In this document: piece after piece, positions 1 through 64,000 of the stretch | Position numbering within the stretch: position 1 is the stretch's first letter | Layout: each line of letters begins with the position of its first letter | NCBI GenBank assembly: GCA_038049695.1 | Contig: CP142451.1 | Location: 67,585,501 to 67,649,500, forward strand | DNA from: Cinnamomum chago | Taxonomy: Eukaryota > Streptophyta > Magnoliopsida > Laurales > Lauraceae | Reading direction: 5' to 3' | DNA: 64,000 bases | Notes under the pieces: model-generated | The model's database searches: none | What the model saw: only the letters and a program-made list of their open reading frames with translations | What the model was told of the DNA's origin: nothing | Made by a program: the position numbers and the translations under genes

Positions 1-578
1 ACGAGAATATCTTTCGTACCATGCATGACTAGTTGACCGTTATCAAACATCAAGATTCATTGAATTTGCTAAAAGAATTGGTTTGATTTTGGGCTCGAAA
101 TGCCCAAAATCCATATTCATTAAGCAAGAAAAATTACTCCAAATCTCAAGTCAAACATCAAGAATCCATATTCAACAATATCAGGCAACATGAAGCTAAA
201 CATAGAACCTTTTTTTAGGTTTTCATTTTTCTAGAATTAAGTTAAACCTTACCTTGGACAGCCATGATATGGAGTTGAAGATGTTCACAAAATTCTTGAA
301 TTTGGTCCACCAATCATCTAGGGCTCAAACCTTTTGACGTGTGATGAGTATAGAGAGGAAAGCCACTAAGCACCCCTAGTTATAGTCACAATTGGAGATG
401 CCCCATATTATCTCCTCTCTACTTGGGGTGATTTGTCTCACCTAACTTATGATTAGGTTAGATCTAATTTGGATCCAAATCTTTTCATTAAAACTCAAAA
501 CTCCAAAATTTGGTCATTTGTTTAAACGCGTTGGAAATTAATTGGCATTTGTCAGTTGATGGGTTTATTAGATAGCTT
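1..578. other. Unassigned AT-rich sequence
   Basis: No convincing coding region, repeat boundary or RNA gene was found here. The text is AT-rich with a few short direct repeats of an 'acatcaagattcat' type near the start. It resembles plant intergenic or transposon-derived DNA and could be the edge of an older LTR element, but no terminal repeat or primer site supports that. Confidence 0.4.
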
Positions 579-1190
579 CATTTCCTAAACTATTCCCCCC
601 CCCCCCTTCCCTCTCTCCCTCCACCCTCTTCCTCTCCCCCACTCCACCCTCCCATCCTCTAGCGAGGAGGGATCGCCGACCAGTAGCCCGCGGCTACAGC
701 CCCGGCCGGCCAGCCAGCAGCCTCCCTCCCCCCTCCCTCTTTCTTCCTCCCTACCCCCTCCCCTCTCCTCTATTTTCTCTCCCTTTCTCCCTTCCTCCAC
801 TTCTCTCTCATGCCCCCCTCCCTACCCCCTCCCCACCCCCTTATTTTCTCTCCCTCTCTCCCTTCCTCCACTTCTCTCTCCTACCCCTTCCCCCCCTCTC
901 CTTCCCCTTCCCAGCCGCTGACGGGGAGGGAGATCGGGCGGCAAAGCTGCACTAGGCGGAAACCCTGTCGCCCAATCTCCCTCCCCATCGGTGGTTAGGA
1001 GAGGAAGGGGGGGAGGGAGGGAGAGAAAATAAAGGAGGGGGAGGGAGGAAGGAAGAGGGGGAAGGGAGGCCACTGGATGGTCGGCCGAGGATCCCTCCCC
1101 GCCGGAGACTGGGACGGTGGGCTGGGGAAGAGGAAGAGGGTGAAGGGAGAAAGGGAAAGGGAGGAGGGGAAAGGGGCAGTTTAAGAAATG
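579..1190. repeat. Long imperfect inverted repeat (foldback), pyrimidine-rich arm then purine-rich arm
   Basis: The left end reads catttcctaaact and the right end agtttaagaaatg, its near reverse complement. The match continues inward with interruptions: a left segment around 610-690 (ccaccctcttcctct, then gaggagggatcgccgacca) pairs with 1070-1150, and the inner gggagggagatcgggcg (925-942) pairs with cgcccaatctccctccc (969-985). The centre is near 955. The left arm is almost all C and T, the right arm almost all G and A. A 4-bp gctt flanks both ends and could be a target duplication, but that is weak. It may be a foldback or MITE-like DNA element. Long open frames across it are composition artefacts. 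Confidence 0.6.
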
Positions 1191-1319
1191 GCTTTTTTTT
1201 CTTCTTTATAGTGTGGATAGACTGTTAACACCAAAAATGTCACTTTGCCTCTTCGACATCGAAAGCTACATGAAGTTGCATCCTACTACAAACAGGCAAT
1301 GCCACTAGGAGGCTTTACA

Positions 1320-1650
1320 TCAAGTTTCAGGCCATTCCGACATCATTTGGCCCAAAAGGGAAACAGCTGCAACAAAGTCAGCTCTCCCGGCGGCGACAGT
1401 GTCAAAGACATCAAAACTTCAATCAGAGCCTATGGATGGTCCCAAAATACCTCCAAAAAGGCTCCGTGTCAAATTTCAAATCAAACCGACAACGTTTGAC
1501 CCTCCATCAACCCTCAAACAGTAAAATCATGCCTCTCGGTTGCAAGAACCATCGAGACCATCACTCGTCAAACAGAGCACATGGGTGGCTTCAACATGTT
1601 TCCAAAGGGCTACACGTAAAATTTTAGGTCATTCCGACGTCATTTGACCT
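1320..1650 (+). repeat. Three ~148-bp degenerate units inside LTR copy A
   Basis: The phrase tcaaatttcaggtcattcc, followed by gacatcatttgacc, recurs in diverged form at 1320, 1469 and 1617, giving steps of 149 and 148 bp. The same unit occurs five times in the LTR at 45606 and three times in that at 48506. Confidence 0.75.
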
Positions 1651-2577
1651 AGTTTTGACTTCTGACGGAAAATCGGCGACAAAGTCTTTGGCTTTTTCAA
1701 AAAATAAGAAACTTTGTGCTCCGATTTGCACAGCTTCTCTTTAGGTTTTCTTCAGGAGAATCACGCCAATAAATGAGGAAAATTTTCAAGAAAAATACCG
1801 GAGAAAAAAAAAGAATCAGAAAAGATCGAGGAATGGCCGAAAAACGGCGATCAAAAAGGGGAAAAGTCCCCGGCGACCCTGGAAATCTGGGTCGCTGGAT
1901 TTCCGCCGAAAGGGCCATTTTCTGACCCTTTTCGCTTTTCGAGAATCCAGGCCCCTATGGTTTTCCGAAAATCTGATTTTTGGTGCTCGAAATCAACTGA
2001 TCTTCACCAACATCTCAGATCTACCATCATGAGCATGTGATCATCATCGCACGTTTCAAAATCGCCAAACCGACCAATCAAGAAAGTACACTTTCTGTCC
2101 AACGGATCGAGAAATCGACAGGACAGATGTAATCGGCCCACTGATATTAATCAGTATCAAAAGTTGCATCGCCATCTGATATCAAACAACATGTGGATCC
2201 CTCGGCGATCATCGCAAGAAGAATTCCAAAAGATGCGGTACGGCCCGCAACTCTTCGAACACCCTGGCGACCACTTAATACAGTTAAATGACCTATTTTA
2301 TGACAAGTTAATGTAGTCATTAACTCATTATTTTGGATGGTCCAATCAGAATCAAGGAAAAAAGGAGTTATAAGTCTAAGCAATCATGACAATAAATCAT
2401 GAAACTCCTCTCATCATGGAGTTTAAAGGCGATTAAATGCCCATCATTCTCCATCGGCCAATCGAAAGCCAAGAAAAAGGAGTTACAAAATCATGAAATA
2501 AAAACTTGTAACTCCTCCCATCATAGAGCATCAATGTCATCAATGCTCATAAACCCATCCCATGGCTACCAAAAGCC

Positions 2578-2585
2578 TATAAAAG
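2578..2585 (+). promoter_or_regulatory. TATA box of LTR copy A
   Basis: tataaaag sits within the conserved block aaaagcctataaaag, kept in all three copies of this LTR, about 750 bp before its end. A likely Pol II start for the element's RNA. Confidence 0.6.
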
Positions 2586-3337
2586 GGGGGTTATTCCAAG
2601 AAGAACAGATCCAGAGGGAGAGAAATCCAAGAAGAAAAATCTCCAAAGTCTAGATATTGCGCAAATAAGCTCTGCTACTTTGAAGAAACTCTGCTGCAAC
2701 AAACACCACAAGGTGATTGAAGTCCCTTGGGGGGCCACCCCCCAAGGCCCTCTCTTTCTATCCGACTTGGCCTAGATGCGGCTTGTCAGCCCGTCTACTC
2801 GGTTTTTATTGGATATGGAACCTCCCCTTAGTCTTTATCATCTAAAAATCTTAAGTCCAAGCCAAGCCAAAAAAATCAAAGCATCATATGTTCTCATCTG
2901 AAGGACGATGGTGAAGTCCATACATGACTTGCGACTGTTGATCTGAACAAGTCCCCGCAATTTCCTGACAAGTCAGAATTCCTTTTCTTACTTTTCTATT
3001 GTATTTTGTATTTTTTTCTAACGAGACAAAAAAAATCACAATTCTTGTCTTTCATTATTGATGAGATTTGTACATCGCCTTTCACGGAAAATATCGCCTT
3101 TTACGACATTCAAAAACGTTGTCTCTTTTCTTAAATATATGTGCAATGGAAACTTAGGAAAAAAGTTGATTTCCTTTTCTACTTGTAAAGGTGGATCTCT
3201 GAATCATCATTTCTAAATTCCAAGTAGAATAGAAAATCTAGCATACCCGTACAAAAATGTTGATGCTCGGTTTTTTCCCTCCGCCGGCCTCCTAGAAGCC
3301 CCGGGACGGAAGATAAAGAATAAAAGCCGGGTCCAAG

Positions 3338-3357
3338 TTGGCACACCCGGTGGGACT
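3338..3357 (+). other. Primer-binding site of the Tat-like element
   Basis: ttggcacacccggtgggact begins two bases after the LTR end. Related ttggc..cc..gtggga strings follow 5' LTRs of many plant gypsy elements of this type. I do not assign the tRNA. Confidence 0.75.
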
Positions 3358-3519
3358 CGTTCATTTGAGAACGTGATGCTTGAATTCTTAGGCTCCTTTC
3401 TAGTTGGTGGCCTATGTTGGATCTTGCATTTGAAAAAAAAAGAACATGAGATGGGATTTTTTGGAAATTTCTATCTTTGATTTCCGCTCTTTCTCATTTC
3501 AAAAAAAAATCTGGTTTCT

Positions 3520-4575
3520 TTTTCTTGGATTCAATTTTGAGAAATTTTGATCCTTTCCTCTCCGAACTTGATAGCTCACATAAATGTTTGTAGTTATTGT
3601 TCGTATCGAGGAATCGGTCATTTTTTTCTTTGATGAGTCCGAGTCCGATAGGGATTTTAAAAAAAATAAAAAAGAGTCTAATTTCAAACTCTTCATAAAA
3701 AATCAGTTTTTTCTCTTTTGGATTCAAATTAGAGAAACTTTGGTTTCTTCCTTTTCGGATAATGGCTCGTGGAAATCGTTTGTAGCCAACATTTGGATTG
3801 GGAGGGGCCATTCGCTTTCTTTGATGGGTCTGTTAGAGATCTTTTAAAAAAAATTAAAACTTCTCTCTTTTGGATTCAAATTTGAGAAACTTTGGTTTCT
3901 TCCTTTTCGGACAATGGCTCATGGAAATTGTTTGTAACCAACGTTTGGATTGGGAGGGGCCATTCGCTCTCTTTGATGGGTCCATTAAAGATCTTCCAAG
4001 AAAAGTTTTTAAAAAAAAGAAAAAAAATCCCCTAAGGCTACACCATTTGCGTTCTTTGACCAAAGTGGATGTAAGAAAAGCCTTGTCCAAAGTGTGGAGA
4101 CAGCTAGACTGTTCGAGGCAAGGGTCCTCCAAACAGGTTCATTAAGTAATCCTGCCCTTACCTGGGGGTTGATCTATCTACTGAGGTTTCATGAGACCGA
4201 ATTGGAAACCTATGTGTACTTTTCAAAAAAAAAAAAACCCAAAAAAAAACTTTTTCAAAACCAAAAAAAATAAAAAAACTTCTGTCATTTTTTAATTTAG
4301 ATTTGAGAAATCTTGGTTCATTCCCTTTTGGATGAAAGCTCGTGGAAATTGCTTGTAGCTTGCGTTCGGACAGGAATACCACTTTCTCTCTTTGATGAAT
4401 TCAATTTTGACCTTTCAAAAAAAAAAAAAGAACTTCCGTCATTTTGGGTTCAAATTTGAGAAATCTTGGTTCTTTTTCTTTCGGACAAGCTCACAGAAAT
4501 TGTTTGTAGCTTATGTTCGAATTGGAATACCATTTGCTCTCTTTCATGAATCCAATTTTGACCTTTCAAAAAAAA
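3520..4575 (+). repeat. Degenerate tandem repeats in the element's 5' leader
   Basis: Five units of a ~110-130 bp motif (ggattcaaatttgagaaac, then a tggtttcttccttttcgg part, a gtttgtagc part and a ctctttgatg part) start near 3524, 3719, 3871, 4300 and 4447, separated by A-rich spacers. This lies between the primer site and gag, and is non-coding. Confidence 0.75.
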
Positions 4576-4969
4576 CCATCTCGTGTCCATTCCAAGGATG
4601 CGATTTGCAACATTTGTGCCTAGCGGTGCTAGTACGCCCTTTCGGGTCTACTGTATTCGCGACCGACACATTTGTATCTCCAACCTTATATCATCTTATT
4701 TCGAGTGAGCCTCGCTTCTCGGTAATTTGAATTAAGGTTTACAATTGATTGTAACAGTCACTAGAACGCTCACTCTAAGCCTCCTATACTTGCGTTTAGA
4801 ACAATTGTACCCTCAATGGCTTTTTGCCTTTTTCACCTCGCTTGGGCCGGGCCATGTTCCCTCGAGCGATTTGAAAAGACAAAACCATAGTTCTTTTCCA
4901 TTTATGATCACCATATTCTTGTGATTACTAATGGATTTGGTCTTGTTTTAGAAGTTTTCCAAACTAACA
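4576..4969 (+). other. Leader between repeat array and gag, non-coding
   Basis: Mixed sequence with no long open frame and no motif I recognise; part of the same retroelement leader. Confidence 0.5.
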
Positions 4970-7412
4970 ATGGCAGCTTCATTGACCATCACCTTTAACG
5001 AGAACAAGTACCAGCTCATGCTTCAAGAAGAGCAAAACAAGTGCACTCATAAGTGCCCTGCCAACTGCCGAAGCGTCATCTCCCTCGGCAACTCTCAGAA
5101 CACCGGGTCGACCTCTACTCCCCGGACCATTGTCTTTGGGTCACTAGGACCATTCCCACTCCCCGCAGAAGAAACTGTATATGCCAAAAGGTAGAAAATT
5201 GCCTCTGGACATGTCGCTGCTCCGACACCAAAGGCAGCCATCAAAAAGCCTGAAGCCCGTGGCAACCCCACGAAGCCTCAACCTACAAAGAACTAGGTTT
5301 ACCCCAAGACTTGGTCCCCAAGACCTTCACCAAAACAAAGGAGGTCCCGAGCATCTGCAAAGCCAGTATACATGGCCCCTCTCAAGGAGAACCAGTTATA
5401 CCCTCTCTCTTACATGAAAGAGGATAGGCCTACCCTCCGCCAAACAAACAAATCAACCCATCATGAGTCGGCTTGCTCCTACAAGCCAAAAATCAGATCA
5501 TGCATTACAAGGCCTCTGCGAGAACTTGCCAAGGCCTATACTCCTGTAGTTCGACCCTTTATCTCAATAGGGGCCGAACTCGCAAAGTTCAAAGCCTCAT
5601 TACGACAAGTAAAGGACCGCGCCTGGATCCTGTCCATGCCTAGCTTCGAAGAAGACAAGCACGACTGTTGTACACGAGGGACTACGCCCTTCATTGCTAG
5701 AGCTCAGCCAAAGCTCATATTGCTCGTCGCATACGTCGTCGCGCGGCATATCGACAAAATGGACTAGAAAAGCGAAGAACCCAGCATTCTACCCTTTAAG
5801 TCTCTAAAAAATGGGTCGAAAGAGAAAGACCAGATCAAGTTGATGTTGTCCATATGGTTGGCAAAGCTAGAAAACACTAGAAGTCGGCAACTAAAATTCA
5901 TGTCAAACGACCGAAGACTCACAGCGTCTCCCGGAAACGAAGACATCAGGAGGATTCTCCCGCTCCTTCAAGCCAAGGACATCGGAGTAACTACTCCACC
6001 GATTCTTCATCCAAAAGAATGAGCTCCAGCTCAGTCACCAAGACGATGTCCTCATTCGACTCTCGAAAGGTGAACGTCTTGGTTACAAATGCTGAGCAGC
6101 CTCCGCCGCATGATGACATAACCGCACGCATCCAACAGCTAGAGCAAGGACAACAGAGAATAGAGACTTTGATTGAAAACCTCCTTCTCACTTTCTAGTA
6201 TCCACCAAACAATGAAGTCCATCTAAATGATGAGACAAACGATGGAGATGAGGAGTCACATGCCCTTACGAAAAATGACGTTGACAATATCCTCGCCAAA
6301 GCAAAAGAAGAGGATACACTAAAGCAGCATGTGATCAAGCCACCTTATCCCCTATGTGTAAGGTCCGCGACCTTACTGGGTCAATTGGGGCCCAATAGCA
6401 GGCTCGTTGACCCATTTATTTTATTATTATTATAATTAATTGTATTTTAGATATTTAAGTGGGTTTAGGCTTTGAGTGAGTTTCTTTTAGTGTTAGGATA
6501 GTGTCTGCGAAGTTTCGTTTGATTTCGAGTTCGTTTGATACTAGAAAGGGGTAGTTTGCAAATTAGGGAAAATTGAGTGTTTTTTTCGGAAAAATTCCTA
6601 TCATCATGATTTTGGGTTCATTGGAAAGGTTTTGTCGCGCTAATCATTTTTGTCTTCTGGCTCGTTGCGATCCGACGACCAGAAACCCTTCAAATTGTCC
6701 ATTCTTTCACCGGACCCACTTAAAGGGCAATTTGGTCTTTTCCTCCCTCTCTTCTTCTTAAACAAGGATTAGCCCTAATCTCATTCTCACTTCTGCAACG
6801 AAGCTACAACAGCCCTCCTTCTCCCTCTTCATCTTCTCAAGCCCAGATCTCCCTCCGAGAGAGATTACCTCCGTGATCCGGACCGCACATCTTCTTCCTT
6901 TCGATCTCCTCTCTCCATTGATATTAGTGGGTAAGCCTTTTCCCATCATCAACTTTTCCATTCGTTTTCTCTTTTGTTTAGAATAGGTTGGATCATGATC
7001 TTTTTCTTTCTTTTCTTCTTCATTGCGTTCTAGATTGCGTTTGGTCGGATTAGATTGTGGGTTTTACGAAAGAGAGCTTCTCCTCAAGCTTTTTCCAATT
7101 TCTAATCGTCTTCTTGGTTGAGGCAAGTAGATATGCATTTTATATTTAATCATGTGTGTATTGTTTCTTTTGATTGCAATGATATCCTTGTTAGATTACC
7201 CAAATTCCAAGCTTATTGTTGGTATTGCATTGGGATTGACATGTTAGGTTAGATTTGTGGGTTGGATTGGATTAATTGTTAAAGTGGTACCCCTTTTGAT
7301 GTTTTTAATTTGATAGAATGGATGAGAATGATGATTGAAATGATTGGGGAGCATGGAGGCTCGTTTTCTACAGGAAAAAAGGAAGCGAAAACCCATTTTC
7401 GGGCTTAGGCTA

Positions 7413-7510
7413 CAGACCGATCGATCAGGCCGGCAAGCCGATCGATCGGATTGAAATTTGGTCTCAGTTAACTAAGACGAATCTCAAAGGTCCGATCGAT
7501 CAGAGGGTAA
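7413..7510. repeat. Cluster of GATCGATC palindromes in Tekay-like LTR no. 1
   Basis: Three sites (gaccgatcgatcagg, agccgatcgatcgga and ggtccgatcgatcag) lie within 100 bp. Comparable clusters with other cores occur in other elements of the window. Confidence 0.8.
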
Positions 7511-8307
7511 TTTCGTAATTTTTGACAACTTCGGAAAATGACTTAAAATACTTATAACTTTTAATCCGTACGTTGGATTTCTACATATTATATACCGTTG
7601 GAAAGCCCTTGAGATGTAGAATCCAATGGTTTTAATTTCATCTCGATCGGAGGTCGGGAAGTGATGTAAAAACTCAAATTATTGACCTAGCCTATATTTT
7701 ATTAGAAATAAGATCAATAACTTAGGTTTGGGCCTTAGATGTTGGAAACCAAGAACCTACTATCAGTTGACCATTAATGGGGATTAAATCGTAGCACGTG
7801 GCTTGGTGTGCTTCGATTAGGTGTCTAGGTATTCGTGTATTAAACATGGGATAACTGAATGCATATGGAACTGAATTAATGGATGCTTAACATGATTATA
7901 CACCAAGGGATTTCCTTAGAAGCATCGTTGATCCAATTCCACACGTACTCCGTTAGAACATGTAGGATACATGGATGACACCACTTGCCTAGGGTTGGCT
8001 CGTAATTCCTCCTTGACTTATTTAATTGTATCCGTTGTTATAATTCCTTGTACACTCTCTCTTGGCATAAAACACTTAACTAATTATGAAACATAATCCC
8101 TTGTAGAATTAGGACTTGGACCGGACTTAGAGTGTACCTTAGTACCCCGTGTTATGTAATTGATGAACATGACTAGCTAGACTGAAGGGATTACCATGTG
8201 ATTGGTTTTGTCTTGTATTGATTTGAATGAGATAATCCCTACGAACATGTCTTGTAAATTGAGCTAGCTAGACTTGCTTGTCTTGGTCTATTCTGGTGTC
8301 AGCGCCA

Positions 8308-8308
<1 letters not shown>

Positions 8309-8347
<39 letters not shown>
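8309..8347 (+). repeat. (ATT)13 microsatellite
   Basis: Thirteen uninterrupted ATT units within Tekay-like LTR no. 1. Confidence 0.95.
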
Positions 8348-10948
8348 TGCATATCATGGCCAGCTGCAGTTTGGGGTTTATTGATGGGCCGGTTACTCGG
8401 ACATCGGGGTGGGCAGTCGGCTTTGAACGGCGTCCATGCGTTGAATAGTTGGGAGCTGGCTGGGACCGTGCTACTATTCCCAGGACCGGGAGCTGGGATC
8501 CCCCTGGAGCCGGACTTTGGTATCAGTAGTCCGGATAAGATTGTTACTGGTACCCCGTGAGGTGGCTTGGACATCCACGGAGTCTCCCTCTTGTGCATTG
8601 CATTACATTACATTGGTAGTGGTGATTGTTAGTATTGCTAGGATTTCTATTTATGATTCTGAAGGTTATTTACTCATGCTACATGCCTAGTATTGTTCTT
8701 TGTATTCCTACGATCTTGTACTTGTCATTACTCTTATATTTGATGCATGTTATGTTTTAATTATATCTTGCTTATCTATTGCTCAACATGTCGTTGACTC
8801 TATTCCTTGGTGTGCAGACTCCTCAGGTGAGTACTACTACGAGGAGCAAGCAGGTGAGGAGATCCTCAACCAGTAGAGGAGGAGCGAGATTGGCGTGCCA
8901 ATGACGTAGAGTGGCGTCATCATTCCCGGCACGAGAGCGATTCATCGGGACTTCCCTAGATTTTATTTCTTCATTTATTATCTCTCATTGAACCTTTCAC
9001 ATCATTGACTTCACTATTGTTTTAAATGACCTTGATTAGTGGGATGGCCATTAAATAAATTAATTTCCTTGTTTAAGTTTTATTTTATTCTTTGTTCAAC
9101 TTTAATATATATTGAGATTCATTATTCCTTGTTGATATCCAAATATGCCTAGAATTGTATGAGTTCCGCAAATTCTTATTTTATTTGAGGCTTGAAATAT
9201 TATATCCTCACAGCGGACTTACGATCCTTGGGCCTAAAGGAAAAAAATTTTAATTAGTCCTAAATTTCACTCCCCGGATCCGGTTTATTCTCTAATCGGG
9301 TTCGGGGGACGTGATACTATGGATGGACTCGGTTCCATTCCCTCCAAAATTAATACAACCCACTCTCTAAACATACACGGGGAAGGGTTTAGCCAGACAG
9401 CATGTCATCCACTTCAAGATCCTAACAAGAGCTTTTACGGATCAAGATGCCCTCAAGATCCGCCTCTTTGCAAGTACCCTAAAAAGTACCGCCTTTGATT
9501 GGTACTCCACTCTGCCGGAGAATTCCATTAAAAAATGAAACATGCTGAAGACACGCTTCCTGACCCACTTCAAAGGTGAGGATCATCATGTTACTATGGC
9601 GCAACTCTGCAGCCTAAAATAGGGAGAGAATGAGTCAACATACGACTTCATTCACAAGTGGAAGGCGATGGCATATAAGTGCTCAGATGTACTGCCACAA
9701 GCGTCGCTGGTCGACATCTTCCGTAACAACATGAGAGCAAGGATCCACTCCATGATCATCGGCAATGCATCAAAGAACCTGGGAGAACTCCTAGAAGCAT
9801 CTATGGAAGCTAAAACGGTGATTAAAGACCTCAACAGTCAGAAATCATCGAAGAAAGAGCCTATTATCATTACGACCTCAAAATCGAAGAAAAAGGAGGT
9901 TCTTAATGTGCAAACTAAGTCAGCTCTTCAGCAACCAAAGAAAGGTGAAAATAAAGTTACAGGTAAGAAACCTGAACTCTCTGAGGCCTTCAAAGAATGA
10001 GTAGAAAAAAATACCCGTTCGATGAAGATATTGAAGAAATCTTTGGGGATCTTTTAGCAAATGGTAAACTCACCTTGCCAGACCCCAAAAGGCCGGGAGA
10101 TGTAGGCAAAACCAAGGATCCTCGGTATTGTCCATATCACCAGATGGTCTCGCATCCTCTCAATCAATGTTTTGTTGTGAGAGAGAAGATCAATAGATGT
10201 GGAAAAACGGAGTCATCACCTTTGACAAAAACTATGGATTTGCCTCCGTCAACTCGTGTCATATGGACAAACTTCAAAGTCACCAAAGGAGAAGATCACT
10301 ACTTCCTTCAAGGTGATAAAAATGACTCAAACGTCCCAAGAGTTGGTTCCTTATCCAACACCAGATGGACAACCTATATGGGTGCATCCCAATCTCCTTG
10401 AAGATGAATATTGGGAGATCGTCAAAACAAAGCCAGCTGCTCAACAGCGAAGGCAAGCCAAGATACAACTTCGCAAGATTAGACAGCAAGAGAAAGCTCA
10501 ACCAAAACAAGGAGTCCCTGAAAAGGCAGAGACCTCTTCTACTGCTTCACTGGGGGCAACAGAAGAGTCCGTTCCCAAGACTTCAAGGGCAACAAGAAAA
10601 TTCACCATTGGTGATTTCATGCCAAGCTACACAGGCGGCACCATATTCTTGCAACTCGGTAATTGGATTCTCCATGGATGGATACAAGTCCAATGACACC
10701 GCCAGTGACACCGATGAGTGGGAGGATTCCCTTGAAATAGGAGAATACCTCTCCGACGAATAATGGATTCCTGAATCTCATCTTATGCCAGTAATCTGGT
10801 ATAATCCCTTACAGCCATAAGGTTCCTGGTCTGATGATGAAGAAGACCAAAAGGCTGTTCAAAAAAATGCTATCGATCCAGCACCTGCCAATGCTCCAGT
10901 AGGACCCAACATTGATGAGACACAAGGAGTAGATGACGAATAAGATTT

Positions 10949-12633
10949 TGTTGGAAGTAGGTGGGCCTCATGGATAGATTTTCAAAACTTTTGACCCACT
11001 TGATTCAGGGATCAAGTACCCATAAGGCCATAAACCATATCCAGGATGCAATCCCTCTATCTCATGAATCAAGTACAGTAATAAAATCTATCTAAAAGAT
11101 AGAACTTAGCAACTACATGCATCCAAAACAATCCACAATAAATAGAGAAGTAGATTATACCTTTGGAGCCCTGTAGTGCTCTAATGGAGGAGAAGACAAT
11201 TAACTTGATCAAGAACTCTTCTTGAAGCAATTAGAGATCTCCAAGACCTTGTTATCTTCCACGCTATGACCCGCTTATCCGATCTCTTTTCTCAAGAAGA
11301 TTGGTGGAAACTTCAAGATAAAACCCTACTAGAAACTCCATGGAACTAGAAGAGAACTAGAAGAGAGAAAAGAAGAGGACAAGAATTGTGCAACACTTGC
11401 ACAAAGGAGCCTTGGGCATGGGATACTATTAGTGGACGTCCAAGGGTGTGTTTGTCCTCTATTTAAAGTCCTCAAACCTCATCTTTTAACTCTCTTACTA
11501 ATTGTATTAGAAGTCTCACTTTCATACTAATTAGTAATATACTATTACCACTATTAGAAGTCACACTTCAAATAGAAATAGTAACTTTCTAATTCCTTCC
11601 TTTTTGGAGTACAAGTAGAATTAGTATCTTTCTAATATCTTGGGCTAGCGTGGGGACCACTAGGGAATCCAAAGAAAGCTGGCTCCAACTGGGACACCGC
11701 AACCCTACATCTCATGTGCAATCCGGGCCCATAGTTAATTGCAAATAACACCACTATATAAATGCAAATGCACTCCAATCTTAGAAATAAATTACAATGA
11801 AGACCCTAAACTTCCCAATTACCATAAGTAAGCCCCTCTATCAATATCCATGGATCAATTGGAATAAATCCTTCCCATCAAATCTTAGATCCACATCTTA
11901 TTATCCTTGAGCCCCAATTAATCACAGTGATCATCAGTGCCATCCAATTAACTCTTAATCGAGATGGGTGCGCACTTACTAATAACAAATCCATTAATTG
12001 GCACAAGGGGATAATGTGGATAGATACTATATTGACCATTGTATGTTCCCACAGTCCAACTACCATGTACCCAAGACACCGAGGTGTTGACCTATAGTTG
12101 GCCTCACTCATTGGTGACTCAAAACAAATGAATAGACAGAAACTTGAGTTCATCAATGTCTCATGATTTAGAGTCTATTTCCAGGGAATTATGAGAGTAG
12201 ACCTTAAAATCGAGACAGTATTGCATAAGGTGCTTCTCATGGTCCTTCAATACATCCAATGTACCAGCACTATGATCCAGAATCTTACATTCTGATGATC
12301 GAGACAAATCACACTATCTCATAGTGATCAAAGTGCTACAACCTTATCAAATGAGATGCCCATCCTCATCATTGGTTGTGAAGATATTTTTAAGTATAAG
12401 ACTTGTGACACATGTCTCCCGTATGTGGATCTCATTCATATACATATATCACATCTGCTATACTAATCGGACCGGGTTCATCTCATGAACCATCATGTCA
12501 TATTTATTGGTCATGTGCATTAAGTAATAAAACAGCAATCATCTCATGAAAGGAAAGCATAATTTTATTGATAAATAAAGAAATTAATCAATTTATTACA
12601 TCAACTGATGGATTGAGACCACACAGTCTAACA
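10949..12633 (-). repeat. Copia 3' LTR (minus strand)
   Basis: 1685 bp. On the minus strand it starts TGTTAGACTG and ends CTACTTCCAACA. A purine tract lies immediately 5' of it in element orientation. Near-identical relatives occur at 33703-34736 (partial), 34737-36413 (opposite strand) and, more diverged, 37329-39101. Confidence 0.9.
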
Positions 12634-12648
12634 ATCTCCCACTTGGGC
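12634..12648 (-). other. Polypurine tract of the antisense copia element
   Basis: The plus strand reads atctcccacttgggc, i.e. gcccaagtgggagat on the element strand, directly before the 3' LTR. This is the usual copia second-strand primer site. Confidence 0.85.
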
Positions 12649-12649
12649 T

Positions 12650-14108
12650 CAATGTCAGTCAGGGTTGCATCTCATGTCCATCCCATCTACATGCTGCTTA
12701 AAGACTTTGGTAGTCAAAGGCTTAGTAAAGGGATCTGCCAGATTGTCCGCAGAGGCTATCTTGGTTATAGCAATATCACCTCTCTACACAATCTCTCTAA
12801 CTAAATGATTTTTCCTCAGTACATGTTTTTGGCTTTTATGGCTTCTGGGCTCCTTGGACTGAGCGACTACCCCGCTGCTATCACAGTAAACTGTGAGCGG
12901 CTGTCGTACCAAAGGTACCACCCTAAGTTCCATAAGGAATCTCTCAAGCCATACTGCTTCTTTAGCTGCTTCAGAAGCCGTTACATATTCAACGGTACAA
13001 TCCTATTTTATACTCCTCCAGCTGATAGCTCCGCCACCAAGCATAAATACATAACCAGAGATGGATTTCCTGGAATCCTTATCTAACATGAAGTCAAAAT
13101 CTGTGTAACCGACTGAAATCAGCTCATCACTGCCATAAATTAACGTGTAATCTTTAGTCCTTCTCAAGTATTTGAGAATACATTTTATAGCAATCCAATA
13201 TTTAGGTCCTGGGTTAGACTGATATCTGCTGACTAAGCTCACTGCATGACAGATATCCGGTCTAGTACATAGCATAGCATACATGAGGCTACCAACAGCC
13301 GAAGCGTTTGGGATCGACCTCATCTGCTCCTTTTCCTCAGGTGTCTTAGGACACTGATCCTTAGAAAGGTGCACTCCATGCCTGAAAGGTATAATACCCT
13401 TCTTGGAGTCTTGCATGGCAAACCGTACCAGCACCTTATCTATGTATGCAGCTTGGGATAAGCCAATCATCCTATTTTCCGGTCTCGATGAAGTTTGGTC
13501 CCTAGGATGTAACTAGCTTCTCCCAAGTCCTTTTTATCAAAAGTCTTGGCCAACCAAACTTTTATTGTTGATAACATTCCCACGTCTTTCCCAAGGAGTA
13601 GGATGTCGTCGACATATAAAACCAGAAAGACTACCCTGTCACCTTCACTTTTCATATACACACTACTCATCCGGATTTTGACAAAAACCAAATGACTTGA
13701 TTGCCTGGTCAAAACAGATGTTCCAGCTTCAGGATGCCTGTTTCAGTCCATAAATAGACTTCTGCAGCTTACAAACTTTTTGCTCTTGGTTTTTAGCTAC
13801 AAAACCGTCTGGCTGCACCATATAGATGTCTTCCTCAAGATGGCCGTTGAGAAACACCTTCTTGATATCCATTTGCCAAATCTCGTAATCGAGATGTGCT
13901 GAAATGGATAAAAGTATCCTGATGGACTTGAGCATGGCTACCGGCGAGAAGGTTTCCTCATAATCGATACCCTCTTTTTGAGATACCCTTTCGCAACAAG
14001 CCTGGCCTTAAAGGTCTCCACTCTACCATCTGGTCCTCCTTTTCTCTTGTAGACCCACTTGCACCCAATAGGTTTAAAATTGGCAGGCAAGTCCATAAGT
14101 GTCCAAAC
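12650..14108 (-). pseudogene. Copia reverse transcriptase and RNase H, broken
   Basis: Copies element RNA into DNA and removes the RNA strand. In element order: the RT fingers/palm block with M-D-I-K-K-V-F-L-N-G near 13880, then K-S-I-Y-G-L-K-Q-A-S near 13735; the catalytic L-Y-V-D-D-I-L-L-L near 13620; the block G-L-S-Q-A-A-Y-I-D-K near 13450; V-G-S-L-M-Y-A-M near 13290; and RNase H from about 13130 (Y-T-D-F-D) down to about 12660, where the D-N-L-A-D-P-F-T-K-P tail ends. All blocks are clearly Ty1/copia. Broken by a few changes, so not a working gene. Confidence 0.85.
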
Positions 14109-15300
14109 CTAATTGGAGTACATAGAGTCCATTTCAGCTTTCATGGCATCTTGCCAACGTCCCGAATCTATGTCATTAATTGCTTCATCATAGTTACAAG
14201 GATCTTGTTCCGGTTCTTCCGGGACTGCCTCGTAAGCCTCTCCCAAGAATGAGAACCTGTCAGGGGGTCTAACAATCCTCCCACTACGACGAGGCATTGG
14301 TGTAACTACTGGGTCCGGTAAAGGCGATTCTTCCTCAAGTCCGGTCATACTTGGATTTGGAATTGTTTGCTCTTGAGTTTCTTCCAAGATCACATTTTCT
14401 AAAGATTTCTGGTCCATCATATAATCTTCCTCCAGAAAAACCGCATTAGTGCTCACCAACACTTTCTGCTCTCTGGAATTATAGAATAACTTACCTTTAG
14501 TTCCTTTAGGATATCCTACAAACGTGCACACTTCCGACTTTGTTTCCAACTTATCCGTCTTAACCTTTAGCACGTGTGCCGAACAACCCCAAATGTGTAA
14601 ATATTGTAGACTAGGCTTTCGCCCGGACCACAACTCCCGATGAGTCTTAGGTACAGACTTAGATAGTACGAGGTTTAGTATGTACATTGTAGTATCCAAC
14701 GCATATCCCCAAAAGGATATAGGTAATCCTGAGAAACTCAGTATAGACCTAATCATATCTAAAAGAGTCAAGTTCTTTCTTTTTGCTACTCCATTCCATT
14801 GAGGCATACAAGGAGCAGACAACTGGGATAGAATCTCATTTTCTGATAAGTATCCCATAAAATCAGCAGAGAGATATTCCCCTCCTCGATCTAATCAAAG
14901 AGTCTTGATACTCTTACCTAATTGCTTTTCCGCTTCCGCTCGAAACTCTTTGAACTTTTCAAAAGCCTCGGACTTACGGTGCATAAGGTATATGTATCCA
15001 TATCTTAAGTAATCATCTGTGAAAGTGATGAAATACTCATATCCTCCTCTGGCCCTGACATTAATGGGTCCACACACATCAGTATGCACTAATTCCAATA
15101 AATCTTTGGCCCTATTGCCCTTAGATGAAAATGGTATTTTAGTCATTTTACCTTCCAGATAGGACTCGCAAACAGGCATTGGTTCTACCACCAATGAAGG
15201 CAAGATACCATCTTTCACTAGCCCATCAATCATGTTTAGGTTTATATGACCTAGCCTCAAGTGTCAAAGTTTTGTTGGGTTAGATGAAGGTGACTTTCTC
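14109..15300 (-). pseudogene. Copia integrase, broken
   Basis: Inserts element DNA into the host chromosome. Visible parts: a G-H-I-N-L-N-M pre-integrase/zinc segment near 15250; the core with V-H-T-D-V-C-G-P-I near 15080 and F-T-D-D-Y near 15030; the conserved P-Q-W-N-G-V-A-K-R-K-N segment near 14800; then W-G-C-S-A-H-V near 14590, and the proline-rich linker with R-R-S-G-R-I-V-R-P-P near 14270 that leads into reverse transcriptase. The long open stretch 14109-14858 covers the last two thirds. Copia gene order (integrase before reverse transcriptase) is evident. Confidence 0.85.
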
Positions 15301-15900
15301 TTTAATGATGGTCTATTAATCGTTTCAGTATCATGTATCTCATATATTGTAGGAGTTAACAAATAAAGCCCATTGGTTACCTTACCAGAACATATAAAAG
15401 TATCATTCCTCTTTATGACAACTTCAGTACCAAAAGTAATGGAATAACTTTTATTCACCAAACTAGAAACTGAAATTAAATTCCGCCGTAAAGACGGTAC
15501 ATATAACGTGTCTAACAAAATCAATTTATTATTTGAAAAACATAAAATAATAACTCCCACTGAAACAGCCTTTGCCTTAGCGTCAAATCCGAGGTTGACA
15601 ATGGTTTCTCCGTCATTGAGCCTCCTGGTTTCCCTGAACCCCTACAACGAATTACATATGTGATTAGTTGCCCCGGAGTCCACACACCAAGATTTTGAAG
15701 TACCAGTTGCAAAACTAACTTTAGAAATAAGTGACTCAATCATACATGAGGTCTTCTTCTTAGACAGATATTCTGGACAATTCCTTTTCCAATGTCCTAT
15801 CTTACCACAATGGAAACACTTTGCTTTTGACCCTGAACCCTTCACCTTGGCCACGCCACCAGTAGGACCATTCTCCACCTTAGGACCCTTCGGAACTGAT
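15264..15900 (-). pseudogene. Copia zinc knuckle and protease, broken
   Basis: A CCHC knuckle (C-F-H-C-G-K-I-G-H-W-K-R-N-C) lies near 15800, for nucleic-acid binding by Gag. The aspartic protease active site W-C-V-D-S-G-A-T-N-H-I-C is near 15680, followed by L-Y-V-P-S-L-R-R-N-L-I-S-V near 15470, the conserved end of the copia protease. The protease cuts the Gag-Pol polyprotein. Broken. Confidence 0.8.
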
Positions 15901-16009
15901 TTTTTTTTTTGCCTTTCGGCCCTTTGCCTTTCGGCTTGGACTTGGCATCCAACTTTTCTGTCACTAGGGCAGTTGGCTTCTTCTTCATAATCCCTTCAGT
16001 CACTACCAG

Positions 16010-16611
16010 CTAGCTAGACAGCTCAGCCAGAGTCAGATTCATCTTATTCATATTATAATTAACCTTGAAATTGTTGAATGACTCTGGAAATGACCCAAGG
16101 ATTATGTCGATCTGCGATTCTGCATCAATCGCAGCTCCCAGTACATCTAACTCATTCAATGAGTCCATCATTTTCAACATGTGTTCATGTACTGATGTAC
16201 CTTCAGCCATCTTGGTGCTGATGAGCACCCTCATAGCTGCTTGCCTAGCAGGCCTGCCCTGCTTTGCAAACATCTCTTTTAAGTTCGATATAATATCGCA
16301 GCAGTCTTATAGGATTTATGTTGGTGTTTTGAAACACTAGACATGGATGCCAGAATGTAATATCTGGCCAACTCATCGTCTTTGGCCCATTTGGTGTAAA
16401 GTTCCTTTTTTTCTTCCGATGCATCTGGGCCAGGCTCATCATGGAGGGTTTTGGTAAGGACATATTTATATCCTAAAGCAGTCAGGACAATATCCAGGTT
16501 CCGTTTCCAGTCTACATAGTTGGATCCCACCAACTTATTCTGGTTGAGGATGGTCGCAAGTGGATTGAAAGTATTTGAATTCATGCTAGAAATACTGTAG
16601 CACATAACCAT
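16010..16611 (-). pseudogene. Copia gag (UBN2-type), broken
   Basis: Starts at the ATG ending at 16611. It has the N-terminal F-N-P-L-A-T-I-L-N-Q-N-K-L-V-G-S-N-Y block and W-K-R-N-L-D-I-V-L, then a helical core with L-A-R-Y-Y-I-L-A-S-M, and later H-M-L-K-M-M-D-S-L-N-E-L and L-G-S-F-P-E-S-F. This is the UBN2/DUF4219 type Gag of plant copia elements. The same start region is seen on the plus strand just before 43941. Broken. Confidence 0.8.
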
Positions 16612-17473
16612 ACATTCAATTAATGAATTTAAATGACATTAGGGTTTAGTATTCTACCAAATTTATGTGGGAATCCTCATAACCACTAAATTTAGAATAC
16701 ATTGGAATCCCAATCCCCGGGGTATGCCTCCTTGGGGAGTGCGAATACCACCTAGATTGGTGCGGATCAAAGTTGGTCAAAATTAGGATTAAGACTAACT
16801 ATCCATTATCCCCTTCATTCATTATTATCTAGGTATCTCATACCAAACAATGAATGACTCCCAATCGGGTTTGGTTTCTAAAATACATGAGGCAAATCCT
16901 TAGGGATACTACATCATTATTTTAGTTAAGTGTGACTCACCAACTAGCGTTGCATGACAATCGTTGCGAGCAGTTCATCCTTAGGGAGTGGGCCCCCGCC
17001 CCGTCTCACCAATACTATCCATAGGAGATCAATATCTAGTAACCAGACAAGTAAAAGCCCTCTGTGGGGAACGGCCATTCTCATGATGGCGCGAGGCTAA
17101 GACTTTCCTTACAATGGACCTATAGTGGAAAGCCATGGGGATTTCTAAACAGAAATGCCCCGCTCCCACTTAATATTTTAGAATTGAGGATTTCCTTATA
17201 GGTATATGGGCCCACAAATATAGACATCAAATCATCTTATGATATGACCAATGATTGGTTCCAACTCAAGCTATTTTATGGAAAGTCCAGTTTCTTAAAT
17301 TAGTGTTACCAATGCATCCATCTCATGGGCCCACCAACTCTAATTAGAACTCTTTCCAAAAATTAATTTGATTTGACCAATTTTGGGAATTTCTATGTTC
17401 GGATCAGATTTGGAAACTTTCTAAAACAAGCATTCATCCATAAATAGAAAGTGCTAAAATTAGAAACTAGTCC
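16612..17473 (-). other. Copia 5' leader, first part
   Basis: Non-coding on the element strand, between primer site and gag. It matches the plus-strand copy at 39107-39342 and 43306-43900 over most of its length, including the gccccgccccgtctcacc block (16991-17008). The leader continues at 27922 and 33053 beyond two inserted elements. Confidence 0.75.
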
Positions 17474-18738
17474 TGTCGCGACCCCGGAACGGATCCCCGG
17501 GCCCGCGACGTTGGTTGAGTTGCACTGTCTACTGTTTTCCCACAGGTTCCCGCGGTGAGGATTCCCAAAGACACGCGGAATCTGACTCACACGTACAAGC
17601 TTTGCGGAAGCGTGTAGCAAAACATACCAAGATAAGCACCAATGAAATATTTAAGTGCCATGACAAATAATAACACGACATAGTATCAAAGAAAGAAACT
17701 AACATGGCATTCCCATTATTATTCAAGTTATGAGACTAGTCAAAAGTGAGTTAAGTTTTGTTACAATTCCATAAGAAGCCAACAGAGGCTAATACACATC
17801 TCAAAATGTAACAACAGAACCCCCAACAAAAGATGACGAGACTCAAGAACCCGCCCGACGTCTAGATGACATCGTCGGGCTGCCACTCTCTCACAGGGGT
17901 TGGCTCACAAGCCTCCTCCTAACGCTCCTCCTCAAAGGTAACGTCTCCTGCACCTGGGCACCAACAATCAAGGATCAAACACGACGGTTTGGCAGGTAAT
18001 CAATTTAGGTGCAAGCATGAAACAATAGTATTTAAGAAAACATGTGAGTAAAACCTTGATTAAAATGCTACAATAACTGAGGTATATTTTCGAGAATGCG
18101 AACAAGGCTGAGATACCAAAACAAACTAGCATGAATACATAATATATCATGAACAGTTACAATCTACAAAGAGCTCATCCTTTCTCTATCATTTATATAA
18201 TGAAAAGAGCAAGCACGCACGACAAGCACGATATACATAATATAGGCACGACACGATTTCCCATAAAGACGGGAATTCCGGCCGCGGAACCGGACACGCA
18301 CTATATGTAATAAATACACGACCAGTCTGCAGACAGTCCACATGTTTAAAGACCCCCAGACAGTGGATCAAACCGAAAGGGCAGTCTAAGCTCAGTGGTG
18401 TTTACTTAATTCATGAATGCACAAAACACTTGAAACACAATCAAAGCATGTCGAGGTAAAAAGGGGGAAATCACTTATCAATGAAAGTCCACGAGGATCC
18501 TAACCCTAGAGGGGGGGTGAATAGGGTGAGCTACAAGTATGACCAATTTCGACCAATTTTAATTTCTTAAACAAAACTAGTCACATGTGATGATTAAACA
18601 AACAAGATGCGGAAGCTAATACAAAATCAATCACCACATAGCATGCACCACAACACCAATATTTATAGTGGTTCGGCCAACGTGCCTACATCCACTACCG
18701 GCTTGTGTCTCCAACACCCCACCGGATTCCACTAATTA

Positions 18739-18945
18739 TGCTTTTTACTAGGCTAAGCAATAACCCTTACAAAGTTGTTTTTCTAGGCTAAACAACAACC
18801 TCTCAATGTGCTTTTATAGGCTTAGCAATAACCTTACAATATGCTTTTCTTAGGCTAAGCAATAACCTTACAATATGCTTTTCTTAGGCTAAGCAATAAC
18901 CTTACAAGTTGCTTTTCAAAGGCTAAGCAATAACCTTTACAAAAG
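18739..18945 (-). repeat. 34-bp minisatellite in the Sirevirus-like LTR
   Basis: Six units of the type ggctaagcaataaccttac, followed by aatatgcttttctta. The same array is at 24557-24763 in the other LTR, and a diverged four-unit version on the opposite strand is at 32655-32790. Confidence 0.85.
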
Positions 18946-19606
18946 AGGATTTCTCTAAGAAGGTGTCTTTACAAAAGATCACTCTAAGAGATTACAATTT
19001 AAGCACAATGGAATTTGCCTCTTAAATAGGCTAATAGGAAAATGAAATTCCAATTACAAACATACACTAAAATAAACTAAAGTGTGTGCACAAAGTGTAT
19101 GTATGAGTTTCTTCAATCAATTTTAACAATGAAGCTTTTAAATGAATGCATGATGCATTTTAAAATCAAGGTTTATAAAATGATGATTGAAGAGAAAACT
19201 AATCACATAAAAGATTCAAACAACTTTGAAGAATTAAGATAAACAAGTTGAGTGAAAGTTAAAGTCTAAGAACATATGTGATTAGGATAAGAGTGTGTGC
19301 AAACTAATCTAATTTACCAAGAAAGATATTGAGTTTGCAAAACAACTCTTTAAGGGCTTGAAATCATGCATAAATGAAAATACAAAGGATTTGAACATGC
19401 ATGAATTTCATTTGAATGGAAATCAAAATAACTTAGAAGATGTACCTTTTAAAAACTCATGAGATTGATTTCCAAATAGCCCTCTAGCATTTCCAACTTC
19501 TTCCCCTTTCTTTGGCTCCAAAATGCTCTCAAAGGTTCATAGTTCAAGCCTTGAAAAAGGTTGGAAATGAATGGACTTTATAGCCAAAAAGTTGCCAACG
19601 GCTAGT

Positions 19607-19750
19607 TCTCGGTCGACCGGCAAGGTGGTCTCGGTCGACCGAGAAAGCACAACGGTCATATTTCTGACCGTTGGGGCTTCAGTTCAAAAAACAGTCCATT
19701 TGCCCTGCAGTGTTCTCGGTCGACCGAGACCCAGGTCTCGGTCGACCGGC
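19607..19750. repeat. Cluster of CTCGGTCGACCGAG palindromes, 3' LTR
   Basis: Four sites around 19610, 19630, 19715 and 19737 (two are the full 14-bp palindrome), ending about 25-30 bp upstream of the TATA box in element orientation. Sireviruses are known for CG-rich palindromes at this LTR position. Confidence 0.9.
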
Positions 19751-20249
19751 GACACTGCCGGGACACCCCCAAAAATTCCAACTTTTGCATTTTGAAGATT
19801 TTCTTTGTGGAATTTTGTGGGTCACTAAACCAAGCTTAAAAACATGTTTTAAAACATTTAAAAACATGAAACACACAAAGCCTAAAATGATTCAAAGGTT
19901 TAAAACCAAAGGCAAGCTTGATTAGTAAAAACTCTTTTCAAATCAAATTGCATACAAAACTGATTCTAAAGGTGCTGAATGTATGCAAAGCTCAAACCTA
20001 AATTCACAAGAAGATTTTCCAAATCTAATGCACAAGGAATTTGGTTTTCAAAAGAGTTTTGGGTTCTAAAACCAATGCATCCAAGTTTAGAACCAAACCA
20101 TGCATAAAACACAAACTTTTCCAAAACTAAAAACTAATGCATGTATAAAACTAGATTTCAAGATATTTTAAATCAATGCAAGTGTGAGAATTCAAATGAT
20201 GCTAAAGTGCAAATGCATCCATCAAATTGCAAAAACAAAAGACCTAACA

Positions 20250-20262
20250 ATCTCCCCCTTTG
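20250..20262 (-). other. Polypurine tract adjoining the 3' LTR
   Basis: caaagggggagat on the element strand, directly before the LTR start TGTTAGG. Confidence 0.9.
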
Positions 20263-20860
20263 CAATTTGATGGCAACTTACTCATCAATGAAATTACACA
20301 CTCTGTCTTCAGCTCCCCCTCAGCTGGACAAGTCTTGAAATCTTCTTCTTGGATGCTTCTTCTCTTAGCTTGGGCTCTTGGGCTCTTTTCTTCAATCTTC
20401 TTGATGCTTGGTGCTTGATCATTCTTCAAGCTTTCTTCTCATCTTCCTCTCTTTGGCCAAGCATCTTCTTTAGCTCCAAGCTTTCTTTCTTCTATTTGCT
20501 CTCCCCCTTTGACCATGCCTCTCTCTCTTGAGAACTTGAAAGCTTTCTCCCCCTTTGATGGATAGGAGATCTTCGAGTACTTGAACTCTCGAACTCTCTC
20601 CCCCTTTGAAGAGTAGGAGATCTTTGAGTCACACTTGAACTCTCTCTCCCCCTTTGACATTAAATTGCAAAGGTACCTACACACATGAGACAAGAAGAAT
20701 ACCTTTAGTAGCACCTGTTAACAAATGAAATCGAAAATGAAATTCATAACAGGCTATCATGTATGTAAGAAGTCTCTAAGGGCTCATTAGCATTCCAAGG
20801 GTGAATTTGATCAAAACTAATTCTTCCTATGAAGGTTTACACTCCCCCTCAATCCATTCT
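20263..20860 (-). repeat. Reiterated polypurine tracts in the 3' region
   Basis: Further copies of the ctccccctttg or ctccccctca motif (plus strand) occur near 20310, 20502, 20548, 20598, 20651 and 20841, embedded in C/T-rich repeats of a gaactctctccccctttg kind. Multiple purine tracts before the 3' LTR are a reported Sirevirus trait. Confidence 0.8.
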
Positions 20861-22639
20861 CTTCTTTTGTCAAGCTTTTGACAAGATATAACTATTAGAT
20901 TCAAGAAGTAGATGGTTTAACCAAGTGAGGGTTAACTTCAAGGAAAGGATTAGATTCATTTAACTATAAAGCTCATATGATCAAATTACCAAAAGAGAGC
21001 TAGGACAAATGAGAGAAACTATCATGGATACCAATTGAAATAAACATATCAATTGAGATTAAAGGATGTGACTATAAACTCAATCACTCTAAAATGGATT
21101 TAAAAGAATAACTATTATGAGAAATCCAAATTAGATCTATCCATGATATGGGGTTTACACAAACATAGCATCAATCAATATTACTTATGAAAACCATATG
21201 CTATGTAAGATTTTGAAAATCATTTCATTCAATCAATAAATATGACTTATTAAAGTGCAAATTGAGTGAAATGAAATTCAAACATGAAGCCAACCTCTAT
21301 TAATAACCAACCAATATTATGAACACATAAACATGGTGGTCATGAGATATACCTATAAGAGCAAATGAGGTGGCAATCATGAGCATTGTGATGCTAATGG
21401 TGTGTGACATGGAACAATTATATAACTATCAAGTTCAATCCAATGCACACAAGATCTATCACATTCATAAGGAATCAAATCAATCGAAAAATTATACCAA
21501 ATGAAACCAATTGACTTTGACAACATGATAAAGGCCAAGAATGTGACAAAAATTCCATCAAGCACCATAAATGCATATTCATCACTTTTAAGGATATAAC
21601 TATTGAGCATAGTGATGAACAAGGCAAATTGCAATGCAAAAGGATATTACTTGGTAATGCATGCAATTTTCAAAGTGTCAAAATCATATGAATTCAACTA
21701 CTAAGATATCCATCAACCAACATAAATGTAAGGAATGGATTTCAAAGAGATTCATATGATCAAGAACACTACATATGAGGTTGAAACATGTACAAGGATG
21801 ACACCAAGAGAATCTACATGAATCAACATCATAACCATCCATAAAGAAATGACTATAAGGCAAAAAAGGATGGATTTGGGTTCTAGTATGGTTTCTACAA
21901 ATGTAACTAAGGTCACAACCATACATGGAACCAATTGTCATTTGCATATGCAAGGAAAGTAAACAAACAAGCAAAGATGCAAACAACAAACATTTCCATT
22001 TCTAAAGATAATGAAACCAAAAGAAAAAGGAAATGAGAATAATGGAACATGCTTAGATGAATATAACTAATGAGATTAAAAAGCATTTCCATTCAAAACA
22101 ATCTTCAAATCATTTTGAAAAACAAAATCCAACAATGAGCATAAAGGAATGATTTTGAAGATCAATTATCAACATTGTATTTGAAAAGATATAACTTCAT
22201 TAAAACACATACAAGTTGATTTTTCAAAACAATGTTCTCCATATAAAAGTATAACTTATAAATCCATGGAAAACTTGAATTGATTCAAATCATTTGTTCA
22301 AATAATCTTACTATGACATATACACAAATGATTCAACAATTGATCATGAAGAGTCTAGCTATGAAAGCTTTTGAAATCACAATCAATTGATCATGTAAAG
22401 AAATGCAATGCAAGACATATGTGTGCAAAAGACAAATCAAACATGATGAAATTATAATCAAATGATTTTGAAAACCATGACATGTAACTTAGAATGGTGC
22501 ATGAAACCAAAATCAAATGATCATAAAGAAGCAATGCATTTTAAGAAATCTAACTAAAAGAAACAAAATGCAAATGCAATCATGACCAACAAAGTGATTT
22601 AACTAATAAAGAGTAGGATGGTCAATGAGGTTCAAGACC
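20861..22639 (-). other. Non-coding internal region of the gag-only element
   Basis: AT-rich, with no long open frame on either strand and no recognisable polymerase or integrase remnants. Many short similar phrases (such as aaatgattttgaaaa and catgaaatt) give a loose repetitive texture. In an autonomous relative this is where pol would be. Confidence 0.6.
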
Positions 22640-24199
22640 CTAAGGTTTGTCTAGGTAAATAACTTTAGGAATCCACCTAAGGTCTTGGGAGGGTTGAACT
22701 TTGAGATCTATCTTGGAATTCTCACCAACTAAAGGAGATTTAACTTGATAAATTTTCAATTTGAACTTATCACCATGATATTTAGATTTTACTAAATTTG
22801 GCTTAAAATGGTGATTAGTCTTTTGATGTTGGTGAGTTTGTTTCTTTGGGGATTGTTTCTCTTTTCTTTTCTTCTTACTTTCTCCCTTTACTTGACTTTT
22901 GAATTTTAGATTTAACTTAGCAACTTTCTTCAAAAGTTCTTTCATGGGTTCATATAAGGGAGATAGATTGAGAAGCTTTTTGTTCTTAGATTCTTTCAAG
23001 CTTGGTTTAACTTGTTTAAGCCTTTTAGAATCTATCTTGGGAGACTCCATTTTAAAGGATTTAACTTGTTTAGTCTTTTTGGAGTTTTCCTTGATTTTTA
23101 GTGTCTTACCCTTCAAGTTTGATTTTCCATTTTTGAGTTCAAAGATGGGTTTAGACACATGGCTTCTTTTCCTTAGTTTGCACTCAAACCTAAAATGTCC
23201 TTCAATGCCACAAAAATTACATTTGGTTTTGGGCAAAGGAGAAAGAGTGCTAGAGAATGAGGACTCACCTTTCACAAAAGTGTTGGTGAATTTAGGGTCA
23301 TATGTCATATTCCTATTAAAACCAAGACCCGTCCTATCTCCATGAGATTTACCCAATTTGAATAATTTTTCAAGTTTCTCTTCACTTTGGGTAAACTTGC
23401 ACTCATACTTTTGTTTATTGTTTTCAAGTTGAGTGACTTTGGTTAAAAGGATTGAATTTTCATTTTTAACTTTTGAAAGTTCATATTCAATTTCCTTATA
23501 TTTGCTTAGCTCTTCATTGGCAAGTTTTAATTCATGTTTAAGTTCATCAATAACATTAGATCCAAGTTCTTTTGTTTTTAACTTACTTTTAATCAACTTG
23601 GATTCTAAGTTGTCAATGTCTACATCTTGTCTTTTAATTGTATCTCTTAGGTTTAAATTTTCATTTTTAAGCTCATCACAATTTATCTTAATCTCATTTA
23701 ATTCATTTTGAGCATTAGATAAATTTTCCTTAGAGATATTCAATTTTGATTCAAGATTGTTAGAGTCTTTATCTTGCCTTTTTATTTGATCTCTTAGTTT
23801 TAGATTTTCCTTATTGACATTTTCATAACCCATCTTTAATTCTTTTAGTTCATCTTGAATGTTGGATAGGTTATTTAAAGAGATCATGAACTTAGAGTCT
23901 AGACATTTTATAACTTCTTCTTTCTCTCTAAGTTCATCTTTTGAAGAGGCTAGCTCTTTGTTTAGCTTATTAGATTCTTCTTTTAAACTTCTATTTCTTT
24001 TATCAAGCTTTGAAGATAATGTATATAATTCATTATAGGCTTGTTGAAGATCATCTTCATCATACTCATTTTCTTCCTCTTTTGAGTCAAATTGATATTC
24101 ATTTAAGTGAGGGTTTGAATCTTCAATAGAAGGAAGAATGAGGGATCTAGAAGAATCTACAAAGTCTAGCATAGTGGAGTCCATTCTAATGATTTTCAA
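22640..24199 (-). CDS. Gag-type protein with long coiled coil and CCHC knuckle
   Basis: 519 codons, uninterrupted. Residues 1-45 hold an acidic leader (E-E-E-N-E-Y-D-E-D-D). Residues about 48-275 are a long, Lys/Glu/Leu/Asn-rich coiled coil with internal repeats (N-L-N-L-R-D-T-I-K-R-Q-D and a near copy ~50 residues earlier; N-L-E-S-K-L twice). A CCHC zinc knuckle C-N-F-C-G-I-E-G-H-F-R-F-E-C is near residue 328 (C-X2-C-X4-H-X4-C). The remaining 180 residues are extremely Lys-rich, ending in L-R-W-I-P-K. This resembles the C-terminal half of copia/Sirevirus Gag, where such coiled coils precede the knuckle; the UBN2 N-terminal domain is not visible. The start chosen is the first ATG; a second ATG lies six codons in. 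Likely role: RNA binding and particle assembly. It is the element's only gene and is read away from the 5' LTR at 24300. Confidence 0.75.
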   Translation of the reverse strand: MKIIRMDSTMLDFVDSSRSLILPSIEDSNPHLNEYQFDSKEEENEYDEDDLQQAYNELYTLSSKLDKRNRSLKEESNKLNKELASSKDELREKEEVIKCLDSKFMISLNNLSNIQDELKELKMGYENVNKENLKLRDQIKRQDKDSNNLESKLNISKENLSNAQNELNEIKINCDELKNENLNLRDTIKRQDVDIDNLESKLIKSKLKTKELGSNVIDELKHELKLANEELSKYKEIEYELSKVKNENSILLTKVTQLENNKQKYECKFTQSEEKLEKLFKLGKSHGDRTGLGFNRNMTYDPKFTNTFVKGESSFSSTLSPLPKTKCNFCGIEGHFRFECKLRKRSHVSKPIFELKNGKSNLKGKTLKIKENSKKTKQVKSFKMESPKIDSKRLKQVKPSLKESKNKKLLNLSPLYEPMKELLKKVAKLNLKFKSQVKGESKKKRKEKQSPKKQTHQHQKTNHHFKPNLVKSKYHGDKFKLKIYQVKSPLVGENSKIDLKVQPSQDLRWIPKVIYLDKP

Positions 24200-24284
24200 A
24201 TAAACACAACTCTAGGGTTTTAACTCTAGGTTTTTACACCTAATCAAGAGTTCCAAACACTTGATCCTAAGGGATAGAGCACTT
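24200..24284 (-). other. Short leader between primer site and gag
   Basis: Only about 85 bp separate the gag start from the primer-binding site, a short leader for this class. Confidence 0.6.
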
Positions 24285-24297
24285 GGCTCTGATACCA
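24285..24297 (-). other. Primer-binding site (initiator Met tRNA)
   Basis: ggctctgatacca on the plus strand is TGGTATCAGAGCC on the element strand, the standard plant copia primer site, two bases inside the 5' LTR edge. Confidence 0.95.
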
Positions 24298-25394
24298 ATT
24301 GAAAGTCCACGAGGATCCTAACCCTAGAGGGGGGGTGAATAGGGTGAGCTACAAGTATGACCAATTTCGACCAATTTTAATTTCTTAAACAAAACTAGTC
24401 ACATGTGATGATTAAACAAACAAGATGCGGAAGCTAATACAAAATCAATCACCACATAGCATGCACCACAACACCAATATTTATAGTGGTTCGGCCAACG
24501 TGCCTACATCCACTACCGGCTTGTGTCTCCAACACCCCACCGGATTCCACTAATTATGCTTTTTACTAGGCTAAGCAATAACCCTTACAAAGTTGTTTTT
24601 CTAGGCTAAACAACAACCTCTCAATGTGCTTTTATAGGCTTAGCAATAACCTTACAATATGCTTTTCTTAGGCTAAGCAATAACCTTACAATATGCTTTT
24701 CTTAGGCTAAGCAATAACCTTACAAGTTGCTTTTCAAAGGCTAAGCAATAACCTTTACAAAAGAGGATTTCTCTAAGAAGGTGTCTTTACAAAAGATCAC
24801 TCTAAGAGATTACAATTTAAGCACAATGGAATTTGCCTCTTAAATAGGCTAATAGGAAAATGAAATTCCAATTACAAACATACACTAAAATAAACTAAAG
24901 TGTGTGCACAAAGTGTATGTATGAGTTTCTTCAATCAATTTTAACAATGAAGCTTTTAAATGAATGCATGATGCATTTTAAAATCAAGGTTTATAAAATG
25001 ATGATTGAAGAGAAAACTAATCACATAAAAGATTCAAACAACTTTGAAGAATTAAGATAAACAAGTTGAGTGAAAGTTAAAGTCTAAGAACATATGTGAT
25101 TAGGATAAGAGTGTGTGCAAACTAATCTAATTTACCAAGAAAGATATTGAGTTTGCAAAACAACTCTTTAAGGGCTTGAAATCATGCATAAATGAAAATA
25201 CAAAGGATTTGAACATGCATGAATTTCATTTGAATGGAAATCAAAATAACTTAGAAGATGTACCTTTTAAAAACTCATGAGATTGATTTCCAAATAGCCC
25301 TCTAGCATTTCCAACTTCTTCCCCTTTCTTTGGCTCCAAAATGCTCTCAAAGGTTCATAGTTCAAGCCTTGAAAAAGGTTGGAAATGAATGGAC

Positions 25395-25400
25395 TTTATA
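25395..25400 (-). promoter_or_regulatory. TATA box of the 5' LTR
   Basis: tttata on plus, within GGCTATAAAGTCC on the element strand, about 25-30 bp downstream of the last palindrome. Well placed as the core promoter. Confidence 0.65.
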
Positions 25401-25424
25401 GCCAAAAAGTTGCCAACGGCTAGT

Positions 25425-25568
25425 TCTCGGTCGACCGGCAAGGTGGTCTCGGTCGACCGAGAAAGCACAACGGTCATATTTCTGACCGTTGGGGCTTCAG
25501 TTCAAAAAACAGTCCATTTGCCCTGCAGTGTTCTCGGTCGACCGAGACCCAGGTCTCGGTCGACCGGC
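25425..25568. repeat. Cluster of CTCGGTCGACCGAG palindromes, 5' LTR
   Basis: Same four sites as in the other LTR, immediately upstream of the TATA box. Confidence 0.9.
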
Positions 25569-26446
25569 GACACTGCCGGGACACCCCCAAAAATTCCAAC
25601 TTTTGCATTTTGAAGATTTTCTTTGTGGAATTTTGTGGGTCACTAAACCAAGCTTAAAAACATGTTTTAAAACATTTAAAAACATGAAACACACAAAGCC
25701 TAAAATGATTCAAAGGTTTAAAACCAAAGGCAAGCTTGATTAGTAAAAACTCTTTTCAAATCAAATTGCATACAAAACTGATTCTAAAGGTGCTGAATGT
25801 ATGCAAAGCTCAAACCTAAATTCACAAGAAGATTTTCCAAATCTAATGCACAAGGAATTTGGTTTTCAAAAGAGTTTTGGGTTCTAAAACCAATGCATCC
25901 AAGTTTAGAACCAAACCATGCATAAAACACAAACTTTTCCAAAACTAAAAACTAATGCATGTATAAAACTAGATTTCAAGATATTTTAAATCAATGCAAG
26001 TGTGAGAATTCAAATGATGCTAAAGTGCAAATGCATCCATCAAATTGCAAAAACAAAAGACCTAACAATCAAAACACGACGAACACGACTAGCAAGAGGC
26101 ATAATATTTATGCATAACACGCTTAGAAAGTGATCCCCTTTTTCTTGAAACAAGACTTCAAAACAAGCTTATACTTGAAATCTAAAACGAGTACACGATG
26201 GTACTTATCATACTCAAAACGGAATTCAAACATGAAATCTGACAAGCATGTGTTAAGGCTACTAATTGACCCTTGTGTAATTGGGATTCCAAATGTCAGA
26301 ATATACAAGAATTGGCGTTCCCGAAGTTGGGTTGCATTTCAAAATCCCATTTACACAATGTCAAGTCAAAACCGTTAACATAGTCTAGTTTTCCAACCCT
26401 CGAGAAATTACAGAAATGAAATAATTCTTCTTCCTGAATCTGGCAG

Positions 26447-26677
26447 GTTCGCTCGAGCGAACTTTATAAACTGATGACACTTCGCTCGAGCGAGACACTT
26501 CGCTCGAGCGGATATAAGGTGCGCTCGAACGGACAACTCACTGTCTTGTTCCAGATAATACAGAGGGCAGTTCGCTCGAGCGGACCATAGGGTCGCTCGA
26601 GCGGACAGCTCTCTGTCTGCGCTCGGACCAAACAGAGGCTTGGTCGCTCGAGCGGACCCAAGGGTCGCTCGAGCAAA
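26447..26677. repeat. Cluster of GCTCGAGC palindromes in Tekay-like LTR no. 2
   Basis: Seven perfect GCTCGAGC sites and one imperfect (gctcgaac) in 231 bp, usually extended to ttcgctcgagcgga and spaced 20-60 bp, with ctgtctg/cagacag-like words between them. Confidence 0.9.
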
Positions 26678-27364
26678 TCAGCTTCTGCCTGAACTCGCAG
26701 AGTGCAGAAACTGCCTTTCTTTTACACATCTTTCACTACATTTTTCTCCTTCTTCTCATCCATCATTCCCATACATTCCCTTGAGCCTTCATGCTCACCA
26801 AGGGTTCATTTATCACAATGTCAAGCATCAAAATCAAATAAAACATATCCATGAAGCTTGTAAACAAGTTTTATGCACAATTTCTAAAAACAACAATGAA
26901 ATCAAATACACATGCATCATTCCTATAGAGATTACTTGCCTTGACCAATGCTAAAAATCCTTCTCAAGCACTTCTCTCAAGCTAATCCAACACTACAAGA
27001 ACCCAAGAGAAAACCATACCAAACTTAACACAAATGAAAACAAAGAACCCATTTTCATAAAATAAAAAAAAATAAAAAAGGGTTTTCAAATGAAAAACAA
27101 GATCTTAAGGTACCAAAATAACTCCATGAAAATTATGAGTTGAAACTCTTACCTAAAAATGGCTAAACAAGACGAGGTGAAGAAGATGAAGGCTTGCTCC
27201 ACAAGAAGCTCAAAGAAACTTGTATTGATAGAGAGCTTGCAAGGAGATGGAGAAGGTGATAAGCTTGGAATTCTATTTGGAGCTCTCTAGCCAAAGCATG
27301 GAAGAGGAATGAAGAGGAAGAGAAAAGGGTTTCCTTGCCCTAGCTTAAGAGATTGCAGAGATTT

Positions 27365-27382
27365 GGGGGGGGGGGGGGGGGG
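27365..27382 (+). repeat. 18-base G run
   Basis: Uninterrupted G18 inside Tekay-like LTR no. 2; prone to length error in sequencing. Confidence 0.9.
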
Positions 27383-27485
27383 AATGAATGGAATGAGAGG
27401 GAGAAGAGACTTAAGTGAAGCCAATGGGCCCCAACTAGCTGAACCTTGAAGTGGTCAAAACACGATCTTGTGGGCCTCGGATGAC

Positions 27486-27516
27486 TTCGACGAAGAAGGA
27501 TAAAACGATCGTCGAA
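27486..27516 (-). other. Conserved stem-loop block in Tekay-like LTR no. 2
   Basis: ttcgacga, a 15-base loop, then tcgtcgaa. The same arrangement recurs at 29221-29250, 42865-42895 and 44492-44522, within a longer conserved block that includes tagtttccaaaaagtata. Confidence 0.7.
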
Positions 27517-28612
27517 ATATCTAGTTTCCAAAAAGTATATTTTTGACATGGTTTTGAGATCTCGAAAATGGTGTCCAGATTTGTGCACAAAAGACAATTT
27601 TACCCTCTTTGGGCCAAAACATGGGTTTTTGGGCTTCAAACAGGAATGGGCTTAAAACGAAAGTTGTAACTCATAGAAAAATCATTCAAATGAAATCAAA
27701 ATCACAATCACACGGAAATCAATACGATCTTCCCAAACTTACACGTGCACTCGGGCCTTTCCGAGTGTGTCTAACTAATACTGAACGTTCTCAAATTTCC
27801 AAAGCTATGTCCAAGACTAAACTAATCACTTCTAACCCAACAACAACTAAACCCACTTAGGACTAAACACATACTAATCGCACACTAATCGAATTGGTCT
27901 GGGTCGGGGTCTAACAAGTCCTCTCCTCCACATGGCCCAGGCGGAATAGACTTCTTGGACTTCTAGACTTTCCAAAACTTTGGGATTCCTCAAACTCTTT
28001 GGACATCTACAAAATGCCTTTTGGCAATCTTCAAACTCTATGATTAGGAGTCCAACTTCACTTTCTTTCTTCATCTCGGACATGGCTAGAATTTACAAGT
28101 TTAAAAAATTACATAAATTCCTATGCCTCAATTATGATGCTTACCTGGTAATCTAAACATGTAAATAAAAGGGCTATAGGGAAATGTTAGGGATTTTGTG
28201 TATTGCAATTTGATGGATGCATTATCATATTAGCTTCATTTGAATTTTCCACATGCTTTGATTTAGAAAAACTTGAAATCTTGATTTACACATGCATTGT
28301 TTTTAAGACTTGAAGAAATATTCATTTATGCATGTTTTGATTTTAAACTTGGATGCATTTATTTTTTAAAAGAAGATTTTTGAATCAAGCATATCTATGA
28401 GTTTAAACCTTTTAAATAAACTTAGGCATTTTAGGTTTCATGTTTGTTAAAACTCATAGATTGATTTAAAACATGTTTCCAGGCTTGATTCTATGGCCCA
28501 GAACTCCCTTTAACAAAATACTTTGGAGTAGCCTTTTACTTAATCATTTAAGAAGGCAAAACTTTTTTGTGTGCTACAGTAATTTTGCTACAGTGTTTTG
28601 CTATAGTGTGTT

Positions 28613-28648
28613 CTCGGTCGACCAAACTCAAGATGTCGGTCGACCGAC
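28613..28648. repeat. GGTCGACC palindromes in the Sirevirus-like solo LTR
   Basis: ctcggtcgaccaa and gtcggtcgaccgac, followed further on by decayed copies (ggctgacc, agctgacc) to about 28740. Confidence 0.8.
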
Positions 28649-28767
28649 AGCTGACCGAACCCACTTCAGTTCGCATTCCAGAATGGTCAATACTAACCGT
28701 TTTATGACCGTTTGGAGTTCGGCTGACCAATAGCTGACCACAATAGAGCCGTTGCACATTTTTTTCT

Positions 28768-28777
28768 ATATAAACAG
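28768..28777 (+). promoter_or_regulatory. TATA box of the Sirevirus-like solo LTR
   Basis: ctatataaac lies about 120 bp downstream of the palindromes; the orientation agrees with the LTR. Confidence 0.55.
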
Positions 28778-29220
28778 ATCATTCCTTAGCCAAATTTGAG
28801 GATCCAAGGGATACTCCTTGTAAGACCCCGACCCGAGTGAACCCGACTAGTGTTAATTAAGTTGTGTGTTAGTTCTAAGCTTGATTAATGATTTTGGCTA
28901 AGTTGGGTTCAGTATAGCTTTTGAAATAGTTTTGGGGAATTTTGATTTGCTTTGTCATTAGTGGGGCCCTTTAGGAGTTCCTTTTTATGACTTTGCATGT
29001 GCTTGGGGATTTATCGGAGATTTTTTCATTCGTTGTTTTAATCCCGTTTTATGTGTATTATTAATCCCTACAACTTTCATGTTGATCCCGTTCCCGTTCG
29101 ACATCCCGAAACCCGATTTCATAGCCTTGAGGGCAAAACAATCATTGTGCACTAAATCTGTACCCAAAACTTGATATTCCCGAAACCCACGAAACATATA
29201 CTTTTTGGAAACTAGATATT

Positions 29221-29250
29221 TTGACGATCACTTTTCTCTTCTTCGTCGAA
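29221..29250 (+). other. Conserved stem-loop block in Tekay-like LTR no. 3
   Basis: ttgacgatc to ttcgtcgaa, complementary-strand version of the block at 27486. Confidence 0.65.
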
Positions 29251-30134
29251 TTCATTAGAAGCCCCGAAAGCCATGAATTCAGCCCAATTAGATTGCTAGT
29301 GGTGGAACCCACTCCCCACTTGCTTTTTAAGGAGACCATCTTCCTCATTTCCTTTCTTTTAGCAAACTACAACTTCTCAAAGCTAGGGTTTCCCTTTTCT
29401 TCTTTTCTTGTTGCTCTTCTATCCTCAACCCACTCCCAAACTTGCACCAATAGGAGATTTGAGGCCATCATCTTCTTCACCTCCTTGAGAGTTTTCTCTT
29501 AATAGCTTTTGTGGAGAAAACCTCCCATTCCAAGACCTTCATTGAGCTCACCTTGCCCATTAGAGGACCTTACAAGTAAGTAATCCTTCCCTTCTTCTAG
29601 ATTTGTGTTCTCCTAGCCTAAGGGAATCTCCATCCTTATGATTGAAGCTTCTTTCTTCCCATGCTATGTTTTGACTCTTTTAGGGTTTTATTTTGAGATT
29701 TTGCTTGTAGCTTGGACCATTGATTTGGAGGGCTTATTAGAGCTTGATTTGCTTATTAGAGACCAAGGCAAGTGGATGATTTGATTTTTATAAGCTTTCA
29801 ATGATATTGGTATTTTCCACTCATGCCTATTTATTGCTTTGTTTTGAAATAAATGTTCATGATAGAGTATTAATGGTGCATTTATATCATAGAAGTGTAT
29901 TGGTGCATGCCATTTAATTTCCTCTTGTTTTGTCCCAAATGCACTCTTATGTGAAATGGTTTCCTTCTTTCCTTCCTTGTATTGAATGTGATGTTGATGG
30001 AGGAGAATGGGATGGATGTTGTGAGAGATTTGAATGAAGTTTTAGACTCCTCATTGGATGTATAAAAGTGGCTAGAAAGAGGTTGTGGAAGGAAGAGTTA
30101 GAGAGGAGCTGAACTACCCCGAAATCAGTTTCTG

Positions 30135-30400
30135 GACAGTTCGCTGGAGCGAAGTGTCCAGAAAAGGGTTCGGAGCATTCTAGTAGGTTGGTCGCTCGAG
30201 CAGACCCCTTGGTCGCTCGAGCGAACATCCCAGAACTTGTTCCAGAGCGTCGTTAGTTCGAGCGCACTAAAACTTCGCTCGAGCCAATGAGTTCGCTCGA
30301 GTGACCTCAACTGCGCTCGAGCGAACCCACCTAGACAACCATCCCAGAAAGCTCCTAGCACGAGCGAACTCTCCGGTTCGCTCGAGCGATGAGCTTTGTC
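30135..30400. repeat. Cluster of GCTCGAGC palindromes in Tekay-like LTR no. 3
   Basis: Five perfect GCTCGAGC sites (two near 30193-30222, then near 30277, 30315 and 30380) plus several imperfect ones, followed about 30 bp later by a TATTTAAA stretch near 30435. Confidence 0.85.
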
Positions 30401-32654
30401 GGTCAAAGGTTTTGTTTGGGACAATGATGAACTATTTAAACATTTTGGGACTATTCATTGAGAACCCCCTATGTAAGGGAGATTTACTAAGCAATGTATG
30501 AGGCCATTTGAGAAAGAAAACATATCACGAAGATATCATTTGAAGTTTTGAAAATTCAAAGTGTATAAGGAGCCCAGAATGTCCCCAAACTCAAAGAGTA
30601 CCAAATTGTTATTAGATTGACATACGGGATCCCTACTCACTTCAAATAAATCTTGAACCTGATACTTTACCCAAAATTCCAATTGTTTATTGTACTTTAT
30701 CGATCCCGAGATTTATACTACATGCCTTATTTTCCCGAAAGCATTGAAGTACACTTACAATTGTTACTTATCTTGAAGTGCATTGCATCAAATGAAACGA
30801 CAGCGTGCCCTTGAGCACCCCCGTCCTGCCCGTTTATTTACTTGTATTTGGTTTACTTGTACATGTCTCGATTTGTTATTTGACATATGAGTCGGCACCA
30901 CTAAGCTTGGATAACCATGTTGGTCTGATCCACCGACTTGGAGATCCCCCTCTTGTCCCGCCAGCTGCAGTTTGAATCCCGCTACCCGGTTATTACTGTG
31001 GTCTTGTCCCGATGCCGTAGATTGCTACTGTGGTTCCCGATGCCCGGCTCGCTACCGTGGTCATGTATAGTATATGTATATGTATTTATAAGATCCATTC
31101 TTTCTCCTCACCTCGAGTGACTGAGATCAGTGCCTAGTTATTGCTCTATCGCTTTAGTGATAGAGGACTTAACTTCGTGTGGTTGCCATCTTGATCGTTT
31201 CCCGTTTCCTTAGTTACCTGTACATGTTTTGTAATGCATACTAGTATTTGAATAAATGTTTTATCTCGTTTATGGATATTGTTATTTTAAACAGGTTTGA
31301 ATGCTTTTGAAGGTAAATTCATGTATTATCATATTGTCATTGTATTTTACCCATTTGCCAAACCGTCGCGTTTGACCTACTCTTTGGTACTCAGGTCCTG
31401 TTGTTGGTTATCCCGAGGAGGAGCATGAGGAGGCGGTCGGAGAACCATAACAGTTAGTTGAGTGGCATGCTGATGTCGTCATTTAGACGTTTGGTTGCTA
31501 TGAGAGACTTAATATTTTGGGAAACTGTTTAACCCTTCTTTGGATTGGTATTTTGTTTATATTGGCCTTTGTTGGCCTCTATTTTTGGGAAATGTAACTA
31601 AACGATGTTTGTATAAAATTTAACTTACTTTTGGGTAACATGTCAATGATCATTGCTCATTCTGATACGGTATTATACTTGTATTATTGTCTTTATGACT
31701 ATAGATGGTTTGAATATTTGATTTGCTACACGCTTCCGCACTTAATAGAAATGTTCATATATGGTCGTGATATCCTCACCGCGGACACCTGTGGGAAATT
31801 AAATAAATGTATGGCATTAAACCAATGTGGTACATCATTAGTCCCGATCCCGGATTAGTCCTTCGGGCCCGGTCCGGGGTCGCGACACTCCTTGAGGTGT
31901 TTTGAGGCCAAACAAAGAGGAATGAGCTAAGGGAGGCTAGTTGGTCAAAAATGGAAGCTAAAGCTTGGAATCATAAGTACATCATCTATGTAAGCTTAGT
32001 TTTCCTTATCATATGTTTTCATGCTTTGTTTAAATATTTGAAAAATGAATTTTAGCATGATAACTATGATGTGTTGAATCCATTACTTACATTTAATCTT
32101 TGATCTAAGTTGTATTGGATTCTTCATCTTGATTCGAACCAAGTTTGTTTTAAATTTCATAAATCATGCTTTGTCAAAACCTTTGGTTACTTTTATAGCA
32201 TGATTCATTTACTTAGTTGAATCCTTACTTGTTGTTTTCAATCACATTAGAACCATAGTTTAGCTACTTTGTTTTTTAAAACAACATTGCATATGCATCA
32301 CATGTTTAGTCTTAAATAGTTTCATACAACTTGTGAGCCTTTGAGTTTCATATCATCAACAAGTTAGTATTCATACATGTGATTTGCATTTCACTTCAAT
32401 CAAATCTATTTTTGTGTTTTACACTTTCAAAAGCTTTAAGCTTACATTCATTGAGCTATCATTTTTAACTTTATTGAAGTCTTCACACACACACCATGAG
32501 CATTCATCTTTGCATTACATAGAGTGTTGTGTGAGTTTGTTTTAAATTTCATATCAGCCTAATTTAGAGGCATTATATTGAGCCAACATTGTATCTCCAT
32601 CAAGTGTATTCTAGACACTACTTAGAGAGAGATAACCAACCTTTTGGTTGAAGA

Positions 32655-32790
32655 GGTTATTGATTAGCCTAAGAAAAGCATAGTGTAATAGGTTGATATT
32701 AAGCCTTGAAAAACATCATTGTTAAAGATTATTGCTTAGCCTTGGAAAGCATATTGTAAAGGTTATTGCTTAGCCTATTGAAAAGCATAA
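32655..32790 (+). repeat. Diverged 34-bp minisatellite in the Sirevirus-like solo LTR
   Basis: Four units containing ttattgcttagcct and aaaagcat, the reverse complement of the array at 18739. Confidence 0.75.
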
Positions 32791-33006
32791 ATAGTGGAAA
32801 TCTGGTGGGGTGTTGGATCACAAGCCGGTAATGGATGTAGGCATTGAGGCCGAAGCACTATAAATCTTTGTGTAATGGTGCATGCTTTGTGGTGATTGCT
32901 TTTTAGCTTCCGCATTTATTTTTGTTAATCATCACTAGTGGCTAATTGAATTAAAGAAGTTAAAATTGGGCATTATTGGTCACTAAGTTGTAGCTCACCC
33001 TATTCA

Positions 33007-33021
33007 CCCCCCCCCCCCCCC
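33007..33021 (+). repeat. 15-base C run near the LTR end
   Basis: C15 where the young copies have a 7-base G run on the opposite strand (18512 area); homopolymer growth. Confidence 0.85.
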
Positions 33022-33052
33022 TCTAGGGTTCGGATCCCGGACTTTCAGGAAA

Positions 33053-33687
33053 TTCATCATGCCTTGCCCTTTCACGAGAAACCAAGGAAATCATGATGCC
33101 CTTTACAAGTTGCCCAAAATAAACCATCAACCAAAAAAGGAAAGTAAAAGACTCGTGGGCCATATGGAGAGGACATTATCACCTGCAAGTTAGTATCTCA
33201 TACAATAAAGCATCTCACAAAACCAGGTTACCAAACCACAATGGAAAAACAAGATGCCAAAGGTTGTCACTTCTTTAAAACATGCCCTTCGCAAAGGGGG
33301 TCCGGGGGTGTCCCCCGACGAGGATCGAGCAACGCCTTGGGACCAAAAAATTCGAATCAAAGAACAGAGTGATTCTGTCTGCAGTCGGCTAGCCGACCCG
33401 ACCAAGTTGGTTAGCCGACCTGACAAACCCAAAAATTTGGGTTTTTGTCAAATCATAACCAACTGATCCCAAACTCTTTCTAATGATTCCAAATACCACC
33501 TAATGGTTTCCTACCATCTTTCCATCATGATTAAACCTTTTTGTGACATTCCAAACATGGATTTACTACAAAAAGTAAGCAAACTCAGTCATAACTGATC
33601 CTTACATAGCCCTACGTCTATCCTCTTCGCATCTCATGCAAAGATTAGATCTAGATCGTTGATCTAACTTGATTAGAGATGAGGTAT
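33053..33687 (-). other. Copia 5' leader, part nearest the primer site
   Basis: Non-coding. It matches the plus-strand leader at about 36430-37060 and contains a small cluster of GGCTAGCC-type palindromes at 33384-33421 where the plus-strand copy has GGTCGACC-type ones. Confidence 0.75.
33384..33421. repeat. GTCGGCTAGCCGAC palindromes in the antisense copia leader
   Basis: gtcggctagccgac, then ttggttagccgacc 10 bp later. Confidence 0.8.
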
Positions 33688-33700
33688 GGCTCTGATACCA
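33688..33700 (-). other. Primer-binding site of the antisense copia element
   Basis: ggctctgatacca on plus, TGGTATCAGAGCC on the element strand, two bases from the 5' LTR. Confidence 0.95.
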
Positions 33701-33702
33701 AT

Positions 33703-34736
33703 TGTTGGAAGTATGTGGGCGTTGTGGATAGATTTTCAAAACTTTTGACCCACTTGACTCGGGGATCAAGTACCCATAAGGCCATAAACCATATCCAGGA
33801 TGCAATCCCTCTATCTCATGAATCAAGTACAACAATAAAATCTATCTAAAAGATAGAACTTGGCAACTACATGCATCCAAAACAATCCACAATAAATAGA
33901 GAAGTAGACTATACCTTTGGAGCCCTGTAGTGCTCTAATGGAGGAGAAGACAACTAACTTGATCAAGAACTCTTCTTGAAGCAATCAGAGATCTCCAATA
34001 CCTTGTTGTCTTCCACGCTATGACCCGCTTATCCGATCTCTTTTCTCAAGAAGATTGGTGGAAATTTCAAGAGAAAACCCTACTAGAAACTCCATGGAAC
34101 TAGAAGAGAACTAGAAGAGAGAAGAGATGAGGAGAAGAATTGTGCAACACTTGCACAAAGGAGCCTTGGGCGTGGGATACTATTAGTGGACGTCCAAGGG
34201 TGTGTTTGTCCTTTATTTAAAGTCCTCAAGCCTCCTCTTGTAACTCTCTTACTAATTGTATTAGAAGTCTCACTTCCATACTAATTAGTAACATACTATT
34301 ACCACTATAAGAAGTCACACTTCAAATAGAAATAGTAACTTTCTAATTCCTTCCTTTTTGGAGTTCATGTAGAATTAGTATCTGTCTAATATCTTGGGCC
34401 AGCGTGGGGATCACTAGGGATTCCAAAGAAAGCTGGCTCCAACTGGGACACTGCGACCCCACATCTCATGTGCAATCCGAGCCCATAGTTAATTGCAAAT
34501 AACGTCACTATATAAATGCAAATGCACTCCAATCTTAGGAATAAATTACAATGAAGACCCTAAACTTCCCAATTACCATAAGTAGGCCCCTCTATCAATA
34601 TCCATGGATCAATTGGAATAAATTTGTCCCATCAAATCTTAGATCCACATCTTATTATCTTTGAGCCCCAATTAATCACAGTGATCATCAGTTCCATCCA
34701 ATTAACTCTTAATCGAGATGGGTGCGCACTTACTAA
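33703..34736 (-). repeat. Copia 5' LTR, incomplete
   Basis: Matches 10949-11983 closely (a few percent different). The plus-strand LTR of a related element begins at its right edge, and the remaining ~650 bp do not reappear in the window. Confidence 0.85.
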
Positions 34737-36413
34737 TGTTAGATTGTATGGTCTCAATCCATTAGTTGATGTAATAAATTGATTAATTTCTTTATTTATC
34801 AATAAAATCATGCTTTCCTTTCATGAGATGAATGGTGTTTTATTACTTAATGCACATAACCAATACATATGACATAATGGTTCATGAGATGAACCGAGTC
34901 GCATTAGTATATTAGATGTGATATATGTATATGGATGAGATCCATATATGGGAGACATGTGTCACAAATCTTATACTTAAAAATATCTTCACAACCAGTG
35001 ATGAGACTGGGCATCTCATTTAATAAGGTTGCAGCACTTTGATCACTATGAGATAGTGTGATTTGTCTCGATCATCAGAATGAAAGATTCTGGATCATAA
35101 TGCTGGTACATTGGATGTATTGAAGGACCATGAGAAGCACCTTACGAATACTGTCTCGATTTTAAGGACTGCTCTCATAATTCCCTAGCAATAAGCTCTC
35201 AATCCTGAGACATTGATGAACTTAAGTTTTTATCTATTCATTTGCTTTGACTTACCAATGAGTGAGGCCAACTGTAGGTCAACACCTCGGTGTCTTGGGT
35301 ACGTGGTAGTAGGACTGTGTGAACATCTAATGATCAAGATGGAATCTATCTACATTATCCCCTTGTGCCAGTTAATGGATTTGTCAATAGTAAGTGCGCA
35401 CCCATCTCGATTAAGAGTTAATTGGATGGTACTGATGATCACTGTGATTAATTGAGGCTCAAGGATAATAAGATGTGGATCTAAGATTGGATGAGACAGA
35501 TTTATTCCAATTGATCCATGGATATTGATAGAGGGGCCTACTTGTGGTAATTGGGAAGTTTAAGGTCTTCATTGTAATTTATTCCTAAGACTGGAGTACA
35601 ATTGCATTTATATAGTGGTGTTATTTGCAATTAACTGTGGGCCCGGATTGCACATGAGATGTGGGGTCGCGTGTCCCAGTTGGAGCCAACTTTCTAAGGA
35701 ATCCCTAGTGGTCCCCATGCTAGCCCAAGATATTAGAAATTTACTAATATTACTTGAACTCTAAAAGGAATGAATTAGAAAGTTACTATTTCTATTTGAA
35801 GTGAGACTTCTATTAGTGGTAATAGTAAGTTACTAATTAGTGTGGAAGTGAGACTTCTATAGCAATTAGTAAGAGAGAAAGAAAATGAGACTTGAAAGTT
35901 ATAAAAGGGGAAGCACCCTTGGACGTCCACTAATAGTAGTACACGCCCAGCAAATTGTGCAAGAGTTGCACATCTCTCTTTCTTCTCTCCCTTTCTCTTG
36001 TAGTTCTCTTCTAGTTCCTTTAGAGTTTCTGATAGGATTTTCTCTTGGAGGTCCCACCAATCTTCTAGAGAAAAGAGATTTAATACGGGTCATAGCATGG
36101 AAGATCAAAAGGTCTTGGAGATTCTTATTAGATACGTGAAAGATTTTCATCATCAAAGAAAGACACAACTTCTCCATTAGAGCACAACCGAGCTCCTAAG
36201 GTATAATCTACTTCCTTGCATGTTGTAGATTTTTATAGATGCTTGTTGGCTACTGTTCTATCTTCTTGATAGGTTTATTTACTGATCATGATGGCTGAGA
36301 TGGATGACATGGATCCTGAATTGGGTTTTATAGCCTTCTGGATAGTTGATCCCTGAGTCAAGTGGGTCAAAAAGTTTTGAAAACCTATCCACGAGGCCCA
36401 CCTATTTTCAACA
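34737..36413 (+). repeat. Copia 5' LTR, sense strand
   Basis: 1677 bp, TGTTAGATTG to TATTTTCAACA. Its second half (about 35390-36413) is an inverted copy of 33703-34736. Confidence 0.9.
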
Positions 36414-36415
36414 AT

Positions 36416-36427
36416 TGGTATCAGAGT
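36416..36427 (+). other. Primer-binding site of the sense copia element
   Basis: tggtatcagagt, two bases after the LTR end; initiator-Met type. Confidence 0.9.
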
Positions 36428-36686
36428 CATACCTCATCTCTGATCATGTTAGATCAGTAAACTTGTTCTAATCTTTGCATGAGATGCGAAGAGGATAGAG
36501 CAAGGGCGATGTACGGATCAATTTTTGAGGGATTTGCTTTGTTTATCAGTGAATCCATGTTCGGATAGTCACAAAGTGGTTTAATAATGTTGGATGGATG
36601 ATAGGAAGCCATAGGAACACTTTGAAAGTGATTTGGTGAAGTTTGGACACGAGCTGCAGAAACCCAAGTTGCAGGTTTCCGTCAGT

Positions 36687-36764
36687 TTGGTTGACCAAGA
36701 CTCGTGCTCAGTCGACCGAGCACATGCTGGTTGGTCGACCGAGCCCTCTGTTCGGTCGACCGAG
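36687..36764. repeat. GGTCGACC palindromes in the sense copia leader
   Basis: ttggttgaccaa, ctcagtcgaccgag, ttggtcgaccga and tcggtcgaccga within 78 bp. Confidence 0.85.
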
Positions 36765-37328
36765 GACCTTGCTTTAGGAATGCAGAATTTGGATTTTTCA
36801 GTTTCAGGTCTTCTTTGATGTCTTATTTTTCCAGCATTGTTTGGCAGCCTATTTTTGTGATTTGTATGGTTGTATGAGATACTAACATGCAGGTGATCTT
36901 GGCCTCTCCATATGGCCCACAAGTTCTTTACTTTCTTTATATGGTTGATGGTTATTTTGGGCAACTTGTAAAGGGCATCATGGTTTCCTTGGTTTCCCGT
37001 GAAAGGGCAAGGCATGGTGAATTTCCCTACAGCCCCTTTATTTCCATGTTTAAATTATCATGTAAGTCTCATAATTGAGGCATAGGCATTTATGTAATTT
37101 TGCTAAATTTGTAAATTCTGGCGATGTCCGAGACGAAGAAGGAAAGTGAAGTTGGACTCCTTATCAAAAAGCTTGAAGATTACCAAAAGCATTTTGGATA
37201 TGCCGAAAGAGTTTGAGGAATCCCAAAGTTTTGGAAAGTCTAGAAGTCCAAGAAGTCTATTCCGCCTAGGCCATGTGGAGGAGAGGACTAGTTTCTAATT
37301 TTAGCACTTTCTATTTATGGATGAATAC

Positions 37329-39101
37329 TGTTGGAAGTAGGTAGGCCTTTCAAATAGGTTTCAAAAACTTTTGACCCACTTAATACAGGGATCATCTATC
37401 TAGAAGGCAACAAAACCCAATCCAGGATGCAATCCCTCAAACTCATAAATCATGTACAGCAATATAACCTATCTAGAAGATAGAAAACAGCACCTAAACA
37501 TGCTACCACGAAATCTACAACATACAAGGAAGTAGATTATACCTTTAGACCTTAGTAGTGCTCTAATAGAGAAGTTGTGACTTTCTTTGATGATGAAACA
37601 CTTTCACTAATCAAATCAGAATCTCCAACACCTTATGATCTTCCACGCTATGCCCGTATTAGATCTCTTTTCTCAAGAAGATTGGTGGAAACTTCAAGGG
37701 AAAAACAAACTAGTAACTCCAAGGAACAAGAGGAGAAAGAGAAGAGAACTAGAAGAGGAAGAGAAGTTGTGCAACACTTGCACAAAGGGGCTGGGCGTGA
37801 TCTCTTTGTTATGGACGTCCAAGAGGGGTTAATTCCCCTTTATATAGCCCTCCATTCCTCCTCTCTTTCTATTTGAAATAAAAGTTTAACTCCCATTACA
37901 ACATAGTAACTTTCTCCCTTGCTAGTTGCCATAGAAGTCTCACTTCCACAACAATTAGTAGCTTTCTCCTTTCTAATTAAAATAGAAGTCCTACTTCCAT
38001 TAATAATTAGTAACTTACTATTACCACTATTAGAAGTCTCACTTCAAATAGAAATAGTAACCTTCCAATTCCTTCCTATTAGAGTTCAAGTAGAATTAGT
38101 ATCTTTCTAATAACTTGGGCTAGCGTGGAGACCACTAGGGATTCCTTAGAAAGTTAGCTCCAACTAGGACACGCGGCCCCACATCTCATGTGTAATCCGA
38201 GCCCACAGTTAATTGCAAATAACTCCACTATATAAATGCAATTGCACTCCAATCTTAGGAATATATTAAAATGAAGACCCTAAACTTCCCAATTACCACA
38301 AGTAGGCCCCTCCATCTATATCCATGGATCAATTGGACCTGTCCATCAAATTAGATCCATATCTTATTATCCTTGAGCCCCAATTAATTATAGTGATCAT
38401 TTGGTACCGATCCAATTAACTCTTAATTGGAATGGGTGCGCACTTACCAATGATAAATTCATTAATTGGCACAAAGGGATATTAAAGATAGATCCCATCT
38501 TAACCATTAAATGTTTCCACAGCTCTACTACCACGTACCCAAATCACCGAGGTGTTGACCTACAATTGGCCTCACTCATTGGTGACTCAAAGCAGATGAA
38601 ATAGATAGAAACTTGAGTCCATTAATGTCTCAGAATTATGAGCCTATTGCTAGGGAATTATAAGAGCAGACCTTAAAGTAAAGACAGTGTATATAAGGTG
38701 CATCTCATGGTCCTTCAATACATCCAATGTACCAACACCATGATCCAGAATCATACATTCTGATGATCGAGACAAATCACACTATCTCATAGTGATCAAA
38801 GTGTTGTAACCTTGTCAGATGAGATGCCCAATCTCATCACTGGTTGTGAAGATATTTAAGTATAAGATTTGCAATACATATCTCCTGTATGTGGATCCCA
38901 TCCATGCACATGTATTACATCTAGTATACTTGTGGACTCCGGTTCATCTCATGAACCATCATGTCATTCGTATTGGTTATGTGCAAGTATATAATTAAAC
39001 ACTATTCATCTCATGAAAGGAAAGCATGATTGTATTGATAAATAAAGAAATTAATTAATTTATTACATCATATACTTGATATTGAGACCATAAAACTAAC
39101 A
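37329..39101 (-). mobile_element. Copia solo LTR
   Basis: 1773 bp, exact duplication aatac (37324-37328 and 39102-39106). Begins tgttggaagtagg and ends aaactaaca on plus, so it is in minus orientation. Same family as 10949-12633 but clearly more diverged. No internal sequence. Confidence 0.9.
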
Positions 39102-40019
39102 AATACTTGTTTTAGAAAGTTTCCAAATCTGATCCAAAAATAGCAATTTCCAAAATTGGTCAAATCAAATTAATTTTTGGAAAGAGTTCTAATTAGAGTT
39201 GGTGGGCCCATGAGATGGATCCATTGGTAACACTAATTTAAGAAACTGGATTTTCCATAAAAGAACTTGACTTGGAACCAATCATTGGTCAAATCATGAG
39301 ATGATTTGATGTCTATATTTGTGGGCGCATATACCTATAAGGTGTCACGCCCCCGAACCAGAACCTCGGGGGCGGGAAATGGGATTTAGCATAATATATT
39401 TTTCTCCCAAGATCCGCGTGTGTGAAGACAACACATTCTGAATATTTTGCGGAAGCATTTGTGGCGTTGCGACCCGAAGTCCGTGGCCATCGGATTCCGC
39501 GTCGCACTCGACCTCTAGCATATAGCTATTATATCAAGAATCATATCAGACTGGAGTAAACCATCACAATAAATTACAGAGCTGACAGTAACAGGATATT
39601 ACATTCCCATCTATGTTCAAGTTACAATTATCAATGTACATTAATTAAGAATCCCAAGAAAAAGGCTAATAAAAGCCATACAACAAAAGCTATAATCACT
39701 ACCCCAAATATGACGTAGCTCTGATGTCAAGCTCAGTGTCTACATGACATAGCCGACAAAACAACCTGCAAAACATGGCTCCACAGCCAACAAAGGCACT
39801 CATCTCGGGACGAAGAAATCTGAACCTGAGTACCAAAAGTAATGGGTCAGACACGACGGTCTGGCAGGTGGATGAAAAGATAACAAATATACGGAAGAAT
39901 AAAACATAAGATAAATCATGCTATTCGATCAAATGCTGCATATAATTAAACGGGTGCAAAGTCGGGAATCTCGGGAAAAAAAAAACCTGTATTCATTTCA
40001 AGCATGGATAAAACATGAA

Positions 40020-40560
40020 TATCTAATAAAGCATGTGTTCGTTTACATCATCTATAATCATAGATATTTGACAATCGGGTGTTAGTCTAAAACACGTATA
40101 AATATAGTGGTATGGCAAAACCACGTTCATTTGAAACTTAAGTAAAAACATAAGTATACAACAAACCAGGTGTTCATGTAAACAGGTGTAACCAAAGAAA
40201 TCTGACAAAACTAGTGTTCATTTAAACATATTTCAGCGCATGGATTTTTAACAAACCGGGTATCGTTTAAAACAGGTATAGACGTAGGGATCTGGCAAAC
40301 AAGTGTCATTTGAAACATATTTCAAAGCATGGATATTTAACAAATCGGGTAATCATTTAAAAACAGGTATAAACATAGATATCTGATAAACCAAATGTCC
40401 TTTAAAGCAAGCTCGGGTATTTAACAATTCGGGTATTCCTTTAAAACATGTGTAATCATATAAATCTAGCAAAATCATTGATCGTTTGAAACATATGTAA
40501 AAGCATGGGTATTTAACGAATCGGGTAATCCTTTAAAACATGTGCGGGTACAAAGAACAG
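40020..40560 (-). repeat. Diverged tandem repeats in Tekay-like LTR no. 4
   Basis: The phrase tatttaacaaatcgggt, followed by atcatttaaaacag and then aaacatag.tatctggcaaa, recurs about six times in varied form, with steps of roughly 60-130 bp. Confidence 0.6.
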
Positions 40561-41837
40561 AAGACCATACAATAATAACTGAATTTACATTGGAGAATAT
40601 TAACACTTGTTTAAATAACAACTTTCATAAAGGAAACGAATCATTTATCGGAAAGCAAGTAAGCAATATAAAACATGTCGGGTATCCAAGGAATCGGGAA
40701 CTGGCAAGATGGCAATCACAAGAAGCTAAGTCCTCTATCACCGAAGTGACAAGAGTATAACGGGACGTTGGTCTCAGTCACACAAGGTGAGGAGACTCAA
40801 CGTAAATCATATATACAATATAAATATACAGGAACGGGACCACGGTAGCGAACCGGGTATCGGGACGGGACCACGGTAATAACCGGGTATCGGGATCCAA
40901 ACTGCAGCTTGCGGGACGGGAGAGGGATTTCCAAGTCGGTGGATCAAACCGACAAGGTATCCAAGCTTAGTGATGCCGACTCATAGGTCAAAACCAATCG
41001 AGACAAATGCAAGTAAATCAAGTACAGTAAATAAACGGGTAAAACGGGGGTGCTCAAGGGCACACTGTCACTTCACATCGGGCAATACATTTCGGGATAA
41101 TTAACTATTACTAGTGTAACTTCAATGCTTTCGGGAAACAAGTCATGTGATGCAAATCTCGGGAAATGAGGAAATATAATGCACTATACCATTTCGGGAA
41201 GAATATTGATTGCAAGATCTATTTAAGTGAATAGGGGTCTCGTATGTCGATTATAATAATTACTTGGCACTCCTTGAGTTTGAAGACATTCCGGGCTCCT
41301 TATGCACTTTTACTATTTTCCAAACTTAAAATGAGCTTATGGGTAGTACTAGATGTTACAATAGAAAAGAATCAAGATTATAGACGGTCCATCCTAGGCA
41401 TGACATTAATCCGGAAACATCGAGCAACCTATTCAGTCACCGAAAGGAATAGAATTCGCGATAACCAAGGGAAAGACTTGTGTTTAGATATAAAGAAGAT
41501 ATCGCGTCGTTCCATCCCGTTCAAGATTGAAATGGATTGAACTTCGATGCCACCGAACCAACCGTGAGGCGTGTCGGCTCAAGACATTCTCACACATGGT
41601 CTAAACAGTCCAAAGAGGGTAGCCGGGGTCCCACCTAAAACCAAGAATTAGTGCCTAGATCATCACCATTCTTTTCATTTAGTTCCCTAGTCTTAGAGAC
41701 CTTAGATTAGGGTATAATTGGTCTTAACACTAAGGTATATACCCCTAGGACTCATAGAAAGCCCAAAGGTTTCCAAAAAAAACAAATATCAAATTTCACT
41801 GGACTCAAACCGAAATTTCTGTACCAGAAATGCACAG

Positions 41838-41904
41838 GGTCCGATCAATCGGCCCAAAAAGCCTTACAGTTAAAGACAGGCCGATAGGTCCGATCGATCG
41901 GACC
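41838..41904. repeat. CCGATCGATCGG palindromes in Tekay-like LTR no. 4
   Basis: ggtccgatcaatcgg, then tccgatcgatcgga; the same core as in Tekay-like LTR no. 1. Confidence 0.8.
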
Positions 41905-42061
41905 TGGGCGTGCAGCAGGTCCGGGACACTGATTTTTTCCTTCCTTTTTCCTTTCCTTTCCAACACTTAAACAATCACATAGAACTATAAACAAGATGAT
42001 TTAAACACATGATTCCAAGACATTAAAATGAGCTAAAGAGCTCCTCATTTCAAGTTTCTCC

Positions 42062-42097
42062 CTTTCCATTCTTTCCATTCTTTCCATTCTTTCCATT
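42062..42097 (+). repeat. (CTTTCCATT)4 array
   Basis: Four nearly perfect 9-bp units. Confidence 0.85.
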
Positions 42098-42864
42098 CAC
42101 AATAAATCTCAAGGTGGAGAAAACTCATTCATGTGAAACCATTTGAAACCTTGACAATATGATGCATACATTTTCCAAGCATGAACAAGAGGGAAATAAC
42201 TCATCAATAAGCACATTTCGAAATCAATATTAATCATAGTGAAGACAACTACTAAAATCACCAAAACCCTTAATGAAACAAGATTTTTCTCACAAAACAT
42301 GTTAATAATCAAAACAATCCATTCATCCACTTGCCTTTGACTCTAACCAAGCAAATCAAGCTCCTAATCACCTCTCAAGCTCAAGATCCACAATCTCTAC
42401 AAAAACCCCCAAAACAAACCCTAAAATGGGTTAAACAATGAAATGACAAGGAAACCTTTCAATAATCAAGGTGGAGCTTCTCTAAGGCTAGAAGATTACA
42501 AATCTAGAAGATGAAGAAGAACACTTACTTGCAAGGTCCTCTAATGGACAAGGTAAGCTCAAAGGAAGTCTTGTGATGGAGGGTTCTCTTCACAAATGGT
42601 ATCAATGGAAAGCTTGCAAGATGAGGAAGAAGAAGGTGGTCTCCATTTCTTGATTGATGAACTATTGGTGTGGCTTGGAGATGGAGAAGCAAGAAGAAGA
42701 AGAGAAGCACAAGGGAAAACCCTAGGCTGCTGGTTTGTGCTGGAAAATGAGGAATGGAATGGAATGAAAGGGGATGGGTTCCTCTTATAAGCAAGTGAGG
42801 TTTGGGTCCCACAACTTAAAGAACTTGGGTGGCTGAAATCATCTAATTCGGGACCTCGGATGGA

Positions 42865-42895
42865 TTCGACGAAGAAGGAAGAAATAATCGTCGAA
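42865..42895 (-). other. Conserved stem-loop block in Tekay-like LTR no. 4
   Basis: ttcgacga, a 15-base loop, then tcgtcgaa, followed by tctagtttccaaaaagtata. Confidence 0.7.
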
Positions 42896-43941
42896 ATTTC
42901 TAGTTTCCAAAAAGTATATGTTTCACGGATTTCGAAAATATCAAGTTTTGGGTACAGATTTGGTGTGAAAAGACTGTTTTGCCCTCAAGGCCAAGAAATC
43001 GGGTTTCGGGTTCTCAAATGGATACGAGATCAACATGAAAGTTGTAGGATTCCTCAAGATGAATACAACGGGCCAAAAACACAATACGAAACAAATCGGG
43101 AAAATCTCACAAGTAAAAGCAAAGCCGAAAAGGGAACCCCCAAAGGGCCCCACAAGCTACCAAAGCACTCAATAGCCCAAAACTAGAAGAAAACTCATTC
43201 TAGCTCACAAACTCAACCCAACAAATACTAATCCCACTAAAAGAACTAATCCACAAATAAAACAACACTAATCTAAGAGATTAGGGGTCGGGTTCTCACA
43301 TAAGGAAATCCTCAATTCTAAAATATTAAGTGGGAGCGGGCATTTATATTTAGAAACCCCTATGGTTTTCCACCATAGGCCCATTGTAGGGAAAGTATTA
43401 GACTCGCGCCATCTTGAGAATGGTCGTTCCCCATGGAGGGCTTTTACTTGTCTAGTTACTAGATATGGATCTCTCATGGATAGTGTTGGTTAGACGGGGC
43501 GGGGGCCCACTCCCCAAGGATGAGTTGCTCGCTACGTTTGTCATGCAACGCTAGTTGGTGGATCACACTTAACTAAAATAATGATGTAGTATCCCCAAGG
43601 ATTTACCTCATCTATTTTAGAAACCAAAGCTAATTGGGAGTCATTCATTATTTGGTATGAGATACCTAGATAATAATGAATGAAGGGGATCATGGATAGT
43701 TAGTCTTAATCCTAATTTTGACTAACTTTGATCCGCACCAATCTAGGTGGTATTTGCACTCCCCAATGAGGCATACCCCGGGGATTGGGGTTCCGTTGTA
43801 TTTTAAATTTTAGTGGTTATGAAGATTCCCACATAAATTTGGTAGAATACTAAACCCTAATATCATTTAAATTCATTAATTGAATGTTTAGTTATGTGCT
43901 ACAATATTTCAAGCATGGATTCAAATATTTTCAATCCACTG

Positions 43942-44326
43942 GGGCCCGGCCGACCCAGATGTCGAGCCGGAGGGTGGAGAGCTATTACCAGGGTTTTGAG
44001 AGTTATCTTTGTTTGGGGTTTTGGAGCGATTTTCTAGTGAGTTGGGTAGAAATCAAAGATGTAATTAACTTTTGTTTTTTAACAACTGACACTTTTAAAC
44101 TAGACTACTGTTCTGCTCACATTTGATATATATATTGATACATATTGCTTCCGCTATACTTCTTATGCTTCCGCAATTTAACTACTGTTAGTACAACGTC
44201 CAAAAGTTTTAAATTGGACCTCACTGCGGACCTACGATCTTGGAAGTTATCGAATTTTCCGGGAAGTAGCGTGCCAACTTCGGGTATTCCGACGATTTTC
44301 TCGGTATCTGGAATTGGGGCGTTACA
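43942..44326 (+). mobile_element. Tekay-like LTR fragment, sense
   Basis: Ends gaattggggcgttaca, a Tekay-type LTR end. Contains the typical cgctatacttcttatgcttc and cactgcggacctacgatct 3' segment (compare catcctcaccgcggac near 31770). Only the last part of an LTR is present. Confidence 0.65.
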
Positions 44327-44922
44327 GAGCAAGAAGAAGAAGAAAAATTGTCAAACAAACCCTAGACTCTCTTTTGTGCTGGAGAAATGGAATGAGGAAG
44401 ATGGGTTCCCCTTATATAAGCAAATGGAAATGGGTCCCACAACTAAAGACATTCAAGGACTGAAATCTTAGCTTTCGGGGCTTCTAATGAATTCGACGAA
44501 GAAGGAAGAAATGATCGCCGAAATATCTAGTTTCCAAAAAGTATATGTTTCACGGGTTTCGAGAATATCAAGTTTTGGGTACAGATTTAGTGACAATGAC
44601 TGTTTTGCCCTCAAGGCTATGAAATCGGGTTTCGGGGTCTTGAACGGGGATGAGATCAACATGAAAGTTGTAGGGACTAACAATACAAATAAAATGGGAT
44701 TAAAACAATGAATGCAAAAATCTCCGATAAATCCTCAAGCACATACAAAGTCATAAAAAGGAACCCCCCAAAGGGCCCCACTATCACAAAGCAATTAAAA
44801 TTCCCCAAAACTATATCAAAAGCTATTCCAAGCCCAACCTAACCAAAATCCACTAAACACACTTAGGACTAAAACATGACTTAATTAACACAAATCGGGT
44901 TCACTCGGGTCAGGGTCTTACA
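44327..44922 (-). mobile_element. Tekay-like LTR fragment, antisense
   Basis: Ends (plus strand) cactcgggtcagggtcttaca, the reverse complement of the start of LTR no. 3. It includes the conserved stem-loop at 44492-44522. It represents the first ~600 bp of an antisense LTR; the sense fragment before it probably inserted into it. Confidence 0.75.
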
Positions 44923-45605
44923 CCAAGAGCATACAAAATGGTTCAATGCCTTTCTTGAGTCGATTGAACCATAAAAAAAAAAGGCCTCATGAGTTTCCAA
45001 AAAAGGAAAAACCAAACCATCCAACCTCATGAACCAAATTAAGCCAAAAGTCTTGAAATTGACAAAACCAAACTCTAGTCCCCTAACTTACTACATATAG
45101 CTTGTTAGGTCAGAAGGCCAAAACAAAAAAAGAATCAAATTCTGACCCCCTAGCTCGCCACATACATCTTGTTAGGTCACAAGGTCAAAACCAAATCTGA
45201 CCCCCCAATTTGCCACATAGAGCTTGTTGGGTCACAAGGTCAAAATCAAAAATCAAACCCCAACCCCCTAACCTGCGACATACAACTTGTTAGGTCACAA
45301 GGTCAAAAAACCAAAAAAACCTTTTGACCGCCTAATGCGCCACATACAGCCCTTAGGTTCACAAAGTCAAAAGGAAAACCCAAAATCCAAAATCCAAATC
45401 CAACTCTCTCATGTCATTTTCAAAACTTTGCCTTGAGATGGTACGTGATCCCTCTCACTACAATAAAATCCCCTTAGAAACTCAAAAGGCTATTAAGAAA
45501 GAAATGCTCAAAGACTTTTGGTCAAATCAAAATCACTCCTTCAAGTTTCTCTTTGAGACACATCGACTCCAAAAGCTACTCGTCGCTGTACCTCGAGGGG
45601 GCATT
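44923..45605 (+). repeat. Tat-like 3' region with ~62-bp minisatellite
   Basis: The main array spans about 45080-45370: five units of the form ctaacttgccacatacagc, ttgttaggtcacaaggtcaaaa, then an A/C-rich tail ending in gacccc. It ends in the purine tract cgagggggcatt just before the LTR at 45606. Hypervariable 3' UTR minisatellites are characteristic of Tat/Ogre elements. Confidence 0.8.
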
Positions 45606-47279
45606 TGTTGACACCAAAAATGTCACTTTGTCTCTTCAACATCAAGAAGTTGCATCCTACTACAAAACAGGCAATGCTACTTAACGCATCAGATCTTGTC
45701 AAAATCAAACAAAAACTACAAGATCCTTCAAGACAGCCAAAAGAGGGGTTCACATGAAGTTTCGGGCTATTCCAACATCATTTGGCCCAACTTCACTCCT
45801 CCGACAGGTGAACAGGCGCTTCTGGCAGAGACGGCATCGAAGACATCAAAACTTCGATCAAAGCCTACGGATGATCTCAAAATACCTCCAAAAGGCTCCA
45901 TGCCAAATTTCAAGTCAAACCAACAACATTTGACCCTCCATCAACCCTCGAGCAGTAAAACCAAGCCTCTCAGCGGCGAAAACTATCAAGGCCATCACTC
46001 ATCAAACAGAGCACGTGGGTGGCTTCAACATGTTTCTAAAGGGCTGCACGTCAAATTTCAGGTCATTCCGACAACGTTTGACTCACTTTGACGCTCCGAA
46101 ATAAAATCAAGGCTACCGACGGCAGAGCACCCCGAGACCATGACATCCGAAATGGAGCCAACGGATCGTCTCAAAATGACTCAAATAGGCTCCCTGTCAA
46201 ATTTCAAGTCGATCGGACATCAGTTGACCATACATCAAAGCGCGACAGCTACCTCGCGGCAAAATCAAGCCTACTGCGACGGGACCCCAAACGACTTCAA
46301 AACTCAAACAAAAGCCCATGGTTGGTCCTATCTACTGCTCAGGAGGCTTCACCTCAAATTTCAGGTCATTCTGACATCGTTTGACCTAGTTTCAACTCTT
46401 GACGGAAAATCGGCTACAAAGTCTTCGGCTTTTCCAAAAATAGGAAACTCTGTGCTCCGATTTGCACGGCTTCTTGTCAGGTTTTCTTCAGGAGAATCAA
46501 GCCAGTAAATGAATAGAAATGCCAAGAAAAATACAGGAGAAAAAAACATGAAAAAAGACCGAAAAACGGCAACCGGAAGGGGAACAATCCCCATGGTCGC
46601 CGGATTTGTTGTCGGTGGCCCGTTTTCCGCCCTTTCCACGTTTTGGAAGTTCCAGCCCTTGTGGTTTTTTGAAAATCTGATTTTTTGTGCTCGAAATCGA
46701 CTGATCTTCGTCAACATCTCGGATCCGCCGTCAAGAGCATGAAATCATCATTGATCGCTCCAAGATTGCTAACCGGTTGACCAAGAAAGTATGCTTTTTG
46801 TCCGACCGATCGAAAAATCGACAAGACAGATGTCACCGGCCCACTGATACCAAACAATACCTGAAGTTGCATCGCCATCCGACATCAAATAACATGTGAA
46901 TCCCTCGACGATTATCACAAGAAGAATTCCAAAAGACGCGGCACGGCCCGCGACTCTTCAAATGCCCTGGTGACCACTTCATGCAGTTAATTGACCCATT
47001 TTATGACAACTTAATGCGGTCATTAACCCATTATTTTGGACGGCCCAATAAAAATCAAGCAAATAGGAGTTACAAATCCAAGTAATCATGGCATTAAAAC
47101 CATGAAACTCCACTCATCATGGAGATTAAGAGCTATTAAATGCTCATCATTCTCCACCGGCCAATCACAAGCCAAGAAAAAGGAGTTACAAATCAAAGAA
47201 TTAAAACTTGTAACTCCTCTCATCATGGAGCATCAATGCCATCAATGCTCATAAACCCACCTTATGGCCACCAAAAGCC

Positions 47280-47287
47280 TATAAAAA
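47280..47287 (+). promoter_or_regulatory. TATA box of LTR copy B
   Basis: tataaaaa in the block aaaagcctataaaaa, equivalent to 2578 in copy A. Confidence 0.55.
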
Positions 47288-47438
47288 GGGGGTCATTCCA
47301 AGAAGAAAAGGTACACACAAAGAAAGTCCAGAAAATCCAGAAAAATTCAAGAAAAATCCCGAAGAATTCTTGAAGAAATCCTACTACTCTGCTGCAAAAA
47401 CACCACAAGGTGATAGAAGTCCCTTGGGGGGCCAACCC

Positions 47439-47451
47439 CCCCCCCCCCCAA
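47439..47451 (+). repeat. C run in LTR copy B
   Basis: About 13 C after ggccaac, where copies A and C have six. Confidence 0.85.
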
Positions 47452-48107
47452 GGTCTCCTCTCTCCTTCTATTCAACATGGCTTAAAAGCGGCTCTTCAGC
47501 CAGTTTACTCGGTTTTTCATTGGATATAGGACCTCTCTTTGGTCTTTATCCTCTAAAAAACTGAGGTCCAAGCCAAGTCAAAGAATCAAAGCATCAAGCG
47601 TTCTCATCTGAAGGACGATGACGAAGTCCATACATGACTTGCGACCGTCGATCTGAACGAGTCCCCACAATCTCCTGAGAAGTCAAATACCTTTTCTTAC
47701 TTTTCTTTGTATTTTGTATTATTTGTAAAGAGACAAAAAATCACATTTCTTGTCTTTCTTCATTGATAAGATTTGTAAATCGCCTTTCACGGCATAAATC
47801 ACCTTCTACGGCACAAAACCGCCTTCTACGGCAAACAAAATGAAAATGCATTTCACGGCATTTAAAAAATTGTGTCTCTTTCTTAAAATATATGTGCAAT
47901 GGAAAGTTAGAAAGAAGAATTGATTTCCTTTTTGCTTGTGAAGGTGAATCTTCGGATCACCACTTCAAATTCCAAGTAGAATCGAAAATCTGGCATACCC
48001 GTTCAAAAATGTTGATGACTCGCTTTTCCTCCTCCGCCATACTCCCGGCAACCCTAGGGGTGGGAAGGAGAGGACGAAAGGTCGGAGCCCCCATCACCCC
48101 GGTCCCC

Positions 48108-48505
48108 TAACTTGCCACATACAGCTTGTTAGGTCACAAGGCCAAAATAAAAAACCAAATCCTGACCCCCTAACTTGCTATATACAGTTGGTTAGGTCAC
48201 AAGGTCAAAAACCAAAAAACCCTTCTTGACCGCCTAATGTGCCACATAAATCCCTTAGGTTCACAATGTCAAAAAGAAAAACTCAAATCCAAATTCCTCA
48301 TGTCATTTTCAAAACTTTGCCTTGAGATGGTACGTAATCCCTTTCACTACCATAAAATCCCATTGGAAACTCAAAAGGCCACCCTACCAAAAAGAAAACT
48401 GCTAAAAAACTCTTGGTCAAATCAAAAGCTCCCCTTCAAACTTCTCTTCGAAGCACATCGACTTCAAAAGTTATGCAACTCGTCGCTGTACATCGAGGGG
48501 GCATT
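48108..48505 (+). repeat. Second copy of the Tat-like 3' region
   Basis: Three ~62-bp minisatellite units (48108-48260), then the same 3' sequence as 45370-45605 up to the purine tract cgagggggcatt. It differs from the first copy in unit number and by substitutions. Confidence 0.8.
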
Positions 48506-50643
48506 TATTGACACAAAAAATGTCACTTTGCCTCTTCGACATCGAAAGCTACATGAAGCCGCATCCTATTACAAACAGGCAATGCCACTAGAAGGCTTTA
48601 CATCAAGTTTCAGGCCATTCCGACATCATTTGACCCAAAAGGTAAACAGCCGCAGCAAAGTTAGCTCTCCCGGCGACAACAGTGTCAAAGACATCAAAAC
48701 TTTAATTAGAGCCTATGGATGGTCCCAAAATACCTCCAAAAAGGCTCCGTGTCAAATTTCAAGTCAAATCGATAATGTTTGACCTTCCATCAACCCTCGA
48801 GCAGTAAAATCAAGCATCTCGGCGGTGAGAACCACCGAGACCATTACTCATCAAACAGAGCACATGAGTGGCTTCAACATGCTTCCAAATGGCTACGTAT
48901 CAAATTTTAGGTCATTCCGACATTGTTTGACTTATTTTTGACTTTTGACGGAAAATTAGCGACATAGTCTTCGACCTTTTCAAAAAATAAGAAACTTTGT
49001 GCTTCGATTTGCACGACTTCTCGTTAGGTTTTCTTCAGGAGAATCAAGCCAATAAATGAGGAAAAATGTCAAGAAACATACAGGAGAAAAAAAAGAATCA
49101 GAAAAGATCGAAAAACGGCTACCAAAAAGGGCAAAAGTCCCAAGGCGACCTGGAAATCCGAGTCGCCGGATTTCTGTCGAAAGGGCCATTTACGACCCTT
49201 TTCGCTTTTCGAGATTCTCGGCCCTTGTGGTTTTCTAAAAATCTGATTTTTGGTGTTCGAAATTAGCTGATCGTCACCAACATCTCGGATCTACCATCAA
49301 GAGCATGTGATCATCATCGCACGCTTCAAAATCGTTAAACCGGCCAACCAAGAAAGTACACTTTCTGTCTGATCGATCGAGAAATTGACAGGACAGATGT
49401 TACTGGTTCACTGATATCAATCAGTGTCTCAAGTTGCATCGTCATCTGACATCAAACAACATGTGGATCCCTCAGTGATCATCGCAAGAAGAATTCCAAA
49501 AGACGTGGTACGGCTCGCGACTCTTCGAGCGCCCTGGCAACCATTTAATGCAGTTAAATGACCTGTTTTATGACAAGTTAATGTAGTCATTAACTCATTA
49601 TTTTGGACGGCCCAATCAGAATCAAGGAAAAAAGGAGTTATAAGTCCAAACAATCATGACAATATATCATGAAACTCCTCTCATCATAGAGTTTAAAGGC
49701 GATTAAATGCCCATCATTCTCCATCGGCCAATCAAAAGCTAAGAAAAATGAGTTACAAAATCATGAAATAAAAACTTGTAATTCCTCCCATCATGAAACA
49801 TTAATGCCATCAATGCTCATAAACTCATCCCATGGCTACCAAAAGCCTATAAAAGGAGGGTCATTTCAAGAAGAACAGATCCAGAGGGAGAGAAATCTAA
49901 GAAGAAAAATCTCCAAAGTTTAGACACTGCGCAAAGAAGCTCTGCTACTTTGAAGAAACTCTGCTGCAACAAACACTACAAGGTGATTGAAGTCCCTTGG
50001 GGGGCCACCCCCCAACGCCCTATCTTTCTATCTGATATGGCCTAGACGTGGCTTTTCAGCCCGTCTACTCAGTTTTTTTTTATATAGGACATCCCCTTGG
50101 TCTTTATCCTCTAAAAATCTGAAGTCTAAGCCAAGCTAAGAGAATCAAAGCATCATATGTTTTCATCTGAAGGACGATGGTGAAGTCCATACATGACTTG
50201 TGACTGTCGATCTGAACGAGTCCCCGCAATTTCCTGAGAAGTCAGAATTCTTTTTCTTACTTTTCTATTGTATTTTGTATTTTTTCTAAAGAGACAAAAA
50301 AATCACAATTCTTGTCTTTCATTATTGATGAGATTTGTACATCGCCTTTCGCTACAAGTATCGCCTTTTACGGCAAAACCGCCTTTCATGACAAAAAAAA
50401 AGAAAAATCACCTCTTACGACATTCAAAAACCTTGTCTCTTTTTTTAAATATATGTGCAATGGAAAGTTAGGAAAAAAGTTGATTTTCTTTTCTACTCGT
50501 GAAGGTGAATCTCCGGATCATCATTTCTAAATTCCAAGTAGAATAGAAAATATGACATATATGTACAAAAATGTTGATGGCGCTTTTTTCCCTCCGCCGG
50601 CCTCCCGGTAGCCCCGGGACGAAAGAGAAAAAAGCCGGGTCCA
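48506..50643 (+). repeat. Tat-like LTR, copy C (3' LTR)
   Basis: About 2.1 kb, tattgacac to gccgggtcca, preceded by a purine tract. It has three ~148-bp units (48603, 48752, 48900) and is closest to copy A. Host-like DNA follows at 50644. Confidence 0.85.
49858..49865 (+). promoter_or_regulatory. TATA box of LTR copy C
   Basis: tataaaag in aaaagcctataaaag, equivalent to 2578. Confidence 0.55.
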
Positions 50644-51488
50644 TCAGAGACAGAAGTGTGATGCCAATAGAACTCCCCTAAGTAATATGTTTTAAACCAT
50701 GCACATGCTCAAGGCATGGCCACTTTATTATTTTTCAAGCACTGAAGTTCATTATAGTTAAAATAAATGTAAGTAAGAAAGTTCCTGTTGATATATAAAT
50801 TTGTATTTCTGTTTCATTACCTTTGAAATGTTTTTTTAATGGTTTATGTTCGACCTATCTTCATTATAGTTAAAAGGGACATTTACTAAAAAAAAATCCC
50901 ACTAAATATAGTAACCACAACTGAAGACCCCGAATTTTTATAATATCCGCAGAGGTCCTCTCGCCTAAATCACCACTTTTCATCCCGTTTTACACTTGTT
51001 TTATTGATGTTAACAAAACCCTAAAACATGAAATAGGCAATTGACGGGAAAAGGTAGGAAATAAAGAGAAAAGGAAGAAAACGTCGAGGAGCCTCATTCT
51101 TCTGCAATCACCATCAAAACTTATGATTTTTCAAGTGCATTCAATGAACCCAAATCTCTATTCTCTCTATGAAGCCCGAATTATCTTCTCATGTACGATC
51201 ATCTTCTCAATTCATCTCCCCATTTTCATCTTCTCCATTCAACACCAGATTTTCTCACATATTTTCACCATCTCCATCCACATCTTTCCTTTTTGTCCTT
51301 ATCAGCACTTAAACTTTGATTGTGTGTTGTTTTGTGTAATGGGTATTTCTTAGTTTCACTTTCTGATTTGGCATTTTGGGTGGTTTTGATTTTTTTCCTA
51401 TTCAACTATTCTAATGGGTTGGTAGTGTTTAATCTTGAAATAGATAAATATGTTTTATGGCTTTTATCTTGTTTTAATGGTGGATGTG
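50644..51488 (+). other. Host-like DNA with promoter and leader features
   Basis: This is outside all LTR boundaries. AT-rich up to about 50930, then a telo-box at 51016-51024, a short A/G-rich stretch, and from about 51090 to 51320 a C/T-rich, ATG-poor stretch like a plant 5' leader, then T-rich sequence like a first intron. An ATG at 51475 (ATGGTGGATGTG) lies right at the edge of the inserted gypsy element; in the uninterrupted host sequence that frame would run on into 62738. No gene name can be given. Confidence 0.4.
51016..51024 (+). promoter_or_regulatory. Telo-box
   Basis: AAACCCTAA, common upstream of plant translation and ribosomal protein genes. About 70 bp before the start of a C/T-rich leader-like stretch. 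Confidence 0.5.
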
Positions 51489-52157
51489 TGTGTGGGGTCG
51501 TTTTGTAATCACGGATTTAGGTGGGGCCATTCCCCGTTTTCGGTTTACCCTTGGTCTCGGTACCACCCAAGGTCGGCTGCAGCGCCATCTCGGAAAAATC
51601 ATGGAACGAGTCTCGGTGGCTACGTCACGAGTTTCAACCTCGGTCTCAGCCTCTAGCCCGATCTCGGCCCCTGTCACTCAGCCATAAATGCACTGCCGTG
51701 ACGGGAACGGCGAGCTGACAAACAGAGTGGGCGCTGGACCTAGATAAGGGGCACGCCTTATCTAGGGGTCGTGTCCGTAGGTATGGGATGATGGTCCGAT
51801 GGGACATTCCCTTTTCACATACCCCCACTCAGGAGATACGAGTACACACCGATAGGACCTATGTCCTTTCATGGGGACAGTCACATGATGACTCTCACGT
51901 CTATATATTGCATAGAGGAAAGCCATATGAAGTACGCAATATCATCCCTCCCAGACTCCTTCTTCTCCTTTCTCTCTCAGTTCCCACACTGACTTGAGCA
52001 TCGGAGTGCCTTTGGCTACCTACGGCCAGGGGCTCTGACTCCTGTTTTCCTCTTTTCAGGTCCTCGGAGGCTCGGTCCTTTCCCTCATCTTCCCCGAATC
52101 ATCATATCAAGAGCTTAACTCTCGCCTAACCAAGTCCGTAATTTTTAGGCACTTACA
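51489..52157 (+). repeat. Gypsy 5' LTR
   Basis: tgtgtggggtcg to taggcacttaca, 669 bp, with a TATA box at 51901 and a tagataagg/ccttatcta inverted repeat near 51740-51765. Confidence 0.95.
51901..51909 (+). promoter_or_regulatory. TATA box of the gypsy 5' LTR
   Basis: ctatatatt, about 250 bp before the LTR end. Confidence 0.6.
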
Positions 52158-52159
52158 GT

Positions 52160-52176
52160 TGGCGCCATCTGTGGGA
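52160..52176 (+). other. Primer-binding site of the gypsy element
   Basis: tggcgccatctgtggga, two bases after the LTR; a form common in Tat-lineage elements. Confidence 0.85.
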
Positions 52177-52208
52177 ACAGGATCTGTGCCAAAACCTCTA
52201 CGAGAGCC

Positions 52209-53850
52209 ATGCCTCCAAAGACCAGATACGGTGGCGGAGGGACGTCGAAGTCCCGGAAAGCATCGTCCTTCCCGCTGCCGGAACAATCTTCATTTCCACC
52301 GTTGTTGCAACCGCAGCCATCCCAGCCGGTGCTTTAGGAACCAACCCCTGGCCTCCGTTCTGCCCTTCTTCCTCCTCCGGGACCGACGGAAGTTCCTCCT
52401 GTCAGGCAGGAGCCACCATGGATCCCGCGCCAGAGGAGGTCCGGGGGAAAGTCCGGTGCCGCATACGTGGAGGGCATCGTCCAGTCGGACTCTTCGTCTC
52501 GGCCCACGACTACACGCCTCCGTCATGATAACCGTCGTGAGGTTCCTCTTCACCCTGGTGATCGGCCACACAGGGGTCCGCGGTAAAACGCGTCCACGTC
52601 GAATCTTCGACGACGAGGCAAGACCCCTGTCAGGACGAGATCCCATCAGTCCCACCGTCACACTCACGACAACGGCCGGTCTTTTCACCAAACCCATGGA
52701 GTAAGAAATGACGACCCCCTGCTCAAAGAGTTCGACGCCCAGAATCAGGTCCTCCAAGAGAAAGAAGAGTTGATTCGTCGTCTCCAGGGACAGCTAAAGG
52801 CAAATGAGAAGAGACCTCGTGCTACGCCCCTCAAGCGACAGCCGAACCATCATGGCAACCGAGATCTGAGGCAGGTCCTCGACGACAGAAGGAGATATCG
52901 CTGTGAGGAGGAAGGCTCGAGCAGCAGTCATCTGCCTAGTGACCTCGGGGGGATCGCGTCGTGATCCAAAGTCCCGGAGACCAGAGAACTCGACAGGCCT
53001 CAAAGTATTGCTGGACCACTACGTCAAGCAGGAAGTCCAGGCCCGTCTGGCCGAGATTGGGTTCGCCCGAGACCAAACGGAAGACCACGAAGAAGACGAT
53101 CAGGGCATGTCCCCCTTCTCGCAGGAGATAAAAGATTTCTCTCTCCCAGAGAGATTAAGCGTCCCGAGGTTCGTTCTTTATGACGGGACCTCGGACCCAG
53201 AAGCGCACCTACGACATTTCACCCAGCGGATGTCGGTTTGGGGGGACGTCAGCCCCCTGAACTATAGGGTCTTCTCGTCCAATCTGGGCGACCTCCCGCT
53301 CCGATGATTCTGAGCGCTCCCCCCTGGGTCGGTCTCTAACTGGTGACAGCTCCGGAGCTCCTTCGTCGGGAAGTTTCAAGCACACCGCGTCATCCCGATG
53401 ACATGCGGCAACCTCATGACCATTCGGATGAAGGACGGTGAAAGTATCACTGCCTTCGCCAGGAGATTCTGGACGATTTACAGCCAGATCACCGACGCCA
53501 ACGATGAGGTCGCTATCATGTGCTTCCGACAGGGTTTACTCCCAGGGAACGAACTTCGAAAGGATTTAGTCCGAACCCCCGTGACCACAATGAAGGCACT
53601 AATGGCAAGGGTAAATCAGTACATCGAACAGGAAGAGGACGAAGCACACGGCAAAGAGCGGTTCGGACTCCCGCAGAAAGACCAAGCCTCCAAGAGGGAA
53701 GGAACGCTCTCCAGACCGAGGTCGGATAAAAGAAGAACCGCCAGTTCTTATTCGATTGCCTCGAGCAGCGGCAAGAGACCAAAACTCCAGCCTCCCAAGC
53801 TTGCTGGCGATCCTTACAGAGCCATCAATGTTGTCTTCAAATAGCCTATC
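52209..53850 (+). pseudogene. Gypsy gag, broken
   Basis: Starts at an ATG 50 bases after the LTR (M-P-P-K-T-R). The first third is a low-complexity Pro/Arg/Ser/Gln-rich part. A coiled-coil-like stretch near 52740-52800 (E-K-E-E-L-I-R-R-L-Q-G-Q) precedes the retrotransposon-gag core: F-S-L-P-E-R-L-S-V-P-R-F and Y-D-G-T-S-D-P-E-A-H-L near 53140-53220, then M-K-D-G-E-S-I-T-A-F and F-R-Q-G-L-L-P-G near 53430-53540. Typical Tat-lineage Gag. Broken. Confidence 0.85.
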
Positions 53851-53904
53851 CACAGAATTCTGAATAAAATTAAGGCGGAACCATACTTCCAGTGGCCACA
53901 GCCG

Positions 53905-54768
53905 ATGAAGGGCGATCCATCCATCCGAGACCGAAGCAAGAACTGCTCTTACCACAAGCAGCACGGGCACATGACCGAGGACTGCGTAGCTCTGAAGTAC
54001 CACCTCGAGAGGCTCGTCAAAGATGGGCACCTCCAGGAATACGTCAAGGAAGGGGAGAGGATCAACCGAGCCCAGCAGCATCCCCCGACCAGTGATGACC
54101 CAGACAGCGACGAACCAGCAGGTATCATCAATGTCATCCACCTGGCTCCCGCTCCAAGCAAGGAAAGTGCCCAAGCTCGGTCAGAGGCCAGGAGGGTTGC
54201 TCATGGCAAACAGGTGATGTCGACAGAATTGGAGAGTGCTCCGAAAAGAGTTAAGAAGGACAAGCCCAAGATCTGGTTCTCGGACGAGGACCTGAGAGGG
54301 GTCCAGCTTCCCCACAATGACGCCCTCATCCTCACCCTGCGGCTCAACAACTATACTACGAAGCGCGTCCTTGTAGATCCAGGAAGCTCATCCGAGATCA
54401 TCTATTTTAGTTGTTTCAAGCAGCTCAGCTTGACCGAGTCCGACCTGCAAGAAGCCCACGTCCCTTTAGTGGGGTTCAGCGCCAAGCCAGTATACCCCAA
54501 GGGAAGGATTTCGCTGGAAGTCCGGATAGGGGGCGCCACGAAGATGGCAGACTTTATGGTGGTGGACACACCATCTCCCTACAATGTGATAATGGGGCGA
54601 AGCTGGCTGCATGCCATGGAGGCAGTACCCTCCACCCTTCATCAAAAACTCAAGTTTCCATTAGAGAAACCTGGTGGGGTGGTCGAGATAGTGACCGTGT
54701 GGGGAAATCAACAGATGGCCAGAGAGTGCCTCATGGCTGTAACGCCTGGAGAGATGGAGCCGAAGTAA
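53905..54768 (+). pseudogene. Gypsy Gag C-terminus and aspartic protease
   Basis: Zinc-knuckle-like C-S-Y-H-K-Q-H-G-H-M-T-E-D-C near 53943, a Lys/Glu-rich linker, then the protease: V-L-V-D-P-G-S-S-S-E-I near 54367 (active-site D-P-G-S, as in plant gypsy), L-V-G-F-S near 54465, and the second conserved block Y-N-V-I-M-G-R-S-W-L near 54580. A long open stretch covers this part. The protease releases Gag, reverse transcriptase and integrase from the polyprotein. Confidence 0.85.
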
Positions 54769-56330
54769 GTGCATATGGCCGAATTCAAGGCCAAGATTGA
54801 GGATATCGGGCGGACAGCAAGGCAGAAAAGCATAGAAGAACTCGTCGAGGTTAGAATCAATCCCGAAGACCCCGAGCGCTATTTCCTGCTGGGGAGCCAG
54901 CTTCCCGACCATGAGAGGGCCGAGCTGCTGGACTTCCTGCTGCAGAACAAGGATGTCTTCGCTTGGACTCCATATGAAATGACCGGGATCGACCCCGAGG
55001 TCATGTGCCATAAACTAAATGTGGATCCCGGACACAAGCCCATCGTGCAGAAAGCCCGCAGGACAGGGGTCCCTCAAACAGAGGCCGTGATCGAGGAGGT
55101 GGATAAACTTCTCGAAGCTGGGGCAATCCGCGAGGTGCACTACCCAAAGTGGCTAGCCAACACAGTGGTAGTAAAAAAGAAGAGCGGCAAGTGGAGGGTC
55201 TGCGTGGACTTCACCGACCTCAACAAAGCATGCCCCAAGGACAGCTTCCCCCTACCCAAGATCGACCAGATCATCGACGCTACATCGGGATAGGATGAGC
55301 TTCCTCAATGCTTACCGAGGCTACCACCAGATCCCGATGCACAGACCAGATGAGGAAAAAACTGCATTCATAACACCTCGAGGCATCTACTGTTACAAGG
55401 TGGTGCCCTTTGGGTTGAAAAATGCCGGTGCAACATATCAGAGGCTGGTCACGAAGATGTTTCAGAATCAGCTCGGGAGAACGATGGAAGTCTACATTGA
55501 TGACATGGTGGTTAAATCCAAGAAGTCGCAGGACCATCTGGCAGACCTGCGCCAGACATTCGCCGTCCTCAGGAAGTTCCAGCTCAAACTAAATGCTTCA
55601 AAGTGTGCGTTTGGCGTCGGCTCTGGCAAGTTCCTGGGAAGCCTGGTGACCCGGAGAGGGATTGAAGCTAATCCAGAGCAGATTGCAGCTATCCAGGCTA
55701 TCCAGAGCCCGACCTCGGCCAAATAAGTCCAAAGACTCACAGGGATGGCTGCTGCACTAAATCGCTTCATCAGTCGAGCTTCGGACAAGTGTCGCCCTTT
55801 CTTTCAGCTCTTGAAGAAGAATTCCAAGTTTCAATGGACCCCTGAATGCGACTCGGCACTGGAAAAACTCAAGGAGTGCCTCTCTTCACCACCACTATTG
55901 TCCACTCCGTCACAAGGCGATCTTCTCTATCTCTACCTCGCAATCTCGGACCATGCAGTGAGCTCGGTGTTAGTTCGAGAGAACGACAAGCAGCAACACC
56001 CGATCTATTACACCAGCAAAACCCTGCTCGACGCCGAGACCAGGTATCTGCCACTCGAAAAGCTAGCATTGGCACTCATCAGCGCCTCTCGCAAGCTCTC
56101 CCATTACTTCCAGACACACACGGTGATGGTCGTCACGGAACTCCCACTCAAATCCCTTTTCCAAAAGGCGGACTTTTCTGGCCGAATCTCCAAGTGGGCC
56201 GTCGAACTGGGGCAATTCGATATCCGATATCAACCCAGAACGGCGATCAAAGCACAGGTCCTAGTAGATTTCATCGTCGAATTCACCTCTCCTAGTTTGG
56301 CACCGACCTCGCTCGATACCAAACTGGGGG
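54769..56330 (+). pseudogene. Gypsy reverse transcriptase and first RNase H, broken
   Basis: Pre-RT segment with F-A-W-T-P-Y-E-M-T-G-I near 54958, then V-R-R-type Q-K-A-R-R, E-V-D-K-L-L-E-A-G-A-I-R-E-V near 55096, K-K-S-G-K-W-R-V-C-V-D-F-T-D-L-N-K near 55180, P-F-G-L-K-N-A-G-A-T-Y near 55410, and the catalytic Y-I-D-D-M-V-V-K-S near 55493. The connection and RNase H domain (L-Y-L-Y-L-A-I-S, Y-Y-T-S-K-T-L, R-Y-L-P-L-E-K-L-A-L) run to about 56290. Broken at a few points. Confidence 0.88.
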
Positions 56331-56364
56331 ACTCCAAGGGCAATGACAGACTGAAACCGAGGTC

Positions 56365-56820
56365 GTGGAAGACCAGTCCTGGATAAAATTCCTTGAGTCA
56401 GCTTGGAAAGTCTTCGTCGACGGATCTTCAACATCCAGGAGAGCTGGCGCCGGCGTAGTCCTCCAATTCCCAGAAGGACTAGTCATAGAACAAGCACTGA
56501 CCCTTGACTTCAAAGCATCAAACAATGAAGCGGAGTACGAAGCACTGATCGCGGGTCTCGGTAGTGCAAGGATACTGGGGGCACGTCGGCTGGTAGTCTT
56601 CAGCGACTCCCAGTTGGTGACGAACCAGCTGAGCGGAGATTATCAAGCCTGAGATGAAAGAATGGCGGCCTACCTGGCCCACACCAGACAACTCCTCTCC
56701 CAGTTCGAAAAAGCTGAAGTCAGACAAGTCGGTAGGGAATCCAACTGCCATGCAGACGCCCTGACCAACTTGGTCTCGGCCATAGAAGCAGGGAAAAGGA
56801 GGACAGTCGATGTAGGGACA
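56365..56820 (+). pseudogene. Second, archaeal-type RNase H of the gypsy element
   Basis: F-V-D-G-S-S near 56411, G-A-G-V-V-L near 56447, N-N-E-A-E-Y-E-A-L-I-A-G-L near 56521, F-S-D-S-Q-L-V near 56600 and N-C-H-A-D-A-L near 56742 are the four catalytic blocks of a plant/archaeal-type RNase HI. An additional RNase H between the usual one and integrase defines the Tat lineage among plant gypsy elements. It helps remove RNA during reverse transcription. Broken. Confidence 0.85.
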
Positions 56821-56978
56821 TTAAAAAGACCGAGCATAGAACTCCTTCCAGTTCGGCAAGTCTTGTGTACTGATCTCGGCCCGAGCTGGATGGACCCGAT
56901 CATGACATTCCTAAAAGAAGATAAACTCCCCGAAGACAAGAATGAGGCTCACAAGGTCAGGATCAAAGCGGCTCACTT

Positions 56979-58124
56979 TTGGCTATCCCAGATGAAAAGC
57001 TCTACAGAAAATCCTACTCAGGGCCATATCTCCAATGCGTTCACCCAAGCAAGGTGGAAGACTTCCTCTTTGAAATTCACGAAGGTATCTGTGGAAGCCA
57101 CATCGGAGGAAGGTCACTGGCGTACAAAGCTATTAGCCAGGGCTATTGGTGGCCCTACATGCAGAAAGATGCCCAGCTCTACGCCAGAAAGTTCAAAAAA
57201 TGCCAGAAGTTCTCCCACTCCCTGCATCAGCCAGCCCGGGACCTGAGTCCTCTCTCCAGTCCGTGGCTCTTCGCTCAGTGGGGGCTGGACATCGTGGGAC
57301 CTCTCTACCGAACACCAGGAAACAAAAGGTGGTTGATGGTGGGCACCGATTACTTCACAAAATGGATAGAGGCAGAGGCCTTATCCTCCATCACCGAGCA
57401 CGACACGAAGAATTTTGTGTGGAAGAACAGCGTCACAAGGTTCGGGATCCCCAGGGCCCTGGTCTCGGACAACGGGACCCAATTCGATTCAAACTTCTTC
57501 AAAAACTTCTGCCAAGAGCTCGGTATCAGGAACCTCTATGCAACCCCGGCTTATCCACAGAGCAACGGGCAAGCAGAGATCTCAAACAAAGTGGTCCTGG
57601 ACGGACTCAAAAAAAGACTCGATAAGGCTAAAGGCAGGTGGGTAGAAGAGTTGCCAAGTGTCCTTTGGGCGTACAGGACCACCCCCAGGCGATCCACTTC
57701 GACAACCCCTTTTTCATTGGCCTATGGGATGGAAGTTGTAATCCCTCTCGAGGTCGGCCTCCCGACCTTAAGGACGAATCTCTTCAATCAGGGGCAGAAT
57801 GGGGTAAACCTCGCCAGAGAGCTCGACCTGACCGAGGAACGAAGGGAGGCGGCATCCGTGCGTCTGGCCTCTTATCAACAGCAACTATCCACAGGATACA
57901 ATCAGAAGGTCAAAGAGAGAAGATTCTCAGTTGGAGAACTGGTCTTAAAAAGAGCGCTTCCAGCAGATAAAGATCCTAACGAAGGCAAACTCGCACCAAA
58001 CTGGCTCAGCCCCTTCAAGGTGGTCTCGGTCTCAGGGAGGTCGGCCTACAGACTGGGGGGGATGGACGGCAAAGAATTGCCACAACCATGGAATGCTACG
58101 TACCTCAAGAAGTATTACTTCTAG
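56979..58124 (+). pseudogene. Gypsy integrase
   Basis: Long open stretch. N-terminal zinc-binding region with H-E-G-I-C-G-S-H-I-G-G near 57080; catalytic core with G-L-D-I-V-G-P-L near 57285, S-D-N-G-T-Q-F-D near 57466 and N-G-Q-A-E near 57566 (the D, D and E triad); W-A-Y-R-T-T near 57668; C-terminal G-K-L-A-P-N-W-L-S-P-F-K-V near 57980 and the final Y-L-K-K-Y-Y. There is no chromodomain, as expected for Tat. The polyprotein is otherwise broken upstream, so I treat it as a fossil despite its length. Confidence 0.88.
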
Positions 58125-58198
58125 TTGTACTCAAAATGACAAATCAATAAAGAATGATCTTTTGGAAGAAATCTGCCTTATGTCTTGTGAGTTATGAG

Positions 58199-58470
58199 CA
58201 AGGCTCCGCCCCTCGCACCAGCCTCTTTGAGTTCAATCACAGGACCAACTCCCCAAGGCTCCGGCCCTCGCGCCAGCCTCCTCGAGTTCGGTCACAGGAC
58301 CAACTCCCCAAGGCTCCGGCCCTTGCGCCAGCCTCCTTGAGTTCAGTCACAGGACCAGCTCCCCAGGCTCCGGCCCTCGCGCCATCCTCCTTGAGTTCGG
58401 TTACAGGACTAGCTCCCAAGGCTCCGGCCTTCGCGCCAACCTCCTTGAGACCGGCCACAGGGCCAGGACC
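58199..58470 (+). repeat. 55-bp minisatellite after integrase
   Basis: Five units of caaggctccggccctcgcgc, then cagcctccttgagttcggtc, then acaggaccaactccc, starting at 58199, 58254, 58309, 58363 and 58417. Steps of 54-55 bp with 5-10% difference between units. Confidence 0.9.
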
Positions 58471-59022
58471 TAGCCCTTCACGGCAGTCTCAGTCAATAGG
58501 TCATCCCCTTGGACATAAACGGGGATAACTATCTAAGGTCGCGGGATTCGGCCTGCCCATGAGTTTGGTCCAGACCCCTCAGGTCACCAAAGATAAGGGC
58601 ACGACCCCGGCTCTCCAGCAACAGGGCCGCACCTCGGCGTGTGAGTCCAAAGCTAACTACAGTTTCTCCCTAAGGTCCTTCCCTCAGGAGCATGTCATTA
58701 AAGCCCAGCCTTCGGTCAAGGGGCAGCATGACCGGCCACCGAACTCGCCAACTTAGGCTACTTGGGAAATTCAAAAACGATAAGGGTTCGTCCGGTCTCT
58801 CGAGACTGGAAAGTCGGCTCAAGCTCGATCTCTTTACCGACCTCAGCCACTTGCGAGTTTTGGTCATAATTTTGCATCAGAGCATCCACACACCGTTGCA
58901 AAAGAAAAGACAAGGAGAAGAAGAAATGAGAGAGACAACAGAATCGAAGGAAACTGTTCTTTTTTTTTTTTCATTAATCAAAGGAAGTAATTACAAGGCT
59001 TTGTACATTTCAAAAAGAAAAA
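58471..59022 (+). other. Gypsy 3' untranslated spacer
   Basis: No gene. A purine-rich stretch and a T run (58966-58976) lie near its end; on the minus strand these would be downstream of the antisense gene and might hold its polyadenylation region. Confidence 0.5.
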
Positions 59023-61431
59023 TTACATTGAAGAAATCTTTGGCTCTAAAGGAAAAAGGGGACTAATTCCTAGAAGTCTATTTCTTGGGCGCCGCATCTT
59101 TATTCTTCGGCTCCAAAGGAGCAGACGAGGCAGGGGCTCCAAAAGCCTCGGATGGAGGAGCCATATGGGGAGCCTGGGCCATTTCGACCTCGGCGGGGAT
59201 CGGAGCCGGAGGAGGTGCGCCTGGGACTTCGGTAGGGGCCTCAGGAGGGTTGGAGCCAGGCTCTGACTCTGAGCTCGGTACTGCAGGCTGGAATTGAGGA
59301 AGGTTCGCATATATGGGGTCATCCTAGGCAACCCCATACACGCGAAGGGCCTCTCTGCACCCCATTTCGAACAGCACCGGACTCAGATTCGTGATTTGAG
59401 CCACGTACTCCTCCGATGCCCAGTCCACCCCCTCTTGGTAAGCTTTCGCAACTTGTGTTCGCAGGGTGGACTCGACATCGGCCCGCTCCTTCTGGGAGGT
59501 CTCGAGCTCGGCCTTCTTCTCTGCCAATTCAATTTGCATCTTGGCGAGCTCGGCCTCCAGTTGGCTCGCCCTCCTCGCCTTGTCATCAACAACGCCCTTT
59601 AAGTTTTTATTCTCGCCCCGCAACTTAATGATCTCGGTCTTCGCCGACTGCTGTTCCGTTGCATATTGGGCGATCTTCTTCTCCAACTTCTTTATTTCCG
59701 CCGCGCTGGCCTCCAGCGCATCCCCCATTTTCTTCTTCTCCTTCTCCAGCTCGATGACCTGAGCAGCTGTTTCCGCCCGCCTCGCCATTATTATTTGGAG
59801 CCTCTGTACGTTCTGCAAAAAGATAAAAAGAGCAGGGGAGTCAAATCAGACAACCAAGGAGTAGAAATTCAAAGACAGGTGTAGGAAAATCACCTCAAGC
59901 GACGCCCTCATCGTCGCATGGAGAAGGCCCATCGTCCCGGACTTCTTATGCTTCTCCATATCCGCGGGGAGGGCACATCCCCGGGCAAGGGCCACGACCG
60001 ACTCCCAGCTGGACCCCAGCCGATCCTCCATTGTCATGGGCTCGTTGGGGTTGAGGTCGAAGTTGGGCCTCCAGGGCGCCGGCTTGTGAGGCCGGGCCTG
60101 CAGGTCCGTTTCCTGGAGCCTCTCGTCCTCGCCCCCCAAGCGAGGCCTCTTCTCGGGAGGGGGTCCCTCGCCCTCCTTTCCGGCCTCTGCGGTCCGAGGC
60201 CGGGTCTCCTTTGGCACCACAGGCGACAGAGCCTCCTTCTCGGCCTCCACCACCCGCGGCCTGCTATCCTTGAGCGGACGAGGCTCCTGGGGCAGCCGGA
60301 TGTCCCTGGAGGCCTCCTCCGACCTCCCCCTCTTGGCTTTGGCGGAGGAGGCCCCTGCTGCTCTCGACGCTGTTCCCGACGAGCCGGAGGAAGCACTAGT
60401 TGCGGAGCCCGGGGCAGCGCCTGGCCCGCTGGGGGCACGCTTGGAGGCAATAGGGGCTCGGCCCCCGAGGATCATAGCCCCCAGATTCGTCAAAGTAGGG
60501 TGCTGTCCGTCCATCTCCTCCTCTTCTTGATCTCGGGTAGGGGGGCTGTCGGCGATGATGATCGGGTCTTGGGACTCCGTAGCTTGGCCGCTGGTCTCGG
60601 CAAGCGCAAGTATGATTTCCCCTATCGGCTGGAGGGGGATTTCGGTAGTCTTCTTGGTGTAAGACTGGTACCGCGGCTTGTACCCGAGCAGAGAAAAAGC
60701 AGCCCGATCGTGGTGACCGTGGTAGCTGTAGACTTTCTCTAGCCACGCGTCGTTCCTCTTCCACTTATCGAAGCTGGCCTCTCTCCTCCTTCGCTGAATA
60801 CCTGCGCAAAGAACAACAATGGGCATCAGCTCGGCATAACGACAAACAAAGACGAACACGAATAAGCCCAGAAGGACAGGTAGTTACTAGGAGGGGTCCC
60901 AGGTTTCCGTGGGACCTGGATTCTCCGCTCCACTTCGGTCTCGGTACCCTTGAACTCCCAGTTCCCCGAGACCACAATCCGTTCATCCCCGGCATATTTA
61001 CTCGAATCTTCTAGGGCGTTCACCAAGGGCCGACGTCTGGCCTTCACTCGGAGGTAGTAAGAATCCTCGCCCCCTGCAGCTTTACAGATGTCATAGACAT
61101 CTTCTATGTCATGTACCCCGAGATCGATGTCGAGGATCCAATTTAGCTCCGCCACGCCCATTACAATCTTAAAACCATTTGGCATCAACTGGATGGGGTA
61201 GATGTGCCACGCATTGAGGCAAGACCGGAGGAGCGGATGGATGGGGAACCTGACCCCGCCTTCGCACACCGACAACAGGGGGAAAGGCATCCAGTTCTTG
61301 TACCGGGTAAGGCCATCAGGAAGGCCCCCGAGGTCGTCGGGTTTCACCAGGACGTCAGCCAGAATCCCAAAAGACGCCCTAAAAGCCTCCAGGGCTGCAG
61401 GACCCTCTAACCAGTGGCTATAAATCCCCAT
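59023..61431 (-). CDS. Antisense gene in the gypsy element, with two candidate introns
   Basis: Three open blocks on the minus strand. Block 1 (about 60888-61431, ATG ending at 61431) has the N-terminal domain with F-P-L-L-S-V-C-E-G-G-V-R-F-P-I-H-P-L-L and P-N-G-F-K-I-V-M-G, resembling the 'putative gypsy type transposon' domain (PF04195 type). Block 2 (about 59894-60801) is a Pro/Arg/Glu-rich linker with E-K-R-P-R-L-G. Block 3 (down to about 59060) is a long heptad-rich coiled coil (59400-59810) and a Pro/Ala-rich tail. Between blocks lie GT...AG stretches of 86 bp (60802-60887) and 81 bp (59813-59893) with pyrimidine-rich ends (tttttgcag, ctttgcgcag). Extra antisense ORFs are reported in Tat-lineage elements. 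Function unknown. Confidence 0.7.
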
Positions 61432-62050
61432 TTTTTAGAAGGCTAAGGAGCAAGTGAAAAGAAGCGAAAACTGGAAAAACTCTAAGGGACCAAAACCCTC
61501 TGAAAGCGAGGAGAAAAAGAGGCACAAAGAAGTAGCAGAGGAAGGAAATGGAACTCACAGAAAGAACGCCGGGGATTACTGAGGACGAAGAAGCAAAAGG
61601 CTAGGAAGAAAAAGTTCCCGAGATCAGTTGATTTGTTTTTCAGCAGGTCTGTGGCAGGACTTCGTCTTCAGCAGAGTTCTCCTTCTCTGACAATAGCTAG
61701 GGTAAGAGAGAAAGGGAAAGGGGCATTTCCATTTTATAGAGGGACGCCCCTCTTGATTACCTCACCACGCATCGCTTTGATCCCGGTAAACAGCCAGACG
61801 AAGGGGTCCACGTGGCAACGACGATCCATCTCTCACCACGCCTCTGGTACAACATTTATCACCTCGGGCATACGGTCCGACGCCCACGTGCCTATCTTCA
61901 CGAAACAATCATGACGCCCTATTTATTGCCTAGGGCAGACGAAGGGGCACCATAATGAGGATCACATGCCCACAGGATACGATGGGACAGGGCCAGACCT
62001 TCCGATCAGAACTTAGCTCCCGACCTCAGGAAAAGCCAAAGAGGTCGAGA
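61432..62050 (-). promoter_or_regulatory. Upstream region of the antisense gene
   Basis: Lies between the antisense ATG and the 3' LTR. On the minus strand it holds a CT-rich leader-like stretch and an A/T-rich tctataaaatgg-like box (plus ccattttataga at 61728-61739), a plausible TATA about 300 bp upstream of the ATG. Confidence 0.5.
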
Positions 62051-62062
62051 GCTAGGGGGCAA
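62051..62062 (+). other. Polypurine tract of the gypsy element
   Basis: gctagggggcaa directly before the 3' LTR. Confidence 0.85.
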
Positions 62063-62063
62063 T

Positions 62064-62732
62064 TGTGTGGGGTTGTTTTGTAATCACGGATTTAGGTGGG
62101 GCCATTCCCCGGTTTCGGTTTACCGTTGGTCTTGGTACCACCCAAGGTCGGCTGCAGCGCCATCTCGGAAAAATCATGGAACGAGTCTCGGTGGCTACGT
62201 CACGAGTTTCAACCTCGGTCTCAGCCTCTAGCCCGATCTCGGCCCCTGTCACTCAGCCATAAATGCACTGCCGTGACGGGAACGGCGAGCTGACAAACAG
62301 AGTGGGCGCTGGACCTAGATAAGGGGCACGCCTTATCTAGGGGTCGTGTCCGTAGGTATGGGATGATGGTCCGATGGGACATTCCCTTTTCACATACCCC
62401 CACTCAGGAGATACAAGTACACACCGATAGGACCTACGTCCTTTCATAGGGACAGTCCCATGATGACTTTCACGTCTATATATTGCATAGCGGAAAGCCA
62501 TATGAAGTACGCAATATCATCCCTCCCAGACTCCTTCTTCTCCTTTCTCTCTCAGTTCCCACACTGACTTGAGCATCGGAGTGCCTTGGGCTACCTACGG
62601 CCAGGGGCTCTGACTCCTGTTTTCCTCTTTTCAGGTCCTCGGAGGCTTGGTCCTTTCCCTCATCTTCCCCGAATCATCATATCAAGAGCTTAACTCTCGC
62701 CTAACCAAGTCCGTAATTTTTAGGCACTTACA
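62064..62732 (+). repeat. Gypsy 3' LTR
   Basis: 669 bp, tgtgtggggttg to taggcacttaca; about 12 differences from the 5' LTR. Confidence 0.95.
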
Positions 62733-62967
62733 ATGTGAAAATTGGAAGCGGTTCTTCAAGGTTTAGCATCTCATGTTTCGACGACGTGCACAACCTGTTT
62801 GATGGTTTGCTGCAATGAACCATGGCCCTACATTGTCGTGACCAGTAGATTATGTTTTAATGAAAGGCAAGGCTCATGCTCTATCACAATATTATAATAT
62901 GACATTATTTTATCATGTGATAACGAAATCTTACAATATTAAAATTTAATGATATTATATTCTACAG
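62733..62967 (+). other. Host DNA after the gypsy element
   Basis: Begins with the second atgtg. The frame that would follow the ATG at 51475 stays open here for about 26 codons (K-I-G-S-G-S-S-R-F-S-I-S) to near 62816, with a possible splice donor at 62801 (gatggtttgc). Then AT-rich, intron-like sequence leads to an acceptor, tctacag, at 62961-62967. Confidence 0.35.
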
Positions 62968-63132
62968 GTATCCAAATATGGTTGGGGCTTTAATCCACAT
63001 ACCCATATATCTCTGCCCCACTTAGTCAACTTGATGCGGGATGAAACTTTAAATCATGATATTGAAGTCAATTTGCCTGTAAATCTGTTGCTAATTTGGT
63101 TGGATCAAGTGGCCGTAGAAAATCACCTCAAG
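62968..63132 (+). CDS. Probable host exon of an unidentified gene
   Basis: 165 bases, exactly 55 codons, open in one frame and bounded by tctacag on the left and aag|gtaagc on the right, both good plant splice signals in phase 0. The peptide begins V-S-K-Y-G-W-G-F-N-P and includes L-P-V-N-L-L-L-I-W-L-D-Q-V and ends E-N-H-L-K. Upstream DNA is AT-rich and downstream DNA is T-rich, as in introns. I do not recognise the family. It could be one internal exon of a gene whose 5' part is at 51000-51488 on the other side of the gypsy element, or a stray gene fragment. Confidence 0.5.
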
Positions 63133-63584
63133 GTAAGCGACATCGTTGCTTCTAGCCCTAAAGCAATTATAATTTTTTTTTAATCGTTCCTATTTATAAC
63201 CTTGGATATTAGTGTTAAAACTTGGTACTCAAGAGTGGACTCGAGCCTCAGAAATGTGCAACCCAAGTTGGAAGTTCCCTATAAAATCCGAATTCACCAT
63301 GCTATATGAAGGCAGTTGTGGGTCCAGTGGGGGGATCACAATGTGAAATAGTGCACCAGCAGCGTATGCATCCAAAATCCACGTCCACCAAAGCCGTTGA
63401 TGGGCATGTAATACATTAGTGAGAAGGCGAAGCGGACTTGAAATCCACAAAGCCCGATTTGAGAGAACAAACGCCTTCTAAGAAGTCTCCTATTTTCCGT
63501 GTTTTCCATTTTGGAAAAAAAAAACAAACATTCAAAGCTCTGAAAACGAGAGACAGCTAGAGAGGATAGAGGAAAAAAAATAAA
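63133..63584 (+). other. Host intergenic or intron sequence
   Basis: No clear coding. A tataaaat box is at 63280-63287, and a purine-rich, leader-like stretch (ctctgaaaacgagagacagc) begins near 63538. Confidence 0.4.
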
Positions 63585-63594
63585 ATGGTGAAAG
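63585..63594 (+). CDS. Possible first exon of a host gene (ATGGTGAAAG)
   Basis: A 5'-leader-like stretch ends in aaaataaaATGGTGAAAG, followed by gtcagt and about 400 bases of T-rich, intron-like sequence to the end of the window. A first exon coding only M-V-K plus one base is a pattern seen in some plant ribosomal protein genes, for instance those starting M-V-K-G (L35a type). The rest lies beyond the window, so this is only a suggestion; unspliced, the frame closes after five codons. Confidence 0.25.
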
Positions 63595-64000
63595 GTCAGT
63601 GAGCTTTCTTGGAATGATTCGATCGAATTTTTTATTTTTCATCTTTTGATATGAACTTCTGCGATTTCTTATGTATTTTTTTCATTTTTCTTTTTTAAAT
63701 ATGAGAGAAGATGTGATCTTGTGATCGGAATCTTTGTTTTTGAAATTTGGAATTTTTTCGCTTTGAATATATATATATTAAATTTTCTGTTTTATTTTTA
63801 GTTATTTTGTGGTTTTAATGGAATCTTGTGCATATTTGTAGTAATCTTTGTGATTATAACATGGTTTAAATGATCATTATGTTGGCTTAGATTATTTTTA
63901 GTGTTTTGACGATTTTTTTTAGATTTTAGGAAGTTCTTGTTCCTTTTTCTTTTCCATGAGATGGAGATGTGCTTTTGTGATCGAAACTCGAAAGCCATGT

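Follow-up and report, generated by a model that had tools for sequence, protein, structure and literature searches.

The window, a 64,000-bp stretch of Cinnamomum chago contig CP142451.1, contains LTR retrotransposons of several families whose LTRs or untranslated leaders carry clusters of short CG-containing palindromes (Table 1). Sireviruses are recognized by multiple polypurine tracts in front of the 3′ LTR and by an AT/TG junction (PMC2829016), and the element at 18482-26070 has seven AGGGGGAG tracts at 20252-20842 and the junction AGGGGGAGAT/TG. Upstream of TATAAAG, each of its two LTRs carries four copies of CGGTCGACCG, a palindrome with the CGG-CCG signature of the RM boxes; none is listed in the short internal region, and the definition of RM boxes asks for at least eight copies per element.

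Table 1. Palindrome clusters and the elements that carry them (positions within the window)
Feature	Position	Strand	Description
Cluster, Tekay-like LTR C	7413..7510	+	three perfect GATCGATC sites at 7419-7501; sites 1 and 2 spaced 21 bp
Sirevirus element	18482..26070	-	two 1,771-bp LTRs, 100% identical (18482-20252, 24300-26070; self-BLAST); short internal region
Cluster, Sirevirus LTR	19607..19750	-	four CGGTCGACCG sites as two pairs
Polypurine tracts next to 3′ LTR	20252..20849	-	seven AGGGGGAG copies; Sirevirus hallmark
Matching cluster, other Sirevirus LTR	25425..25568	-	four CGGTCGACCG sites
Cluster, LTR B (LTR start 27916)	26447..26677	-	seven perfect GCTCGAGC sites (26447-26674)
Sirevirus-like LTR fragment	28613..28649	+	two GGTCGACC sites (28616-28649), 22 bp apart
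Cluster, Tekay-like LTR A (LTR start 28819)	30135..30400	+	five perfect GCTCGAGC sites (30194-30389)
Copia leader A	33384..33421	-	GTCGGCTAGCCGAC and GGTTAGCC; 3′ of PBS-like sequence at 33701
Copia leader B	36687..36764	+	GGTCGACC, two perfect (36733-36763) and two decayed; 3′ of PBS-like sequence at 36415
Tekay-like solo LTR D	39343..43300	-	3,958 bp, flanked on each side by CCTTA; homology to A except in the palindrome zone
GATCGATC site(s), solo LTR D	41838..41904	-	AGGTCCGATCGATCGGACCT and one imperfect site

The LTRs A (28819), B (27916), D (43300) and E (44922) share an LTR-start sequence; LTR C, of which L134 is a related copy, had no match in the comparison that joined these four. For the A/D family, an internal piece from one genome copy (L126), flanked by L105 and L106, two LTRs that group as a pair in each of the trees described below, has four ORFs with gag, protease, RT, RNase H and integrase in the Ty3 order (Pfam, above or near cut-offs), so that the Ty3/gypsy domain order is seen in this one copy. 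No Pfam chromodomain was found in the frame tested, and the piece ends where the chromodomain would begin. "Tekay" is therefore used here as the label given by a previous sequence-only reading of the window, together with an integrase end that we take to resemble Tekay. A second internal piece (L125, between L072 and L073, which are unpaired in the downstream tree) has one ORF of at least 120 aa and was left out. The leaders, labelled copia in the sequence-only reading, are marked by the PBS-like TTGGTATCAGAGC, presumably the complement of initiator tRNA-Met, at 33701 (minus strand) and by a variant of it at 36415 (plus strand).

Perfect CG palindromes of at least 8 bp are present at all positions where the sequence-only reading had located clusters, but two of the clusters are thinner than it claimed: 41838-41904 holds one perfect 20-bp palindrome and one imperfect, and 33384-33421 one perfect 14-bp palindrome together with GGTTAGCC. 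The enrichment that it suggested testing is borne out by comparison with 30 dinucleotide shuffles of the window. Same-core CG-palindrome pairs within 150 bp number 42, compared to a shuffle mean of 0.07 and a maximum of 1, and CG-containing 8-bp palindromes 75, compared to a mean of 40 and a maximum of 52. These shuffles and the genome-scale core counts below rule out chance from base composition, and a microsatellite origin is ruled out by the variable linkers that separate the cores. In all nine clusters, the observed/expected ratio of CpG is 1.06-1.67, versus 0.08-0.76 in the flanking 1 kb.

Plain motif matching also revealed TATA-like boxes in sense orientation behind most LTR clusters, with distances counted from where the last palindrome begins. 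The Sirevirus LTRs have TATAAAG at 37 bp, LTR A has TATTTAA at 55 bp, and TATATA lies at 95 bp in LTR C and at 164 bp in LTR D. In the Sirevirus-like fragment, the TATA-like match TATATAAA follows the palindromes at 28767, likewise in sense. The proposed succession of cluster and TATA-like box thus holds for these LTRs but not for LTR B, where the scan found no such match after the cluster.

We searched the 1.06-Gb host genome with an anchor just 3′ of the palindrome zone of the Tekay-like LTRs, which gave 10,656 matches with at most two mismatches, compared to none for the reversed control. Forty of about 100 anchor places listed, all on C1, were combined with A and D of the window to a set of 42 LTRs. 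The first 20 were picked before any zone was inspected, and the second 20 only partly blind, as 12 of them were chosen for anchor variants with which a larger number of core types had come up among the first 20; frequencies of core types are therefore biased. One of five dyad types, named only after inspection, is found at the same place in all 42 LTRs, none being without a motif, and in 38 of them a single type is represented by two or more sites. In this biased selection, the commonest type per LTR is GCTCGAGC in 16, GATCGATC in 14, GGYTARCC in seven, GGTCGACC in three and GGCGTCnnGACGCC in two LTRs; L065, L069 and L083 carry both GCTCGAGC and GATCGATC.

The PBS pattern of the copia leaders has 1,537 genome matches (at most two mismatches). 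At least one perfect GGTCGACC is found in the leader zone of 22 of the first 30 places (L035-L064), which include tandem near-copies (L052-L056 and L059-L061), with up to four sites about 273, 293, 317 and 338 nt after the PBS pattern. The leaders L037 and L041 carry repeats like TTTACCGGCGGCC in the zone instead, and for L042, L043, L046, L048, L049 and L063 no CG palindrome is listed there. The claim that unrelated families, i.e., Sirevirus LTRs, Tekay-like LTRs and copia leaders, have the same architecture thus stands, far above chance.

Several of the cores are themselves shared: GGTCGACC is common to Sirevirus LTRs, Tekay-like LTRs and the copia leader, and GGCTAGCC to Tekay-like LTRs and the copia leader. 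Genome-wide, we count 97,078 sites of GGTCGACC, 52,107 of GCTCGAGC, 31,134 of GATCGATC and 25,814 of GGCTAGCC, versus 7,954 of a single composition-matched control palindrome, GTGCGCAC. Relative to the dinucleotide expectation of the window, this corresponds to ratios of 16.3, 11.0, 2.4 and 4.1, respectively, and 3.0 for the control, so that GATCGATC shows no excess by count alone.

Comparison of the linkers between cores, with cores masked, single-letter shuffles as reference and one sequence per group, showed no likeness beyond shuffles among Sirevirus, Tekay-GGTC and leader (p 0.84, 0.64 and 0.74). Values of p ≤0.01 were reached in four of 36 comparisons, none of them among these three groups: Tekay-GGTC with L129 and with Tekay-GATC, and L133 with L129 and with Tekay-GGCT. 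The masked linkers thus do not support the idea that the GGTCGACC clusters in Sirevirus, Tekay-like LTR and leader all go back to one cassette, and sharing of cores without sharing of linkers favours host factors. Shared descent may still contribute to the shared cores, as indicated by the four linker matches and by a cassette in L133: Sirevirus LTR positions 19708-19758 are 92% identical to L133 over 51 bp, on the strand opposite to the orientation used in the linker comparison, and the rest has no match. A sequence used to place the L133 element (L137) had no BLAST match among the compared sequences and a weak LTR-start-like match.

Sites within clusters are spaced in a regular manner. Among 136 gaps between adjacent sites of the same type in the 42 LTRs, 58 are 19-24 bp long, compared to one at 13-18 bp, none at 25-30 bp and eight at 12 bp or less, and every one of the five types has gaps of 19-24 bp (31 of 64, 7 of 27, 11 of 31, 7 of 11 and 2 of 3). 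For the first listed C1 sites, the next site lies within 150 bp in 33 of 74 GCTCGAGC, 64 of 99 GGTCGACC, 9 of 49 GATCGATC and 13 of 49 GGCTAGCC gaps, with 15, 32, 5 and 5 of these, respectively, at 19-24 bp, versus none of 49 gaps within 150 bp for the first listed sites of the control GTGCGCAC. The modal spacing of the four cores on C1 is thus that of the 42 LTRs. Sirevirus pairs are 19-22 bp and leader pairs 20-24 bp apart, in a pair list that was limited beforehand to 17-26 bp and is therefore no test of spacing; the site positions of Sirevirus and leader agree. Longer gaps on C1, from non-independent copies, have a period that fits 10.25-10.5 bp in the case of GCTCGAGC and GGCTAGCC and 11 bp in that of GGTCGACC, and helical phasing of these gaps is suggestive only. 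As the copies are related, the evidence for spacing is the agreement across cores and lineages rather than the raw count.

Neighbouring palindromes and their outer arms could also pair with each other, forming hairpins in RNA or single strands that feed small RNAs or act in packaging or dimerization of the leader. The outer flanks are indeed more complementary than permuted ones (mean 3.74 versus 3.04, p 0.0024) in 43 representatives, retained from 129 pairs, 108 of them distinct, after merging pairs more than 60% alike; nine of the 43 reach a score of at least 6, versus 0.9% expected from random letters. In maize, palindrome regions of Sirevirus LTRs attract small RNAs according to Bousios 2016 as cited in the consulted parts of two reports (PMC5311732, PMC10760457). 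However, arms are found in a minority of pairs, the linker sequence varies while the spacing holds at 19-24 bp, and clusters in LTRs lie before the TATA-like box, so that transcripts would lack them at the 5′ end if this box is used. We therefore consider hairpins an unlikely explanation.

The sequence-only reading had further claimed that different cores occupy the same place in related elements. This is confirmed for LTRs A and D, which are 73% identical before and 75% identical after an unalignable palindrome zone, and for the two copia leaders, with 82% and 85% identity around zones that again cannot be aligned. On a tree of the downstream LTR part (654 columns, 42 LTRs), the core type requires 15 changes, with a minimum of four; e.g., L121 (GGYTARCC) is placed next to L123 (GATCGATC) with support 98/95. 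In contrast, only seven changes (minimum four) are required on the tree of 300 bp of the upstream part of the same 42 LTRs, which was flagged for long branches meeting. There, GGYTARCC, GGTCGACC and GGCGTC each form one group. Cores thus largely track the adjoining sequence, and the upstream tree weakens the idea that cores alone switch while the backbone stays fixed. The phylogenies rather suggest that the upstream LTR part and the core travel as a unit, joined to a common downstream part, and that most of the apparent core switching represents recombination, i.e., exchange of whole upstream LTR parts. Some replacement of cores remains, since one upstream clade (support 100/99) joins GGTCGACC and two GATCGATC copies. 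Cores that follow the family tree had been named in advance as evidence against switching, and on this point the sequence-only reading is partly contradicted by its own standard.

Divergence outside CpG was compared between cores, linkers and other positions in five sets, with sites defined by column majority, which leans to low core divergence. In the leader set (41 rows), cores diverge by 7.1%, linkers by 20.4% and other positions by 8.6%; cores diverge less than linkers (p 0.0005) and not less than the remaining leader positions (p 0.94). Of the 57 leader rows, 16 were excluded here as other subfamilies or tandem near-copies; L023 and L042 are one and the same place, and for L008, L024 and L033 no match to the PBS was seen. 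The corresponding values for core, linker and other positions are 3.4%, 8.9% and 12.9% for GCTC (10 rows), 0%, 8.0% and 6.2% for GATC (14 rows), and 8.8%, 19.5% and 16.8% for GGYT (6 rows). The order of core and linker is reversed in the smallest set, Tekay-like GGTC (9.1%, 4.6% and 3.1%; 3 rows), leaving cores less divergent than linkers in four of the five sets. Chimeras as well as L068, L122 and L124 were omitted from the GCTC set, and L066 from the GGYT set.

These data bear on two further explanations. If the clusters were a neutral by-product, slippage and recombination would amplify a chance palindrome that spreads by hitchhiking with active copies, and repeated units at recurring distances, chimeras, cassette sharing and the reversed GGTC set are what one would expect. 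The lower divergence of cores in the other four sets, as well as the symmetry, CG content and pair spacing common to five different dyads, argue against it and make this origin improbable. Alternatively, the dense symmetric CpGs could set the methylation or chromatin state or draw a CpG reader. The CpG content of the nine clusters is compatible with such modules, and CpGs of the GCTC type decay less in cores (4 of 73 cells) than elsewhere (49 of 206), but no such drop is seen for GATC (5.9 versus 5.1%) or the leader (17.2 versus 13.9%). Moreover, the common core GGCTAGCC lacks a central CpG, and CpG density alone accounts for neither palindromy nor spacing, so that we judge a methylation module to be improbable as well. 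Insertion of elements into palindromes was rejected as a cause, as the consulted part of PMC6911290 gives a slight preference only and none for Tekay (p 0.61).

In our preferred reading, the clusters serve LTR retrotransposons as operator-like regulatory modules, in which each palindrome would be recognized by a dimeric DNA-binding protein and paired sites, about two helical turns apart, would place dimers on one face of the DNA where they could cooperate. The dyads, the multiplicity of sites with the same core, the two-turn pairing and the constraint on cores fit cooperative binding of dimers. An enhancer function is suggested by where the modules lie, ahead of a TATA-like box or within the leader: those in LTRs may act as promoter-proximal enhancers, and those in the untranslated copia leader as a downstream enhancer. 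The small number of cores common to unrelated families would be explained if the proteins are host factors. A new core would be gained mainly by recombining the upstream part of the LTR, probably through template switching, and occasionally by swapping a cassette some 50 bp long. We give this explanation as a whole, paired operator-like sites for dimeric and probably host DNA-binding proteins, a probability of roughly 0.5 on the basis of sequence comparison. The sequence-only reading had already proposed a rapidly turning-over module for a dimeric host factor or for CG methylation or chromatin state; the dyad pairing at 19-24 bp suits the dimeric factor, but the turnover is mostly exchange of upstream parts. 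We know of no plant factor that binds all these cores.

A wider version of the operator reading, which we offer tentatively, is that a host "lock set" of a few dimeric proteins is common to Ty3 and Ty1 elements of one genome. Each lineage would carry paired palindromic operators for one or the other of these proteins, and swapping of operator modules within and between lineages would reflect an arms race over promoter access.

Recognition by proteins of the elements themselves is known from VANDAL elements, whose VANC anti-silencing proteins act on motif arrays of their own family. Similar to the clusters described here, VANC targets are short motifs arrayed in non-coding DNA, family-specific and with fast turnover (PMC5735166). 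In contrast, the VANDAL elements have their own binding protein, and their motif, YAGTATTAY, is arrayed in one orientation, with palindromes unmentioned in the consulted part of that report (PMC5735166). Identical cores here serve different lineages, and the four ORFs scanned, all from the one Tekay-like internal piece, show only gag-pol domains (Pfam); we consider element-encoded recognition very unlikely.

Closest to our clusters are the RM boxes of Sirevirus LTRs (Bousios 2010), described in the consulted part of PMC2829016 as palindromes with element-specific cores that are specific to Sireviruses and lacking in classic retrotransposons. Like the clusters in this genome, they are CG-rich, upstream of the TATA box and within CpG islands. 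Table 3 of that paper lists CGGTCGACCG in Vitis, also the palindrome of the Sirevirus in our window, CCGGCTWRCCGG in Citrus and an ATCGAT-centred palindrome in Tnd-1, which are close to three types in this genome. Thus, Sirevirus palindromes with element-specific cores were known already. Unlike RM boxes, the clusters here are not confined to Sireviruses: Tekay-like LTRs (Ty3 by the genes of one copy) and a copia leader carry them too, a family has several cores, some cores are shared across lineages, and the pairs have a common spacing. What is new are these Tekay-like and leader clusters, the set of shared cores and the spacing of pairs. Among the titles and abstract beginnings listed in searches of the open-licence literature, none reported clusters of this kind in LTRs of Ty3 elements or in leaders of copia elements.

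Clustered binding sites are found in leader enhancers of Drosophila LTR elements (the copia leader and the Su(Hw) array of gypsy), which resemble the leader clusters in this respect and differ in motifs and host. An activator in the copia 5′UTR is also mentioned in the consulted part of PMC2829016. Maize Sireviruses (Bousios 2016) likewise have a fast-evolving palindrome zone in the regulatory region of the LTR, and a maize Copia palindrome is also present in structured regions of Helitrons (PMC10760457); that work differs in reading the zone as RNA structure, and pair spacing and core exchange are unmentioned in the consulted parts (PMC5311732, PMC10760457). How retrotransposons recruit the plant transcription machinery, and why the DNA concerned changes so quickly, is poorly known beyond a few model elements. 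Compared to these known systems, a feature once described as Sirevirus-specific is now wider, and a palindrome grammar with locked spacing, common to Ty3 and Ty1 families, offers paired 10-mers as defined probes for a protein, with thousands of natural variants available for testing it.

Judging by its LTR pair, which is 100% identical, the Sirevirus at 18482-26070 of the window is a recent insertion. Its internal sequence is only ~4 kb long and contains a single long ORF, for which a Pfam search at E 0.01 gave no hits. The palindrome TGGACGTCCA occurs repeatedly among the copia LTR copies of the window. The site at 35920 lies ~20 bp past the start of TATAAAAG, close to a candidate transcription start. 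At 3689-3992, a 152-bp unit is present twice in tandem (copies 88% identical).

Coordinates of features in the window
Feature	Position	Strand
Single long ORF of the Sirevirus	22643-24211	minus
TGGACGTCCA palindrome site	35920-35929	
TGGACGTCCA palindrome site	11433-11442	
TGGACGTCCA palindrome site	34187-34196	
TGGACGTCCA palindrome site	37812-37821	

Elsewhere in the host genome, three Tekay-like LTR copies from C1 (L065, L069 and L083) each carry a GCTCGAGC array followed by GATCGATC sites within one LTR, and could represent intermediates of module exchange. Matches to the Tekay-like LTR anchor recur on the same strand at even ~6.03 kb steps at C1:36918444-36984811, as do matches to the copia-leader PBS pattern at ~7.44 kb steps at C1:48880176-48909958; both series resemble LTR-retrotransposon units arrayed in tandem, head to tail. 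Series of a similar kind are found at C1:51850033 (9.70 kb, PBS-pattern matches) and C5:53220701 (7.24 kb).
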